From contig OY811973.1 in NCBI GenBank assembly GCA_963681505.1, forward strand, positions 13,142,268-13,206,267: 64,000 nt of DNA. Reading direction: 5' to 3'. Made by a program: the position numbers and the translations under genes. Position 1 is the first letter of the stretch. Each line of letters opens with the position of its first letter. Below the pieces are notes generated by a model. That model was not told the DNA's origin. It saw only the letters and a program-made list of their open reading frames with translations, and did not search any database. This DNA comes from Eunapius fragilis (taxonomy: Eukaryota > Porifera > Demospongiae > Spongillida > Spongillidae). Positions 1 through 64,000 of this stretch are shown here, piece by piece.

Positions 1-3000
1 TCTAACAGCAGTGTGGTACTAAGCCACTCTAACAGCAGTGTGGTACTAAGCCACTCTAACAGCAGTGTGGTACTAAGCCACTCTAACAGCAGTATGGTAC
101 TAAGCCACTCTAACAGTAGTGTGGTACTAAGCCACTCTAACAGCAGTGTGGTACTAAGCCACTCTAACAGCAGTGTGGTACTAAGCCACTCTAACAGCAG
201 TGTGGTACTAAGCCACTCTAACAGTAGTGTGGTACTAAGCCACTCTAACAGTAGTGTGGTACTAAGCCACTCTAACAGCAGTGTGGTACTAAGCCACTCT
301 AACAGCAGTGTGGTACTAAGCCACTCTAACAGCAGTGTGGTACTAAGCCACTCTAACAGCAGTGTGGTACTAAGCCACTCTAACAGTAGTGTGGTACTAA
401 GCCACTCTAACAGCAGTGTGGTACTGAGCCACTCTAACAGCAGTGTGGTACTAAGCCACTCTAACAGCAGTGTGGTACTAAGCCACTCTAACAGCAGTGC
501 GGTACTAAGCCACTCTAACAGCAGTGTGGTACTAAGCCACTCTAACAGCAGTGTGGTACTAAGCCACTCTAACAGCAGTGTGGTACTAAGCCACTCTAAC
601 AGCAGTGTGGTACTAAGCCACTCTAACAGCAGTGGGGTACTAAGCCACTCTAACAGCAGTATGGTACTAAGCCACTCTAACAGTAGTGTGGTACTAAGCC
701 ACTCTAACAGCAGTGTGGTACTAAGCCACTCTAACAGCAGTGTGGTACTAAGCCACTCTAACAGTAGTGTGGTACTAAGCCACTCTAACAGCAGTGTGGT
801 ACTAAGCCACTCTAACAGCAGTGTGGTACTAAGCCACTCTAACAGCAGTGTGGTACTAAGCCACTCTAACAGCAGTGTGGTACTAAGCCACTCTAACAGC
901 AGTGTGGTACTAAGCCACTCTAACAGTAGTGTGGTACTAAGCCACTCTAACAGAAGTGTGGTACTGAGCCACTCTAACAGCAGTGTGGTACTAAGCCACT
1001 CTAACAGCAGTGTGGTACTAAGCCACTCTAACAGCAGTGCGGTACTAAGCCACTCTAACAGCAGTGTGGTACTAAGCCACTCTAACAGCAGTGCGGTACT
1101 AAGCCACTCTAACAGCAGTGTGGTACTGAGCCACTCTAACAGCAGTGTGGTACTGAGCCACTCTAACAGCAGTGCGGTACTAAGCCACTCTAACAGCAGT
1201 GTGGTACTGAGCCACTCTAACAGCAGTGTGGTACTTAGCCACTCTAACAGCAGTGTGGTACTGAGCCACTCTAACGGCAGTGTGGTACTAAGCCACTCTA
1301 ACAGCAGTGTGGTACTAAGCCACTCTAACAGCAGTGTGGTACTGAGCCACTCTAACAGCAGTGTGGTACTAAGCCACTCTAACGGCAGTGTGGTACTAAG
1401 CCACTCTAACAGCAGTGTGGTACTGAGCCACTCTAACAGCAGTGTGGTACTAAGCCACTCTAACAGCAGTGTGGTACTAAGCCACTCTAACAGCAGTGTG
1501 GTACTAAGCCACTCTAACAGCAGTGTGGTACTAAGCCACTCTAACAGCAGTGTGGTACTGAGCCACTCTAACAGCAGTGTGGTACTTAGCCACTCTAACA
1601 GCAGTGTGGTACTGAGCCACTCTAACGGCAGTGTGGTACTAAGCCACTCTAACAGCAGTGTGGTACTAAGCCACTCTAACAGCAGTGTGGTACTGAGCCA
1701 CTCTAACAGCAGTGTGGTACTAAGCCACTCTAACGGCAGTGTGGTACTAAGCCACTCTAACAGCAGTGTGGTACTAAGCCACTCTAATAGTAGTGTGGTA
1801 CTAAGCCACTCTAACAGTAGTGTGGTACTAAGCCACTCTAACAGCAGTGTGGTACTAAGCCACTCTAACAGCAGTGTGGTACTAAGCCACTGTAACAGCA
1901 GTGTGGTACTAAGCCACTCTAACAGCAGTGTGGTACTAAGCCACTCTAACAGCAGTGTGGTACTGAGCCACTCTAACAGCAGTGTGGTACTAAGCCACTC
2001 TAACAGCAGTGTGGTACTAAGCCACTCTAACAGCAGTGTGGTACTGAGCCACTCTAACAGCAGTGTGGTACTAAGCCACTCTAACAGCAGTGTGGTACTA
2101 AGCCACTCTAACAGCAGTGTGGTACTAAGCCACTCTAACAGCAGTGTGGTACTAAGCCACTCTAACAGCAGTGTGGTACTAAGCCACTCTAACAGCAGTG
2201 TGGTACTAAGCCACTCTAACAGTAGTGTGGTACTAAGCCACTCTAACAGCAGTATGGTACTAAGCCACTCTAACAGTAGTGTGGTACTAAGCCACTCTAA
2301 CAGCAGTGTGGTACTAAGCCACTCTAACAGCAGTGTGGTACTAAGCCACTCTAACAGCAGTGTGGTACTAAGCCACTCTAACAGCAGTGTGGTACTAAGC
2401 CACTCTAACAGCAGTGTGGTACTAAGCCACTCTAACAGCAGTGTGGTACTAAGCCACTCTAACAGCAGTGTGGTACTAAGCCACTCTAACAGCAGTGTGG
2501 TACTAAGCCACTCTAACAGCAGTGTGGTACTAAGCCACTCTAACAGCAGTGTGGTACTAAGCCACTCTAACAGCAGTGTGGTACTAAGCCACTCTAACAG
2601 CAGTGTGGTACTAAGCCACTCTAACAGTAGTGTGGTACTAAGCCACTCTAACAGCAGTGTGGTACTAAGCCACTCTAACAGCAGTGTGGTACTAAGCCAC
2701 TCTAACAGCAGTGTGGTACTAAGCCACTCTAACAGCAGTGTGGTACTGAGCCACTCTAACAGCAGTGTGGTACTAAGCCACTCTAACAGTAGTGTGGTAC
2801 TAAGCCACTCTAACAGCAGTGTGGTACTGAGCCACTCTAACAGCAGTGTGGTACTAAGCCACTCTAACAGCAGTGTGGTACTGAGCCACTCTAACAGCAG
2901 TGTGGTACTGAGCCACTCTAACAGCAGTGTGGTACTAAGCCACTCTAACAGCAGTGTGGTACTAAGCCACTCTAACAGCAGTGTGGTTCTAAGCCACTCT

Positions 3001-3936
3001 AACAGCAGTGTGGTACTGAGCCACTCTAACAGCAGTGTGGTACTAAGCCACTCTAACAGCAGTGTGGTACTAAGCCACTCTAACAGCAGTGTGGTACTAA
3101 GCCACTCTAACAGCAGTGTGGTACTAAGCCACTCTAACAGCAGTGTGGTACTAAGCCACTCTAACAGCAGTGTGGTACTAAGCCACTCTAACAGCAGTGT
3201 GGTACTAAGCCACTCTAACAGCAGTATGGTACTAAGCCACTCTAACAGTAGTGTGGTACTAAGCCACTCTAACAGCAGTGTGGTACTAAGCCACTCTAAC
3301 AGCAGTGTGGTACTAAGCCACTCTAACAGCAGTGTGGTACTAAGCCACTCTAACAGTAGTGTGGTACTAAGCCACTCTAACAGCAGTGTGGTACTAAGCC
3401 ACTCTAACAGCAGTGTGGTACTAAGCCACTCTAACAGCAGTGTGGTACTAAGCCACTCTAACAGCAGTGTGGTACTAAGCCACTCTAACAGCAGTGTGGT
3501 ACTAAGCCACTCTAACAGCAGTGTGGTACTAAGCCACTCTAACAGCAGTGTGGTACTAAGCCACTCTAACAGCAGTGTGGTACTAAGCCACTCTAACAGC
3601 AGTGTGGTACTAAGCCACTCTAACAGCAGTGTGGTACTGAGCCACTCTAACAGCAGTATGGTACTAAGCCACTCTAACAGTAGTGTGGTACTAAGCCACT
3701 CTAACAGCAGTGTGGTACTAAGCCACTCTAACAGCAGTGTGGTACTAAGCCACTCTAACAGCAGTGTGGTACTAAGCCACTCTAACAGCAGTGTGGTACT
3801 AAGCCACTCTAACAGCAGTGTGGTACTAAGCCACTCTAACAGCAGTGTGGTACTAAGCCACTCTAACAGCAGTGTGGTACTAAGCCACTCTAACAGCATT
3901 GTGGTACTAAGCCACTCTAACAGCAGTTTACACAGT
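1..3936 (+). repeat. 27-bp minisatellite with higher-order units, open at left edge
   Basis: About 145 head-to-tail copies of a 27-bp unit, truncated by the window start. On the plus strand the unit reads as the nonapeptide SNSSVVLSH without stops through the array and then ends at a TAG at about 3967-3969. One minus-strand frame is also free of stops, so the open frame may simply follow from a period divisible by three. The commonest variants (AGC/AGT and CTA/CTG) are silent in both open frames. No ATG start, signal peptide or splice site is visible. Marker variants recur at exact multiples of 27: ATGG at 94 and 661 (21 units apart), at 2254 and 3226 (36 units) and at 3658 (16 units further). 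Either a noncoding minisatellite or a Ser/Val-rich repeat exon is possible. Confidence 0.93.
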
Positions 3937-3969
3937 AACAGCCGTTTAGCATGGGCATTAAGCATGTAG

Positions 3970-4462
3970 TTAAAATTTTAATGATAACATTTCTATAGCC
4001 ACAGTACAGCATGTATATTTGAAAAAGAACCTCTATCTCTACTTATGCTATAGGGCTGTTTTTTATTATACGCATAAGAAGGTTAAAAATGATTGTCTCT
4101 GTCAAGACTTTGTAACTTTTTCCTGCCCTTATAAGTACCCTTCCAAATCATCCTTTGCGTGTACGTACATGTCTTTATCCTGTGGTGCCGCATGTGGAAT
4201 AGCGTCTCCTGTCCACTGGAAATAAAAATAACATGCTACCCAAATTATGAATTATTTGCTCGGTACACATAAGACACATATGGTGTTTTAAAAAGAGTGT
4301 TCTAAACAGAGGGCAATGCTCTAGAGCCTACATGTACAAAAGAGATCCTCTTACAACAATTTTATGCACAACTGTTGATACCGGCATTTACAGTTATAAA
4401 AATGGCACATACCTGCTGTAGGGTATGGGTCTGTGTGGACTCTTTTACCCCCTTCCAAGATA
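3970..4462. other. AT-rich spacer, no gene recognised
   Basis: Between the minisatellite and the first Helitron-like element. It holds only short chance frames, none with a recognisable domain or a convincing splice context. Confidence 0.5.
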
Positions 4463-4859
4463 TCATTAAATACTATAATTTCCAATGTGCGTACGTACGT
4501 ACACGTAACTTATTTATATACTCAGCCTAGCGCCTATTGGTTGCTAAGTATGTATGCATACTTAGCAACCAATAGGAACGACCACCTCTCACACAAAAGT
4601 ACATTGCAACGCATACTTAGCGACCATGCTTGCAACAAAACCTACATGTCTGTTCAGGCCATCACAAGTAAAGCAACGCTATTGTGGTGGTTCACTCTCA
4701 TGTCTCATAGTACAGGCCGAAAACATGTAGTTACCAATAATTCCATGAAGTATTTGTATTGAGCGGGCATGTTATAGAGGTTACGTAGTAACTGTATGCT
4801 TTAGAACAAGTGGTAAATTAAAAGTAATCAGCCCGTGACTTTTCACGGGTGCAAGCTAG
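4463..4859 (+). mobile_element. Nonautonomous Helitron-like element, copy 1
   Basis: Starts with TC preceded by A, and ends in CTAG followed by T, the A/T insertion pattern of Helitrons. Its 3' end carries an 18-nt hairpin (CCCGTGACTTTTCACGGG) ten bases before the end. An internal near-palindrome at 4533-4576 has arms beginning CCTATTGGTTGCTA. It is alignable with the copies at 32226-32740 and 34544-35042, including GCAACGCTATTGTGG and GGCATGTTATAGAGGTT. No coding capacity. This copy is the most diverged at its 5' end. Confidence 0.75.
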
Positions 4860-6107
4860 TACCATAATAAAAGGGCAGCTCCACCTGAGTTGTTTGCTTG
4901 AACTTGCTACAACATGCCTGCAGCCAATAGAAATATATGTAGCATGGTACATGCATGATCAATGTAACACTGGTCTTATAGACCATGTAGAATTGTAAAA
5001 ATTAAGCCCAATTAGTACAAGTACCTTGCATGGTGACAACATACTAAACTAGTGCAGAAATTGTGATGGCAGTTGCTACTTTTGACAGCTCTCTGTCTGT
5101 TTATTCCAATCATGGACATACCAGTTTATCAAACCTATTCATACCACTCATGGGTACACTAGTATTTACATAGCAGTATAACCACCGTGCCCATTTATAC
5201 CAACACTCTGTCTATTTAGACATGCCAGTATAAGCACTCTTTTATAATTTATTCCATGTAATCATACACAAACCATTCTGCCCATTCTTATAGGCATGAC
5301 TTTATAAGCACTCTTTCATCAGGCACAGCTGCCTATATTATATCATAGTTATGCCGGTATGATCTCTCTGCCTATTATACCACTGCTCGATCACCGCAAT
5401 CTCACTTATACTTTTTTCTTGGGAGGAGGGGGGGGGGGGGTTGGCATGTGGCTAGACTTATGCTATTCAACACCGGCACTATTCTTAAAAGTACGAGAAA
5501 ATTGATATATAGGTGTAAAAAGCAAGGGAACAAGGCTTCTGATTGAAAAGGAAAAATGAAATAGACCTATATTAGAAACATGTATTGATAGGATGTAATC
5601 TTTTATTTTATCTTCTTCTTATTGTGTAACTTGTAACAGCTTCTGAAGCTTACAGCACTCACCCATACCCCCTAAGGCCTTAACTCACCCCCTTCCTCAC
5701 CAAGCCCAAAGTGGCCTGGGTGGACATGGTGACCTTTTGCAATCGTTTGATGGATTGTTAGAGACAGAAACGTATTGTCAAGCCTGCCCACAGTGGCCTT
5801 GAGTAATAAAATGGTGTCAGAGAACTGTGATAATAAGCTATATTCCAAAGAAAAATTTTTCTTGTCAAAAAGGCTTCTTTCTCCGTACAGGTTGTCGCTA
5901 GGGGCATAAATAACCCTGTTAAATTTTTTCGTTAGGGGGCATAGGGCTTTTTGCATTTTAATGAGATGTACTATGATATCATAGTTGCATGTGCAATAGT
6001 AAACTACTATGTTCAAAGTATGTTTTAATCAATTATTTGCACCCTCCACTCTTCTGTGTTTTTTTTTTGTAAATGGCTAAGTGCATTTCCGTTGTTACTT
6101 TGTACAG
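4860..6107. other. Intergenic or 5' intron DNA with a MITE arm relic
   Basis: No exon recognised. About 5495-5575 resembles one arm of the ACATTCTC MITE family seen complete at 49020-49281 and 49676-49970. A G-run lies near 5428-5440. The pyrimidine tract at about 6085-6107 ends in the AG acceptor of the first recognisable exon of gene A. Confidence 0.5.
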
Positions 6108-6476
6108 CTGACTGTCCTTCATTTAACATCAACTACCCATCAATGAGAACACTCCTCTGTCCTGGGGACACCATCACCTACACCTGTGCCCTTAACAGTT
6201 CAAATACACCAGTGAGCACACAGTGGGTACTATCTGCCCAACAATGTCCCAATACTGCTAATGCCATCACACTGGCACAAGCAGCAGGTGCTTCACTCAA
6301 TCAAGCAGTAGTATCATGTGGTAACTTCTCTGCTGTGATGACCAACGTCAGTGGAACATGCTTCACCTCTGTCCTCACCATACCAACACCTCAATATTTC
6401 AATGGGACCACAGTCCTGTGCAGAGAAACTAACTTAGCTCCCGTTGGCAGTGGCACACTGAACATACAACTGGCAT
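6108..6476 (+). CDS. Gene A exon: Cys-rich Ig-like domain
   Basis: A 369-bp exon (acceptor at 6106-6107, donor GTAAGT at 6477), phase 1-1. The product has a B-strand-like LCPGDTITYTC, a core Trp in TQWVLSAQQCP, and an F-strand-like GTTVLC. Extra cysteines (QQCP, VSCG, GTCF) match positions in the exons at 33552-33932 and 60013-60414, defining a Cys-rich family rather than a plain two-Cys Ig domain. Several NxS/T sites suggest glycosylation. It probably contributes the outermost visible ligand-binding domain. The Ig assignment is from pattern only. Confidence 0.8.
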
Positions 6477-9400
6477 GTAAGTTAATTTTCATTACTTTAC
6501 CGATCCATATTATATTATGCATGACATCAGGATATGAATAATTATATTCTCAGGATCACAAAGGCTGTGCTCAAAATTCAATGGGCAATGTTATTGCATC
6601 CAACCAAAGTCTACCTAGAAAAACAAAATCCATCAATGATAACAATACTTTTATTGACCAATAGTAGATATGTATGGTACTGAAGAGTGTTTGATGAATG
6701 CATGGTGCAGCCTGTCCCCACCATCTTGACATAAGATATTATCTACAAAATGGCTATGAATACACTAACTTGTATATATGCAGGAGAGCCAACGTGCCTG
6801 GCAGTTTAGTCCCCACCTTCCATCATTGCATACGCCATGTACTTGCATCTTTTAATGATCATTATGGGTAGGCATCGTGAAGGCTTCTACACTAAGTCAA
6901 ATCATTCCATCTTGACTAGCGTAGTGATTTGGAGGCAAAGGGCATTGGTATACATTGCATTGAAGGTTTAATGCAGAGGTAAAACACATTTTTCATCACA
7001 GTACCAATGCCCATTGCCTCCAAATCACCTACTATAATTTCCAGTCAATCGCTAGCCATTTAAAACCACATATATTTGGAAGGGAGGCAGGAGTTAATTA
7101 TTTTAAGCCACCTTCTTACTCATTCTGGCACCACAATAACTAATTTGTGTGTACTAATATTTGTATTTACAACTTTTGTAACCACCTCTATTGGAAATGC
7201 AATCATATCAATCCTTGGTAAGCCCATGGTGGAGTAAAACCATTGAGCATCTGAATCATGGTCTACTGGACACAAAATTGCACATAGGGTCCGCAGTTCA
7301 AAATAACTACCTAGTTGCCACTGTAATTCTATTGTGACTATAGTGTGTGTCTAGCTGTTGATATGTAATTCTGATCATGTACATTGTAAACACTTCAGCC
7401 CCTCCCAGTGTTCCAACCATTAAAATTGAAGAAATCACAGTCAGCAGCATTAGAGTGAACTGGACATCTGATTCCGTTGCTACCAGCTACAATGTCAGTA
7501 TCAATGGCAACACTACCTTCCTACCTGCTAATGTTAACAGATATACATTCTCTGGACTAACCAGTAATACAACCTACACTGTCTCAGTGGTGGCCATCAA
7601 CTGTGCTGGGAACAGAAGTTTTACATTTACAAACAGTACAAGTAAGTTATTTCGGATTTCAAGTCACTTGCATGGGGGTGAGATTTCTTATGAATAATAT
7701 TGGGAGTTATGCTGTGATTGTTAATTCAATGATGAGCTTAGTATAGTTGAAGTGGTGGAGACATTGTCATTGCCGGGTTCTATGATTATTATAACTGTTA
7801 AGTATTGACCATTGGGTAGCCATATCCACTGCCCTGAAATATGGCTTTGTGAAGACATGGAGCCCATGCTAGCAGCTAATTACATTAATTTCTGAAACAA
7901 GTAATAAATCATTGTATATCATACCCAGACTTGTTTCCCAGGCTTGTCCTACTAGGGACGGTACATTGTGTCAGTTCGAATGCACCCCAGTGAACAGAAA
8001 AACTGATGAGTGTGTGTATAGACTGAAGGTTTTTGTCACCCACTAATGTCTCATACATTCTACTTGTACATCTATACATGTATGTTAGACTGTATAGCAA
8101 TGTATTATGAAGTTCTTTAAGTGATCACCATACCATGAAATCATTATCTTCACTGTTATAGTGAATAGGTGCATAAAATTTGAATAGTATTCTCTCCTTA
8201 GCAACAGCATGCTATTATTAGCAACACATGTCACTGCCTAGCAACAACATGTTTGTGACTTATCACTAAATGTGGATCCAATAATTATGTCGAAGATACC
8301 TTACGATTGAAAATGAACTGATCGAATGGTGTATGAATGCTACATAGGAATATAGTGTGGTACCCAGACCCATACACTCCACAGCAGTGGTGGATTACAT
8401 CACCACCCACGTTCATATGGTGGTGATCCGCTGCTATGGAGTGGGTCTGGGTACAATACTTCTGCACCCACATTGAAACTATGCAATGGCAGTGTAATGC
8501 AGATGTAGATACCATTATCTAATATCTGTATGAAGTTGTTGTGGGACAATGTAGTCTAAGGTATGGTGTTTTAAAAGCGGCTGGTATCCTTCCAGTCATT
8601 GAAGGAGATATGCCCCTTCACTGGCCCTCCCGTAGTGAATATCGTTATTCAACCCCCTTCATAAAATCCTGGATCAGCCCCTGAGCTGTAACAGATAAAT
8701 TTGGTCCCCACGCCAACATAGAATTTACTGTAAATCCCATGACAGCTCAAACAGAAATGTGCATGATGTCGGGGCAGTGCTCAGGAGAAAATAACCTCTA
8801 GACAAGGCTTAGTGTATCTCAGCTTTAATTTTAATTACCTTGTAATTTTAATAAAGTCGTGTGTGTACACATGAAGTTTAGTTGCATGTCGAAAGGTTTG
8901 AACAAAAGTTGAAATACATGTGGGGTGAAGCGGCATGCAATGCTTTCTCACACTATGCGAGAACCCATTACAGCAACTCTGGGAGATCTATATGGTAGGC
9001 TCACTATTACACTTGTCTAAGCAACATCAGAGCCATCCTTGCAAGCTCATGATATGTATAGAATAGTATGGACAATGTTTATATTACTTGGGTACACGTC
9101 TGTATGTACCTGTGTACATTCTTCTGTAATTGGTGATTACAGCATTGTTCTCTATTGCCAGGTACCCTACCATCATCTTCAGAAGGTGGGTATTTGTGAC
9201 AATGTAATCCTCGTTTGGTTTGGTGCTAATTGTTCTGTCATAAATGTTAAGTGTATGTGTCCACTTATTCTCTATGCAGTATTGTCTCCGTCATCCCCCC
9301 TCTCCCTTCCCCCTGCAATGTCAATATGTTCCATATTATTTTGTTTCCAAATTTCAAAGTCTGATGATTGAATTTGCACAGTATATATTTGAACTGATAG

Positions 9401-12400
9401 CCTTGTGCGTAAACAGATATTATCCAGTTTGCTAAGCCAAATCAAATCGGGAATCAGGAGTAAAAATGCACTCTAGTGTCCAGAAAACATTACAGTAATC
9501 ATTGATTACATTATAACTAATCAGTACACTTTCTGTACCAGCTGGTCTACGTGTTAGAGACATGCTTACAAATCCACCTGGTCGATTTTGTATTACACTT
9601 ACTAGGTTATGACTAAAGCATGGAGCTTTTGTGTTCAGTAGCCATGGTATTATGCTGTGTAATCTGCAATAAAAAGTGTTTGCAGAATTTCATTTCTCTT
9701 TTATGGCACGTGGTGCCATTGTTTGTCACATTAGTCTGGTAAAAGGAAACTGTTTTATCAACAAAAACACCATGTTTTGTGTTTAGGATAACCGTTTTTC
9801 ATAGCACAAATACTGTGCGGTTGTTGAAACTTCGCAGGTGGTTGATGCATCATTGGTATTCCTTTGTTATGGTTAGGCTGCTGTGTGTCACTAAAAAACA
9901 ACCTGGTTTGACAACGTAGCATATTATCTTCATATCCAAACTACTTGGTGATTATTAGTGAGAAAAGCTAGCCAAGTAGCTACATCTATACGTAAATTTC
10001 CTTCCGCGTTTAATCATCTCCTAGGGAGCTGGAGCAGCTGTGTGGTCAGTAGTGCTAACCAAATTTACAGTTTGACTGGTATACATGTGTACCTTGTACT
10101 TGGTTCCGGGCAAAAGGGATCCCAGATGGGTTACCAGCAACGGTCATAAGGTTTGCCCACAAAGTACATAAGGTGCTATCTGGAGACATGCAGAGCACTA
10201 CACCAGAGGATGTATACCCCCAAAGATTTGGAGGCATCCCATCTTACTGCTTACCTGAACAACAGAAGAGGGGGGGGGGGGGGGGGAGATAAAATGGCCA
10301 TAAACGGGCCAAATCCAAGTTGTGCTATCTTCAAAACGCTGTATCTCCTTTATTGTACATTATAGTCGAGCCAAATGTTGCATATTAGTGGTCCTATGTA
10401 TATAAAAGTCCAAACAGTTTTTTTTTTTCCCAGGAACTGTTCTTTTTTTTTTTTTTTAACTGCTTCTGTATGTAAATAATGGTAAATAGTCAATATGTGT
10501 ATGGTTTAGAGCTAATATTTAATGCCACCTGTCTGCGTATGTGAACCACTTGGTTAAAGTTATAGTGACAGTGCCCAGCAAAATCACCCCTCTGGTAGTT
10601 TTTTTCTTCTGTGAACTGCTTTCAATATCCAAATTTGGCCTATTCATCATAAAACTGTAAGGGAATAAGCCTAATGCGAGGGTTTGTTTTCAAAGTGAAT
10701 GCTGACTTTCCTAATTCATTGCAAATGTGAGCTTGTAACAGGTCTATCCAATTCAATACATATATATAGAGAGAGAGGTCTTTTGATTCAGATCAGATCA
10801 ATGTTATTTGATAAAGATAAAACTGTGGAATGTGCATACATGCTTTCCTGCTCAGTTCACCACAATAATGTTAGGTACCAGCCTTCCATACATTGAATGG
10901 AACACTATTTGTCTAAATCATTAGTGCGAAAGTGTACACACTTTTGAACGGTTATAATAAATATTGGCAAATCAGATGCAGTCATGTTCTAATTGGTATG
11001 CCAAGTGCAATTGGATAGTCATCAAGATAAAAAGACATTTTGCAGGTAGCAAATATAACGCACCAAAATAGTGTAGTATACACTGGTGAATTCAGCAATT
11101 ATAATGCACGGTTATACAATGTCTCCTAGGGTAAACTTCGCAGACAGCATCACATAGAAAGTCTTTGGCTTCATCTACTTCATGCCCAATCGTTATCGGG
11201 TTGTGGTTATTCCCTGAGTGTGTGCAAATTCAAACATCAGATCAGGATTTTGTAGTGTGCCAAAAACCATCAGTGTCCAGTCATAATGGTAATGGCCAAC
11301 ACAAGGTGTTTTACTTTGTGTTAGAATGAGAGTTTCTTTTCCACCTATCAGGGAGCTATGGGGCATCCCTTGCAGTAAGCATGGCAGTCCTTTTGATCTC
11401 TATGGCTATGGAGGTGTGAACTGAAACCACAGCACAGAAGTCCCAGTAGTAGTAAAAGCACTGAGTTAGAAAAAGATATTTACTTATCATGTTTTTTTTT
11501 TGTTTTTTTTTTTAGTTGCTGTGATAAGATGAAGGGTGTGATTTGCCATTAGTTTCAGTTCTACCATGTGTGGTTTACATATGCAGACTGGTGAAATTAT
11601 AACTATAGATTACGTCAACGAATCAACAAATCCCTCTGTGCAAGCTAATGTCTAATGTCCTGGGCATGTCCTGAGCGTACCTGTCGGGGCATGCTTATAC
11701 ACCACAGGATCAACGAAGATCTTAAGTCCTATGTTTACCAACGTAAAATGTATGTACTATACAAAAGTGCTAAATATTGGACTTTAAAAATTTTCGTATC
11801 ATTGTTGATTCCTTGTTCCCTTCCTGTTTACACCACCGTTGGCTTCAAGTCCTACTTTCTCAGAGAGAATGTTTTTAATATCTAGTTTCCTTCATTTTGA
11901 AATATTCTATCTCCTCCTCTTAGAAGCTTTCACTGCATCAGAATTCGTGCTACTTAGAAGCTCATTTCGATTTAAGATCTGCTCTGTAGTAGTCTCATCC
12001 CCAGACCCATGGCGAGTGGATTACATCACTGCTACGCAAATTTGCGTATTGGTGACAAAAATCCACCCACAGCTGCATACAATGGGACAAGACTAGCTTT
12101 GAAACTGTCACGAGCAGACGCCGACTTTTGTTCAGGATCAGCATTGTACCAAACTTTGAGGACTCTTAACTCGTCAACCGTTTCAATTTTGGAGGTATTC
12201 CTCTCGTCGTTTAGCTCTCCTCTTTTGTTGACGGGAAGGCAAGCCAAAAGTGGTGAACAAAAACTGCAATTAAAATGATATTGCATAAATTATTGCCACG
12301 GGACCCCTTTTGAAATAGAGCTCCATATTTTAATTTTTATCCGATACCTGGAGATCTTCTTCCAGGAAATTCTAAAGCGATTGGTATAATTTGTGCTTTT

Positions 12401-14961
12401 TAAAACCATTCCTATCCCGAGTTATACTCTCCTGAGGAGAAGATGACAATGACGGAGGTGAAGAATTGGTCTGGAAACGAGAACAGCATGCGCTATTTTT
12501 TTTTTTTGTTTTCTTAAACAGTCTGAAGATCTGAAAATTCTTTCTTTCTTTTTGGTTCGATAGCAGCAAAGAGCTGAACTATACATTTCTTGGTACGCAG
12601 GTCGCATTTTGGTAATGATTTCATGATACGGCACAAACCCTATATGGAACCTACTATCATATATTCCGATAATACCCTGGGGCAGCCTGGGCATGTCCTG
12701 GGTGTACCATCGGGGCACGCTTGTACACGCTTTGCCATGTTTGTACATGTCCTTATCCAGTTGGGCCAAAGGTTTGTAACTCCTTATGTACAAAATGGCA
12801 GAACGCATAAAACTTTGTTTCCTATGCACCATGGCTACAAGTGTGCTCGGATGGGTACACCCAGGACATTAGACATTAATCAGAGCAACCTCATAGTGTA
12901 ATGTCATCTACCTCTGAACTGCAATTAGATTCATCACTCTTGCTCTGAATGCTGTCTTGAATATGGACAGTTAGTTATTAGTGCAATACGTTGTGTACTA
13001 TAGACGGTGTTGTTAGCCCTGCCTTCTAGCTCTAGTCACCATCTGGTACATCAAATCTTGGAAATCATACTCATCTTGGACGTAGTAGTAGCCCAGGCTG
13101 AAAAGGTCATTCCTTCCCCTAGCCTTGATACGCTTGGTGTAGTGGGCCCACAGGCTCAGGGTTACCTGAGTGAGCTACCACATCTCTAAAGGGAACTGTG
13201 CATCACCTTTTCTGGTGTCACTGAACTAGTTTAGTTTGCTTATTGGAAGGTGTGTGTTGTGTGTGTGTGTGTGTGTGTGTGTGTTATGTGCTAGTCATTG
13301 ATTAATGGAATGCTAGACAATGTAGACAGTGGTTCTCTTCATCAAAAGACCTGTTTATTTATTAGCACACGGCCCCAGGTGAAGCTTATTGTACTACATA
13401 CAAGCAGCAAACAGGTAACTGCATGGGATGCAAGCCTTTCAAATTATTATTATAGCCAGCCAGGTGCTCTATGGACATACACATATCCTCTCCTCCTCTG
13501 TAAAAACAAGCACTATTGTCTGCATAACTCTGTAGTTGATGCGGAATGTCAAGCCAACCATATCATGTGATGGGAAGCCATAGCATATGTATGGTATCCT
13601 TGGTTATTGATTCACACTCCATTTCACCCTTTGTGTTTTCATTTGAAGGGATCTCTGTGCCAGGCAATGGTACACGGGCATGTGCTTCATAACTGTTCCA
13701 AACTCAACAACTAGTAAGGCACCTTTGGAGGAGAATGTATCAACACTAAGGTGAAGTAGAGGCAGCTGGAGGGGTGACCTTCAGCCACTATGAAAGGCAT
13801 CAACTCTACACCACTTTCCCATATCACACAGCCATCTTGCACTCGGTTCTATCGTCTCTTGCTGTATTGTTGAAATGCCTGAGCCCGGGTTAGTCAACGC
13901 ATCGCTGCATGACAAGAGAAGTTTCTTTTTCTTGTCATGCAGCCAAATCATGTGCCAAGAAACTGGCCATGTGATAGCGAGTTGATCCATAACCTCACAC
14001 CCTTGTGATCCACCAAGTAATACCTACAGTGCCAAGTAGTACCACTACTGATGTTCTTGTTGCCAAGGTCCTTGACCACACTCAGGTTCTCACATATCAC
14101 AATCGTAGGGTGCTAGCACAAATGTGAGCAGCACCATTACAGCGACAGGCAAGCACCAGACAACACACATACCCATCACAGTGTTGGATTGCCAGCTGGA
14201 CGATTATATAAAGCTCCCTCAGTTATACTGGTCTCTGCCTCACTGCACATGTTCTGTTCCATTGCCAACCAGCTACTACACACCCTTGTTGTTCACAGTG
14301 AACTTGATTTCACCACTTGCACCTTGCAGCTTAGGAGAGCATGTTTTTTAGTGGCAATGTGTGCATGATACTCATCCAATTTTCACCTATAATGTATCCC
14401 TTCACACCCAAACCTATTGTCACATGATCCTTCACACCACACCATTATGTCACATGATCCTTCACACCACACCTACGTCACATGATCCTTCACACCACAC
14501 CTATACCATATACCTTACATGCAAATTCAAGTATTGATAAGCTTTTTACACCTTCTAGGCATGTCTTCTTCAGTAGTGGAATCATCAGGTGAGCAGAGGA
14601 GAAATAAAGATTAGAATGTGTCCTCATGATGTTTTGAACTAGGCATTAATAAGTGTATAATCCACTGTCAACAATATCTAGAACAAGTTAATAAGTACTA
14701 GTTTTGTGCTCTGCCAACTTATCATTCATTATCCATGGATTATTTAACTTTTTTTTAATCGCAATCCTTCATTTTAAAAAGCTACAAATATTATTCACCT
14801 GCTTATGAAGCATACTTTGTAATGTTATGTGGAAAGTGCTATATATTTAAAGTGTACACTATATATCTGCATAAGGTACACTGCATAATCCCATACCTTT
14901 GATGGTTTCCCTCTGTCTAGCTGGGACTATATTGCCATCTATCTCAACAGGAGCAGGTTAG

Positions 14962-15049
<88 letters not shown>

Positions 15050-15766
15050 GCGTGCGTGCGTGCGTGCGTGCGTGTGTAATGTGTGTAATGTGTTTATTGT
15101 GTAGTATGTTATATAAATACAGTAGGTAACTATAACTTAACTCAGTGCATTGTACATTATAACTATTGGCAGGACTTCCAGATTCAACATCAGTTCCAGC
15201 ATCAGGCTCTGGACCAGTACCCCAGCCCTCTGGTTCCTCTGCTGTTGGTATTGGAGTAGGTGTTGCAGTAGCAGCCATAGTGGTGCTAGTGGTGGCCATA
15301 GTGGTGGTGGTGGTGATGATGGTGGTGATGCAGAAGAAGAAAGGTGATCCATGTCATAGGAAAATCTTTTTAAAAGTTCAGGTTGGAAAACATCTAGGCT
15401 GGTTGTGAACAAAAAGGCACAAAGAACAAAGGTGTTTTCCCATCCTGGGATTGAACAGTTAAAGCATATCAACCATCCTGGCTATGTCCTCGTTTTGCGA
15501 GGGAGGGGGGGGGGGGGGAGGGGGGGGGTGACCAGGTTAAACCTGGTTTTTATTCCACATAACTGGGACAAAATCAAGATGGTTGTACCCTGGACACTCA
15601 ATACCAAGATGGTGTGAACCTGCTGCCTTTTTATTAAAACTAGCCTGACACCTTCTGGACATATTATGTGTGGTGTTGTGGGGTCAGCTCTCATAATCCT
15701 TCCCTACACACAGGATCATCAGTAGCAAGCCATGATGAGTAAGTGCTTGTCCACCTGAGATTTGTG

Positions 15767-15798
<32 letters not shown>

Positions 15799-16082
15799 TG
15801 AACTAATAAAGAGTATATATGATTGATGTCTGCTTTTGTCAACGCCGAATACAGAAATGATAAGAACGCTATACCTCTGCCACCAAAGGACACGCCCCCT
15901 CCTCCCAAGGTACTGTGTGGTGGTGACCCATGTAATCATTGTAATGGTGTTACTTATATCAGCCTGAAGGACTCATCTATGCTGAGGTGGGGCTTGGAGC
16001 AAGGGTCCCCTTGCAAGTGCCTGTACCCAAGGAGCCAGTCCCTGTGATATACTCTACAGTACAGCCTCACCAGGCCACATGA
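6108..16082 (+). CDS. Receptor gene A: Ig-like + FN3 + stalk + TM + dual-ITIM tail (5' end not identified)
   Basis: Predicted single-pass type I receptor. Proposed exons: 6108-6476 (Ig-like), 7399-7641 (FN3), 9162-9185, 14559-14588 and 14921-14956 (stalk), 15173-15343 (transmembrane), 15714-15738, 15855-15909 and 15963-16082 (cytoplasmic, TGA stop). All are flanked by AG and GT. Phases run 1-1 through the transmembrane exon, then 1-2, 2-0 and 0-stop, so the joined frame stays open. The tail has a proline-rich stretch (PLPPK, PPPPK) followed by LIYAEV and VIYSTV, 24 residues apart from Tyr to Tyr. Both fit the ITIM consensus [ILVS]xYxx[ILV], known to recruit SH2 phosphatases in animals. Gene B repeats the same exon plan, which strongly supports the model. 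The signal peptide and first exon were not found. AATAAA at 16349-16354 could serve polyadenylation. Confidence 0.82.
6922..7033. repeat. Inverted-repeat (MITE-like) insertion
   Basis: Arms of about 28 bp (GATTTGGAGGCAAAGGGCAT and its near-complement GCCCATTGCCTCCAAATC) flank about 50 bp of unrelated DNA in the intron of gene A. No clear target duplication was found. Confidence 0.6.
7178..7217 (+). pseudogene. 3' fragment of a family Ig exon with intact donor
   Basis: About 40 bp ending in CCTTG|GTAAGCC closely matches the end of the Ig exon at 60013-60414 (ACCACC, TATTGG, AATGCAA, ATATCA, TCCTTGGTAAGCC). The 5' part of the exon is missing. It implies that gene A once had, or is derived from a gene with, a second Ig exon here. 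Confidence 0.65.
7399..7641 (+). CDS. Gene A exon: fibronectin type III domain
   Basis: A 243-bp exon, acceptor TTCAG at 7398, donor GTAAGT at 7642, phase 1-1 (81 codons). It shows FN3 hallmarks: PSVPTI at the start, the B-strand Trp in RVNWTSD, TSYNVSING in strand C, and LTSNTTYTVSVVAINCAG covering strands E to F with the conserved Leu and Tyr. It is closely related to the FN3 exons at 36686-36934 and 20722, which are more like each other than either is to this one. It is a spacer or binding module between the Ig-like domain and the stalk. Confidence 0.9.
7642..9161. other. Intron of gene A
   Basis: No further exon recognised. It contains a hairpin MITE at 8353-8461. Open frames on the minus strand at 7.9-8.5 kb lack recognisable domains. 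Confidence 0.5.
8353..8461. mobile_element. Hairpin MITE of the TAGTCTCG family, diverged copy
   Basis: Arms with GTACCCAGACCC and GGGTCTGGGTAC and inner ATCACCACC/GGTGGTGAT pair over about 45 bp each. Related to the complete copy at 48798-48923. Target duplication not clear. Confidence 0.65.
9162..9185 (+). CDS. Gene A micro-exon: Ser/Pro stalk
   Basis: A 24-bp phase 1-1 exon (CCAG acceptor, GTGGGT donor) coding for TLPSSSE plus split Gly. Its flanks match those of the 57-bp exon of gene B at 37455-37511: CAGCATTGTTCTCT upstream and GTGGGT downstream. The homology of position makes this tiny exon credible. Confidence 0.6.
9186..11645. other. Large intron of gene A, first part
   Basis: Just after the micro-exon, GATGATTGAATTTGCACAGT (9362) is shared with gene B at about 37881. 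A region at about 11215-11600 matches gene B intron DNA at 43570-44010. It has poly-G at 10269-10287 and poly-T runs at 10420-10460. No exon recognised. Confidence 0.5.
11646..12878 (-). mobile_element. TIR-bounded repeat holding older repeats and a coding relic
   Basis: A perfect 18-bp terminal inverted repeat, TAATGTCTAATGTCCTGG (11646-11663) and its complement (12861-12878), bounds 1.23 kb. Inside, read on the minus strand, about 12610-12100 matches 48110-48770 in the opposite orientation. It includes a basic, charged coding relic (KRGELNDERN, YNADPEQKSASARDS) of a type common at the start of transposon proteins. A diverged TAGTCTC MITE (about 11990-12090) and a solo ACATTCTC MITE arm (about 11805-11880) follow in the same order as at 48.8-49.3 kb. 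No target duplication was identified. Confidence 0.55.
12879..14558. other. Large intron of gene A, second part
   Basis: A GT microsatellite at about 13255-13285, and a degenerate tandem repeat with CACATGATCCTTCACACC at about 14395-14515, with a matching stretch in gene B at about 44930-45010. The 14200-14350 stretch also aligns loosely with gene B 44690-44830. No exon recognised. Confidence 0.5.
14559..14956 (+). CDS. Gene A stalk micro-exons (14559-14588 and 14921-14956)
   Basis: Two phase 1-1 exons of 30 and 36 bp. The first (TTCTAG acceptor, GTGAGC donor) codes MSSSVVESS with split Gly at each end and matches the gene B exon at 45050-45079 (VTSSAMETS). The second (GTCTAG acceptor, GTTAGT donor) codes GTILPSISTGA. 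Both are Ser/Thr-rich and could be O-glycosylated stalk just outside the membrane. A long GT repeat follows in the next intron. Confidence 0.65.
14964..15076. repeat. GT/GCGT microsatellite
   Basis: About 45 GT units followed by GCGT units, in the intron directly before the transmembrane exon of gene A. Confidence 0.95.
15173..15343 (+). CDS. Gene A exon: stalk end and transmembrane helix
   Basis: A 171-bp phase 1-1 exon. A Ser/Pro/Gly-rich juxtamembrane part leads to SSAVGIGVGVAVAAI and a run of Val, Ile and Met, about 30 apolar residues, stopped by QKKKG, a positive-inside anchor. The helix is coded largely by GTG/ATG triplet repeats, so its length can drift by slippage. The homologous exon of gene B is 24 bp shorter because of differences before the helix. 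Confidence 0.88.
15714..16082 (+). CDS. Gene A cytoplasmic exons with proline-rich segment and two ITIMs
   Basis: Three exons: 15714-15738 (25 bp, phase 1-2), 15855-15909 (55 bp, phase 2-0) and 15963-16082 (120 bp including TGA). The junctions give SVASHDENDKN, then PLPPKDTPPPPK, then the 39-residue last exon with LIYAEV and VIYSTV, ending PHQAT. Both tyrosine motifs match ITIM. The proline stretches resemble SH3 ligands. The matching exons of gene B (46023-46047, 46142-46196, 46252-46371) are identical in length and phase, and both tyrosine motifs are kept. A GT microsatellite starts right after the stop codon in both genes. Confidence 0.88.
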
Positions 16083-16760
16083 GGTGTGTGTGTGTGTGTA
16101 TGTGTGTGTGAGTGCGTGTGAGTGTGTGTGGTGTGCCTGTGTGTGTGTGTGTGTGTGTGACATCTTTTCTGCAAAGATTTGAACCTTGAGATGCATGGAT
16201 CAATATGCCAGCTATTCATGGTTTGATAGGGACATATTATCCAAAAAAAGGTGGGGTGTGGGGGTAGGGTGTGGTAGCTTTAGCACCTTCCCCTGAGTTA
16301 GTCAGTGTGCAACAGAAGGTAGATATATTATCAATATGGGTGCATTAAAATAAAATTTAACCCCCAATTATAAGGAATTGATTTAGATGCCTCATCGAAC
16401 AACATGATAGTAGAGCTCTAGTGCATGTACTCAATCAATCACTACCTAATCTCTCTTTCCCTTTTTCCCTCCCTCACTTCAGGTGATCGGGCCTTCATCA
16501 TTACATGACTAAGGGTGTAGTAATGGACATGCAGTAATTTTCAATCACTTTATGAACACTGTCTTTTTTCTTACACAGGTAGAATGTGTTTGTTTTATAG
16601 AACATGAAATGTGAGATGGACTAGTGAGATGATTTTATACCTCCAGTTAAAAATTATGTTTTTCAAATCATTGCTGCAAACTTGATAAAACTTTATAATT
16701 GCACAAGCAAATTCAAACAGATGTGGCACCATAAGGAGATACCTGTTCATTCTTCATGGC
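16083..16760. other. 3' flank of gene A
   Basis: Probable 3' UTR with a GT-rich microsatellite (16083-16160) and AATAAA at 16349-16354. The phrase CAGATGTGGCACCATAAGGA just before the minisatellite is shared with gene B's 3' flank at about 46910. Confidence 0.55.
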
Positions 16761-18025
16761 ACCAGGTCTCCTCCACACACCCCATGTCACCAGGTCTCCT
16801 CCACATGCCCACCAGGTTCTCCTCCACACACCCCATGGCACCAGGTCTCCTCCACACACCCCATGGCACTAGGTCTCTTCCACACCCCATGGCACCAGGT
16901 CTCCTCCACACACCCCATGGCACCAGGTCTCCTCCACACACCCCTGGCACCAGGTCTCCTCCACACACCCCATGGCACCAGGTCTCCACCACACACCCCA
17001 TGGCACCAGGTCTCCTCCAAACACCACATGGCACCAGGTCTCCTCCACACACCCCATGGCACCAGGTCTCCCCCACACACCCCATGGTACCGGGTCTCCT
17101 CCACACACCCCATGACACCAGGTCTCCTCTACACACCCCATGGCACCAGGTCTCCCCCACACACCCCATGGTACCGGGTCTCCTCCAAACACCCCATGGC
17201 ACCAGGTCTCCTCCAAACACCACATGGCACCAGGTCTCCTCCACACACCCCATGGCACCAGGTCTCCCCCACACACCCCATGGTACCGGGTCTCCTCCAC
17301 ACACCCAATGACACCAGGTCTCCTCTACACACCCCATGGCACCAGGTCTCCCCCACACACCCCATGGTACCGGGTCTCCTCCACACACCCCATGACACCA
17401 GGTCTCCTCCACACAACCCATGGCACCAGGTCTCCTCCACCAACCCCATGGCACCAGGTCTCCACACATCCCATGGCACCAAGTCTCCTCCACACACCCC
17501 ACGACACCAAGTCTCCTCCACACACCCCATGGCACCAGGTCTCCACATATCCCATGGCACCAAGTCTCCTCCACACACCCCATGGCACCAGATCTCCACA
17601 CACCCCATGGCACCAGGTCTCCACACACCCCATGGCACCAGGTCTCCTCCACACACCCCACGGCACCAAGTCTCCTCCACACACCCCATGGCACCAGATC
17701 TCCTCCACACACCCCATGGCACCAGGTCTCCACACCCCCCATGGCACCAGTCTCCACACACCCCATGGCACCAGGTCTCCACACACCCCATGACACCAGG
17801 TCTCCTCCACACACCCCACGGCACCAAGTCTCCTCCACACACCCCATGGCACCAGGTCTCCACACACCCCATGGCACCAGGTCTCCTCCAGCCACCCCAT
17901 GGCACCAGGTTTCCTCCACACCCCCCATGACACCAGGTCTCCTCCACACACCCCATGACACCAGGTCTCCTGCACACACCCCATGGCACCAGGTCTTCTC
18001 CACACACCCCCCCCCCATATCACCT
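16760..18025. repeat. 28-bp minisatellite downstream of gene A
   Basis: About 45 copies of a 28-bp unit (core CACCAGGTCTCCTCCACACA then CCCCATGG), with shorter variants of about 25 bp lacking a CTC-type triplet. Long frames are open on both strands because the repeat lacks stops, but they shift between variants and have no starts or splice signals, so it is treated as noncoding. A shorter array of the same unit lies downstream of gene B at 46955-47190. Confidence 0.93.
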
Positions 18026-18029
18026 CACG

Positions 18030-18370
18030 ATGTATGTGGTCCTGGAGGTGTGGACTGAGAGTTAGTACAGTAATCAAGCGTAGAGGATAAGTTATAAGAT
18101 ATAGATAATGTTCAGTACATTTGTATTAATAAACATTACCATTGCTGCACAAAGATGGACAGTTATATTTGACCATACATATGTTGTGTAGCTACACTGA
18201 AGTGGTTTACATATGCAGTCTCTGGTACAGTGGGTACAGCAAACATGTTACTTATTGTGCTGTAGTACAACCAATTATCTTCAAATAGCATCATGGCCTT
18301 CTTTGAGTTTGAAATGACATCTCAGGTCACTGGAGTGGAGGGGATATATGAACTGCTGGCTGTATTGAGG
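18030..18370. repeat. Segmental duplication shared with 43810-44150
   Basis: Contains GGTCCTGGAGGTGTGGACTG, AATCAAGCGTAGAGGATAAG, TGGTTTACATATGCAGTCTC and AATAGCATCATGGCCTTCTT, all present in the same order at 43810-44150. A more diverged third copy starts at about 11350. Intron DNA of the receptor family has therefore been copied downstream of gene A. Confidence 0.85.
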
Positions 18371-18473
18371 TGGGGGCCACAGTCCAAGGAATACTGACCA
18401 TTAGCTCAATTACAATAGCCAAATTGATTGTCACACAGCTCCATCAGCATGCATACTCACATAAACCACTTAC

Positions 18474-18845
18474 CAACTATTTCCAGTACCTGGTAGTCCA
18501 CTGCTTACATGTAGGTCTATACACTCTATCACCAGCCCATTCATGCTTGAGTTAACTGTGACGGTGAGTGTGGACATTGCACATGATTGACCAATGGGAT
18601 TGTTGTTAGCCACACTGAGGTAGGCACCACATGTACCACTGGATGATGGGTTAGGAGGGGCACATGGAGCAGTCTGTCCCAGGGTAATGAAGTTACCAGT
18701 GTATGGACACTGGCCTGGTTCAGTGTAGTGAAGAGCCATCGTGTGCTGGAGGTGGTACCAGTGACAGTACAGGTACATTTAGTAACAGTCCCAGGACAGA
18801 GAGGTTGGGAGATGTCACGGCTACACAATAGGGTCTGGGCACTAC
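18474..18845 (-). pseudogene. Inverted Ig pseudo-exon of the receptor family
   Basis: Minus-strand homologue of the gene B Ig exon (33552-33932), with acceptor (CCACAG) and donor (GTAAGT) preserved. Shared stretches include RDISQPLCPGT, TRWLFTTLNQ and APPNPSSSGTCG. A 5-bp insertion after the Asn-Gln codons of TLNQ shifts the frame and leads to a stop. An 8-bp deletion just before the donor would bring the frame back. It is a dead copy, unless one indel is an assembly error. Its opposite orientation shows that the cluster has rearranged by inversion as well as tandem duplication. Confidence 0.85.
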
Positions 18846-20340
18846 CTGTGGTATGTCAAGACAATAGGTGTTTGACACAGCATGATAGATGATAGACTTA
18901 GCACGCATGTATTTAGTTATATACCATCGCCTACGCATATGTTACGAAGCAAAGCAAAATGCCCTACATGTATGCAGCAGTTTGGGTACAGCTGTAAGGC
19001 AATAATGTATCCAGTATTCATACCTCTGATGGTGAACGATATGACCACAATGGAAATCTGTAAACATAATAATAAAAATATTTATCTCCCTACTGAAATG
19101 CTAAATATGACACAAACATCAACATCTTACCTATGTTACAGCTGTTCTACAAAATAGGATGGTCGCACAGTTTCGGTAGGACAATTAATATATAAATTTG
19201 TGGTTAAGCAAAAAAGGCATCATTCCGAGCAGGAATCACGTAATGATTGTCAATTTCTCTCCTCACTTCTCGTTCACAAGATTACAAAACCTATTTGGAA
19301 CTGAGCGGGTCACGCGCTCGTTTAATGTATAATTAATTAATTATTCAGAGATATAGATAACGTAAGCAGACGGATGTGGAAGCTGACTGCATAAAGCAGC
19401 ATGGGAATAGATTTGGGGCCTCACGGCTGAGTTAGTCAGTTAGTAGACATTTGAACTTGCACTTGCATTGTATTTACATAATTATAATTGCTGCATGTCT
19501 AATAATGAAGTCTCACCTGTCAGCATTATTTAAATTCCCCCCCCCCGCCGCATAAAACATTTCACATGTACCTACCGTACTATAGTTTTATCCATCAGTA
19601 GATGAATTCAGTATCAAACAATTCAAGCTGCTTGCATTCCAGTGGTGTGTTGAACGCCCGGGGACATAATACCCTAATGGCGCCTGGGGGGGGGGGGTGG
19701 GGGGGAAGAGGCTGTCGGTTTCTGGCCCGGGCCCGATAGTGGGGGTACCTAGCGGAAAAGAGGGAAGGGGAGGAGCTTTATATTATATGAAACGGGTTTA
19801 CAACTGCCCCATGTACAGCGTTCGTGAGTTCTCATTGACGCGATAATCAATTATCTCTCGTGGCGCCCCCTCCACCCTGCGCCCGAGGACATATGTCCCC
19901 CCCCCCCCCCACCCCCCCTCGCTACGCCACTGCATGAAGATCGAAACAAAATTGCGCTTTCTGACCGCCATGCACACCCAGTCCCGTCTCTTAAATCAGG
20001 CCGAACGTCTTCAGTGCTTCGATCGATGATGTATCAGTATTTTGCAACTGCAGTGGTCGCTTTGTTAAATTATTATTATATTTGAATATAGTTAAGTTGT
20101 GCTATACATTTTAATGGTATTGCCCGCGCGCACACCGGCAGTTAACGTGACATTCAAACAAGCGCTTCAAGTTCTCAGCACACAGTTTCACTCACCAAGT
20201 GCGCGTGCATCTTCCCAGCGTTAGACAGGCCACGTCCTCATGATCAATGTCGGTAAATATGGAGTTAATGTGTACAATCGAAACTTGCCAAATAGGAAAC
20301 CTGGTGAGCTCCTCCTGTGGATTTCGCAAATTGCTCTCAT
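18846..20340. other. Spacer, no gene recognised
   Basis: Contains C-runs at about 19540 and 19898, a G-run at about 19687, and short chance frames only. Confidence 0.5.
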
Positions 20341-20342
20341 GA

Positions 20343-20500
20343 TGGGAGAAAGATAAGAAAAACATTACATTGTCCGATCCTGCCTATAATCCTTGCAACT
20401 GCACTACACAAATGATCTATAACAGTGATGATTATTGGAGAGAACTGGTTATCAGAGTTACAAGTGACAGAGACTATGGTGTCTATACCCTTTTGAATCA
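20343..20500 (+). pseudogene. Ig exon relic related to 22384-22665
   Basis: Reads KNITLSDPAYNPCNC and ELVIRVTSDRDYGVYT in one frame, matching ENITSSSNPANNPCNC and ELVINVASDRDYGVYT of the exon at 22384-22665. The 5' part with the acceptor is missing, and after GVYT the frame departs before the second core Cys. A dead duplicate. Confidence 0.75.
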
Positions 20501-20721
20501 TCCTATGTGGGAACGGAGTATATTGTGAACACAATTATTAGATGTCCACCAAGTAATTTTCTAGAATCTTACATGTGTGTGCGCATTGCTTATGTGTATT
20601 CTTGTATACATGTACACCTCATCACCATGGAGACTGTACAACTAATCATCTGTACAACTGGTCATCAGCGTGGGGACTGTACAACTATGTTGAAGCTGTT
20701 ATTTCATTCCTTCACTTTCAG

Positions 20722-20993
20722 CCCCTACCAGTGCTCCAACCATTACATCAATGACAAACATCTATTCAGACCAGCTAACAGTGACCTGGACATCTGTTCC
20801 CATGGCTACCAGCTACAATGTCAGTATCAATGGCAGCACTCCTATCTCCCTACCTGCTAATGCTAACACATACATATTCACTGGACTGACCAATAACACA
20901 GTCTACACTGTCTCAGTGGTGGCCATCAACTCTGCTGGGACCAGCAGACCTGCAGTAATGACTGGAAGAACAGATACTAGGGGGACTAACTAA
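20722..20993 (+). pseudogene. FN3 exon without its splice donor
   Basis: Acceptor TTTCAG at 20721, phase 1. The sequence is nearly identical to gene B's FN3 exon (36686-36934): LTVTWTSVPMATSYNVSING and LTNNTVYTVSVVAIN. Where gene B has ACAAGTAAGT, this copy has ACAGATACTA, so the GT donor is gone and reading continues to TAA at 20991-20993. It is either a dead exon or a last exon of a secreted, truncated form. The high identity to gene B points to recent duplication or gene conversion. Confidence 0.75.
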
Positions 20994-21059
20994 CAGGCAA
21001 CCCTCCTCCTCCCCATCGATTTGGGCCAATTCATTCATCCCTGATTCCCTCTTGTGCCT

Positions 21060-21115
21060 ACAGTCTCCTTACTACAATATGCTCAGATAGGAGATCTGGT
21101 GCACCGTATTCTGCT
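21060..21115 (+). pseudogene. 5' stub of an Ig exon
   Basis: CCCTCTTGTGCCTACAG and then CAGATAGGAGATCTGGTGC match the acceptor and first codons of the exon at 22384 (CAGATAGGAGACCTGGTGCG). Homology ends after about 50 bp. Confidence 0.6.
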
Positions 21116-22383
21116 CATCGCTTAGATCTCTTCTGTTGATTACGGGAGACATATTTTTTAGAAAAGTAACTTTACTACAATAATAATATCCATTGGTACA
21201 CCACAATATTGTATAGGTTGGCATATTTATATTCCTTAAGCATCTAATATCTCTGAGGTCATTGGGTATTAGTAGCTATGGAACTTGCTTCTGCAGGCTT
21301 CAATAATGTTTGCTGTAAGCACCTCATTAGCTGTACAGTTATCTTGCCCAACATCGCCATCAATGTCATCATCACTCTTGCTGACCATCCCCTTTTCATC
21401 CTCAGCCTTCATTTACCCTCATCTGTTTTTATCCTCATCACTTTTAACATGCTCATGCATACTGTTGTGCTAATCCCCGCACTATAGGATATATTTCCTC
21501 ACTTCTACTTTTGACCCTGCCCTGCATACAAAACATTTGACACATCTGAAGATACCCCTATGGGTTGGCAAACTTTGTATTCACTGGGGTAGATAGATAG
21601 CATCAATTTCCGTAAAGAAAAGAGGTAAAACAAGGATAGGAAATTTAAAGGAAAGCATTTGTATGTACAACAATCAAAATGCACTCAGGGCTTCATGATG
21701 TATGGAACTAGCTTTCATTTTCATGCACTAACATCAGGTCCATTACCAACAGGTCCAACACCATCTGATCAAACCCAGAACCATCATATCAAACATCTGG
21801 TCAACCATTTTAACAGCATTGGAATTACATGTACATTTTGTATTGTGGAAGTACTGGTGTCTAATGGGCACGATGACATAGTTTTTCCTTTCCCAGTTTA
21901 CCAATTATTAAGATATACTAAGTACCAAATGCATGGTCATCAAATTACAATGGCCTAAATTTTTAATTATGCATGGATTTTAATTGCCCACACATCCACT
22001 CTCTTTCTTGCAAAATGTTATAGGTCCATTCACACAGCAGTCATCCCAACTGTGACTGCTGCGTGAATTTAAATTCATTCATGAAACCACAAAGAATTGG
22101 CAAATTTATACATTTATTTTGTATGGCATGGCTGCAGATAGAATTAACGAACTGTTTATCAAAACATGACTTCACTTGTTTATTTAAACAAGTGAATGCA
22201 AGTGAATGCCATGTTTTGCTCCATGTTATAAATGCTCACATCAGGTGAGTTTACATTTGTATATGTTGCATTCGTGTCAATTTAAATTCATTCATGAAAC
22301 CACTAAATATTACCTTGGATGATGTGGCTGATTGCCCTATTTCAGCCGACATGCTCACAGCTGATTCCCTCTTGTGCCCACAG
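21116..22383. other. Spacer with small hairpins
   Basis: No exon recognised. A hairpin at about 22160-22216 contains CACTTGTTTATTTAAACAAG. The phrase AAATTCATTCATGAAACCAC occurs at about 22073 and again at about 22284. Confidence 0.45.
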
Positions 22384-22665
22384 ACTCCATATATGGTCAG
22401 ATAGGAGACCTGGTGCGCCTTTCCTGTGGGTACCGTTCATGGCCCACAACATGGAGGAAGGATGAAGAAAACATTACGTCATCATCCAATCCGGCCAACA
22501 ACCCCTGCAACTGCATTACCACACTCAGCTATAACCGTGTTGCAATTAACAGGGAGCTGGTTATCAACGTTGCAAGTGACAGGGACTATGGTGTCTATAC
22601 CTGCACTGCAAGAACCCTTCTGGGAAAGACGCATGTCAGAACTGTAATTGTCACATGTCTATCAG
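22384..22665 (+). CDS. Intact Ig-like exon (I-set type) of an unassigned receptor
   Basis: A 282-bp exon, acceptor CCCACAG, donor GTGAGT, phase 1-1 (94 codons). It has the classic Ig pattern: GDLVRLSCGY (first core Cys), TTWRKDEENI (Trp), ELVINVASDRDYGVYTC (D.G.Y.C of strand F). The splice phase is compatible with gene B or with a separate gene; the partner exons cannot be fixed from sequence alone. Partial copies of the same exon lie upstream at 20343-20500 and 21060-21115. Confidence 0.8.
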
Positions 22666-23538
22666 GTGAGTTTTTATAATTGTGCCAACAAATGTTTACG
22701 TGCATATGTGTGTATCGTGCACAACGTACATGCTGGTCGTATCACATCAGTTGCTTTATGTATGTTGTTGGATTCAAACTACTATGCAATGAAGACCACG
22801 CTGGTCAAAGGTGGTTAGGTCAGGGTAGAAGCCCAAAGGGTGCCACCGACCATTGATGTGCAAGTATGAACAGCAAACATGTGTACAAGTACAGTCAATG
22901 CACAGGTGGAGTGGTGGGTGGGTAAGCAATGCAGCTGGCAGCCTTAGCTGCCCACCCTACCATTCTTTATATAGATGAACCATATCAGGTGTCAATATCT
23001 TTGGGAACAGTGTATTAGATTGGAAGATGGGATTAGTTGAATGTAAGTGAGGCTTTTCCCATACTTTAAGGGCTTTAGGTTTGAATGGGAGCGAGGCTTT
23101 CCCTAGGCTCAGGGATGAATGGAAGAGAGGCTTTCCCAGGGGGTACAACCCCAGGCTTTAGGCTAGGGATTTTGCATATTGCTTCCATTCCCCAGTACAG
23201 ACTATTCATTGGAAGTTGTATATCTAGTACTTGGACTTTATTGAACATCAGTAGGTTATGCTATATAAGTGTGTATTTTGATTGCCGTGTCAATATTTTT
23301 GGGGGTACTCACAAACGCACTGAGCCAATAAAGCACTATTTGGAGTGGTTGGAGAATTTGTAGAAGGAAAAAAGGTTTGTACTTCTGTACCAATGGTTCA
23401 CTGTACATATGTAGGTATGTATGTGGAACTATACTAAGTTCGTCATGATGGAGGTGAAAAGAAATTGGAATGAGCAAATGGTGGAGCAGTTGAAAATTTA
23501 TATATCTAAGACTTGTACCTAACTCAGATGTTTCTTAG

Positions 23539-23840
23539 CTGGGGTTCGTAGCCATGCTCATTGCAATCACTGGGCTAGCTATGCCTTCCCTGAGCATATG
23601 GAAACGGTCACATTGGATTGCAGTTTTGGAAAAGCATGTGCTTATGGTAAATTGGTTGTCCCTCTTAATAGCCATACTGCTTCCTGTTCATGTAATATAC
23701 TGCTTCTTTCCTGTTGTCATACCTATGCTGTTTCTTCCGTTAGAGGGATGAAAACATCTTTGGGGGTTGAACCAGCAACATATATGCCATGTCTCTGCCA
23801 CACTCTTGGCTGCCTAGATTGCTTTGCAGCTGGAAACTAG
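23539..23840 (+). CDS. Possible Cys-rich exon, uncertain
   Basis: Starts after TTTCTTAG and stays open in phase 1 to TAG at 23838-23840. It includes METVTLDCSFGKACAYG, which resembles the first strands of an Ig domain, and about 13 cysteines in total. There is no paralogue in the window and no clear second half of an Ig fold. It could be a diverged terminal exon or chance. Confidence 0.25.
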
Positions 23841-24329
23841 GTTTATGAACCGTTTTTAGCCTATCTAATTGTCAAGAACCCTCAAATACAACAGCAGTGA
23901 GAAATAATGATTATTTAAAATATAATTATAATTGTGGCAAAGCAGCACAACAGCCAACCAGGCATCACACACCAAACAAAGATGTCTGAGAATTTCATTT
24001 ACTTACGTGGTGAGAAAAATGGAATGTGCTCTGAGTACACCACTGGCATCATGCCCCCCTCCCCCCCCCCACCCACCTTCATGACTTACATGATTCTGAT
24101 GTGATGGTGATAGGTGGAAGGGGTGTGGTCTGTTGGGATGTAGGGAATGTGGTCCTATCAACAGGTGTTGATGTTGGTACAAGCACTCCAGTACCTAGAT
24201 GGACAATATGCTTGTTACCATTTTACCCCCAAAGACAAGCTAAACAATGGTAGATATATCAAAGAGCTGTCTTGCCTGTTGTCCAGTTATTATCGTTCAA
24301 ATCGACATAGACCATCCTCACTTTACTAC

Positions 24330-25110
24330 CACCTACAGTACGTAATACACACTTTACCTAACATGCACAGTTTACAGAGAGCGGGATGGGATGGCTAGAG
24401 AATTTGCTCCCACAAGGGCCAAACTGAGTCTTCCAAATACTTCACTGCACACGAATGACTTGGGAGTTGACAGATTGGTGGCAAGTCTAGACAGTACTTG
24501 AATAGCCTCAGTGCCCCAACATTCGTATGTCTCTACCACATGGGGGGCCAGCCTAACCTTTCATCATTTACTCTAGTCTTGTGGATCTGGGCAGCCAAGG
24601 CAGCTGAATCTGCTGTCACACACGCTTCTTGAAAATTCTTGAAAAATTTGTGCATTTACAGTTTATGTGACAGACAGGTCACCCAGGACCCAGTTTGGAA
24701 CAAGAACATCAGCTGGACGACCATCTTGAGTTGTGGAGGAAGACATGCAGAGTGACAAAAATCATAAAGATGTCTCTCAACCTGTTGTGACGTGAGACAA
24801 CATCACCCCCCAACTTGCAACACAGTACATGATGGCCATAAACATCCAAGGCAGCCATACATTGAGAGCAACTTTGAACTTGAGCAACTGATGAGCCCTG
24901 TCAATTGGAGAGAGCACATCTTGCCAACAAGGCTCTAGCCACAGCCCGAACTAGGGTGAGGTTCAGCCGGCTGTATAGCTCTGTGTACACCTTACCTTTG
25001 TGGGAAGAGGTGATGATGGCCAGGTGAGAAGCTAGGCGAGAGAAATATATTGGGCTTCCCTTCCCCAGTTTCCATAGGTCTCTATACTGCAAGTGGGATA
25101 CACACCCAAC
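24330..25110 (-). pseudogene. Retroelement-like coding relics (minus strand)
   Basis: Two degenerate, out-of-frame fragments. One reads GRPADVLVPNWVLGDLSVT and VETYECWGTEAIQVLSRLA, the other SRLASHLA and LYSRLNLTLVRAVARALLAR. The same ending occurs at 36423-36600 (LYGRLNLTLVRANARSLLLR). The pattern resembles the C-terminal endonuclease-like part of retroelement proteins seen in many invertebrate genomes, but that is from memory and should be searched. Stops and frameshifts make it nonfunctional. Confidence 0.5.
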
Positions 25111-25199
25111 CCAGCTCTGAACACTAAAGGTCGTTTGCTCTATGCTTCCTGGCCTCCGCCTCCTCTACTCCAGCCCCTTCAGACATGGTAGGATTCTTA

Positions 25200-25976
25200 C
25201 ATTATTTATCAATAATTTGTAGCTACATTATTCAAGACGCATAGCACTACTGAGAACTTTATTGACAACAACATAGCTATTATTATAAACCAGTATTTCT
25301 CCGCATAATCACCAGTAGAACTAGAAAATACTGACAAGTATACGAACGTTTGAACGTACACCACCACTGATATGCATGGTGAAATACCTCGGTCTATGAA
25401 TGGTGAGTAGTACACAGCCAACTTCGTGATTTGCATGCATGCACATAGATTCACACAGCATCGCTGTCCCAAAGTAGCTATGCTGAGCTGGTCCAAGATA
25501 TGATATGAAAGCAAGCATTTAAGCGAATGCATAAACAAACACTGCAATATATTAGCAGGTTTTCCCCTACCTTTAAGTTACCATACCCAAGCAAGGGGCA
25601 TCTGGTGTTGCCGAGGGGTTGAAACGTTGCCTGCAACGACGCGCCTACGAATTGGACATCCCAGCCCCCAGGTTTTTATTATGCTATATTTTTTGTATTT
25701 TAGCATAGCCGACATACAGCCGTGTGGGTATTGTGCATCTGTCAAATGGTAACTATTACGAACCCCCCCCCCCCCCACCCCCCTCGACATATGGTGACAG
25801 GCTAATCAGATTATTGCGGTATACGCATTTGACTGATCGCGGAAAAAGAATTTTAATCGTAAACTAACGTGCTTGTGACCTCCCCCTATCGGGGTGTTTT
25901 GCAGCTCAAAACTTGTGACGACCTTGATAGAACACATAGTTTGGTTTCGCGGTAGGTACGCAACATCATACCTATA
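25200..25976. other. Spacer, no gene recognised
   Basis: Minus-strand frames of 65-112 codons around 25209-25547 lack recognisable motifs. A C-run lies at about 25765-25778. Confidence 0.4.
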
Positions 25977-26148
25977 GCCTGCGCCTAGTCTGGGGACCCG
26001 ACTGATCGGTTAGAGACTATCAGTCTAGTCTGGTACAGCGCGCAACGAATTTGTTCCCTACTGCACAATTCCTGCAGTAGCATGCATATGAATCTTGTTA
26101 TAGCTCAACCTCTTAGCATGAATATGTTATAGTCCGACCAGCCCAGAC

Positions 26149-26749
26149 ATGAATTTTTTACGTGTATGCAAAAAGGAGGGTGGTTTCAGAGCTGCTGCAC
26201 AGAATACTGCTTTAAGGATTGGGTATAGCGGTCTTAAAGATCTCCAGATGGATGTTGTAATTGGAATAGCAACCGGCCGGGATGTATTCGTTGTTCTTCC
26301 TACTGGATACAGAAAGAGTCTGCATGTGTTACGCAATGTCTTCCAGTCATGTTCGACTTGCTAGAGCCGGGAAAACGTTCAATAGTTATTGTGGTTTCCC
26401 CTCTTACCGCAATAACCAAGTAAGCGAACATCTTTAATTTGACTGCATGCATGCATTAGGCCTTGCATGTACAATGCTTCGTTATAGGTCAAGTGCTTTA
26501 TCTCAAGAGGGCTTTCTGTTGCTGCTGTCACTAGCTGTACCTCTGCATCTGTTAAGGAGGGCGTGGAAAGAGGAGACCATAGCCTGGTCTACTTCACTCC
26601 TGAATTACCATTAGACAATCACAAGTGGAGACTCAAAGAGTAGTGTTTTCTTAGTAGTAAACCTCTGAGAAGTTTACTACTAAAAAAACACTACTCTGAC
26701 AGAGAGAGTTAAAGCTTTCGTTGTTGACGAAGCTCACTGCGTGAATAAG
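26149..26749 (+). pseudogene. RecQ-like helicase fragment (motifs I, Ia, II), broken
   Basis: Reads LKDLQMDVVIGIATGRDVFV then LPTGYRKS, a Walker A motif in which the usual Gly before Lys is Arg. A frameshift follows, then VMFDLLEPGKRSIVIVVSPL (motif Ia region) and a putative donor GTAAGC at 26420. After an AG at about 26488 comes VAAVTSCTSASVKEGVERGD and LVYFTPEL, then VVDEAHCVNKW, a DEAH motif II, at about 26718-26749. A 60-bp hairpin (about 26637-26699) interrupts it before the DEAH box. The C-terminal helicase half is missing. It lies wholly within the long-TIR element, so it is probably a captured and decayed gene fragment. Confidence 0.8.
26637..26699. repeat. Short hairpin inserted into the helicase relic
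   Basis: Arms with AGAGTAGTGTTTT, TAGTAGTAAAC and their complements around a short loop, sitting between the FTPEL and DEAH coding parts. Confidence 0.7.
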
Positions 26750-27362
26750 TGGTAAACAGTTTTTACTATCACGATGTTAAATCGCTCAGCTATGAAACCA
26801 CCCTCCATTTCGCATACACCTGGTTAGCTAAGTCACCAGTCGCTGAGCTGGTCGGATTATAACATATTCATGCTAAGAGGTTGGGCTATAACAAGATTCA
26901 TGCTACTGCAGGAATTCTGCAGTAGGGAACAAATTCGTTGCGCGCTGTACCAGACTGATAGTCTCTAACCGATCTGTCGGGTCCCTAGACTAACCTGCAC
27001 CATACATTCAAGAGCATGCGCTTTAAATAGAATATCAAACTACTACAATTATTAATCATGTATAATTGATGAACCACTCTTTACCCACCTACATGTAAAC
27101 GTGCATATCATCTATTAACACATTGTTGTCACCTAAGCACAACATCTCCAGCTCTTCAGTGACTAGGTTGAGAGATGGTGAGCAATGTCTTATAGGACAC
27201 ATGAAGTTTACACTTGCTTCTAATCTATCCTTATAAAGGAACTTCCTTTGACAGGCCATGTCCCACATGACTGTTCACCATATCTCAAACCTGGTCAGTA
27301 TTGGGTATATAAATCTGGAGAGTGCTCGCAAATTTCATTTGTTGTGAGCATTTTGAGACAGC

Positions 27363-28095
27363 ATGGCGCTTAAGGCGACCATACACTAGGCAACAATGTT
27401 GCACGCAACTCAACGAAACCAATTATATATTCAGTAAAACATTAGTTTACTGATATAAATATACAAAAATTCATAGTGTTGCTCGCAACATGTTGCCTAG
27501 TATATGGTCACCTTTAACAGAACTAGGTCGCCTGAGATTATAGCATTCTTCAGAGCTAGAAGGTTCTGGCCAGAGATGCCCAGTGTAGCAAGTAAGTTCC
27601 GTTGTATCTACAAGTTGAAATTATTGCAGAAGTTTCGTTTTATTAGCTGTCACACACCTATGGTCGAGTGTGCCAGAGGTGGGTTTGGGTGGAAGTGCCA
27701 CAAGTGTAAAGGAAGAATATCCATCAGAGCAGGGAGTTTCTTTTAAAAGAGCCACCTCACTCTCCAGCAGTGGATGGTGCAAATCCACTACTGGGCCAGA
27801 CAAAACCCAGTCTGTAATGCAGCCGTGAATTCAGATGTGGGGAAAAATACAGCTATTGATGTGTACCAGTGGCTCCGAGAAGTGTGCTCTAAGAGATAAT
27901 GCGGCTGGGTGGGCCAGGTGTGATTGTTCAAATAGATGAGTCACTGTTCAGCTATAAACAGAAGGTACACATTTTCTGTTATACACACAGGCAGTACTCT
28001 GTGCTCTGTTTAAGTTGGCAGTACCATCGTGGGAGACGTTCCCAAGAGGAAGTGTGGGTGTTTGGGTTGGTGGATATCCCACACCATCCTGGGTG
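27363..28095 (+). pseudogene. Merlin-type (ISXO2-like DDE) transposase relic
   Basis: The start ATGGCGCTTAAC at 27363 is split by a MITE after the third codon and resumes at 27514 with NRTRSPEIIAFFRARRFWPE. A zinc-ribbon-like CHKCKGRISIRAGSFF follows, then a frameshift to SHLTLQQWMVQIHYWARQ, then GGPGVIVQIDESLFSYKQK. A 57-bp intron (27965-28021) leads to YHRGRRSQEEVWVFGLVDIP. The GPG..V.IDES and RG(R)..VFG signatures are those of ISXO2/IS1595-related Merlin transposases. Frameshifts, a stop and loss of the C-terminal catalytic part make it dead. Confidence 0.8.
27373..27513. mobile_element. 141-bp MITE with TTA target duplication
   Basis: TIRs AGGCGACCATACACTAGGCA and TGCCTAGTATATGGTCACCT differ at two positions. 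TTA flanks both ends (27370-27372 and 27514-27516). Removing the insert and one TTA restores the Merlin frame. The 3-bp TTA duplication suggests PIF/Harbinger; a TTAA (piggyBac) reading is also possible. Confidence 0.85.
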
Positions 28096-28141
28096 ATGTA
28101 ATCCATCCGCAGCTGTGGGATTGAGGGTCTGGGTATGAGAC
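28091..28141. mobile_element. Solo right arm of a TAGTCTCG-family MITE
   Basis: GGGTGATGTAATCCATCCGC, then GGGTCTGGGTATGAGAC, matches the right half of the MITE at 48798-48923. It abuts the broken end of the Merlin relic. Confidence 0.6.
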
Positions 28142-28608
28142 CCGCCCCCTTACTATAACCTTGAACTATGCTAAGATTTCGGGCTGCATGTTACTATTTC
28201 CCATTTAATGAAAACTACTAGATTTTGTGTGACAGCACTGCAACCGCAGGGTACAGAGCTTCACTATTATGGAATGATGACCAGACCAAACAGAACAAGT
28301 GCATGAGGGCAGCTCCGGTCAGCAAGTATGCTACATAAACAAAGATCCAGACACAACATTGTGGATGAATGTACCTTACCAGCACTATCAGGCAACCACT
28401 GTTGTAAGTATGTGCCAGGAAAACTGATTACACTTCCAGGAAGATGTAGAACAAGGTATTGGGAAATGACCGCCTGAATGGTGCCAGCAGTTGGTGATGT
28501 GTGAAAGAAGACTAGTGAAATCATGATATGTGCCAACTGGTGTTGACTATTGAACTGCTGTACTGCTTCAAGCTAGGCTTCACACATTACACTTTAAAAT
28601 CAGTGAAA

Positions 28609-28639
<31 letters not shown>

Positions 28640-28984
28640 AAGCCTAATAGCTTATATTACTAGTAATGATTTCGTTACCTGTCTTGATATGGTGGTATCC
28701 ACCACAGCAGGCTTGAGCAGGGCCTGGCTGGCATCAACTCAGTGTGACTAGACCAGGATGGAAGATCGATGGAATGAAATAAAAGCAGTGGTATCACTGC
28801 ACTGAAAGTGGGTGGAGAGAAAACATATGACTGTCCACATCAATGGAATGAACATTTTACTACCAAAAATCAACAATTGCCTTTATGTTGACCACATTAT
28901 GCATATGAGGACAATATAATAGGGCCTTATGACTTTTACAACTTGTCTGCAACAAATCACAAGTCATGGCATGACATGTACCGT
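28142..28984. other. Spacer with poly-G tract
   Basis: No gene recognised. A run of about 25 G lies at 28610-28634. Confidence 0.5.
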
Positions 28985-29106
28985 AGAATACCAGATTTAA
29001 CGTGACAAAGGTATGTGGTGGCGTGAAGGGTTTTGAAGGTACGTTCGTTTCAAAGACATGCCATTCTTTTAGGGTCTCACGTAAGGGGTCGTTAAATCTG
29101 GTTTCT
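28985..29106. mobile_element. MITE-like inverted repeat
   Basis: Arms AGAATACCAGATTTAACG and CGTTAAATCTGGTTTCT flank about 85 bp, directly next to the THAP-bearing element. Confidence 0.55.
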
Positions 29107-29107
29107 G

Positions 29108-30100
29108 GGATTGCAAATTGACGTCACGAAGCGTTGTATTAAAGTCCGATCATGTGAGCAGCGAATTTATATGTACAATTATTGTATTGGGGGCAAAAAA
29201 CGTCCGCGCGTGTATGGGAGAATGGGTAAAACTTGCTGTGTTATCGGATGCCTGAACAGATCGGACAGAGACAAACACATAAAGTTCTTCCCCATACCTT
29301 TCCCTAACTTCTAGCACAGAAAACAGCAAACCACATGGTATCGTCGAACGAGTAAAGATCAATGTCTAGACCTGCTTGCAGTACTTTCGAGCTCGAGCAA
29401 CTGCAGTTAGGCCTTGAAAAAAACGCTTCAATTCCATTGACGCGCTATAGAGAGGTTGCAGTGTCATCCCGGGAAGAGCGGCGGCCATGTTGTTTGGTGT
29501 CCCGAGTTCTGTTACACGTTGTAAATAATCTGTTACAGACTGGAAACATTCTGTAACAGAACTGGAGACACCAAAAAACTAGAATTTCTAGAATGATATT
29601 GTATTCTTCTTTGTGAATATACAAGTTGCAAAAGGGAGCACAGTTTGCCCTATTCCATCCACCCAAAAATGGAATTATGCCTGTTCGCTAAGTACAGGTA
29701 GGGCTAAACTGCACTCTACGCACCGTAAATAACCATGCTGTTTTAAACCTTATATTTTAACCGCGCGCTTCTACCGACCACCAGAGGGAAAACAAGTCAT
29801 TGCATAGCGTACAGCCTCGATCGAAACACAGAGCGACTCGTTGCGCAGAGATCTTACATAATTCTTCACCTTTGAAGGTTTTAAGCAAGCTATGATGATT
29901 TGAAACCCATCAGTACTCTCGCTAACCTCGTAAAACAGTCAGTCGTAAAGAAATCACAAGCGAATCACATGACAATAATTATTCAAAATGGCGCGTGAAT
30001 AAGGTCTATAGTCACTTGCCCCCAATATAAACAATATAATTGTCACATGATATTGCGGCGTGATCTTATGACGTCGCTCCATGACGTCAATTTGCAATCC
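29108..30100 (+). mobile_element. TIR element with THAP-domain start
   Basis: Inverted ends GGATTGCAAATTGACGTCA (29108 onward) and its complement ending at 30100. The similarity extends about 90 bp inward and includes ATTGGGGGCAA. It contains an ATG at 29222 coding MGKTCCVIGCLNRSDRDKHI, the start of a THAP-type zinc finger as found in P-element-like and other transposases, ending at TAG 29312-29314. No transposase core remains. Target duplication not clear. Confidence 0.7.
29493..29575. repeat. Hairpin MITE-like insert
   Basis: Arms TTTGGTGTC and AGTTCTGTTACA pair with TGTAACAGAACT and GACACCAAA over about 25 bp, inside the THAP element. Confidence 0.65.
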
Positions 30101-30214
30101 TGGCTATTTTATGGTTGTTTTATTAATAATACTGCGATCACGTGAACGAGTACTTGTAAACGGAGACCGGATCGAGTGTGGTGAGTTCAATCAGAAGTAG
30201 TAATTATGGTAGCC

Positions 30215-31042
30215 TTAGTCTAAAAAGCATGGGGTTTGGACACGGACATTGGTAGTTAATAGGCACATAGCGCATGGCCCTACCGTTGCTAACGTCGGGC
30301 CACGCCCAACTTGTGATTTGTGTTTTTGGTGTTGAAATAGGGTAGCGTCAGGTATGTTCGCCAGTATGGAGTAGTCGCCACCCGCAGTATAAAAACAAAG
30401 TAATAAGGTTGGATCTTTCTGTACGACAACCCGGTCCCTAATAGGCTCCTTTATGTAATAGGACTGATTTGACTTCACCTCGTTTTTTGTCATTTATAAC
30501 ATAATCAAGACAAGGCAGTTTAACGACTTCTACTGTAAACCATTTTGTGTTAAGATAGAACGCGTACGCGCAACGGTAGCGCCAAGCAGGATCCACGTGT
30601 AGTGGTGTCTGGTGGGTGTATTGAGATATAAAGCATGTTAACAGTGTAGGGTTGTTGAGATTCTGCGCCTCAATTGCGGAGTTTGAGCTGTCATTATTTA
30701 CGCAGCCCTTGTGATATGCCTCGGAGAAAACACTTTGTGGGCCGGCCAAACATCTTTTGAAGTCTGTGTGAGGAAACTGCATAAGTGCCTGTGTGGGTCC
30801 GTGGTTACCCCCAGCATACCAAGCTTCTCTTTATAGCGTAACATTCCCACCTTATCAAGCTGCTTAAACGAATCGGACATATTCGTGTATCTCATTAACG
30901 GCGACGCCTTTCCTTTATATGTCACATGCATGTCACACAAGCATATTTGCGGTCGAATAAGGTCTATAGATTTCATAGTTGGATGTAATCCGACGTACGA
31001 TTTGCCGTAAGGTCGGGCCAAGACCAACTTGTAAGCAGCCAA
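30215..31042 (-). CDS. Unrecognised minus-strand coding-like region, frame broken
   Basis: Three successive overlapping frames on the minus strand (31042-30698, 30782-30438, 30493-30215) together cover 0.83 kb. The first starts with ATG and MAAYKLVLARPYGKSYVGLH; the next contains TLLTCFISQYTHQTPLHVDP; the last contains RDRVVVQKDPTLLLCFYTAG. The way one frame takes over from the next suggests a single old coding region with two frameshifts, or short introns. I recognise no family. It neighbours transposon relics and may belong to one. Confidence 0.35.
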
Positions 31043-32089
31043 CTTTTAAATCTCTGCTAATGAAAAGTGGCGCTGCCAGTCAGTTGAGTTTAACCCCCCG
31101 TCTCAGTCGATTGATCGATTGAGAGAAGCTTGAAGTGAGAAATGAATGTATATTGAAAAGTGCTACAACAGCCTGTACCTATCTGAAATGCAGAGTCATC
31201 AGTTTGGGTTACTGGCTTCACAGCAGGACGAGTGATTCGCATGGTCCACTTGCCCAAGGAGCCGGCTCACAGTTCATATTGTGCGCAGCTCATATTAGCG
31301 CAAGGAAGGATTTTTACTAAAGATAGGGAGCACCTGTATATAGATGGTATTATTTTAATGTAATCAGCTTGTACACGCAATTCCTGGCCCTTGTAAGGAA
31401 TTGTGCAAACCTAACCTGTCTGTACACGGGCCACTCAATACTATCAAAGAGAATTTCTATTTGTGCTGGACCAGCAGGTAAGTATTTGGTTCCTAATAAG
31501 CTATATCAGGGGAACGTGCTTCTTCAAATATAATCTAAAACCTTCAGATGGAAAGCAGTAGCAAGCATATTTATTTCTCCGAATGTTTCAAGTGTACAAG
31601 AACATATATCCTCTTAGTGCGCCTTATAGAGGGCTATGCGATGGAAGCTATGAATAATTAATGCATTTAACTGGTTGTACCCATGGTGCTCGTGTACTCA
31701 TATGTATTTGAGAGAATTAGCCATCATTCGTGCCACAAAAGCTGTTCTGGGCTCTTCCCACCCGGAACAAGATAGTGGCAGACACTTTTACCCACCACGT
31801 GTCTGTTAACGGTTGTACCTGTTTTGATTGTAGTATATCTATTTGGACCGGACCTTATAAGCCTCAGTACTAAAAAGTGATCGAACTGTGCCTTAGTCTT
31901 TGTCCTACATATTTTGAACATACCGTTATAGATAGTGGTCATGTGTGGGCATGTGATCGCATAACCTCTATATACACAAAGTAGGATTATTTGTTTATGG
32001 AATCCAGTAAGATCAATGGATTCAAGCTATTAAGGCCTTTCATTTTTTTTTTACAAACACACCAAATGCAGACTTTAATGCAGACTTTA
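31043..32089. other. Spacer, possible small coding remnants
   Basis: A minus-strand frame at 31942-31724 starts MTTIYNGMFKICRTKTKAQF and ends KSPEQLLWHE. A plus-strand frame lies at 31135-31320. Neither has a recognisable domain. Confidence 0.35.
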
Positions 32090-32178
32090 TTGGGACGACT
32101 TAAAATGTCATTTTAACTGCTAACAGAGAAGTGGCACTTCTCTGTTAGCAGTTAAAATGACATTTTAAGTCGTCCCAA
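32090..32178. repeat. Perfect 89-bp palindrome
   Basis: Two perfectly complementary 44-bp arms (outer end TTGGGACGACTTAAAATG, inner end AACAGAGAAGTG) around a single central G. It can extrude as a cruciform and is probably a foldback element or a collapsed MITE. Confidence 0.92.
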
Positions 32179-32225
32179 CCCACAAGTGAAATTTTTTAAG
32201 GCAAAGTAATCTTTTGGGATGGACA

Positions 32226-32740
32226 TCTAATACTATTATTTCCAGCATACGTACGTACATCCGTACGTCCGCGTAACTCATTTATATACTCAGCCTAGTG
32301 CCTATTGGTTGCTAGGTATGTACGCGTACCTAGCAACCAATAGGAACGACCACCTCCTACAAAGGTACATAGCAACGCGTACTTAGCGACCATGCCTGCC
32401 ACAAAACCTATATGCCTGTACAGGTAATAATGTCATCACATGCAGAAAGAATAAAAGCAACGCTATTGTGGTTCACTCTCAAGTTCACTCTCATCGTACA
32501 GGCCGAGAACATTTAGTTACTATCTGACATAATATTTGTATTGCGCCGGCATGTTATAGAGGTTGCGTAGTAACCGTATGTTAGAACAGGTGGTAGATTA
32601 TATATGCAACATTTGGTAAAACAGTAAAAAAAGAGTCCTGAGCTAGGAGGTAGACCAACTGTTCATCTGGCAAATGAATAACGAGACGAATAACATCGAG
32701 ACGAATAGTCAGCCCGTGATTTTTCACGGGGACACGCTAG
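32226..32740 (+). mobile_element. Nonautonomous Helitron-like element, copy 2
   Basis: 515 bp. A|TCTAATACTATTATTTCC at the 5' end and CCCGTGATTTTTCACGGG, GACACG, CTAG|T at the 3' end. The internal palindrome is CCTATTGGTTGCTAGG and its complement. No open frame of note. The best-preserved copy together with 34544-35042. Confidence 0.82.
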
Positions 32741-33551
32741 TTAAATATAATTCTATAGTTAATATGTTATTGCTACTTTGTACTGAAACATCAATGATAA
32801 TCCATAGAAGCCGTTGTTCCTTTATTGCATGCTGTCATTCAAGTAACGCTGGTCAGGACAGATACTCTAGTGCCTTTGTGGCTACTGTACACATAACATT
32901 AGGGCAAAAGAGACCACATGTAATTTCATTGAGCATCAGGAAGGCTGTTTTAAAGAACAGTTTCTCTATGTTTGGTCTCTAGTTAATCCCTAAGGATATT
33001 AGCCAAGCCTCACTGACCATCTGTGTAAAACAGTATATCTCTCTCTCCTGGTTGACTGCATTATGTACCGTACTCTGTAAATGTGCACACCATGCACAAA
33101 TCATTGTCATTACTTACTTAGGAATTAATAGTGTAGTCATAACTTTTAAGCATCATGTACCATATGTGGGCAGGTCATATTTTGCCATATAGGATATGCA
33201 TTCAAAATGTCGCTTACTGGTTTCCACCTGTTCGACACAATTCCAGATGATCAACCTTATTCATAGTGTCATCCCAATGGATTTTGAACTGGTACTTCAC
33301 ATAAGACATAAGCCTGCATCGGTGGTAGGTTTGCTGCCTTACTTACATGTACATGTACATTTTTCATGATCTTTTAATCGTTTCTTCCTTTCTATAGATT
33401 TTGTTTGGCATTATATTGTTCACCATCGGAGGTAGACGACATATAATGTGTTCATGGCATGCAGTATAATGTGCATGTGTGTGGCAGTTATTTACATAGT
33501 CATTATGATATGTGCATCTTCTGTTTGATTAAAGTACGACTGTCCCCCTAG
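32741..33551. other. Upstream spacer or intron of gene B
   Basis: No exon recognised before the Ig acceptor at 33551. Confidence 0.5.
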
Positions 33552-33932
33552 GTAGTACCCAGACCCTGTCATGTGACTCCAACATCTCCCAACCTCTTTG
33601 TCCTGGGACTGTTATTAAATGTACCAGTACTGTCACTGGTACCACCTCCAACACACGATGGCTCTTCACTACACTGAACCAGTGTCCAGGCAGTGGTAAC
33701 TTCATTAGCTTGGCACAGGCTGTTCCATGTGCCCCTCCTAACCCATCATCCAGTGGTACATGTGGTACCTACCTCAGTGCTGCTAACAACAATCCCATTG
33801 GTCAATCATGTCCCATGTCCACACTCAACATAACAGCTAACCCAAACTTGAATGGGCTGGTGATAGAGTGTAGAGACATAACCAGTGGACTACCAGGGAC
33901 TTTGTCTGGTACTGGAAACATAACCATAGTTG
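33552..33932 (+). CDS. Gene B exon: Cys-rich Ig-like domain
   Basis: A 381-bp phase 1-1 exon (acceptor CCCTAG, donor GTAAGT). Visible features: QPLCPGTVIKCTSTV (strand B region), TRWLFTTLNQCPG (core Trp), SSSGTCGTYLSA, IGQSCPMSTLNITA and NGLVIECRD (late Cys). It shares the Cys framework with 6108-6476 and 60013-60414 and is closest to the inverted pseudo-exon at 18474-18845. Confidence 0.82.
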
Positions 33933-36900
33933 GTAAGTGATCCATAAATATGGTCATACACATTGAATGATGTTCTGTCTATGTACATGTATGATATTTT
34001 GTGGAGTTACACATTGCAGAAGTTGTGTTTACATCAGAACACACTCTGCCCAGCTGTGGAACACACTATGGGATGCATGTTTCAATAGCATCACTTACAC
34101 TGTTGTCACGTTGCTGCATGCATGTATGTATGACCTATGGGTCTGAAAGAAAACAGAATTGAACATCACATCTGAGTTCTGATGCGAAAAGAGTTACCCC
34201 AGCGCATCTATTTATAAATGTGTGGATAGTCTGTCTATCCTTGACGTCTGTTCGTTTCTTGAGCATGTGGCTAGGCTGTTTTAGAAAAAAAGTGATCTTT
34301 CAATTCCTTTAAGGTGATACTCAAAAATGTATGCAGAGCTGCAACAGGCCTCTAGTTTAAATCAAAATGGCAATTGAAAGTGGAAGCCAAGTTTACTCAT
34401 GGGTGTTACTCATTAAAGTCTGCGACACCATCAAGGAAGTAAAATAAAAGGTGTCTTTGGGGTAGGTTAGACATATTGTTTTCCGCAGACCATCTCGTAT
34501 TATTAAAAATTCAGTGAGTTGAAACTAATGAGCGAGACTATTATCTAATACTATAATTTCCATCGTACGTACGTACGTCCGCGTAACTCATATATATACT
34601 CGGCCTAGCACAGATTGGTTGCTAGGCATGTACGCGTACCTAGCTACCAATAGGAACGACCACCTCCCACATAAAAGGCGGTCGCAATGACAGCTGGTTT
34701 CCACTTCACATTTAATATCTAAATTTTTTTAAAATTCAAAGTGGGGGAGGGGGGGAAACTGCTTAAGTGCCGAAAGAATAAAAGCAACGCTATTGTGGTT
34801 CACTCTGAAGTCTCATCGTACAGGCCGAGAACATGTAGTTACTATCTGCAATTGCGCGGGCATGTTATAGAGGTTGCGTAGTAACCGTTTAGAACAGGTG
34901 ATAGATCAGTTATATATGCAACATTTGGTAAAACAGCCGGTTGAAAAAAGAGGAGCTAGGAGGTAGACCAACTGTTCATCTGCATGGCAAATGAATAGCG
35001 AGACGAATGATCAGCCCGTGATTTTTCACGGGGACACACTAGTTAACGATAATTAACAAGTAGCGTGTGTGATCACTATCACATGAAAACACTTCGAAAT
35101 GTTTACATATACAAAAGGGTCTCTGGGCGCGAAAACAAAGTCAAATGGATCACAAAAGCGCAATAGTCATATACAAAAGGGCCTCTGGGAGCAAATAAAG
35201 CTACAAGGAGCGGCCCTTATCTAACACTAAGCAAACCATGGTTCTGAACAGTTATTTTAGCGACAACTGTTGTTTACACAGTCTAAAGGTGGCGTCAGTA
35301 ATGAGGCTAAACAGTAAAGAATGTATTCTTGAAAATCAAACAGACAGTGTAAAAGCAGAAAACGAGATATTGTATTTTTAGAGGTAGCAATACATGCAGA
35401 ATATGATTCTTTATTTTACAAAATAATGGTCGAATTGAATAAATATTTGAAGTATGTGTGTATTCATGGCATTTGTGGGTACAGGGGAAGGTTTGCTCAT
35501 CTACCTTACATTTTTACAGATACTTTGTTATCTCCGTTAGAAATGTTTTAGATGGGAAAAAAAACTGTGCATTTAGAGATACAGCTAATATTTAATATAT
35601 ATGAATAACAAAGTTATGTTTAGGAACTACATGTATTACTCTCCTGGGGTGTTTGCGAAAGAACGCAACGCTTTAAAACCCCTATAACTCAGGATCAAAA
35701 TTCATTAACTGCTTGATTTCTTTAACATATGTTGCAGTAGTTGGGCAAATACAAATAATCCAATTAGGTTTCAATTATTTTAAGCGGTTAAGTAACTGTA
35801 TCAAATCCCTCATAAATCAAAATATTCAAAGCCCTCTATTAACAAAATTATTCAAGATTGTGGTTTGCGATAATTGATTTTAATAACTAGTAATAAGTAA
35901 CACACGATCTGGATATGCGGTGGAACCTGGATATGCGGTGGAACAGTACTGATTTAGCTTCAATAGTGAGTTATTCACATTTAAGACCATCATTTGCTTT
36001 AAAGTTATTAAGGTTGAAGCTGTTATGTGGTTAATATTTTTAATAACCATCATAAATTATTCCAGTATTAAATAAAGTACAAAACACTACTTGATTTGGT
36101 AATGGATTATTTAATGGTGCGTTATTAAAACTCAAAGTTAAGAAAAACGTAGTGATCATATAGCTTTTTCAAGTTTGATTTGTTGTTTTACTTTTTCAAA
36201 GTCTCATCAATTCTATTCTGCAGTTTATAAATCACATTATTAATTAAAAGTTATCGTACATTGTTTTGTCAGTTTAGTTAATTGCAAGCTATTTGATTTT
36301 ATCTTTTGAACGGCTAAAGATAAACGAATTGTTACGATGCGGATTGTATTTGACTAAACGTGGTTATTGTACGTTCATAAATTCATTTAGATTGACAATC
36401 CTATTAATGAATTATATTCATTTTAAAGCGTTGCGCTCTTTTGCAAAGACCCTGTATATCCACCCCTTAAGAGGAGGGACCGAGCATTGGCCCGCACTAG
36501 TGTTAAGTTCAGGCGGCCATACAAGTTGGAGACCACCTTGGACTGGTGGGGGTGTTGGTCCTTGTGGCACGGTGTGAAGCATGTCTTGAGAAAGCTTGGA
36601 CAGCTTCCCTGCCCCAAGGCTCCATATTACTCCACCATAAGGGGTGCTTTGCTACATGTGCAACTACTCTGCCTCAATGTTTCAGCCCCTCCCAGTGCTC
36701 CAACCATTACATCACCGACAAACATCAATTCAGACCAGCTAACAGTGACCTGGACATCTGTTCCCATGGCTACCAGCTACAATGTCAGTATCAATGGCAG
36801 CACTCCTATCTCCCTACCTGCTAATGCTAACACATACACATTCACTGGACTGACCAATAACACAGTCTACACTGTCTCAGTGGTGGCCATCAACTGTGCT

Positions 36901-39900
36901 GGGAACAGCTATGCTGCCATGACAGCCAGAACAAGTAAGTGAGAGGGTGGGGGAGGGTGTGCTGGAGGGAGGGTGTGCTGGGGTAGCGTGTGCTCAATGG
37001 TGGCCATCAACTGTGCTGGGAGAAGTGTTCAATAATATATGGATGTAAGGGCTGGGGAGGAGTATAGTGATATGTGAAAAGGGTAATATACAACTGGTGC
37101 AGCTGTCACAAAGAAATAAGTACTTCAAAAATGTTCATAGTTACTTTACGGCACTGAGAACACATGGACTTTTATCTTAAATGTAACAATGTAACATTCT
37201 GATGGCCAAGGGTATATTTTAGAATCCCGATTTCTCTGGACTAACTGTATCATCACAAAGTGCACGGAGACCCACTGCACCCCGGAGACTGGATGAGCTA
37301 TGCTAAAAGAACGAAGTGTTTTGTCATCAGGGAGTGTACAATGTTGACACCTTTAATCGTTTCTAACCTGTTGTACTACATGTATGTAAACATGCATATG
37401 TACCCTCACTAGCTTGCTACATTGCTGACCACAGCATTGTTCTCTCTTTATTAGACCTAGCACCGCCATCAACACCACTATCACCAGTATTATCATTACC
37501 ACCTTTAAGAGGTGGGTGTCCATGACTGCTGTGTGCATCATGCATTTGGTGCTGTTCATTGGTGTACGGCACCTTTGGTGGTAACATGTGCAAATTGATG
37601 TGTATGTTCACACTTAAACCTTTGTATTTCATGTATACGTGTAGCCATGACAACATGTGTCTGTTTGCCAATAAGAAGAAATAAAATTGGTTTTTCTTTA
37701 ATTCAGCTACCTTACAGCATAATATGTTTTCATATTTGAAATATATATGCTTTCTGTAGTTCTCTATGTCTGTCAATGTAATGTTCTGCATGTGCCAGTC
37801 TGTGTCCATTCAACCTGACAAAGGGCAAGCGGACCCATTTATGTCCTGAGTTAAACTTTGTCATGGTTTACACAATCAGATGATTGAATTTGCACAGTAT
37901 TTAAACCAAATGATAAGCTTGTGGGGAAAAAAAAATTTTGTACAGTTTTTGGATCCCTAGAGCATGCAGAACATGTGTGTACCTATTAAGTAGTAGCTGG
38001 TAATAGGCCTTTAAATAATTGTATATCCTAGCAAAATAAAAAATCATATTTTGATTCCACAGGTACCGATATCTAAATGTGGCGGTTACAGAATTGCGTA
38101 CCTTTAAACACGAGCCTTTTTTTGTTGGGGGCTGAGGTATTAACAGCTTCTCATTCTGTGCCATGCTCAACATTTAAATGCTGTTCCATTGCAATAACTA
38201 GGCATCTTGGTATTATGAATGGCAAGAATATTCATAGGCATATATATATCAGTTTTTATAGTACATGTGTGGTAAAAATCCATCATTTGAACCAATTTAT
38301 ACACAGCAAAAAGGCGCAAAATCATATTCTGTGATCTGTTTTTTTTTTTTTTTTTTTCATATCTGTACCAAAATGATAACAGATATGAAAAACAGATCAC
38401 TCATACAAGAAATATATGCGGAAGCGTTCACTATTACAAAGATACTGTCATTCAAACACGAGATTATTTTTCACAGGGGGCGGAGAGGCGGGAAGGGGAG
38501 GGGGGGGGGGGCTTATAAGGGTTACCAGGCAGTCATAGGTTCTTATGTTGCAGTCATTAGGTGTGTAGTGTGTTCCCACAACTTTATCAGTGAGTTCATC
38601 ATTACCATTGACCACATTCTGCCTGTGTCCATCATCGGGTATGCTTCACAAGCACAGATCATGGAGGTGGTGGGCTATGTTGGATCATAAAGGTGATGGA
38701 GGTGGTGGGGTATATTGGATCATGGAGGTGGTGGGCTATGTTGGATCATGGAGGTGATGGAGGTGGTGGGCTATGTTGGATCATGGAGGTGGTGGGCTAT
38801 GTTGGATCATGGAGGTGGTGGAGGTGGTGGGGTATGTTGGATCATGAAGGTGATGGAGGTGGTGGGCTATGTTGGATCATGGAGGTGATGGAGGTGGTGG
38901 GCTATGGAGGTGGTGGAGGTGGTGGGCTATGTTGGATCATGAAGGTGGTGGAGGTGGTGGGGTATATTGGATCATGGAGGTGGTGGGCTATGTTGGATCA
39001 TGGAGGTGGTGGAGGTGGTGGGCTATGTTGGATCATGGAGGTGATGGAGGTGGTGGGCTCTGTTGGATCATGAAGGTGATGGAGGTGGTGGGCTATGTTG
39101 GATCATGAAGGTGGTGGAGGTGGTGGGGTATGTTGGATCATGGAGGTGATGGAGGTGGTGGGTATTTTGGATCATGGAGGTGGTGGAGGTGGTGGGCTAT
39201 GTTGGATCATGAAGGTGATGGAGGTGGTGGGCTATGTTGGATCATGGAGGTGGTGGGCTCTGTTGGATCATGGAGGTGGTGGAGGTGGTGGGGTATGTTG
39301 GATTATCAAGGTGGTGGGCTATGTTGGATCATGGAGGTGATGGAGGTGGTGGGTATGTTGGATCATGGAGGTGGTGGTGGTGGTGGGGTATGTTGGATCA
39401 TGAAGGTGATGGAGGTGGTGGGCTATGTTGGATCATGGAGGTGATGGAGGTGGTGGGCTCTGTTGGATCATGGAGGTGATGGAGGTGGTGGGCTATGTTG
39501 GATCATGGAGGTGATGGAGGTGGTGGGCTATGTTGGATCATGGAGGTGATGGAGGTGGTGGACTATGTTGGATCATGGACGTGGTGGAGGTGGTGGGCTA
39601 TGTTGGATCATGGACGTGGTGGAGGTGGTGGGCTATGTTGGATCATGGACGTGGTGGAGGTGGTGGGGTAGGTTGGATCATGGAGGTGATGGAGGTGGTG
39701 GGCTATGTTGGATCATGGAGGTGATGGAGGTGGTGGGCTATGTTGGATCATGGAGGTGGTGGGGTATGTTGGATCATGGAGGTGGTAGAGGTGGTGGGCT
39801 ATGTTGGATCATGGAGGTGGTGGAGGTGGTGGGCTATGTTGGATCATGGAGGTGGTGGAGGTGGTGGGCTATGTTGGATCATGAAGGTGATGGAGGTGGT

Positions 39901-42900
39901 GGGCTATGTTGGATCATGGAGGTGATGGAGGTGGTGGACTATGTTGGATCATGGACGTGGTGGAGGTGGTGGGCTATGTTGGATCATGGACGTGGTGGAG
40001 GTGGTGGGGTAGGTTGGATCATGGAGGTGATGGAGGTGGTGGGCTATGTTGGATCATGGAGGTGATGGAGGTGGTGGGCTATGTTGGATCATGAAGGTGA
40101 TGGAGGTGGTGGGCTATGTTGGATCATGGAGGTGATGGAGGTGGTGGGCTATGTTGGATCATGGAGGTGATGGAGGTGGTGGGCTCTGTTGGATCATGGA
40201 GGTGATGGAGGTGGTGGGCTATGTTGGATCATGGAGGTGATGGAGGTGGTGGGCTATGTTGGATCATGGAGGTGATGGAGGTGGTGGGGTAGGTTGGATC
40301 ATGGAGGTGGTGGGCTATGTTGGATCATGGAGGTGGTGGAGGTGGTGGGCTATGTTGGATCATGGAGGTGGTGGAGGTGGTGGGCTATGTTGGATCATGG
40401 AGGTGGTGGGCTATGTTGGATCATGGAGGTGGTGGAGGTGGTGGGCTATGTTGGATCATGGAGGTGGTGGATGTGGTGGGCTATGTTGGATCATGGAGGT
40501 GATGGAGGTGGTGGGGTATGTTGGATCATGGAGGTGATGGAGGTGGTAGGCTATGTTGGATCATGGAGGTGGTGGGCTATGTTGGATCTTGGAGGTGATG
40601 GAGGTGGTGGGCTATGTTGGATCATGGAGGTGATGGAGGTGGTGGGCTATGTTGGATCATGGAGGTGATGGAGGTGGTGGGCTATGTTGGATCATGGAGG
40701 TGATGGAGGTGGTGGGCTATGTTGGATCATGGAGGTGATGGAGGTGGTGGACTATGTTGGATCATGGAGGTGATGGAGGTGGTGGACTATGTTGGATCAT
40801 GGAGGTGATGGAGGTGGTGGGGTATGTTGGATCATGGAGGTGATGGAGGTGGTGGGGTATGTTGGATCATGGAGGTGATGGAGGTGGTGGGCTATGTTGG
40901 ATCATGGAGGTGGTGGGGTATGTTGGATCATGGAGGTGATGGAGGTGGTGGACTATGTTGGATCATGGAGGTGGTGGAGGAACCAGGTGAAGGTGTGAGG
41001 TATATTAGACATGGACACAAATATAATGAAGTGTAAAGAGATGGTATTGTTTAGAGGGCTTTGTGGAATGAATTCTGAATAGAGCAGTGCTGACATCTAA
41101 TAAAATTTCAGCTAAAGTCCATTCTGGTAGACATTTATGTAAGGCACACATTGATAAAGTGAATTCTATCATCAGTGCCACACATATATAGCATTGCTTC
41201 TCACTCGCATGTCAAATAGATTATGTCGTTGGTCAAATAGATTATGCTGTTGACAAATTCTATCTCTGTGCAAGCTTCAAATTTAAATGCACCACAATCT
41301 GGGGGTGATTATCAGTTCTCAAAATAACGGGCTGACATAGGTCAATTTGCGCATATGACCGCGCAACTTGCACTAGAGCAGGTCATTTGGTCCGACCATT
41401 CCGTACTGTGGTGTTAATTACATGTAGTTATGGTAGCGATTGTGACTGGGATATGCATGATGACATCTAACCAAGTGGATTGTGACAACAGCTGTTTTAG
41501 TATTAATTAGACCACATCAGCATATAAGATTATGCAGCTAGGACAACAACTTCTGAAAAAGACAGTACAGAGATAGAAGGTGAAGAGGAAATGGATATGC
41601 TCAAAAATTGGAATGACTGGATGGCTCCTTTACCTTCAGATAGTGACAATGATTAATTGTATCTAGATCTAGCACTCAACTTGATTTAACTTACACACCT
41701 GTTCTACAAACATACATGTATATACATGCATATACATATTAGGATGTCCGAACAAATCTGACAATGTCCGCCCAAAGTTAATATTGGTCTGCCAAATGTC
41801 CGACCAAAATTTGGTCCTTATTTTGAGGGCTGGATTATGGTTAATAATGCTACTGGCTTTATCTAAGACAACCAACACTAAAGTCATAGATAAGTACTAA
41901 AATATCAAGGTCAAAGAGTGACCTAATTTTGGGAAGGGGTAGAGTGATTGGTATCATATGGTCCCACCCCCTGCATTTGACCATGCTTTCTAGTGCGGAC
42001 CATACATGTTTATAAACTTGATGTGCAGTAAGACATACACAATACTTCTACTCCCATTATAAGGCCACCTACGTTCAACCCGCCCCCCTCCCTCAGCTAC
42101 TTATGCCCATGTGATTAAAGCATGACATTGTAAAGAAGCACATGGCTAAAAGGCAGACTACTGTTGTAAATGTTATGACCTGAAAATTCCACATGCAGCA
42201 TGAGCCCTAGTTTGATTGCTTTGGTAAGGCTGCATCTTTCTGAGCATGGGCTTATAATTGTACACATATCCTAGACTTGCAGGTTAGTTATTAAGTACTC
42301 AGAGAGGTTATTTTTGTTGTGTAGATTGACTTGCAATCAAATAGCATTGAAAACTGTTTAATTTCACTAACACAGTGTTAAAATCTCATCGTTGAAGTTG
42401 TATGTTATTGTTCCTCAAAGAGATAAATTCATATTCAGTCTTTCCTCAGGACATGTATGTCAAGTAACTACTTTACTTGAACCTCTGAAATTCTTGCAAT
42501 TCCTGTGCTTTTTATTGACTGAAGTTATTCATGTGGTCAAGTGAATAATTGCTGCTGAGTGATGATTTTGTGCTTAGCCTTGTCATCATCACATGTGCCC
42601 TCATAAATACTCATCCCAACAACAGGTCAGGGGCGGGCGGAAGCAGGAATAAAAGAAACGGGGGGGGGGGGTCCAGTGTGAAAAATTGAGGAAAAGTACA
42701 GTGCGTGCAAAGTTTGCCATATGCCTTACATCATTGTTCATAGGAAAGGGGGGGTCCGGACCCCCCCCCCCCCCCCCCCCTTCTTCCCACCCCCCCAAAT
42801 CCACCCCTGCAGGTAGAGTACATTGAAGCTGCTCCATTACATGTCTCATGTCTAATGTTGTTGAAATGGGATTATGACAGGGGTATGGATCTCACTATCT

Positions 42901-45818
42901 TCTGTCTTTCAACAAGCTACAGCATATTGCTTTTTTGAATGATGCTTATTATGGTTAACCTTACAATTCTGTGCTATGATTGGTTCATGATGATAAGAGG
43001 ATTAAATTTTGTTTACATTTCTTATGTAGTAAGTTTTTTCTTGCCATCACACAAACAAGTGGCTATTTCTTGTCAGCTTTGGAATTGATGCACAACTCAG
43101 TGTTAGATTAAGCTAGCTCTTATCCCTCTGTGTGCCTTTATTATTTCATCACGTACTAGTTGTAAATAGTTTTCATTTCAGCCTTGACCTGAACTGCTCA
43201 GTCCACATGCCATGGTACCTTTAAACCACTTACTAATTCTCTGTTTTACCATGCTGATGAAATCTCTTGACTCTGCTTAACTTAACAAGTCCACATTAGC
43301 TATATCAAGGGAGCAGTAACGTACTGTTTTTGCCATGTGTACATGTACCTTTGAAAAACATGCCATGGTTTATCTTTGTCAAGATGATTGCTCATAACCT
43401 AATGATCGACTATGCCATTACCTACCACCTGACTGCATATGGAAACCACTTAGCTGGGGGGGGGGGGGGGGTGGGAAGGGGATTTATACTTACAGATTTC
43501 TAGTAGAAAATTTTAAAGGGTATTTGCTTTGGCTTCATGTGCCAACTAAATAATTGTGATTGGTCTTTTGAAATTAGTAACTGAGTGCAAATTCAATCAT
43601 CAGATCAGAGTGTTAGATGCAAAGCAGTATTTGTTCCTAGTTACAGTTAGAAGTTAAAACTGTCCCTGCCCCATAAAAATTTCAGGTTAAATGGACAGGG
43701 AATCACCAATACAAGATGTGAACTTTGTGATATGTGATTCTCCCCTCCCATATCATGCATATCAGGGAGCTTTAGGGCAACAACTCTTGCTGAAAGTGTG
43801 GCAGTCCTCCTCATGATCTCTGTGGTCCTGGAGGTGTGGACTGAGACTTAGTGCAGCAATCAAGCGTAGAGGATAAGCTATATAGAGAGATAATGTTCAG
43901 TACACATGTGCTGTTTGTTACTTTTATTTATAAACATTAGCATTGCTGCGCAGAGATGGACAGTTATATTTGGCCATAAGTATGTAGTGCAACTACACTG
44001 AAGTGGTTTACATATGCAGTCTCTGGTACAGTGGGTTCAGCAAGCATGTAAAAAATTACTTATTGCACTGTAGTACGACCAATTATCTTCAAATAGCATC
44101 ATGGCCTTCTTTGAGTTTGAACTGACCTCTCAGGTCACTGGAGGGGATGTGAACTGCTTATGCCATATATGGTAATGCTGGTATTTTCACGGCATGCATT
44201 AATGGCTATCTGATGTATGATCTTTCCTGCCATCTCCAACATTGTAGTCATGGTAACCCACATATGAAATTGAGATAAAAATGTTAAAACGCCTGAATAT
44301 GTTTTAATATAAGCCCTCAGCTGAAGTCCATTGCTGATGTCCATTGCTTTATGGGCTGGTAAGAGGCACGGCTGATACATGTATGTCTAATGTCATTGTG
44401 GTCCAAGAAATGTCCTACCAAGGAATGGACAATATGGAGGCTTTGACAGCCACCCCCCACGAGTTATGCGTGGTCAAGAAGAAAGAGGAGGATAATTTCG
44501 GGACTGGGTACGAGGACAGGCAGTAGCCTTTTGTTCTCTACAAGGTTTTGCGACTTAAAACTAACAACGAAAGTACTCCCTTTAATCTTCTTGTTCCATT
44601 ACAACAATTAGCTAAATGATCCGACCATCAGGAGTCTCGCTATAAATGGGTCACGTGTTTTTAATATCCTACATGGAAGTTTTAACTTCCGATAGCCACT
44701 AACTGGTTATACTGATCTTAACCCCACTGATGGTCTGTTTCATTACTAACTAGTTACTACGCCCTTACTATTCACATCAGACCATAAAGGGGCTGCTTAA
44801 TATTTCTTTGGAGAAAATGTTTCCATTTATATTAGTGTGTGTAACACATTCGTTTGAAGGGAGCAATGTGTATATGCTTGTTCACTATGTAATGTGTGTC
44901 ATTCATCTCATACCCTTATGTCACATCATCCAATCATTCTTATGTCACATGATCTCTTCATACCACATCTCTTGAGTCACATGATCCCTTTCTATCACAT
45001 CACCTGAGATGCCATGTCCAGTGTTGATTTTTTTTTTTGCATCATCTAGGTGTGACTTCTTCAGCAATGGAAACATCAGGTGGGCAGTGTGGTGGTACAG
45101 GGAGATAGATTATAATTTCCTTCTTTTAGAACGATATATGGTTTATCTCTATGTGTTACTGTGATTACAATGAGTTCCTAATATCTAGTGTATACAAAGT
45201 TGGATTAAGAAATCTCTTAATTAACCATGTATATTTGTTTTAACCATTATTTCTTTTATCCTTCTAGGATTATAAAACTTTTACGTATAGACTAATAATA
45301 ACTCTCCTTGCTTATGGAGCATGCACATACATATGTACCCAAGGTACATATGTATGGGCACCTCAAGGTACATATGTATGTGCACCTCAAGGTACATATG
45401 TATGTGCACCTCAAGGTACATATGTATGTGCACCTCAACAGGAGCAAGTTGGCAGTGTGTACATGTTTGTTACATGTGTACACATAACCTACTAAATGGC
45501 AGGACCTACACCCATAGTCACTGATGGACCAGCACCCACCACCTCTGCTGTTGGTATTGGAGTAGGTGTTGCAGTTGCAGCCATAGTGGTGCTAGTGGTG
45601 GCCATAGTGGTGGTGGTGATGGTGATGGTGGTGGTGCAGAAGAAGAAAGGTGATCCATGTCATAGGAAAATCTTTTTAAAAGTTCCGGTTGGAAAACATC
45701 TAGGCGGGTTGTGAACAAAAGACAGCAAGTTCCGTGCTTTCCCACCCTGGGATTGGGTGGTATAAATGTAAAAACCATCCTGGTTTTGTCCTGGTTTTGT
45801 GGGAAAGGGGAGGGAAAG

Positions 45819-45850
<32 letters not shown>

Positions 45851-46371
45851 CTGGTTTTTGCTCCATAACCAGGATAAAATCTAAATTGATTTCATGCTTT
45901 CCAAGATGGGAAAGCAGTGAAATTGCTGCCTTTTACAACCTGCTTGGATTGTGTTTGAAAAATTCTGGGCATTTCATGTTGTACTTGGGGTCAGCTCTCC
46001 CATGATCTCTCCATACACACAGGGCCATCAGTAGCAGGCCATGATGAGTAAGTGCTTGTCCACTGAGATTTGTGATCTTGTGTGTGTTTGTACATGTGTG
46101 TTGATAAGTGATACACCTGCCTTTGTTTACACTGAATACAGAAATGATAAAAACACTATACGACTGCCACCAAAGGGCATGCCCCCTCCTCCCAAGGTAC
46201 CCTGTTTGGTGGTGACTCATGTAATCATTGTAATGGTGTTACTTATATCAGCCTGAAGGACTCATCTATGCTGAGGTGGGGCTTGGAGCAAGGGTCCCCT
46301 TGCAAGTGCCTGTACCCAAGGAGCCTGTCCCTGTGATATACTCTGCAGTACAGCCCCACCAGGCCACATGA
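33552..46371 (+). CDS. Receptor gene B: Ig-like + FN3 + stalk + TM + dual-ITIM tail (5' end not identified)
   Basis: Tandem paralogue of gene A. Proposed exons: 33552-33932 (Ig-like), 36686-36934 (FN3), 37455-37511 (stalk, LAPPSTPLSPVLSLPPLR), 45050-45079 (stalk), 45503-45649 (transmembrane), 46023-46047, 46142-46196 and 46252-46371 (cytoplasmic, TGA). Phases match gene A throughout and the joined frame is open. A stalk exon equivalent to gene A 14921-14956 may lie in the repeat at about 45345-45446. The tail keeps PLPP-like and PPPPK stretches, LIYAEV and VIYSAV. The Ig domain is clearly different from gene A's while the last exon is almost identical, as expected for a family that varies its ectodomain but keeps its signalling part. 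The signal peptide exon is not seen and could lie in the 22.7-33.5 kb stretch. Confidence 0.82.
33933..34543. other. Intron of gene B
   Basis: No exon recognised between the Ig exon and the third Helitron-like copy. Confidence 0.5.
34544..35042 (+). mobile_element. Nonautonomous Helitron-like element, copy 3
   Basis: 499 bp inside the Ig-FN3 intron of gene B. A|TCTAATACTATAATTTCC at the start; CCCGTGATTTTTCACGGG and then CTAG|T at the end. An internal GT-to-purine-rich insertion (GTGGGGGAGGGGGGGAAA, about 34741) distinguishes it from copy 2. Confidence 0.82.
35043..35640. other. Intron of gene B, AT-rich
   Basis: Phrases ATACAAAAGGG and CTCTGGG occur twice at 35110-35190. No exon recognised. 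Confidence 0.45.
35646..36456. mobile_element. AT-rich element with imperfect TIRs
   Basis: GTGTTTGCGAAAGAACGCAA then CGCTTTAAAA at the left, and the near-complement TTTTAAAGCGTTGCGCTC then TTTTGCAAAGACC at the right, bound about 0.8 kb of AT-rich DNA in the gene B intron. No coding capacity and no clear target duplication. Confidence 0.55.
36423..36600 (-). pseudogene. Retroelement-like coding fragment
   Basis: Minus strand reads KVVSNLYGRLNLTLVRANAR and SLLLR, matching the relic at 24.9-25.1 kb (LYSRLNLTLVRAVARALLAR). It ends only about 85 bp before the FN3 exon of gene B. Confidence 0.55.
36686..36934 (+). CDS. Gene B exon: fibronectin type III domain
   Basis: A 249-bp phase 1-1 exon, acceptor TTTCAG, donor GTAAGT. 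FN3 features: APPSAPTI, DQLTVTWTSVP (Trp of strand B), TSYNVSINGS, FTGLTNNTVYTVSVVAINCAG. Nearly identical to the donor-less copy at 20722-20993, and less close to gene A's exon. Confidence 0.92.
37455..37511 (+). CDS. Gene B micro-exon: Pro/Ser stalk
   Basis: A 57-bp phase 1-1 exon between TTATTAG and GTGGGT, coding LAPPSTPLSPVLSLPPLR. It is the counterpart of the 24-bp exon of gene A at 9162-9185 and more than twice as long. Confidence 0.65.
37512..38660. other. Intron of gene B
   Basis: Contains a hairpin at 38331-38400 (GTGATCTG, a long T-run, ATATCTGT and their complements) and a G-run near 38500. No exon recognised. Confidence 0.5.
38660..40982. repeat. 35-/26-bp minisatellite in gene B intron
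   Basis: About 70 units of GGGCTATGTTGGATCATGGA followed by GGTGATGGAGGTGGT. The short form lacks one 9-bp ATGGAGGTG step. Neither length is divisible by three. The Gly- and Trp-rich frames it produces are artefacts. The G-rich strand is the coding strand of gene B. Confidence 0.95.
40983..43809. other. Intron of gene B
   Basis: A short acidic frame (EIEGEEEMDM, LPSDSDND then TAA at 41654-41656) looks like the C-terminal end of a gene or transposon protein but is too short to assign. G and C runs occur at 42661, 42748-42780 (a C20 run after GGGGGGGTCCGG) and 43456-43473. About 43570-43810 matches gene A intron DNA at about 11215-11390. Confidence 0.5.
43810..44150. repeat. Segmental duplication shared with 18030-18370
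   Basis: Counterpart of the 18.0-18.4 kb block, with about one difference per 10-15 bases by eye. Belongs to the ancestral receptor intron. Confidence 0.85.
44151..45049. other. Intron of gene B
   Basis: Loosely alignable to gene A 14200-14550, including CACATGATC-type repeats at 44930-45010. No exon recognised. Confidence 0.45.
45050..45079 (+). CDS. Gene B micro-exon: Ser/Thr stalk
   Basis: A 30-bp phase 1-1 exon, acceptor ATCTAG, donor GTGGGC, coding VTSSAMETS between split Gly codons. Same length and phase as gene A 14559-14588. Confidence 0.68.
45336..45446 (+). repeat. 24-bp tandem repeat at the site of a stalk exon
   Basis: About four copies of ACCTCAAGGTACATATGTAT plus GTGC, ending in TCAACAGGAGCA, which is the end of gene A's stalk exon 14921-14956. 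The period is a multiple of three and stays open (TSRYICMC per unit), so it could be an expanded exon. No acceptor of the right phase was found, so exon status is open. Confidence 0.7.
45503..45649 (+). CDS. Gene B exon: transmembrane helix
   Basis: A 147-bp phase 1-1 exon. A short PAPTTSAVGIGVG lead, then an Ala/Val/Ile-rich helix ending in VVVQKKKG. Nearly identical to gene A from SAVGIGV onward; the stalk part before it differs and is shorter. Confidence 0.88.
46023..46371 (+). CDS. Gene B cytoplasmic exons with two ITIMs
   Basis: Exons 46023-46047, 46142-46196 and 46252-46371 (TGA). They code PSVAGHDENDKN, LPPKGMPPPPK, then a last exon differing from gene A's at one residue (VIYSAV instead of VIYSTV). 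Both ITIM-type tyrosines keep their 24-residue spacing. Confidence 0.88.
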
Positions 46372-46372
46372 G

Positions 46373-46403
<31 letters not shown>

Positions 46404-46687
46404 TGTGTGTGTGTGCATGTGTGTGTTTGTGAGAGAGAGAGATATGTGTATCTAGATTATTGCAGACATGCTTACTTGAGAAGATGTATACCCGTAGAAT
46501 GATATTAAAAGTGCATGACATATTTCGAGTAATAATGAATCATTTGAATCTTTAGATGCATTAATTAATCAACCAGCTATTAGCATCCTTGCCTCACTCC
46601 AGCTCTCCAGTCCCTGAGTTAGTGTTGGGTGCATAAAGAATACTAACATCAAAATGGACATGTATATTTTCCAGCATGATATAATTG

Positions 46688-46746
<59 letters not shown>

Positions 46747-46950
46747 CCCTCTCTCTCTCAGGTAATCTGATTTTGGTCTTGTTAAGTACATTTCTAGGAA
46801 ACAGTCATATTCAATCACTTTTTTAAAACTGTTTTTTGCTTACAAGTTTTTTTTTTTTTTCAAATCATTGCTGTGTGCTATGAAATTTAATATCAAGCAA
46901 TATTGGAACAGATGTGGCACCATAAGGAAATAGACCTGTGCACAGCTCCA
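46372..46950. other. 3' flank of gene B
   Basis: A GT microsatellite starts at the stop codon; a TC-rich microsatellite lies at about 46687-46760. The last part aligns with gene A's 3' flank. Confidence 0.55.
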
Positions 46951-46954
46951 CATA

Positions 46955-47192
46955 ACCCATGGCACCAGGTCCCCTCCACACACCCCATGGCACCAGGTCT
47001 CCTCCACACACCCCATGGCACCAGGTCTCCTCCACACACCCCATGGCACCAGGTCTCCTCCACACACCCCATGGCACCAGATCTCCTCCACACACCCCAT
47101 GGCACCAGGTCTCCTCCACACACCCCATGGCACCAGGTCTCCTCCACACATCCCATGGCACCAGGTCTCCTACACACACCTCATGGCACTAG
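46955..47192. repeat. 28-bp minisatellite downstream of gene B
   Basis: About eight copies of the same unit as 16760-18025, preceded by the shared CAGATGTGGCACCATAAGGA. This is the short form of the array. Confidence 0.93.
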
Positions 47193-47405
47193 GTCGTCAG
47201 AGAATGGTTTTCTTTTACTTGTTTAAAACAATGAATGTTCTCAGGGATGCAGTGTGTATTCCCAAAGAAGTTTTAGTTGTAACTGGCAACACAGCACATT
47301 CCTTTGAAGTGGTTCGACTACTCACATTCACCCCTAATCACATCTCCTTCCCATCTCCACTATCCCTCCCCCTCCCTCAAATGACTTCCCCCCTATAACC
47401 CTTGG

Positions 47406-47858
47406 TTGTCATCTGAGGCTAGTTCTTACCACCAGAGTACATGGTTGTCAGCTGAGGCTAGTTCTTACCACCAGAGTACATGGTTGTCAGCTGAGGCTAG
47501 TTCTTACCACCAGAGTACATGGCTGGCTAGTTCTTACCATCAGAGTACATGGTTGGCTAGTTCTTACCATCAGAGTACATGGTTGGTTAGTTCTTACCAC
47601 CAGAGTACATGGTTGTCAGTTGAGGTTAGTTCTTACCACCAGAGTACATGGTTGTCAGCTGAGGCTAGTTCTTACCACCAGAGTACATGGTTGTCAGTTG
47701 AGGCTAGTTCTTACCACCAGAGTACATGGTTGTCAGCTGAGGCTAGTTCTCACCACCAGAGTACATTGAGGTTAGTTCTTACCACCAGAGTACATGGTTA
47801 TCAGCTGACTGAGGTTAGTGGTTGTCAGTTGAGGCTAGTTCTTGCCACCAGAGTATGA
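47406..47858. repeat. 39-bp tandem repeat
   Basis: About eleven units, with 30-bp variants. Core GCTAGTTCTTACCACCAGAG then TACATGGTTGTCAGC. The period is divisible by three, giving an open frame, but no gene context is visible. Confidence 0.88.
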
Positions 47859-48109
47859 TAAAATTTATAGATGCAAATAGTTTATTACAAGCAAGAAAAT
47901 TATCAACTACCAGCACCTAAATCTGATTGGTCACATTTTGGGGGTCATGTTGTGCGCAGGGTGAGCGAGGTGAGTTATCTTGCTTTCCATAGTACATAGC
48001 TGTCCCTTGACAGGGGGGTATGTGCACTGTTCTATCTATATAGAGTAGGAAACATAAGGGGAAACCGGGAAGGGGGGGGGGGGGGGGGGGGGGGAAGATA
48101 GGAATCGAC

Positions 48110-48780
48110 CCGGGTCGTAAAATCATTTTATAAACGCGACCCGCGTACCAAGAAACGGATAGTTTGGCTCTTTGTTGCTATCGAACCAGAAGGCAAAGAC
48201 GGTCATTTTAATGTTTTGTTCCAGTCTTCAAACTGTTTGCTTTAAGAGAACAAAAAAGCTCGTGTTTTTCCTCGTCCCCCGGCCAATTCTTCTCCGTCGT
48301 CGTCGTCTTATAATTCTTCTCGGGTGAGTATAGCTCAGGATAGGTTTAATCTCTTTAGAATCTCCTGGAAGGACATCTCCAGGCATCAGATATATGAACG
48401 CATGAAACTGACATACGTAATCATTACGTAATGCGGGAGTGCTAAATTGAAGCGTTCCCGTGGCAACATTCACGTATAATTAGAATTGTGCAGCGTTATA
48501 ACAGGTGGGAATTTCATTTGATCGCACATTTGGCTAAGTTAGCAAAGTTGTTTTTGTCAAAATGCCTTCCCGTCAACAAAAGCATAGATTGAATACCTTA
48601 CGGTACCGTAAGGTATTCAATCTATGACAAAAGAGGAGAGCTAAACGACGAGAGGAATACCCGGTACCTTCAAAATCGAAACGGTCGACGAGTTAGAGTC
48701 CTCCCACTTCGGTACGATGCTGATCCTTAACATAAGCGGGCGTCTGCTCGTGACGGTAGTTGAAGTTGGGAGGGGGTCGG
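48110..48780 (+). mobile_element. Repeat copy with coding relic, filled palindrome site
   Basis: Inverted counterpart of 12100-12610 (shared CGTACCAAGAAA, TTGCTATCGAACCA, TCTCCAGGCATC/TCTCCAGGTATC, GCTAAACGACGAGAGGAATA). ATGCCTTCCCGTCAACAAAAG at about 48563 starts a basic open stretch (MPSRQQK), interrupted by a 44-bp palindrome. Probably a fragment of a transposon-encoded basic protein. Confidence 0.6.
48584..48627. mobile_element. 44-bp perfect palindromic insertion with 7-bp target duplication
   Basis: CATAGATTGAATACCTTACG followed by its exact complement, flanked on both sides by ACAAAAG. The empty site is present in the paralogous copy (complement of about 12220-12235), where GTCAACAAAAGAGGAG is uninterrupted. 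Confidence 0.88.
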
Positions 48781-48797
48781 GGGACTGCATAAGTGCC

Positions 48798-48923
48798 TAG
48801 TCTCGTACCCAGACCCACATCGCAGCATGGACTACATCACCGCCGACGCGAGTAGTGGCACTACTCGCGTAGGCGGTGGTGTATTCCATCCGCAGCTGCG
48901 ATGTGGGTCTGGGTACGAGACTA
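48798..48923. mobile_element. 126-bp hairpin MITE with 9-bp target duplication
   Basis: TIR TAGTCTCGTACCCAGACCC and its exact complement at the other end; inner arms continue to pair (ACATCACCGCC, ACGCGAGTAGTG). Flanked by ATAAGTGCC at 48789-48797 and 48924-48932. Relatives at 8353-8461, about 11990-12090 and 28091-28141. The TAGTCT tip and 9-bp duplication resemble the helicase-bearing element at 25986-26992. Confidence 0.88.
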
Positions 48924-49019
48924 ATAAGTGCCCGATCTTCAATTAAATAGGCTACGTCATAACTATAACTTGTGAGCACTTGCCAGTATTCTCAGATATC
49001 GACAATAAAATTAAAAATA

Positions 49020-49281
49020 GTAAAGAAAAACATTCTCTATCGAGAAAGTTGGTGGGATTAAGGAATTGGAGGCAAGGTGGTGTAGAAAGGAAGGGAACAA
49101 AATGAGACAAAAATCCTATATTTATCACTTCTTTTGGTTCTGTTACATTTACATGTGCTAAATATAGAATTTTTGTCTCATTTTTCTTTTCCCAAAACCT
49201 TGTTCCCTTCCATTTTAGACCACCTTTGCCTCCAATTCCTATATCCCACCAACTTTCTCGTTAGAGAATGTTTTTCTTTAC
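49020..49281. mobile_element. ACATTCTC-family MITE, copy 1
   Basis: 262 bp with arms of about 100 bp: GTAAAGAAAAACATTCTC, then GAGAAAGTTGGTGG, and their complements at the right. Target duplication not clear. Confidence 0.8.
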
Positions 49282-49400
49282 TTGAACAGCATCAGTATTT
49301 ATGTCTCCCTTTGTCATATATGTGTTACAAACACATACAAAACTTGTTTCTTATTTTAATCTAAATATTATTCTACTAGCAGCTAGCTGAAATTATTGAT

Positions 49401-49672
49401 CTAATCACTGTCAGGCTTGGATGATCCATATGCAGCATTTGTATCCATCTCCATGACATCAGCATTGATGTTCTTATTAGTGCCCACCTCATCATACACA
49501 GTGGCAGGATCAGCATGTGAACTTGGTTTGTATGATGTCCCTGTGGACCTTCTTGAAATGTAGCAGAGGACAGAAGCCACCAACACTCCCAGAGAGAAGG
49601 ACACCACAAAGGTGACAGAGACAGATACACCAACTGCTGTACCAATGGCTGAACCAACTGCTGTACCAATGG
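49401..49672 (-). CDS. Last exon of a minus-strand membrane protein with ITSM-like motif
   Basis: Minus-strand exon beginning after TTGTTCAG (acceptor at 49673-49675) in phase 1 and ending at TAG (49401-49403); about 90 codons. AIGTAVG occurs twice (a 24-bp duplication), then a transmembrane segment TFVVSFSLGVLVASVLCYI, stop-transfer RR, and a roughly 45-residue tail with PATVYDEVG. TVYDEV fits the ITSM consensus TxYxx[VI]; a second Tyr lies in NAAYGSS. The upstream exons should lie at higher coordinates on the minus strand but were not identified. The phase-1 acceptor matches the receptor genes on the other strand. The tail is unrelated to the A/B tails. Confidence 0.65.
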
Positions 49673-49675
49673 CTG

Positions 49676-49970
49676 AACAAGTAAATAAAAAACATTCTCT
49701 ATGAGAAAGTTGGTGGCATATGGGATTTGAAGGCAATGGTGGTGTAAAAAGGAAGGAAACAAGGGTCTAATAATAAGGGAAAATGGAATAGTCCTATATT
49801 TAGCACACGAACAACATACTATATCCTACATATAGAAATGTGCTAAATATAGGACTATTCCATTTTTCCTTATCATTAGACCCTTGTTTCCTTCCTTTTT
49901 ACACCACCATTGCCTTCAAATCCTATATGCCACCAACTTTCTCATAGAGAATGTTTTTTATTTACTTGTT
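49676..49970. mobile_element. ACATTCTC-family MITE, copy 2, abutting a splice acceptor
   Basis: 295 bp with long TIRs starting AACAAGTAAATAAAAAACAT and ending in its complement. Its left end directly touches the CAG acceptor of the minus-strand exon at 49401-49672, so the pyrimidine tract of that acceptor is MITE sequence. Solo arms occur at about 5495-5575 and 11805-11880. Confidence 0.85.
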
Positions 49971-50762
49971 TCATTGATTTTTATTCATACCCAACTATGA
50001 GCCGTATAGCATGTTAAGTAATCCATCTTGATATGAGTGGGAGGTTGTAAAGGTACGACATACCTTAACTTTGAGTGACCTTAACTCTTTTCGCCGAGCG
50101 AGATGCAAGTTCAGGACTATGGCAATATCGCTGTCTTTTTTCAGGATCTGCTCGATACCTTGCACGTCGAGAGGTCCGTTCCTTTTCAGGATCTGAGGGG
50201 GCTTTAAGCAGAGATAATATATAGAGGGATTGGAAACGAATCACGTGCGCCATACATTCGTAGAAAAAACCGCGGCCAATGCTATAAGTGTTTGGTCACA
50301 CCTTTTAGAGTGTCAAAAGGGGCAGTAAAGAAGAACACGTACAGGGTTTTTTTGGCTTGCGCTCGTTAGTATTGAACACAATAAGGTAGGTTTACATTTT
50401 TTAAAGAGAATAATGGTAGGATATTGTTTTTACGCAAAGAAAACGCGGTTTTCGTGGTATTTTACATCACAAAGATGCTTTAAAGGGCATTTATTGGAGC
50501 CTGTTTTTTTTGTGGGACAGCCGTTTCTCAGCTAATGTGTATAATTCAAAAAGTAGCTAGTAACGTTGGTAACTGAATAAAGTTTTGCATGAATAAGGTT
50601 TTGTTGAGAAAGCGCTTCTAGAATCGGCTGTATCATCACATATCGATACGTGGATGCCTCCTTTTTGTGGGACAGCGTAGCTTTTGTTTCGTATCGAGAA
50701 CTGTCGCGGAAGGCTCCAATATGTAAAAAACTGTTACCTATTTTGCATAATTGTATTTTTAT
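49971..50762. other. Spacer with short basic coding-like frame
   Basis: A minus-strand frame at 50253-50065 contains ARYRADPEKRQ, similar in kind to the YNADPEQK stretch at 12.1 kb and typical of transposon basic repeats. Two phrases TTTTTGTGGGACAGC (about 50510 and 50665) recur as a complement near 54030. Confidence 0.4.
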
Positions 50763-51344
50763 ATGGTGTCTTCGTATAAAAACATGTCTAAAACTATTTT
50801 TGAAGAGATGGGACGAAGAAAATTTCGACTGTCGGTTCATCGAAAAAATGAAGTGCGAAGGAAAGCAGCACCAGCATTGAGGCGTGTATCAGTTCCCAGT
50901 GATTTAATTACAGCGGTGCCAGTTGGTTCGATGACCATTCAAAGTTCGAAAGCAGACCTCCATCCTGTTGTTGAAAATCAGCGTATGGAGGATACTGGTC
51001 CATTTCTTGTATCTTTCCCACTATCAGTTTTTATGCTAAGTGAAGTGCATACATTGGATGTCCTGTTGTCAAGGCTGAAAATGACAACCCTCCCTTCTAT
51101 GTGGGTTATTCTTGATGGCTTACCCCTTTTTGTCTGCAGAATGCACTCTACGCAGTTACAACCTACTGTATTGATGTCAGTTAAAGTTACAGCTGAGTTA
51201 CAATGGTCTGCAACTGTCTTGGACAAGATGGTTACGCCTGAGCAGTTCCCTGAACTTGGTGGCAGTGCATGGATGGAGGCATACAAAATAGCCAATAAGA
51301 AAGCAACCCAAAAGGCAAAGGCTATGAGAAAAGGACTACAGTAG
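50763..51344 (+). CDS. Hypothetical basic protein, about 190 residues
   Basis: An uninterrupted frame from ATG 50763 (or the better-placed ATG at 50784, MSKTIFEEMGRRKFRL) to TAG. The N-terminal third is rich in Arg and Lys (RRKFRLSVHRKNEVRRK); the middle is a mixed, globular-looking segment (FLVSFPLSVFMLSEVHTLDV); the C-terminus is a Lys/Ala-rich helix (KKATQKAKAMRK). I recognise no family. It could be a single-exon gene or part of a transposon. A GT microsatellite and the assembly gap follow directly. Confidence 0.45.
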   Translation: MVSSYKNMSKTIFEEMGRRKFRLSVHRKNEVRRKAAPALRRVSVPSDLITAVPVGSMTIQSSKADLHPVVENQRMEDTGPFLVSFPLSVFMLSEVHTLDVLLSRLKMTTLPSMWVILDGLPLFVCRMHSTQLQPTVLMSVKVTAELQWSATVLDKMVTPEQFPELGGSAWMEAYKIANKKATQKAKAMRKGLQ

Positions 51345-51489
51345 TTTTTAAATTGATTATTTGTTATCTCTTGGTGTCACTGTGTGTGTGTGTATGTTTG
51401 TGTGCGTGTGTGTGTGTGTGCGTGTGTGTGTGTGCGTGTGTGTGTGTGTGTGTGTGCATGTGTGTGTGCGTGGTATTGTATGTGAGTTA

Positions 51490-51689
51490 NNNNNNNNNNN
51501 NNNNNNNNNNNNNNNNNNNNNNNNNNNNNNNNNNNNNNNNNNNNNNNNNNNNNNNNNNNNNNNNNNNNNNNNNNNNNNNNNNNNNNNNNNNNNNNNNNNN
51601 NNNNNNNNNNNNNNNNNNNNNNNNNNNNNNNNNNNNNNNNNNNNNNNNNNNNNNNNNNNNNNNNNNNNNNNNNNNNNNNNNNNNNNNNN
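51490..51689. other. Assembly gap, 200 N
   Basis: Exactly 200 N, next to a GT/GCGT microsatellite (51379-51475), so the break is probably repeat-induced and its size nominal. Confidence 1.
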
Positions 51690-54413
51690 AAACTCTTGAT
51701 TTTCTCTGATAGTCAGTTGATCCAGCTATACTCACAACCTGATTCGTTGAAGAAATAACTTGTGGTTAATAAGTTATGCTTATTTACACCATAACACTTC
51801 AAAATTAATATCAAGCATTTGTATAATGACGTGTGCGGATGTAGATGCTCCCTTCTGCTCAAACGCCAGCGTCACTGAAACCACGTGCACTGTTTGTGGT
51901 TGTTCTGCCGCCGCTCCATCGAACAGTGTGCTTTCTAGTCCTTTATCATTGAGTACAGTACTAGTACCATGTAGAATGGTGGTGGGGGGGGGGGGGGGGG
52001 GGGGGGGGTTTACGGGAGATCTAGGAAGCGTTGCCAATTGACATACAATATGTGTTCGAGCTTAATGGAGCTTAGCCCCAATTAATCACACTCGAGGAGA
52101 CCACGCCATTGCCTAGGTCTACTGTTGCTGTCGCTGTCACTGTCGTTTGACGCATCATGCAGTGCTGCATGCCACTTTGGTCACCTATAGCCTACATGTA
52201 TGTCATCCATCCATACTGAAGAACTACATCCGTCGCTTTCTGCGGCTCCCTCGGTATCTAAGCAGGGTTGCTTAGCTTGACGCTTTCGAGTGTAATGCAA
52301 TCGGACGGTAAGTGAGCGTAGATTGTCGACGCCGTGGATATTGTTCCACAGATCCATCTGACAGTGTAAATTCTACTCCTTGAGCTACCAGAAACCTGCC
52401 CTTCCTTGCCATACGTCGCCTGAGTTGAGTTAATTTTGCTCACTAGTATATCGCCGGCGGCAAATGGCGGTTTCGCCGTATTTACACTGTAATACCGGTT
52501 TTTGAGCAAGCCAAACCTGTTTTAATCGCGGCAGTATCGCTGATCTGTATGATCTTGAATCTAGTGAAACACTAATATAAAATAAAGCACCAAGTTTACA
52601 TCATTCTTTTAGAAAGTGGCCATCCTTAAATAAGGATTGCGGGAGATGAAACATTAAGCAGTAGTGGTTGCATGTTAAAACTTTCATTCAAGAAGGGAAC
52701 AACACACTCTTGTCAACAGCAATAAAGCTGGACAGAGCAGGCTAGTGGTAGTACTCAACGATCAAGAAACAGACTATTCTCGCGAGGCTGTGGGCGCTCG
52801 CCGTTCTTTTGCGAGTAAATTCACATTCCCTTCGAAAAAATGCAAGTTGTCAACCAAACGCGTGGTGCACATCACTATACTTGGACGCTAAAATGTAAGG
52901 AATGTGCTACAAGTTCATGGGAGCCCCCAGCTTTTCTGGAAGGGAGGGGGGGGGGGGGGGGGGGGGTCAGGATAGGGCAAGGGACGCCATTTGACAGCCG
53001 CGATTACGTTGTCCGCTTTCGGCAGATTCAACCAGTGGTGAGGGGGGGGAGGAGGGGGTGCTGATGTCAGCTTTCGGCCGATTCAATCAATGAGGTGTCC
53101 GCGCTTTCGGCAGATTCAACCAGTGGACGGCGGGTGCTGTCTGCTTTCAGCCAATTCAGCCAGTGGGGGTGCGCATGTATGTTAACTTTTATTACAAGGG
53201 GAGGGGGGGGGGGGGGGGGGGGCGCCATTCAGTCCCGAAGGGGCGGGCCATGGCCCCCCCGCCCCCCCCCCACTGGGGACGCCCATGGCAAGCCAGTATG
53301 TACTAGCTTGCATAGCGGATCATCCCCTACGGACGGCCCCTATGAATTTATAATGAGCTGACTTTCATTATCTTAATTAACAACCAATCAACAGATACAC
53401 TGTATATGTACTGTACTTCCCGGGACGTATGCCACATGCAATCCTAGTCATGTAAGTAGAAAGGCAGAGGGAGTAAGACAGCTCCCACCAGGGGTAGGGG
53501 TACATACATACTTACATGTACATACATACCTCCCTCCTGTCTGGATGAATATGTGTACATATCATGCTCATAGGCACCTTGTACAAAGGTGTGTGTGTGT
53601 GGGGGGGGGGGGGGGGGGGGATGTGGGGGAAATCCACACATAGACTACATGCATGCTGTCACAGCCAGCCAATGCCACACTCTCAATCCTAGTCATGTAA
53701 GAGGGTGGAGTGAGTCAAGTGGCATATAAGGACATAACGACCATTGCATGATATTCAACAAACAATTCAACCCATTCATACAACGTATTGTAAACTAATG
53801 TCTGTGAGGATAGAGTTAAAAGCCTCCTCATTAGTCCTGCCATACCTCTCTCGCCACATAAACTCATCGAGATAACTGGCAAGTTGATGGCTGTGCACAC
53901 CCTTCATAGTCTTGAATTTTGGTTACGGGGTGAGCGCGTTATTGGCAAAACAAGAATGGCACGCTAAAATACAACCATTTTTAAGTTGGGGTAACGGATT
54001 TCAGAAAGAATCACCCGTCGATTCACTAGATACTGTCCCACAAAAAAGAGCGCACTCAACATTGGAAATTTTCGCTGAACTTAGGCAAAAATAAAATCAC
54101 GCGGAGAACTCTGAGTCTCGATCCTGAAACACTTGTTAAAATACACATATACAATAACCTGCTTGCGTACTACAGTGAAACGTGCTTATCCATCTTTGTT
54201 CCAAAACGCCAGCGAATTTTCGTACCCCTTTCACACTTCGATGTACGTGTTCACAGTAGGTCGGATGGCACACTATGGCTCACGTGACGCGTTGCCAATT
54301 TATATATTATCTCTGGTATCTGTTAGCACCAGGTGTTAGTGCCAGCACCTAGTGCTTGGCACAGGTGCTGAGATAGCACTAGGTGCCCTGTGCTGACACC
54401 CACTATTTTTCAG
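51690..54413. other. Spacer upstream of gene E
   Basis: A minus-strand frame 52509-52258 (NTAKPPFAAGDILVSKINST, SSRSRIYTVRW) looks coding-like but is unassigned. Poly-G tracts occur at 51983-52008, 52946-52967, 53202-53222 and 53601-53621. At 53015-53165 there are four degenerate copies of CTTTCGGCAGATTCAACCAG. The first exon and signal peptide of gene E may lie here or in the gap. Confidence 0.45.
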
Positions 54414-55051
54414 GCTATACCAGCAACCAGCTGATCATTTATAAGCCACTTCAAAACATGATTGCGTATGATGGAGACACTAGTGTCACGTTTGCTATTG
54501 TTGCAGCAAGCTTAGGGCCAACCGCATATTCTTACTCAATTCTGTCAGCACCTCCTGGATCACAGTTCATGGCTACAGGGGGGCTAGGGCAGGCAGCCAT
54601 CGTGAATATAGCAGGACCTGTGACAGTGAATGATGATGGAACTGTGGTGCAGTGTATTGTGAACTATGGTGCTTTTCAAGTAGCAACCTATGCGGCCACG
54701 CTTACAGTGTTAGGTAAGGTGATGGTCCCTGTGGCACTATATGTCCTTTAATCCAATACCCTCTGAACACAGGGGCTCCATCATTGACCCCATCTCCCAG
54801 CAACACCAGTGTGTTTGCCTTTCAAGGAGAGGGTTTGGCCCTGAGCTGTGCATACAGAGCCACTCCTGGTATTACACTGACGTGGTACAAAGATGGAGCA
54901 GTACTCGGCAGTACTTCCCGCCTACAGATAGCTGCCTCATCTCTGAGCATTGCTTCTCAGTTGGTGAATGACTCTGGAATGTACCAGTGCTCCGTGTCCA
55001 ATGGAAGCAATTCTGTTTGGTGGCAGTGGGCCGTGGGTGTGAGAGCACCAG
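54414..55051 (+). CDS. Gene E exons Ig1 and Ig2
   Basis: Ig1 (300 bp) and Ig2 (279 bp) are separated by a 59-bp intron, typical of compact invertebrate genes. Ig1 has strand F as DDGTVVQCIVNYGA and ends with YAATLTVLG, but no Cys partner. Ig2 ends VWWQWAVGVRAPG at donor CACCAG|GTATGG; the following intron is built from repeats that copy this junction. Confidence 0.82.
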
Positions 55052-58000
55052 GTATGGAGAGGGAGGGGTTATGGGAGCACCATGTTTGAAGAGGGAGGGT
55101 TATGGGAGCACCATGTGTGAAGAGGGAGGGGTTATGGGAGCACCATGTGTGAAAGAGGGAGGGATTATGGGAGCACCATGTGTGAAAGAGAGAGGGTTAT
55201 GGGAGCACCATGTGTGAACAGGGAGGAGGGGTTGTGGGAGCACCATGTGTGAAAAAGGGAGGGATTATGGGAGCACCATGTGTGAAAGAGGGAGGGTTAT
55301 GGGAGCACCATGTATGAACAGGGAGGGTTGTGTGAGCACCAGGTATGGAGAGGGAGGGGTTATGGGAGCACCATGTGTGAAGAGGGAGGGGTTGTGGGAG
55401 CACCATGTGTGAAGAGGGGGGTTGTGTGAGCACCATGTGCAAAGAGGGAGGGGTTGTGGGAGCACCATGTGGAACAGGGAGGGTTGTGTGAGCACCAGGT
55501 ATGGAGAGGGATTGGTTATGGGAATATCGGGTATGAAGTGGGAGGGGTTATGGGAGCACCATGTGGGAAGAGGGAGGGGTTGTGGGAGCACCATGTATGG
55601 AGAGGGAGGGATTGTGGGAGCACCATGTATGGAGAGGGAGGGATTGTGGGCACCAGGTATGAAGTGGGAGGGGTTATGGGAGCACACCAGGTGTGGACCA
55701 GGCATATGTGGGTAGGAATAGAAGGTTCTTATTGAGCACATGGAAATGGTCTAAGCCTCCACCTTTGTGTCCTACCTCCTCCCCAGTCCTAAAGCTTCAG
55801 CCCCAGAATTTAGTGTCTCCACTGGTGAAGCCAGTGGGCAGCAATGTTACCCTCACCCTCCAAGTCCAGGCTGACCCCCCAGCTAATGTCCTCTGGTACT
55901 TCAATGGCTCTGTCATCCAGACTAACAATGTCTACCAGATCACCACCATCCCAGCTGATAACACAACTGGCTCCATCTTGTACAACACCTCTCTGGCCAT
56001 TTATTCATTGGACTTATCCACTCAAGGGTACTACTTTGCATCATTCTCTGCCAAAACAGTGCTAAACTCCTCTGCTGTCTTTGTCACCCCTGAAGGTAAG
56101 GTCACACTCTATTGTCATACGGTCACCTCCCCTCCTCCCCCTGCTGTCTCTCTGGTCCCACAGTTCCTCCCAGCATAATTAGCTTCACTGCCATGCCTCA
56201 ATGTATCACTGTGGGCTCCACCATCCAGCTAGTGTGTACTGTCTATGGCTACCCCGTCCCTGTTCCTCTGATCACCAGTGCTGTTACCCAAACTGGGCGC
56301 ACCTCACAGACATCAAACACACTCACCATAACAGGTCTTCTTACAACGGATGCAACTGTGTACTCCTGCCAGATTCCAAGTGAACCAAAGCTTGACCTGA
56401 CTGTTAGCTTGTGCCGTAAGATCATCCTGCCACATTTAAGCTGCTAACCCACCACCTCCCTCTCCCAACTCCTCCCTCTCCCACCTCCATCCCCTCCTCC
56501 TTCCATCCTTTCCTCCCTCCGTCCCCTCTGTCCCTCCATTCCCTCCATCCCCTCCCCTCTCCCTCCCCTTACTTCATCCCCTCCTCCCTCCCCATCCTTC
56601 ATCCCCTCCCCTCTCCCTCCCCTTCCTTCATCCCCTCCCCTCTCCCTCCCCTTCCTTCATCCCCTCCCATCTCCCTCCCTTCTTTCATCCCCTCCCCGCT
56701 CCCTCCATTCCCTTCATCCCCTCCCCTCTCCCTCCCCTCCCTTCATCCCCTCCCCTCTCCCTCCCCTTCCTTCATCCCCTCCCATCTCCCTCCCTTCTTT
56801 CATCCCCTCCCATCTCCCTCCCTTCCTTCATCCCCTCCCCGCTACCTCCATTCCCTTCATCCCCTCCCCTCTCCCTCCCCTTCCTTCATCCCCTCCCCTT
56901 CCTTCATCCCCTCCCCTCTCCCTTCCCTTCCTTCATCCCCTCCCCTCTCCCCCCCCCCATCCTTCATCCCCTCCCATCTCCCTCTCCTTCCTTCATCCCC
57001 TCTCCCTCCCCTTCCTTCATCCCCTCCCCTCTCCCTCCCCTCTCCCTCCCCTTCCTTCATCCCCTCCCCTCTCCTCCCTTCCTTCATCCCCTCCCCTCTC
57101 CCTCTCCTTCCTTCATTCCTCCCCTCTCCCTCCCCTTCCTTCATCCCCTCCCCTCTCCCTCCCCATCCTTCATCCCCTCCCCTCTCCCTCCCCTTCCTTC
57201 ATCCCCTCTTCTCTCCCTCCCCTTCCTTCATCCCCTCCCCTCTCCTCCCTTCCTTCATCCCCTCCCCTCTCCCTCCCTTCCTTCATCCCCTCCCCTCTCC
57301 CTCTCCTTCCTTCATTCCTCCCCTCTCCCTCCCCTTCCTTCATCCCCTCCTCTCTCCCTTCCCTTCCTTCATCCCCTCCCCTCTCCCCCCATCCTTCATC
57401 CCCTCCCATCTCCCTCTCCTTCCTTCATCCCCTCCCCTCTCCCTCCCTTCCTTCATCCCTTCCCTCTCCCTCTCCTTCCTTCATTCCTCCCCTCTCCCTC
57501 CCCTTCCTTCATCCCCTCCCCTCTCCCTCCCCATCCTTCATCCCCTCCCCTCTCCCTCCCCTTCCTTCATCCCCTCTTCTCTCCCTCCCCTTCCTTCATC
57601 CCCTCCCCTCTCCTCCCTTCCTTCATCCCCTCCCCTCTCCCTCCCTTCCTTCATCCCCTCCCCTCTCCCTCTCCTTCCTTCATTCCTCCCCTCTCCCTCC
57701 CCTTCCTTCATCCCCTCCCCTCTCCCTTCCCTTCCTTCATCCCCTCCCCTCTCCCCCCATCCTTCATCCCCTCCCATCTCCCTCTCCTTCCTTCATCCCC
57801 TCCCCTCTCCCTCCCCTTCCTTCATCCCCTCCCATCTCCCTCCCCTTCCTTCATCCCCTCCCCTCTCCCCCCATCCTTCATCCCCTCCCATCTCCCTCTC
57901 CTTCCTTCATCCCCTCCCCCTCCCTCCCCTTCCTTCATCCCCTCCCATCTCCCTCCCCTTCCTTCATCCCCTCCCCTCTCCCCTCTCCCCCCCCCATCCT

Positions 58001-58377
58001 TCATCCCCTCCCCTCCCCCCTCTCCCCCCCCCCCCATCCTTCATCCCCTCCCATCTCCCTCCCCTTCCTTCATCCTCCTACTTTTAGCCTTTCTAACACT
58101 GACAGGGCAGTCTATGGCCACTGAGGGTAGCACCATTATGCTAACATGTCAGTCCTCCGTTCCTAACCTGGTCATCACCTGGTACAGGAATGGGGTCAAT
58201 ATCAGCACCACGTTCATAGCCCCCAACCAGGCTGTGCTGTCATCCATATTCACTACAAGTGCAGTTGGTGGCACCTACTGGTGTTCTGGGGGTGTGGTCA
58301 ATAGCAACAACCTCACCATCACAGTGGTTACAAGAAGTGAGCTCGTGTGTGTATGGTGTGTGTGCATTGCTCGAGCT

Positions 58378-58451
<74 letters not shown>

Positions 58452-58750
58452 ATTTTGGGTTGTCATAACAACATGGAGCATCATAGCTGCAGGTAATCTT
58501 TGGTTTATGTTTAGTACCATGTCACACTCCCTCCTCCCCTCCTCCCTCTCCGTGTACAGCTTCTCCGTTACCAAAGGGTGCCATCATTGGTATCATAATC
58601 TTCGCTGCATGGTCCTGGCTCAGCATCCATTACAAGTTTATGTCTCATAGCCTCCATTACCACCTCCAGTGTATGGTCCTGTCTTACAGCCATCACTTGT
58701 CTCATAGCCTTCACTACACACTCATGTCCCATGCCCTTCCTTCACTATAA
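54414..58750 (+). CDS. Receptor gene E: five Ig-like exons and a probable transmembrane exon
   Basis: Exons, all AG/GT and phase 1-1: 54414-54713, 54773-55051, 55787-56095, 56164-56415, 58088-58336; then a probable last exon 58560-58750 (TAA). Ig2 is a standard I-set type (GLALSCAYRA, LTWYKDGA, NDSGMYQC). Ig4 has IQLVCTVYG and TVYSCQ; Ig5 has IMLTCQSS, VITWYRNGV and GTYWCSG. Ig1 lacks the first core Cys (TSVTFAIVAA) but has VVQCIV. Ig3 lacks both (VTLTLQVQ, LWYFNGS, GYYFASF). The last exon reads PLPKGAIIGIIIFAAWSWLS, a likely membrane span, followed by a His/Ser-rich tail of low complexity. The first exon is missing. It differs from the A/B family and is a classic multi-Ig adhesion or immune-type receptor. 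Confidence 0.78.
55052..55690. repeat. 33-bp minisatellite starting at the Ig2 splice donor
   Basis: About 19 units of roughly 33 bp (GGGTTATGGGAGCACCATGT then GTGAAGAGGGAG). The first unit is the exon end itself, and some units (about 55338, 55491, 55654) retain CACCAGGTAT, a copy of the donor site. Confidence 0.92.
55787..56415 (+). CDS. Gene E exons Ig3 and Ig4
   Basis: Ig3 (309 bp) keeps the Ig core Trp (NVLWYFNGS) and a strand F Tyr (GYYFASF) but both core Cys are replaced by apolar or small residues. Ig4 (252 bp) keeps VCTV and YSCQ but has no Trp in the usual place. The intron between them is 68 bp. Confidence 0.8.
56447..58078. repeat. 1.6-kb homopyrimidine minisatellite in gene E intron
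   Basis: Almost pure C/T on the plus strand: units of about 29-30 bp such as CCCCTCCCCTCTCCCTCCCC then TTCCTTCAT, with larger repeated blocks (about 57130-57420 resembles 57500-57790, offset about 368). Glu/Gly-rich frames on the minus strand are artefacts. Confidence 0.95.
58088..58750 (+). CDS. Gene E exons Ig5 and probable transmembrane exon
   Basis: Ig5 (58088-58336) is a complete Ig domain with Cys, Trp and YWC. The intron after it holds a GT microsatellite (58379-58448). The exon 58560-58750 opens with GAIIGIIIFAAW, a good start of a membrane helix, but the rest is rich in His and Ser and lies in a degenerate ATGTCTCATAGCC-type repeat that continues noncoding to about 59000, so the tail is doubtful. 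Confidence 0.65.
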
Positions 58751-59116
58751 GTTCAGAGTGAGGTATAACCACAGCTGGGCAGAAGTTTTGTCTGGATTTA
58801 CACTCTGCACACACACAGATGTACTAACCACACACCATTTTTCATCATCTGCATGTCTCACCCCTTTCAGATTTAAAAATTGTAAACACACACACAGACA
58901 TGCATAACCTCACATGCTCATGCCTTTCACTACATGTTCATGTCTCATACCTCAACTACACCCCCTTGTCTCATGCCTTTCACTACATGGTCATGTCTCA
59001 TAGCTTCCTCTTGATCACTAGATAGTTATATCTCATTGCCTCCAGTACATTTATGCTTTTTGTTGTAGGCAGTGCTTCATCTACTAAAGTGTATGTGTGT
59101 TGTGTATGTATGTGTT

Positions 59117-59170
<54 letters not shown>

Positions 59171-60012
59171 GTGTGTGTGCGCGTGTGCATACGGTGGCCC
59201 TGGAGGTAACGCTCAAGACACAAACCCTGTTTCGCCCAAAGCAATGACGCAATTACATTTGGACTGTAGGCAATCACGAGAATTGCCTCAAGGCGATGAC
59301 GCAATTAGCTCTAGAGTGATGACGTTGTTAGCATTTAGTCTCAAACCGATTTAGCCTCAACGAGAACTATGGAATGGACAAACTTGTCATATGTGTGCAC
59401 GTGCGTGTTTACGGTGTCACATGATGGAGAGATGCTTCACAACGATTAGTTTTCTAAAAAGTGCTTGGTCTTATGACATGGAACCAATCACGTTTTTTTA
59501 AATGACATTGATAATACAACATCAATGCTACATATATCTGGTATTTTGAATAAGAAACTAGCAGCATGGAGGAATTGCAATTATTCATAGCTGAATCATT
59601 ACAACCAATGAATTGGGTAATTTGTGATTATAATGATGTACAATTACATAACTATTAATGCAGTATGCACACATTTGTTGAGGTGAATCTCGAGCAAAAA
59701 GTGGTCAGTCCATAGCCTGAGTGGCCTGACTGACTGCTGTGGCCTGACCTAAGCATCTTTCACTTCGCCTTACCTGTATTGACAAAAACATTGACATTGC
59801 TTTTTTTATGTACTTTGGATGTGATGTGACATGGTAACATAACTATGTACACATGACCTCACATACAGAGTATGAATAATCATATTCTGAGCATTGCCAG
59901 TGTCAATGTTTTCGCTGATAGAATGCCATACCAGGCCATACAATAAAAGTGAAGGCATCAAAACTCAACTCTTCAACACTTATTAATTTCTCTCCCCTCC
60001 ACACCCTCCCAG
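58751..60012. other. Spacer or intron, no gene recognised
   Basis: Contains a GT microsatellite at 59117-59180, degenerate CTCATGCCTTTCACTACATG-type repeats up to about 59000, and no convincing exon. Confidence 0.5.
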
Positions 60013-60414
60013 ATTCCTCCCAGACCTTGCCATGTCAGCTCACAGGAGGGACCAACTGTCCCACGAAGATATGTCCTAACACTGCTGTCAACTACACATG
60101 TAATGTTGGCAGCTATGCTGGGAACACACTGTGGGGTGTGCCTTCAGTGGGAGGCTGTGCAGGGACTTCACTCATACTGGCTCAGGGTCCTCCAGCACCT
60201 GGTCAATCCTGTCTCAATACATTTTCAAGTGCCACATGTGGACCCTACACAGCAACCAACACACCTCCTCTTATTAATAACCTCTTCTGTCTTGCCTCCA
60301 CCCTCTCTGTGGTGGTCACACCAGCAATGGATGGTCTGGTGGTCTCATGTTCCAGCTACAATACAGTGACATATGCAACCACCCCTATTGGGAATGCAAC
60401 TATATCAGTCCTTG
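60013..60414 (+). CDS. Family Ig-like exon of a further A/B-type gene (gene D)
   Basis: A 402-bp phase 1-1 exon, acceptor CTCCCAG, donor GTAAGC (134 codons). It shares the Cys framework of the A and B exons: KICPNTAVNYTCNVG, NTLWGVPSVGGC, SATCGPYTA, FCLASTLSVVVTPAMDGLVV and SCSS. Its 3' end matches the relic at 7178-7217 in gene A. No FN3, transmembrane or tail exon follows within the remaining 3.6 kb, so the rest is beyond the window or lost. Confidence 0.8.
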
Positions 60415-61130
60415 GTAAGCCATGGTGTGTATTGAACATTAAATAATACTTGAACCATTGTACATCATTATATAGAACAAACATAATAAGTTCTCTTACA
60501 TTCGGTCTCGTTTGCATTACAGAAGCTAAATTTCAAATGATTTTAATATGACATGATTCGCTCAAGGAGATAGAATAGCTGAGTTAAGGACTCTTAAGAT
60601 TTTTTCTTTGCTGCTGACTTCACTGCTGGAACTGTTTCGAGAATGATAGTGTTTCAATTGGAGTCATTCATGTCAGATGTAATGATGTAGGACTTCCTGG
60701 CGATTTATCACCTGCAACTCAAATTAGTTTTGTAAAACATTTGTTTACTAAATTTTACTCATATTCATTTAAGTATCAGGCAATAAGTTGGCAGGAAGTG
60801 GACCTGTGTATGCCGGCCGTTAGGGTATCAAGTGTTTACATCATTGGTACAAGTGTTTACATCATAGGTACAAGTGTTTATAGTTCTAAATGCAACTCCA
60901 ATGAATACAAGGTAAGACTTTAGTTTTACCTTGTATTCATTTGAGTGTCAGGCTGCAATAAATGAAGTCATGCTGTTATGCCAGCTGTTAGGGTAGTCCT
61001 GAATTAGATTCTCATTTGTATATTTAAACATTGTAATTGACCATCTCAACATACAATACCATGGTGAAGCTGTTGGAAACCATAAAGAACCCAGGGGGTA
61101 GCTAACAAGGTGGGCAGGCTGAAATTAATA
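60415..61130. other. Intron or spacer with small repeats
   Basis: A 21-bp triple repeat (AAGTGTTTACATCAT) at about 60829-60880 and a hairpin at about 60898-60945 (AATGAATACAAGGTAA and its complement). No exon recognised. Confidence 0.5.
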
Positions 61131-61149
61131 TTTGCTCAGTGTGTGCCAT

Positions 61150-61660
61150 TCCTCAAGTCTGTGAGTCCTGAGGGGGACAAGTCTGTGAGTCCTGAGGGGG
61201 ACAAGTATGTGAGTCCTGAGGGGGACAAGTCTGTGAGTCCTGAGGGGGACAAGTCTGTGAGTCGTGAGGGGGACAAGTCTGTGAGTCGTGAGGGGGACAA
61301 GTCTGTGAGTCGTGAGGGGGACAAGTCTGTGAGTCCTGAGGGGGACAAGTATGTGAGTCCTGAGGGGGACAAGTCTGTGAGTCCTGAGGGGGACAAGTCT
61401 GTGAGTCCTGAGGGGGACAAGTCTGTGAGTCCTGAGGGGGACAAGTCTGTGAGTCCTGAGGGGGACAAGTATGTGAGTCCTGAGGGGGACAAGTCTGTGA
61501 GTCCTGAGGGGGACAAGTCTGTGAGTCCTGAGGGGGACAAGTCTGTGAGTCGTGAGGGGGACAAGTCTGTGAGTCGTGAGGGGGACAAGTCTGTGAGTCA
61601 TGAGGGGGACAAGTATGTGAGTCCTGAGGGGGACAAGTCTGTGAGTCCTGAGGGGGATAA
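61150..61660. repeat. 24-bp minisatellite (SPEGDKSV frame)
   Basis: About 21 copies of GTGAGTCCTGAGGGGGACAA plus GTCT. The plus frame reads SPEGDKSV and stays open (61110-61766), but minus-strand frames are open too. A GTGAGT donor-like hexamer occurs in every unit. Confidence 0.92.
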
Positions 61661-61779
61661 GCAGTTGTGGGAACAAGAAAATAATTTATATAATTACATG
61701 TACATACGCACATTTAGCTTTCAGGCAGCTAAATTATGTAGGTATGTAATGTTTGGGCATTTATAAGATAGTGAAAGAA

Positions 61780-62400
61780 CCCTCCAGTTCAGGTTTTATC
61801 CATTTGGACAAGCTCTTCTCTAAATCTCATAGGTTACCCTGGCCCTTTGCCTTGAGGTTGGTCTCACCATCTTTTTGCTGCCTTCCACGCTCATAACCAA
61901 CAGCTCTTTTGTGAGCTTGGGGCTTGCTATAGTCGTATCTTCCCTGCAAGTGGAAGATTGTTCAGCCTAATAGCTTTCTGCAGTTGCAGCTCATCAACCC
62001 TGGCAAGCACACCGTCACCAGAGATGTTCCCCTTACCATGTCCCCAGATTTCCATCACTGATGAATAAGGGTGTTTACATTTGAAGTCAACTCTGGATGC
62101 ATGCACATTCTCGTGTGGACCTAACCATCATAAAAGTTAGGCTCAAAGTTACAGCAGTTATTCGAGGACCGATCAATAGCACCTTCTCTGACAGATAAGT
62201 CCATCCTGGACAGAAGCTCATTGGCTTCATCGCATTACTGAGCACATCTTTAGGTATAGCAACTCCACCACACATGTGGTTCATAAGCAGCTTCTGCCTT
62301 CCCATATCCCCTTCAATACTGTTTCTCGCAGTTACTCATGCCCTTGTATAGACTCCTATCCTTCCTTGCTTGCACACATGTGCCTTAATAACACAGTACC
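61780..62400 (-). pseudogene. Coding-like minus-strand relic, unassigned
   Basis: Fragments GNISGDGVLARVDELQLQKA (about 62040-61960) and GGVAIPKDVLSNAMKPMSFC (about 62270-62190) read like remnants of a protein-coding element in different frames. No family recognised. Confidence 0.35.
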
Positions 62401-62762
62401 AGTGAAGTTGAACCCATAGGGGTACTCAGTGAACAGGCATGGCATGAAGAAATTGGTGACTGGTGGCACTTACAGACCAAGACTGCGGAAGAACTGGATC
62501 TCCTGCTTTACCATCAGTAGTGATGTAATTATCTCCATAGAACTCAGCTAATGGTGGGGATCACAGCAGTACAATATGGAGCCCTAAAATCTAGCTTCAC
62601 CAGTAGCACAGTTGTGTTGCAAACAGAGATGGTCATAAGAGCTACAGCAAACTATTAGTAGAGGGGTGGAGACCTTCCTGCCACCATTGCCCGCACCAGA
62701 CAGGCAGGTGTGTGTGCTGGTGCGAACGTCACACACATCTTTGCCACTCTGCCTTTTCAATG

Positions 62763-62948
62763 ACATCGTCCTCTGGGTGTACATCCTCCTCTGGGTGTAC
62801 ATCCTCCTCTGGGTGTACATTCTCCTCTGGGTGTACATCCTCCTCTAGGTGTACATCCTCCTCTGGGTGTACAGCCTCCTCTGGGTGTACATCCTCCTCT
62901 AGGTGTACATCCTCCTCTGTGTGTACATCCTCCTCTGTGTGTACATGG
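62763..62948. repeat. 18-bp tandem repeat
   Basis: About eleven copies of CTCTGGGTGTACATCCTC with single-base variants. Confidence 0.9.
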
Positions 62949-64000
62949 TCCTCTTCCTGCCCATTCTGTGCATGTCATCATACACATCACAACCATCCTT
63001 TGTCATCTCTACTTCTTGCTGTCGTATCTGCTGTCAAATCCATTTCCATGTGTGGTTTGTTAGGAGACTACAGTAGCTGGCACCTTCAGAGTATGGCTTG
63101 ATGTACACACCCACTCCCTACCATAGCATACCTTATTTCCCACCACCCTCACTTGACCTGGGACTTCTGTTTGAAGTCAAATACAAACATATGCTATCCA
63201 TTTCAGAGATGGCCTACTTCGTCTGGTGGGACTGTTGGTCAGCCAGCATCACATGGGCCGTACATAAAAGTGTGATGCTCACACTGATAGATGGACAACA
63301 GCACATCGGCTATCTCTGCATGCCTTGTGGGGGATCTGATCCAGCTTGGCTATAGCCACACACCTCAGCCTGTCATAGAACAGTAATGTTCCTCTGCATG
63401 CACTGCAGTCCATGTGGCTTGCAAGCTTGGGATTCATATTTGGTCTCCTGCCGACCACCATGTCTAGCAGGAGCGTATCCATAGAGGTTTCCATGTTGCC
63501 CAGGAACCCCCCCCCCCCCCCCCCCCATCTTCCCCTTTGAGATTACTGGCTTATTAATCTTTACATGTACCAGTTTAGTATACGTATCAGTATAAATAAT
63601 TCTACTGCAAGGTTGACCGTAGCACTGTTCACATAAGAACAGGTGTGCCTGTATTCATGAAGTGCTACATCTTCTGTCAGATATAGCTCGTCCACCCTGG
63701 CTTGAAAATGTGAACAAGTTGTTTCAGTGATGCAATATATGCCTGGGGCACGTCAGCCAGAGGGATAAGAAGTGTTCTTGCATCAATATAGGTTTAAACA
63801 TGTGGGACACCTATTGGAAAGGCTCTGCTTTACACCATAGCCAACAACATCACTGGTGGTGGAAAGCTGCAAGAGGCATGAGCAGGGATGGACTACATAA
63901 AAGTCAATTTTTATACTGACAGTTTTACCATTGTTGACAAGGTGGTTGATGTAATGGCTCCCTTGTCTGATGTGGATCACACCCTGTGGGATGAGCTGCA
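62949..64000. other. Right edge, possible minus-strand coding relics
   Basis: Minus-strand stretches at 63494-63279 (DCSACRGTLLFYDRLRCVAI) and about 63980-63660 (GSHYINHLVNNGKTVSIKID, then in another frame ARTLLIPLADVPQAYIASLK) look like remnants of one element. A C-run lies at 63508-63526. No gene can be named. Confidence 0.35.

Follow-up and report, generated by a model that had tools for sequence, protein, structure and literature searches.

Predicted Ig-FN3 receptor genes with a double-ITIM-type tail in the freshwater sponge Eunapius fragilis

The window, a 64,000-nt stretch of the Eunapius fragilis genome, carries two related receptor genes, A (6108-16082) and B (33552-46371), which were reconstructed exon by exon from the DNA, with open frames and AG/GT splice sites. 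The original prediction had placed this DNA in an early-branching animal, and its source is indeed a freshwater sponge. The features are listed below.

6108..6476, + strand, gene A Ig exon, predicted V-set-like Ig domain, phase 1-1
7399..7641, + strand, gene A FN3 exon, phase 1-1; Pfam fn3, 41.7 bits (cut-off, 25)
9162..9185, + strand, gene A short stalk exon, tentative, from AG/GT and phase 1-1 alone
14559..14588, + strand, gene A short stalk exon, tentative; AG/GT, phase 1-1, aligns to gene B 45050-45079
14921..14956, + strand, gene A short stalk exon, tentative, from AG/GT and phase 1-1 alone
15173..15343, + strand, gene A transmembrane (TM) exon; TM homologous in Ephydatia muelleri protein P0002
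15714..15738, + strand, gene A cytoplasmic exon 1; open frame, AG/GT
15855..15909, + strand, gene A cytoplasmic exon 2, proline-rich (IPLPPKDTPPPPK); P0002 retains IPLPPK
15963..16082, + strand, gene A last exon, LIYAEV and VIYSTV, stop; ITIM-consensus match
33552..33932, + strand, gene B Ig exon, of an Ig subfamily other than that of A
36686..36934, + strand, gene B FN3 exon; Pfam fn3, 41.6 bits
37455..37511, + strand, gene B stalk exon; open frame, AG/GT
45050..45079, + strand, gene B short stalk exon, tentative; aligns to gene A 14559-14588
45503..45649, + strand, gene B TM exon; open frame, AG/GT
46023..46047, + strand, gene B cytoplasmic exon 1; open frame, AG/GT
46142..46196, + strand, gene B cytoplasmic exon 2 (IRLPPKGMPPPPK); open frame, AG/GT
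46252..46371, + strand, gene B last exon, LIYAEV and VIYSAV, stop; ITIM-consensus match
49404..49652, - strand, related receptor, TM and YDEV-type tail exon (TVYDEVG...NAAYG), the common tail of the family

The ectodomain exons of both genes were symmetrical (phase 1-1), and the three tail exons measured 25, 55, and 120 nt with equal phases in A and B, as had been predicted; the TM exon was 171 nt in A versus 147 nt in B. The proposed Ig-FN3-TM architecture was supported. With splicing as predicted, the products of A and B are most likely single-pass receptors, each exposing one V-set-like Ig domain and one FN3 domain on the cell surface. A convincing signal-peptide exon was not found within the window by a low-powered scan that also failed on seven relatives, for which it returned weak candidates or none; the weak candidates in the window were at 5966-6017 for A and at 24247-24337 and 30081-30180 for B. 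A 28-bp minisatellite was present 3' of both genes.

Neither Ig exon gave a match in Pfam, and fold prediction yielded a V-type Ig beta-sandwich for each, suggesting that both encode V-set-like Ig domains. The two exons belong to different Ig subfamilies, and neither retrieved the other as a query at E<=0.001. The earlier description of the Ig domains as strongly diverged was rejected, since A and B carry distinct subfamilies. Sushi and C2 domains were not detected by Pfam in model A, the models being without their 5' ends.

The cytoplasmic tails of A (GSSVASHDENDKNAIPLPPKDTPPPPKPEGLIYAEVGLGARVPLQVPVPKEPVPVIYSTVQPHQAT) and B (GPSVAGHDENDKNTIRLPPKGMPPPPKPEGLIYAEVGLGARVPLQVPVPKEPVPVIYSAVQPHQAT) are 70 residues each and hold a proline-rich, SH3-ligand-like stretch ahead of two ITIM-type tyrosines. 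Each tail has exactly two tyrosines, and both of these fit the ITIM consensus used, [SIVL]xYxx[IVL], at a spacing of 24 residues, which confirmed the predicted pairing of LIYAEV with VIYS(T/A)V. At the DNA level, the corresponding pattern had five matches in the window, of which four were the motif sites. When the tails were shuffled, two or more motifs arose in 46 of 20,000 shuffles for A and in 37 of 20,000 for B, and across six tails (A, B, and four from E. muelleri) the range was 6 to 84 of 20,000 shuffles each. Together with the E. muelleri tails themselves, these controls upheld the view that the double-ITIM tail is conserved beyond chance.

Model A had 46 homologous proteins, 32 of them with an Ephydatia muelleri name or Em gene identifier and 14 without a name, and model B had 61, of which 58 were so labeled. 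E. muelleri P0002 aligned to A across the Ig, FN3, TM, and tail regions and retained IPLPPK, KPEGLIYADIGL, and VAYSTV, its two motifs being LIYADI and VAYSTV with a spacing of 24. In P0063, P0065, and P0071, KPKEALMYADVG (LMYADV) and VAYSD[VI] were retained at a spacing of 27 to 30, with a linker that was barely alignable. Both motifs were thus kept in four E. muelleri proteins, with spacings of 24 to 30 and in two tail subtypes. Among 82 proteins retrieved, some of which are perhaps fragments or duplicates from two annotations of the same genome, 37 had no TM by the criterion applied, 17 bore YxxV-type tails, 3 stopped at the hydrophobic stretch or just past it, 20 were of other kinds, and 5 scored as double ITIM. 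One of the five, P0040, was rejected as false, the regular expression having matched extracellular tyrosines; the tail of P0068 appeared to be decayed. When the tail region of P0002 was used to look for further double-ITIM tails, P0002 alone was retrieved, and a search of the E. fragilis genome for the LMYADV-type tail, run without a positive control, gave no match.

The near-identity of the A and B tails had been taken as a fixed module beneath a variable ectodomain. The ITIM exons were identical at 117/120 nt and differed at 1/39 residues, but the 53- to 55-nt intron before the ITIM exon was equally similar (51 identities, 2 mismatches), and the first two cytoplasmic exons differed at 6/27 residues (a manual count from the translations). 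Introns further upstream were about 81 to 84% identical, and against the 18% divergence assumed from these neighbors the near-identity of the pre-ITIM intron had P=0.002. Since this intron matches as closely as the exon, recent duplication or gene conversion explains the similarity of the A and B tails; the comparison does not bear out the fixed-tail claim, and tail identity was rejected as proof of selection. Nonsynonymous changes numbered 1 per ~86 sites in the ITIM exon versus 6 per ~60 in the two tail exons next to it (Fisher P=0.02, approximate, from hand-entered site counts), and the contrast in nonsynonymous and synonymous changes between the FN3 and ITIM exons gave P=0.095. A dN/dS comparison of tail and ectodomain was run, but the ITIM exon, with 1 nonsynonymous and 2 synonymous changes, had too few to decide the matter. 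Over 22 exon pairs, dN/dS was above 1 in 5 (1.75 for the A and B FN3 exons, 2.21 for B_FN3/B48_FN3, and 1.21 to 1.32 for three others) and below 1 in 17, all of them nominal values from small counts. As far as the sequences go, constraint on the tail is visible in the comparison with Ephydatia and not in that of A with B.

The genome searched comprised 24 contigs with 218,937,333 bases. A protein search with the ITIM exon gave three matches from three candidates, namely, A, B, and a copy on contig C9 in which the second motif appears to be lost. At the DNA level, one more copy, decayed, was located ~200 kb downstream of A. Intact double-ITIM tails found thus numbered two, beside two decayed ones, although more diverged tails could escape such a search. 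The A-type Ig exon had at least 122 matches (150 of 174 candidates scored; 10 with internal stops), the B-type Ig exon at least 72 (150 of 176 scored), and the YDEV TM-tail exon 117 (127 of 127 scored; 6 with internal stops); fragments and broken copies are counted here, and for the large families the figures are minimum values. With 2 intact double-ITIM tails beside 117 YDEV matches, double ITIM is not the main tail of the family, and the proposed coupling of the variable ectodomain family as a whole to an ITIM tail was not sustained. From these counts and the Ephydatia proteins, the double-ITIM members appear to form a branch that is rare but conserved.

Forty of the 117 YDEV-type tails, hand-picked and hence a nonrandom sample, were inspected. 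YxxV was kept in 34 and TxYxx[VI] was fitted by 22, and the ITIM consensus occurred once in 5 and twice in 3. No charged residue was present in the 19-residue TM core of 39 of the 40, the exception being L065, with an Arg inside the core; L064 had one just beyond it. Visual inspection revealed no ITAM in these tails. Several YDEV-type tails come after Ig exons of the A- and B-type subfamilies. A third tail, VYDTL...KYADL...VQYSG[VI], was conserved between E. muelleri P0048 and C8:153434-153780, the latter lying 2 kb past a B-type Ig match.

Near-identical ectodomain exons were found with different tails. The A Ig exon was 97.6% identical over 378 nt to an exon at C3:13095757. An FN3 exon (13096931) and a YDEV tail (13110796) come after it on the same strand, and no further family exon was detected in the intervening DNA. 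Strand and order suggest that these three exons form one probable gene, A', notwithstanding 14 kb between FN3 and tail. For the B Ig exon, the closest Ig exons were 90% and 87% identical and lay in compact minus-strand Ig-FN3-YDEV loci, one with an internal stop in its tail. This arrangement, near-identical ectodomains beside different tails, is that of paired receptors at the level of exons, and the tails would presumably differ in function as well. The YDEV-tailed relatives did not supply the other hallmark, an activating partner with a charged TM residue or an ITAM adaptor. Because 39 of 40 had no charge in the TM core and no ITAM was seen, the family is called paired-receptor-like and is not assigned to the paired receptors. 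The YDEV-tailed relatives without an ITAM or charged TM are hence not activating partners in the vertebrate sense, which counts against reading A and B as the inhibitory side of such a family.

In known ITIM receptors, the motifs are phosphorylated by a kinase and then dock tandem-SH2 phosphatases. YDEV-type motifs may dock Nck- or SAP-type SH2 domains. By analogy with ITIM receptors, ligand binding to A or B would lead a Src-type kinase to phosphorylate both tail tyrosines, and a tandem-SH2 phosphatase (SHP2-like) would dock on the two motifs 24 to 30 residues apart and dampen neighboring, co-engaged receptors by local dephosphorylation. The receptors most likely to be damped would be the far more numerous YDEV-tailed relatives with the same kinds of ectodomain exon, so that the family would resemble vertebrate paired receptors in having few inhibitory members and many others. 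A and B probably represent an inhibitory branch, docking SH2 phosphatases, within a paired-receptor-like family built by exon-restricted exchange. Phosphorylation, SHP2 docking, and inhibition are predicted from the chemistry of the motifs and from what is established for ITIM receptors; a ligand and any immune or allorecognition role are putative. SHP2 has been reported from Amphimedon, a sponge, and from choanoflagellates (PMC7260276). In E. fragilis, a weak, exon-wise search, affected by split exons and with SH2 and phosphatase lists compared by eye, located no SH2-PTP gene among the matches listed, those for phosphatases being mostly from contig C10; the one region read, C22:876500-884500, had PTP matches and no SH2 matches.

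The strongest alternative is that the tyrosines are real docking sites (for SHP2, Grb2, PI3K, or similar) without an inhibitory role, serving adhesion or growth in what would be ordinary adhesion receptors. ITIM-like motifs do occur on adhesion receptors such as PECAM-1 and SIRP, but two motifs with a tandem-SH2-compatible spacing were retained in two tail subtypes, and ectodomain exons are common to differently tailed members, as in paired receptors; we regard this alternative as rather unlikely. A smaller probability, low but real, attaches to the proposal that the tail match reflects recent duplication or local gene conversion only and that one or both genes are decaying, with a tail that is not functionally maintained here. 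The near-identical pre-ITIM intron, the minisatellite behind both genes, the two decayed copies, and the lack of a convincing signal-peptide exon all fit it, whereas every exon given for A and B is open with AG/GT splice sites, the ITIM exon has fewer nonsynonymous changes than its neighbors, and both motifs persist in Ephydatia. A chance match in a proline-rich tail of unrelated function is very improbable: the consensus is short and a few sampled YDEV-type tails fit it twice, but the shuffles and the conservation across genera in six tails argue against it.

Sponges possess allorecognition, and their IgSF molecules include the Geodia Ig-RTK. ITIM-bearing paired Ig receptors of vertebrates comprise LILRB/LILRA, KIR, SIRP, CEACAM, and PIR. 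As these are generally described, they share with the sponge genes an Ig ectodomain, a single TM, and tandem YxxV/I/L motifs, as well as near-identical ectodomain exons beside different tails in clustered genes. They differ in being multi-Ig, whereas the sponge genes combine Ig with FN3 and are not known to be akin to them in sequence, and their alternative to the ITIM tail is a charged TM with an ITAM adaptor, where the sponge family has YDEV-NxAYG. A and B would work in the manner of ITIM-bearing paired receptors.

Among invertebrates, comparison was by published description, as given in the available portions of the sources. Hydractinia Alr is likewise a multigene IgSF family of an early-branching animal, and some of its candidate genes carry motifs of the ITIM/ITAM type (PMC12065747, PMC11999971); Alr has V-set and I-set domains, and the sponge genes have no known link to fusion or rejection. 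Botryllus FcoR proteins resemble the predicted sponge receptors as type I proteins with a V-type Ig and, within one family, ITIM, hemITAM, or core YxxI/L/V tails (PMC12065747); FcoR has sushi and two C2 Ig domains, pairs with fester genes, and is linked to fuhc, where the sponge models have Ig and FN3 as far as they extend. The Geodia adhesion molecule and aggregation factor are sponge cell-surface recognition molecules (PMC11999971), and the likeness of the Geodia IgSF molecules and aggregation factor lies in sponge recognition, no ITIM or YDEV tail being mentioned in the portion available.

No ITIM-type sponge receptor was described among the matches listed from the sponge literature, a coverage outside which most subscription papers fall, and the accessible part of the E. 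muelleri genome paper does not mention the receptor family. The absence of a like system among the listed literature matches agrees, weakly, with the original prediction of an undescribed family. Tentatively, freshwater sponges may have a germline repertoire of ~100 receptor genes that exchange V-set-like Ig and FN3 exons by exon-restricted copying and join them to a small set of conserved phosphotyrosine tails (double ITIM; YDEV-NxAYG; YDTL/YADL/YSG[VI]), giving combinatorial, inhibitor-balanced recognition; this is possible, if doubtful. If it is true, ITIM-type control either is as old as animals or older or was invented independently, and if the tail signals as predicted, ITIM-style immune control extends back to sponges. 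Given a conserved double-ITIM receptor within a very large sponge Ig family whose differently tailed members share ectodomain exons, the age of this signaling logic could be tested directly in E. muelleri, a sponge kept in laboratory culture (PMC7385117).

The homology among ectodomain exons was confined to the exons. In blastn comparisons of A with A', matches were limited to the FN3 exon, the Ig exon, and a fragment of Ig sequence immediately upstream of the latter, and the Ig match stopped only a few bases from the splice sites; B and its relatives behaved in the same way. Synonymous divergence was 0.045 for the A/A' Ig exons and 0.04 to 0.17 across the eight Ig/FN3 exon pairs tested. For these eight pairs, the 300-nt flanks were compared with 60 shuffles each; of the 16 comparisons, 14 fell below the largest shuffle, one equaled it, and one was slightly above (30 versus 27). 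Low synonymous divergence together with shuffle-like flanks points to exon-restricted exchange, in which Ig and FN3 exons would have been moved onto different tails by gene conversion or exon shuffling and their introns left behind; very fast intron turnover is the alternative. Such exon-restricted homology offers a system for the study of germline diversification of receptor repertoires. In contrast to the Ig/FN3 flanks, those of the A/B TM and ITIM exons aligned strongly, and among five YDEV-tail pairs flank homology was clear in two, weak in one, and absent in two.

Besides genes A and B, exons of the receptor family and exons of the Ig_3/I-set type were located in the window as follows:

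18485-18846 (-), copy of the B-type Ig exon (the Ig subfamily named after gene B), with a broken frame
20724-20972 (+), isolated FN3 exon
22365-22679 (+), Ig_3/I-set exon of another gene, placed between genes A and B
49404-49652 (-), YDEV tail exon, encoding the TM and the common tail of the family
54772-58341 (+), several Ig_3/I-set exons
60018-60416 (+), exon of a third Ig subfamily (SQTLPCQLTGGTNCPTKICPNTAVNYTCN...)

The third-subfamily exon was similar by eye to the Ephydatia muelleri homologs P0039, P0043, and P0046. Upstream of the YDEV tail, no family Ig or FN3 exon was recognized on the same strand inside the window, and this exon may be an orphan tail or may belong to an ectodomain that has diverged. 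Two YDEV-type tails on contig C8 of the E. fragilis assembly (G000) were found to carry an arginine, either in the TM core (L065, G000:C8:4210100-4210500) or just past it (L064, G000:C8:5570100-5570600). A basic TM residue is a feature used by activating receptors of vertebrates.

A third conserved phosphotyrosine tail, with the motifs VYDTL, KYADL, and VQYSGI, was identified at G000:C8:153434-153780, with a B-type Ig match 2 kb before it and E. muelleri P0048 as its counterpart. Protein tyrosine phosphatase (PF00102) gave 192 matches in the genome; a very large cluster of these exons, chiefly at 5.5 to 8.5 Mb, was observed on contig G000:C10, and the majority of the matches listed were on this contig.

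A 28-bp minisatellite unit was common to 16755-18010, downstream of gene A, and 46946-47195, downstream of gene B, as would be expected if the 3' part had been duplicated. A different minisatellite (27-bp unit, ∼145 copies, 97%) occupied positions 1-3927. The Ig_3/I-set exons at 54772-58341 probably form a single multi-Ig gene, and the last of them was directly preceded by a 1.6-kb pyrimidine-rich minisatellite (56472-58075).
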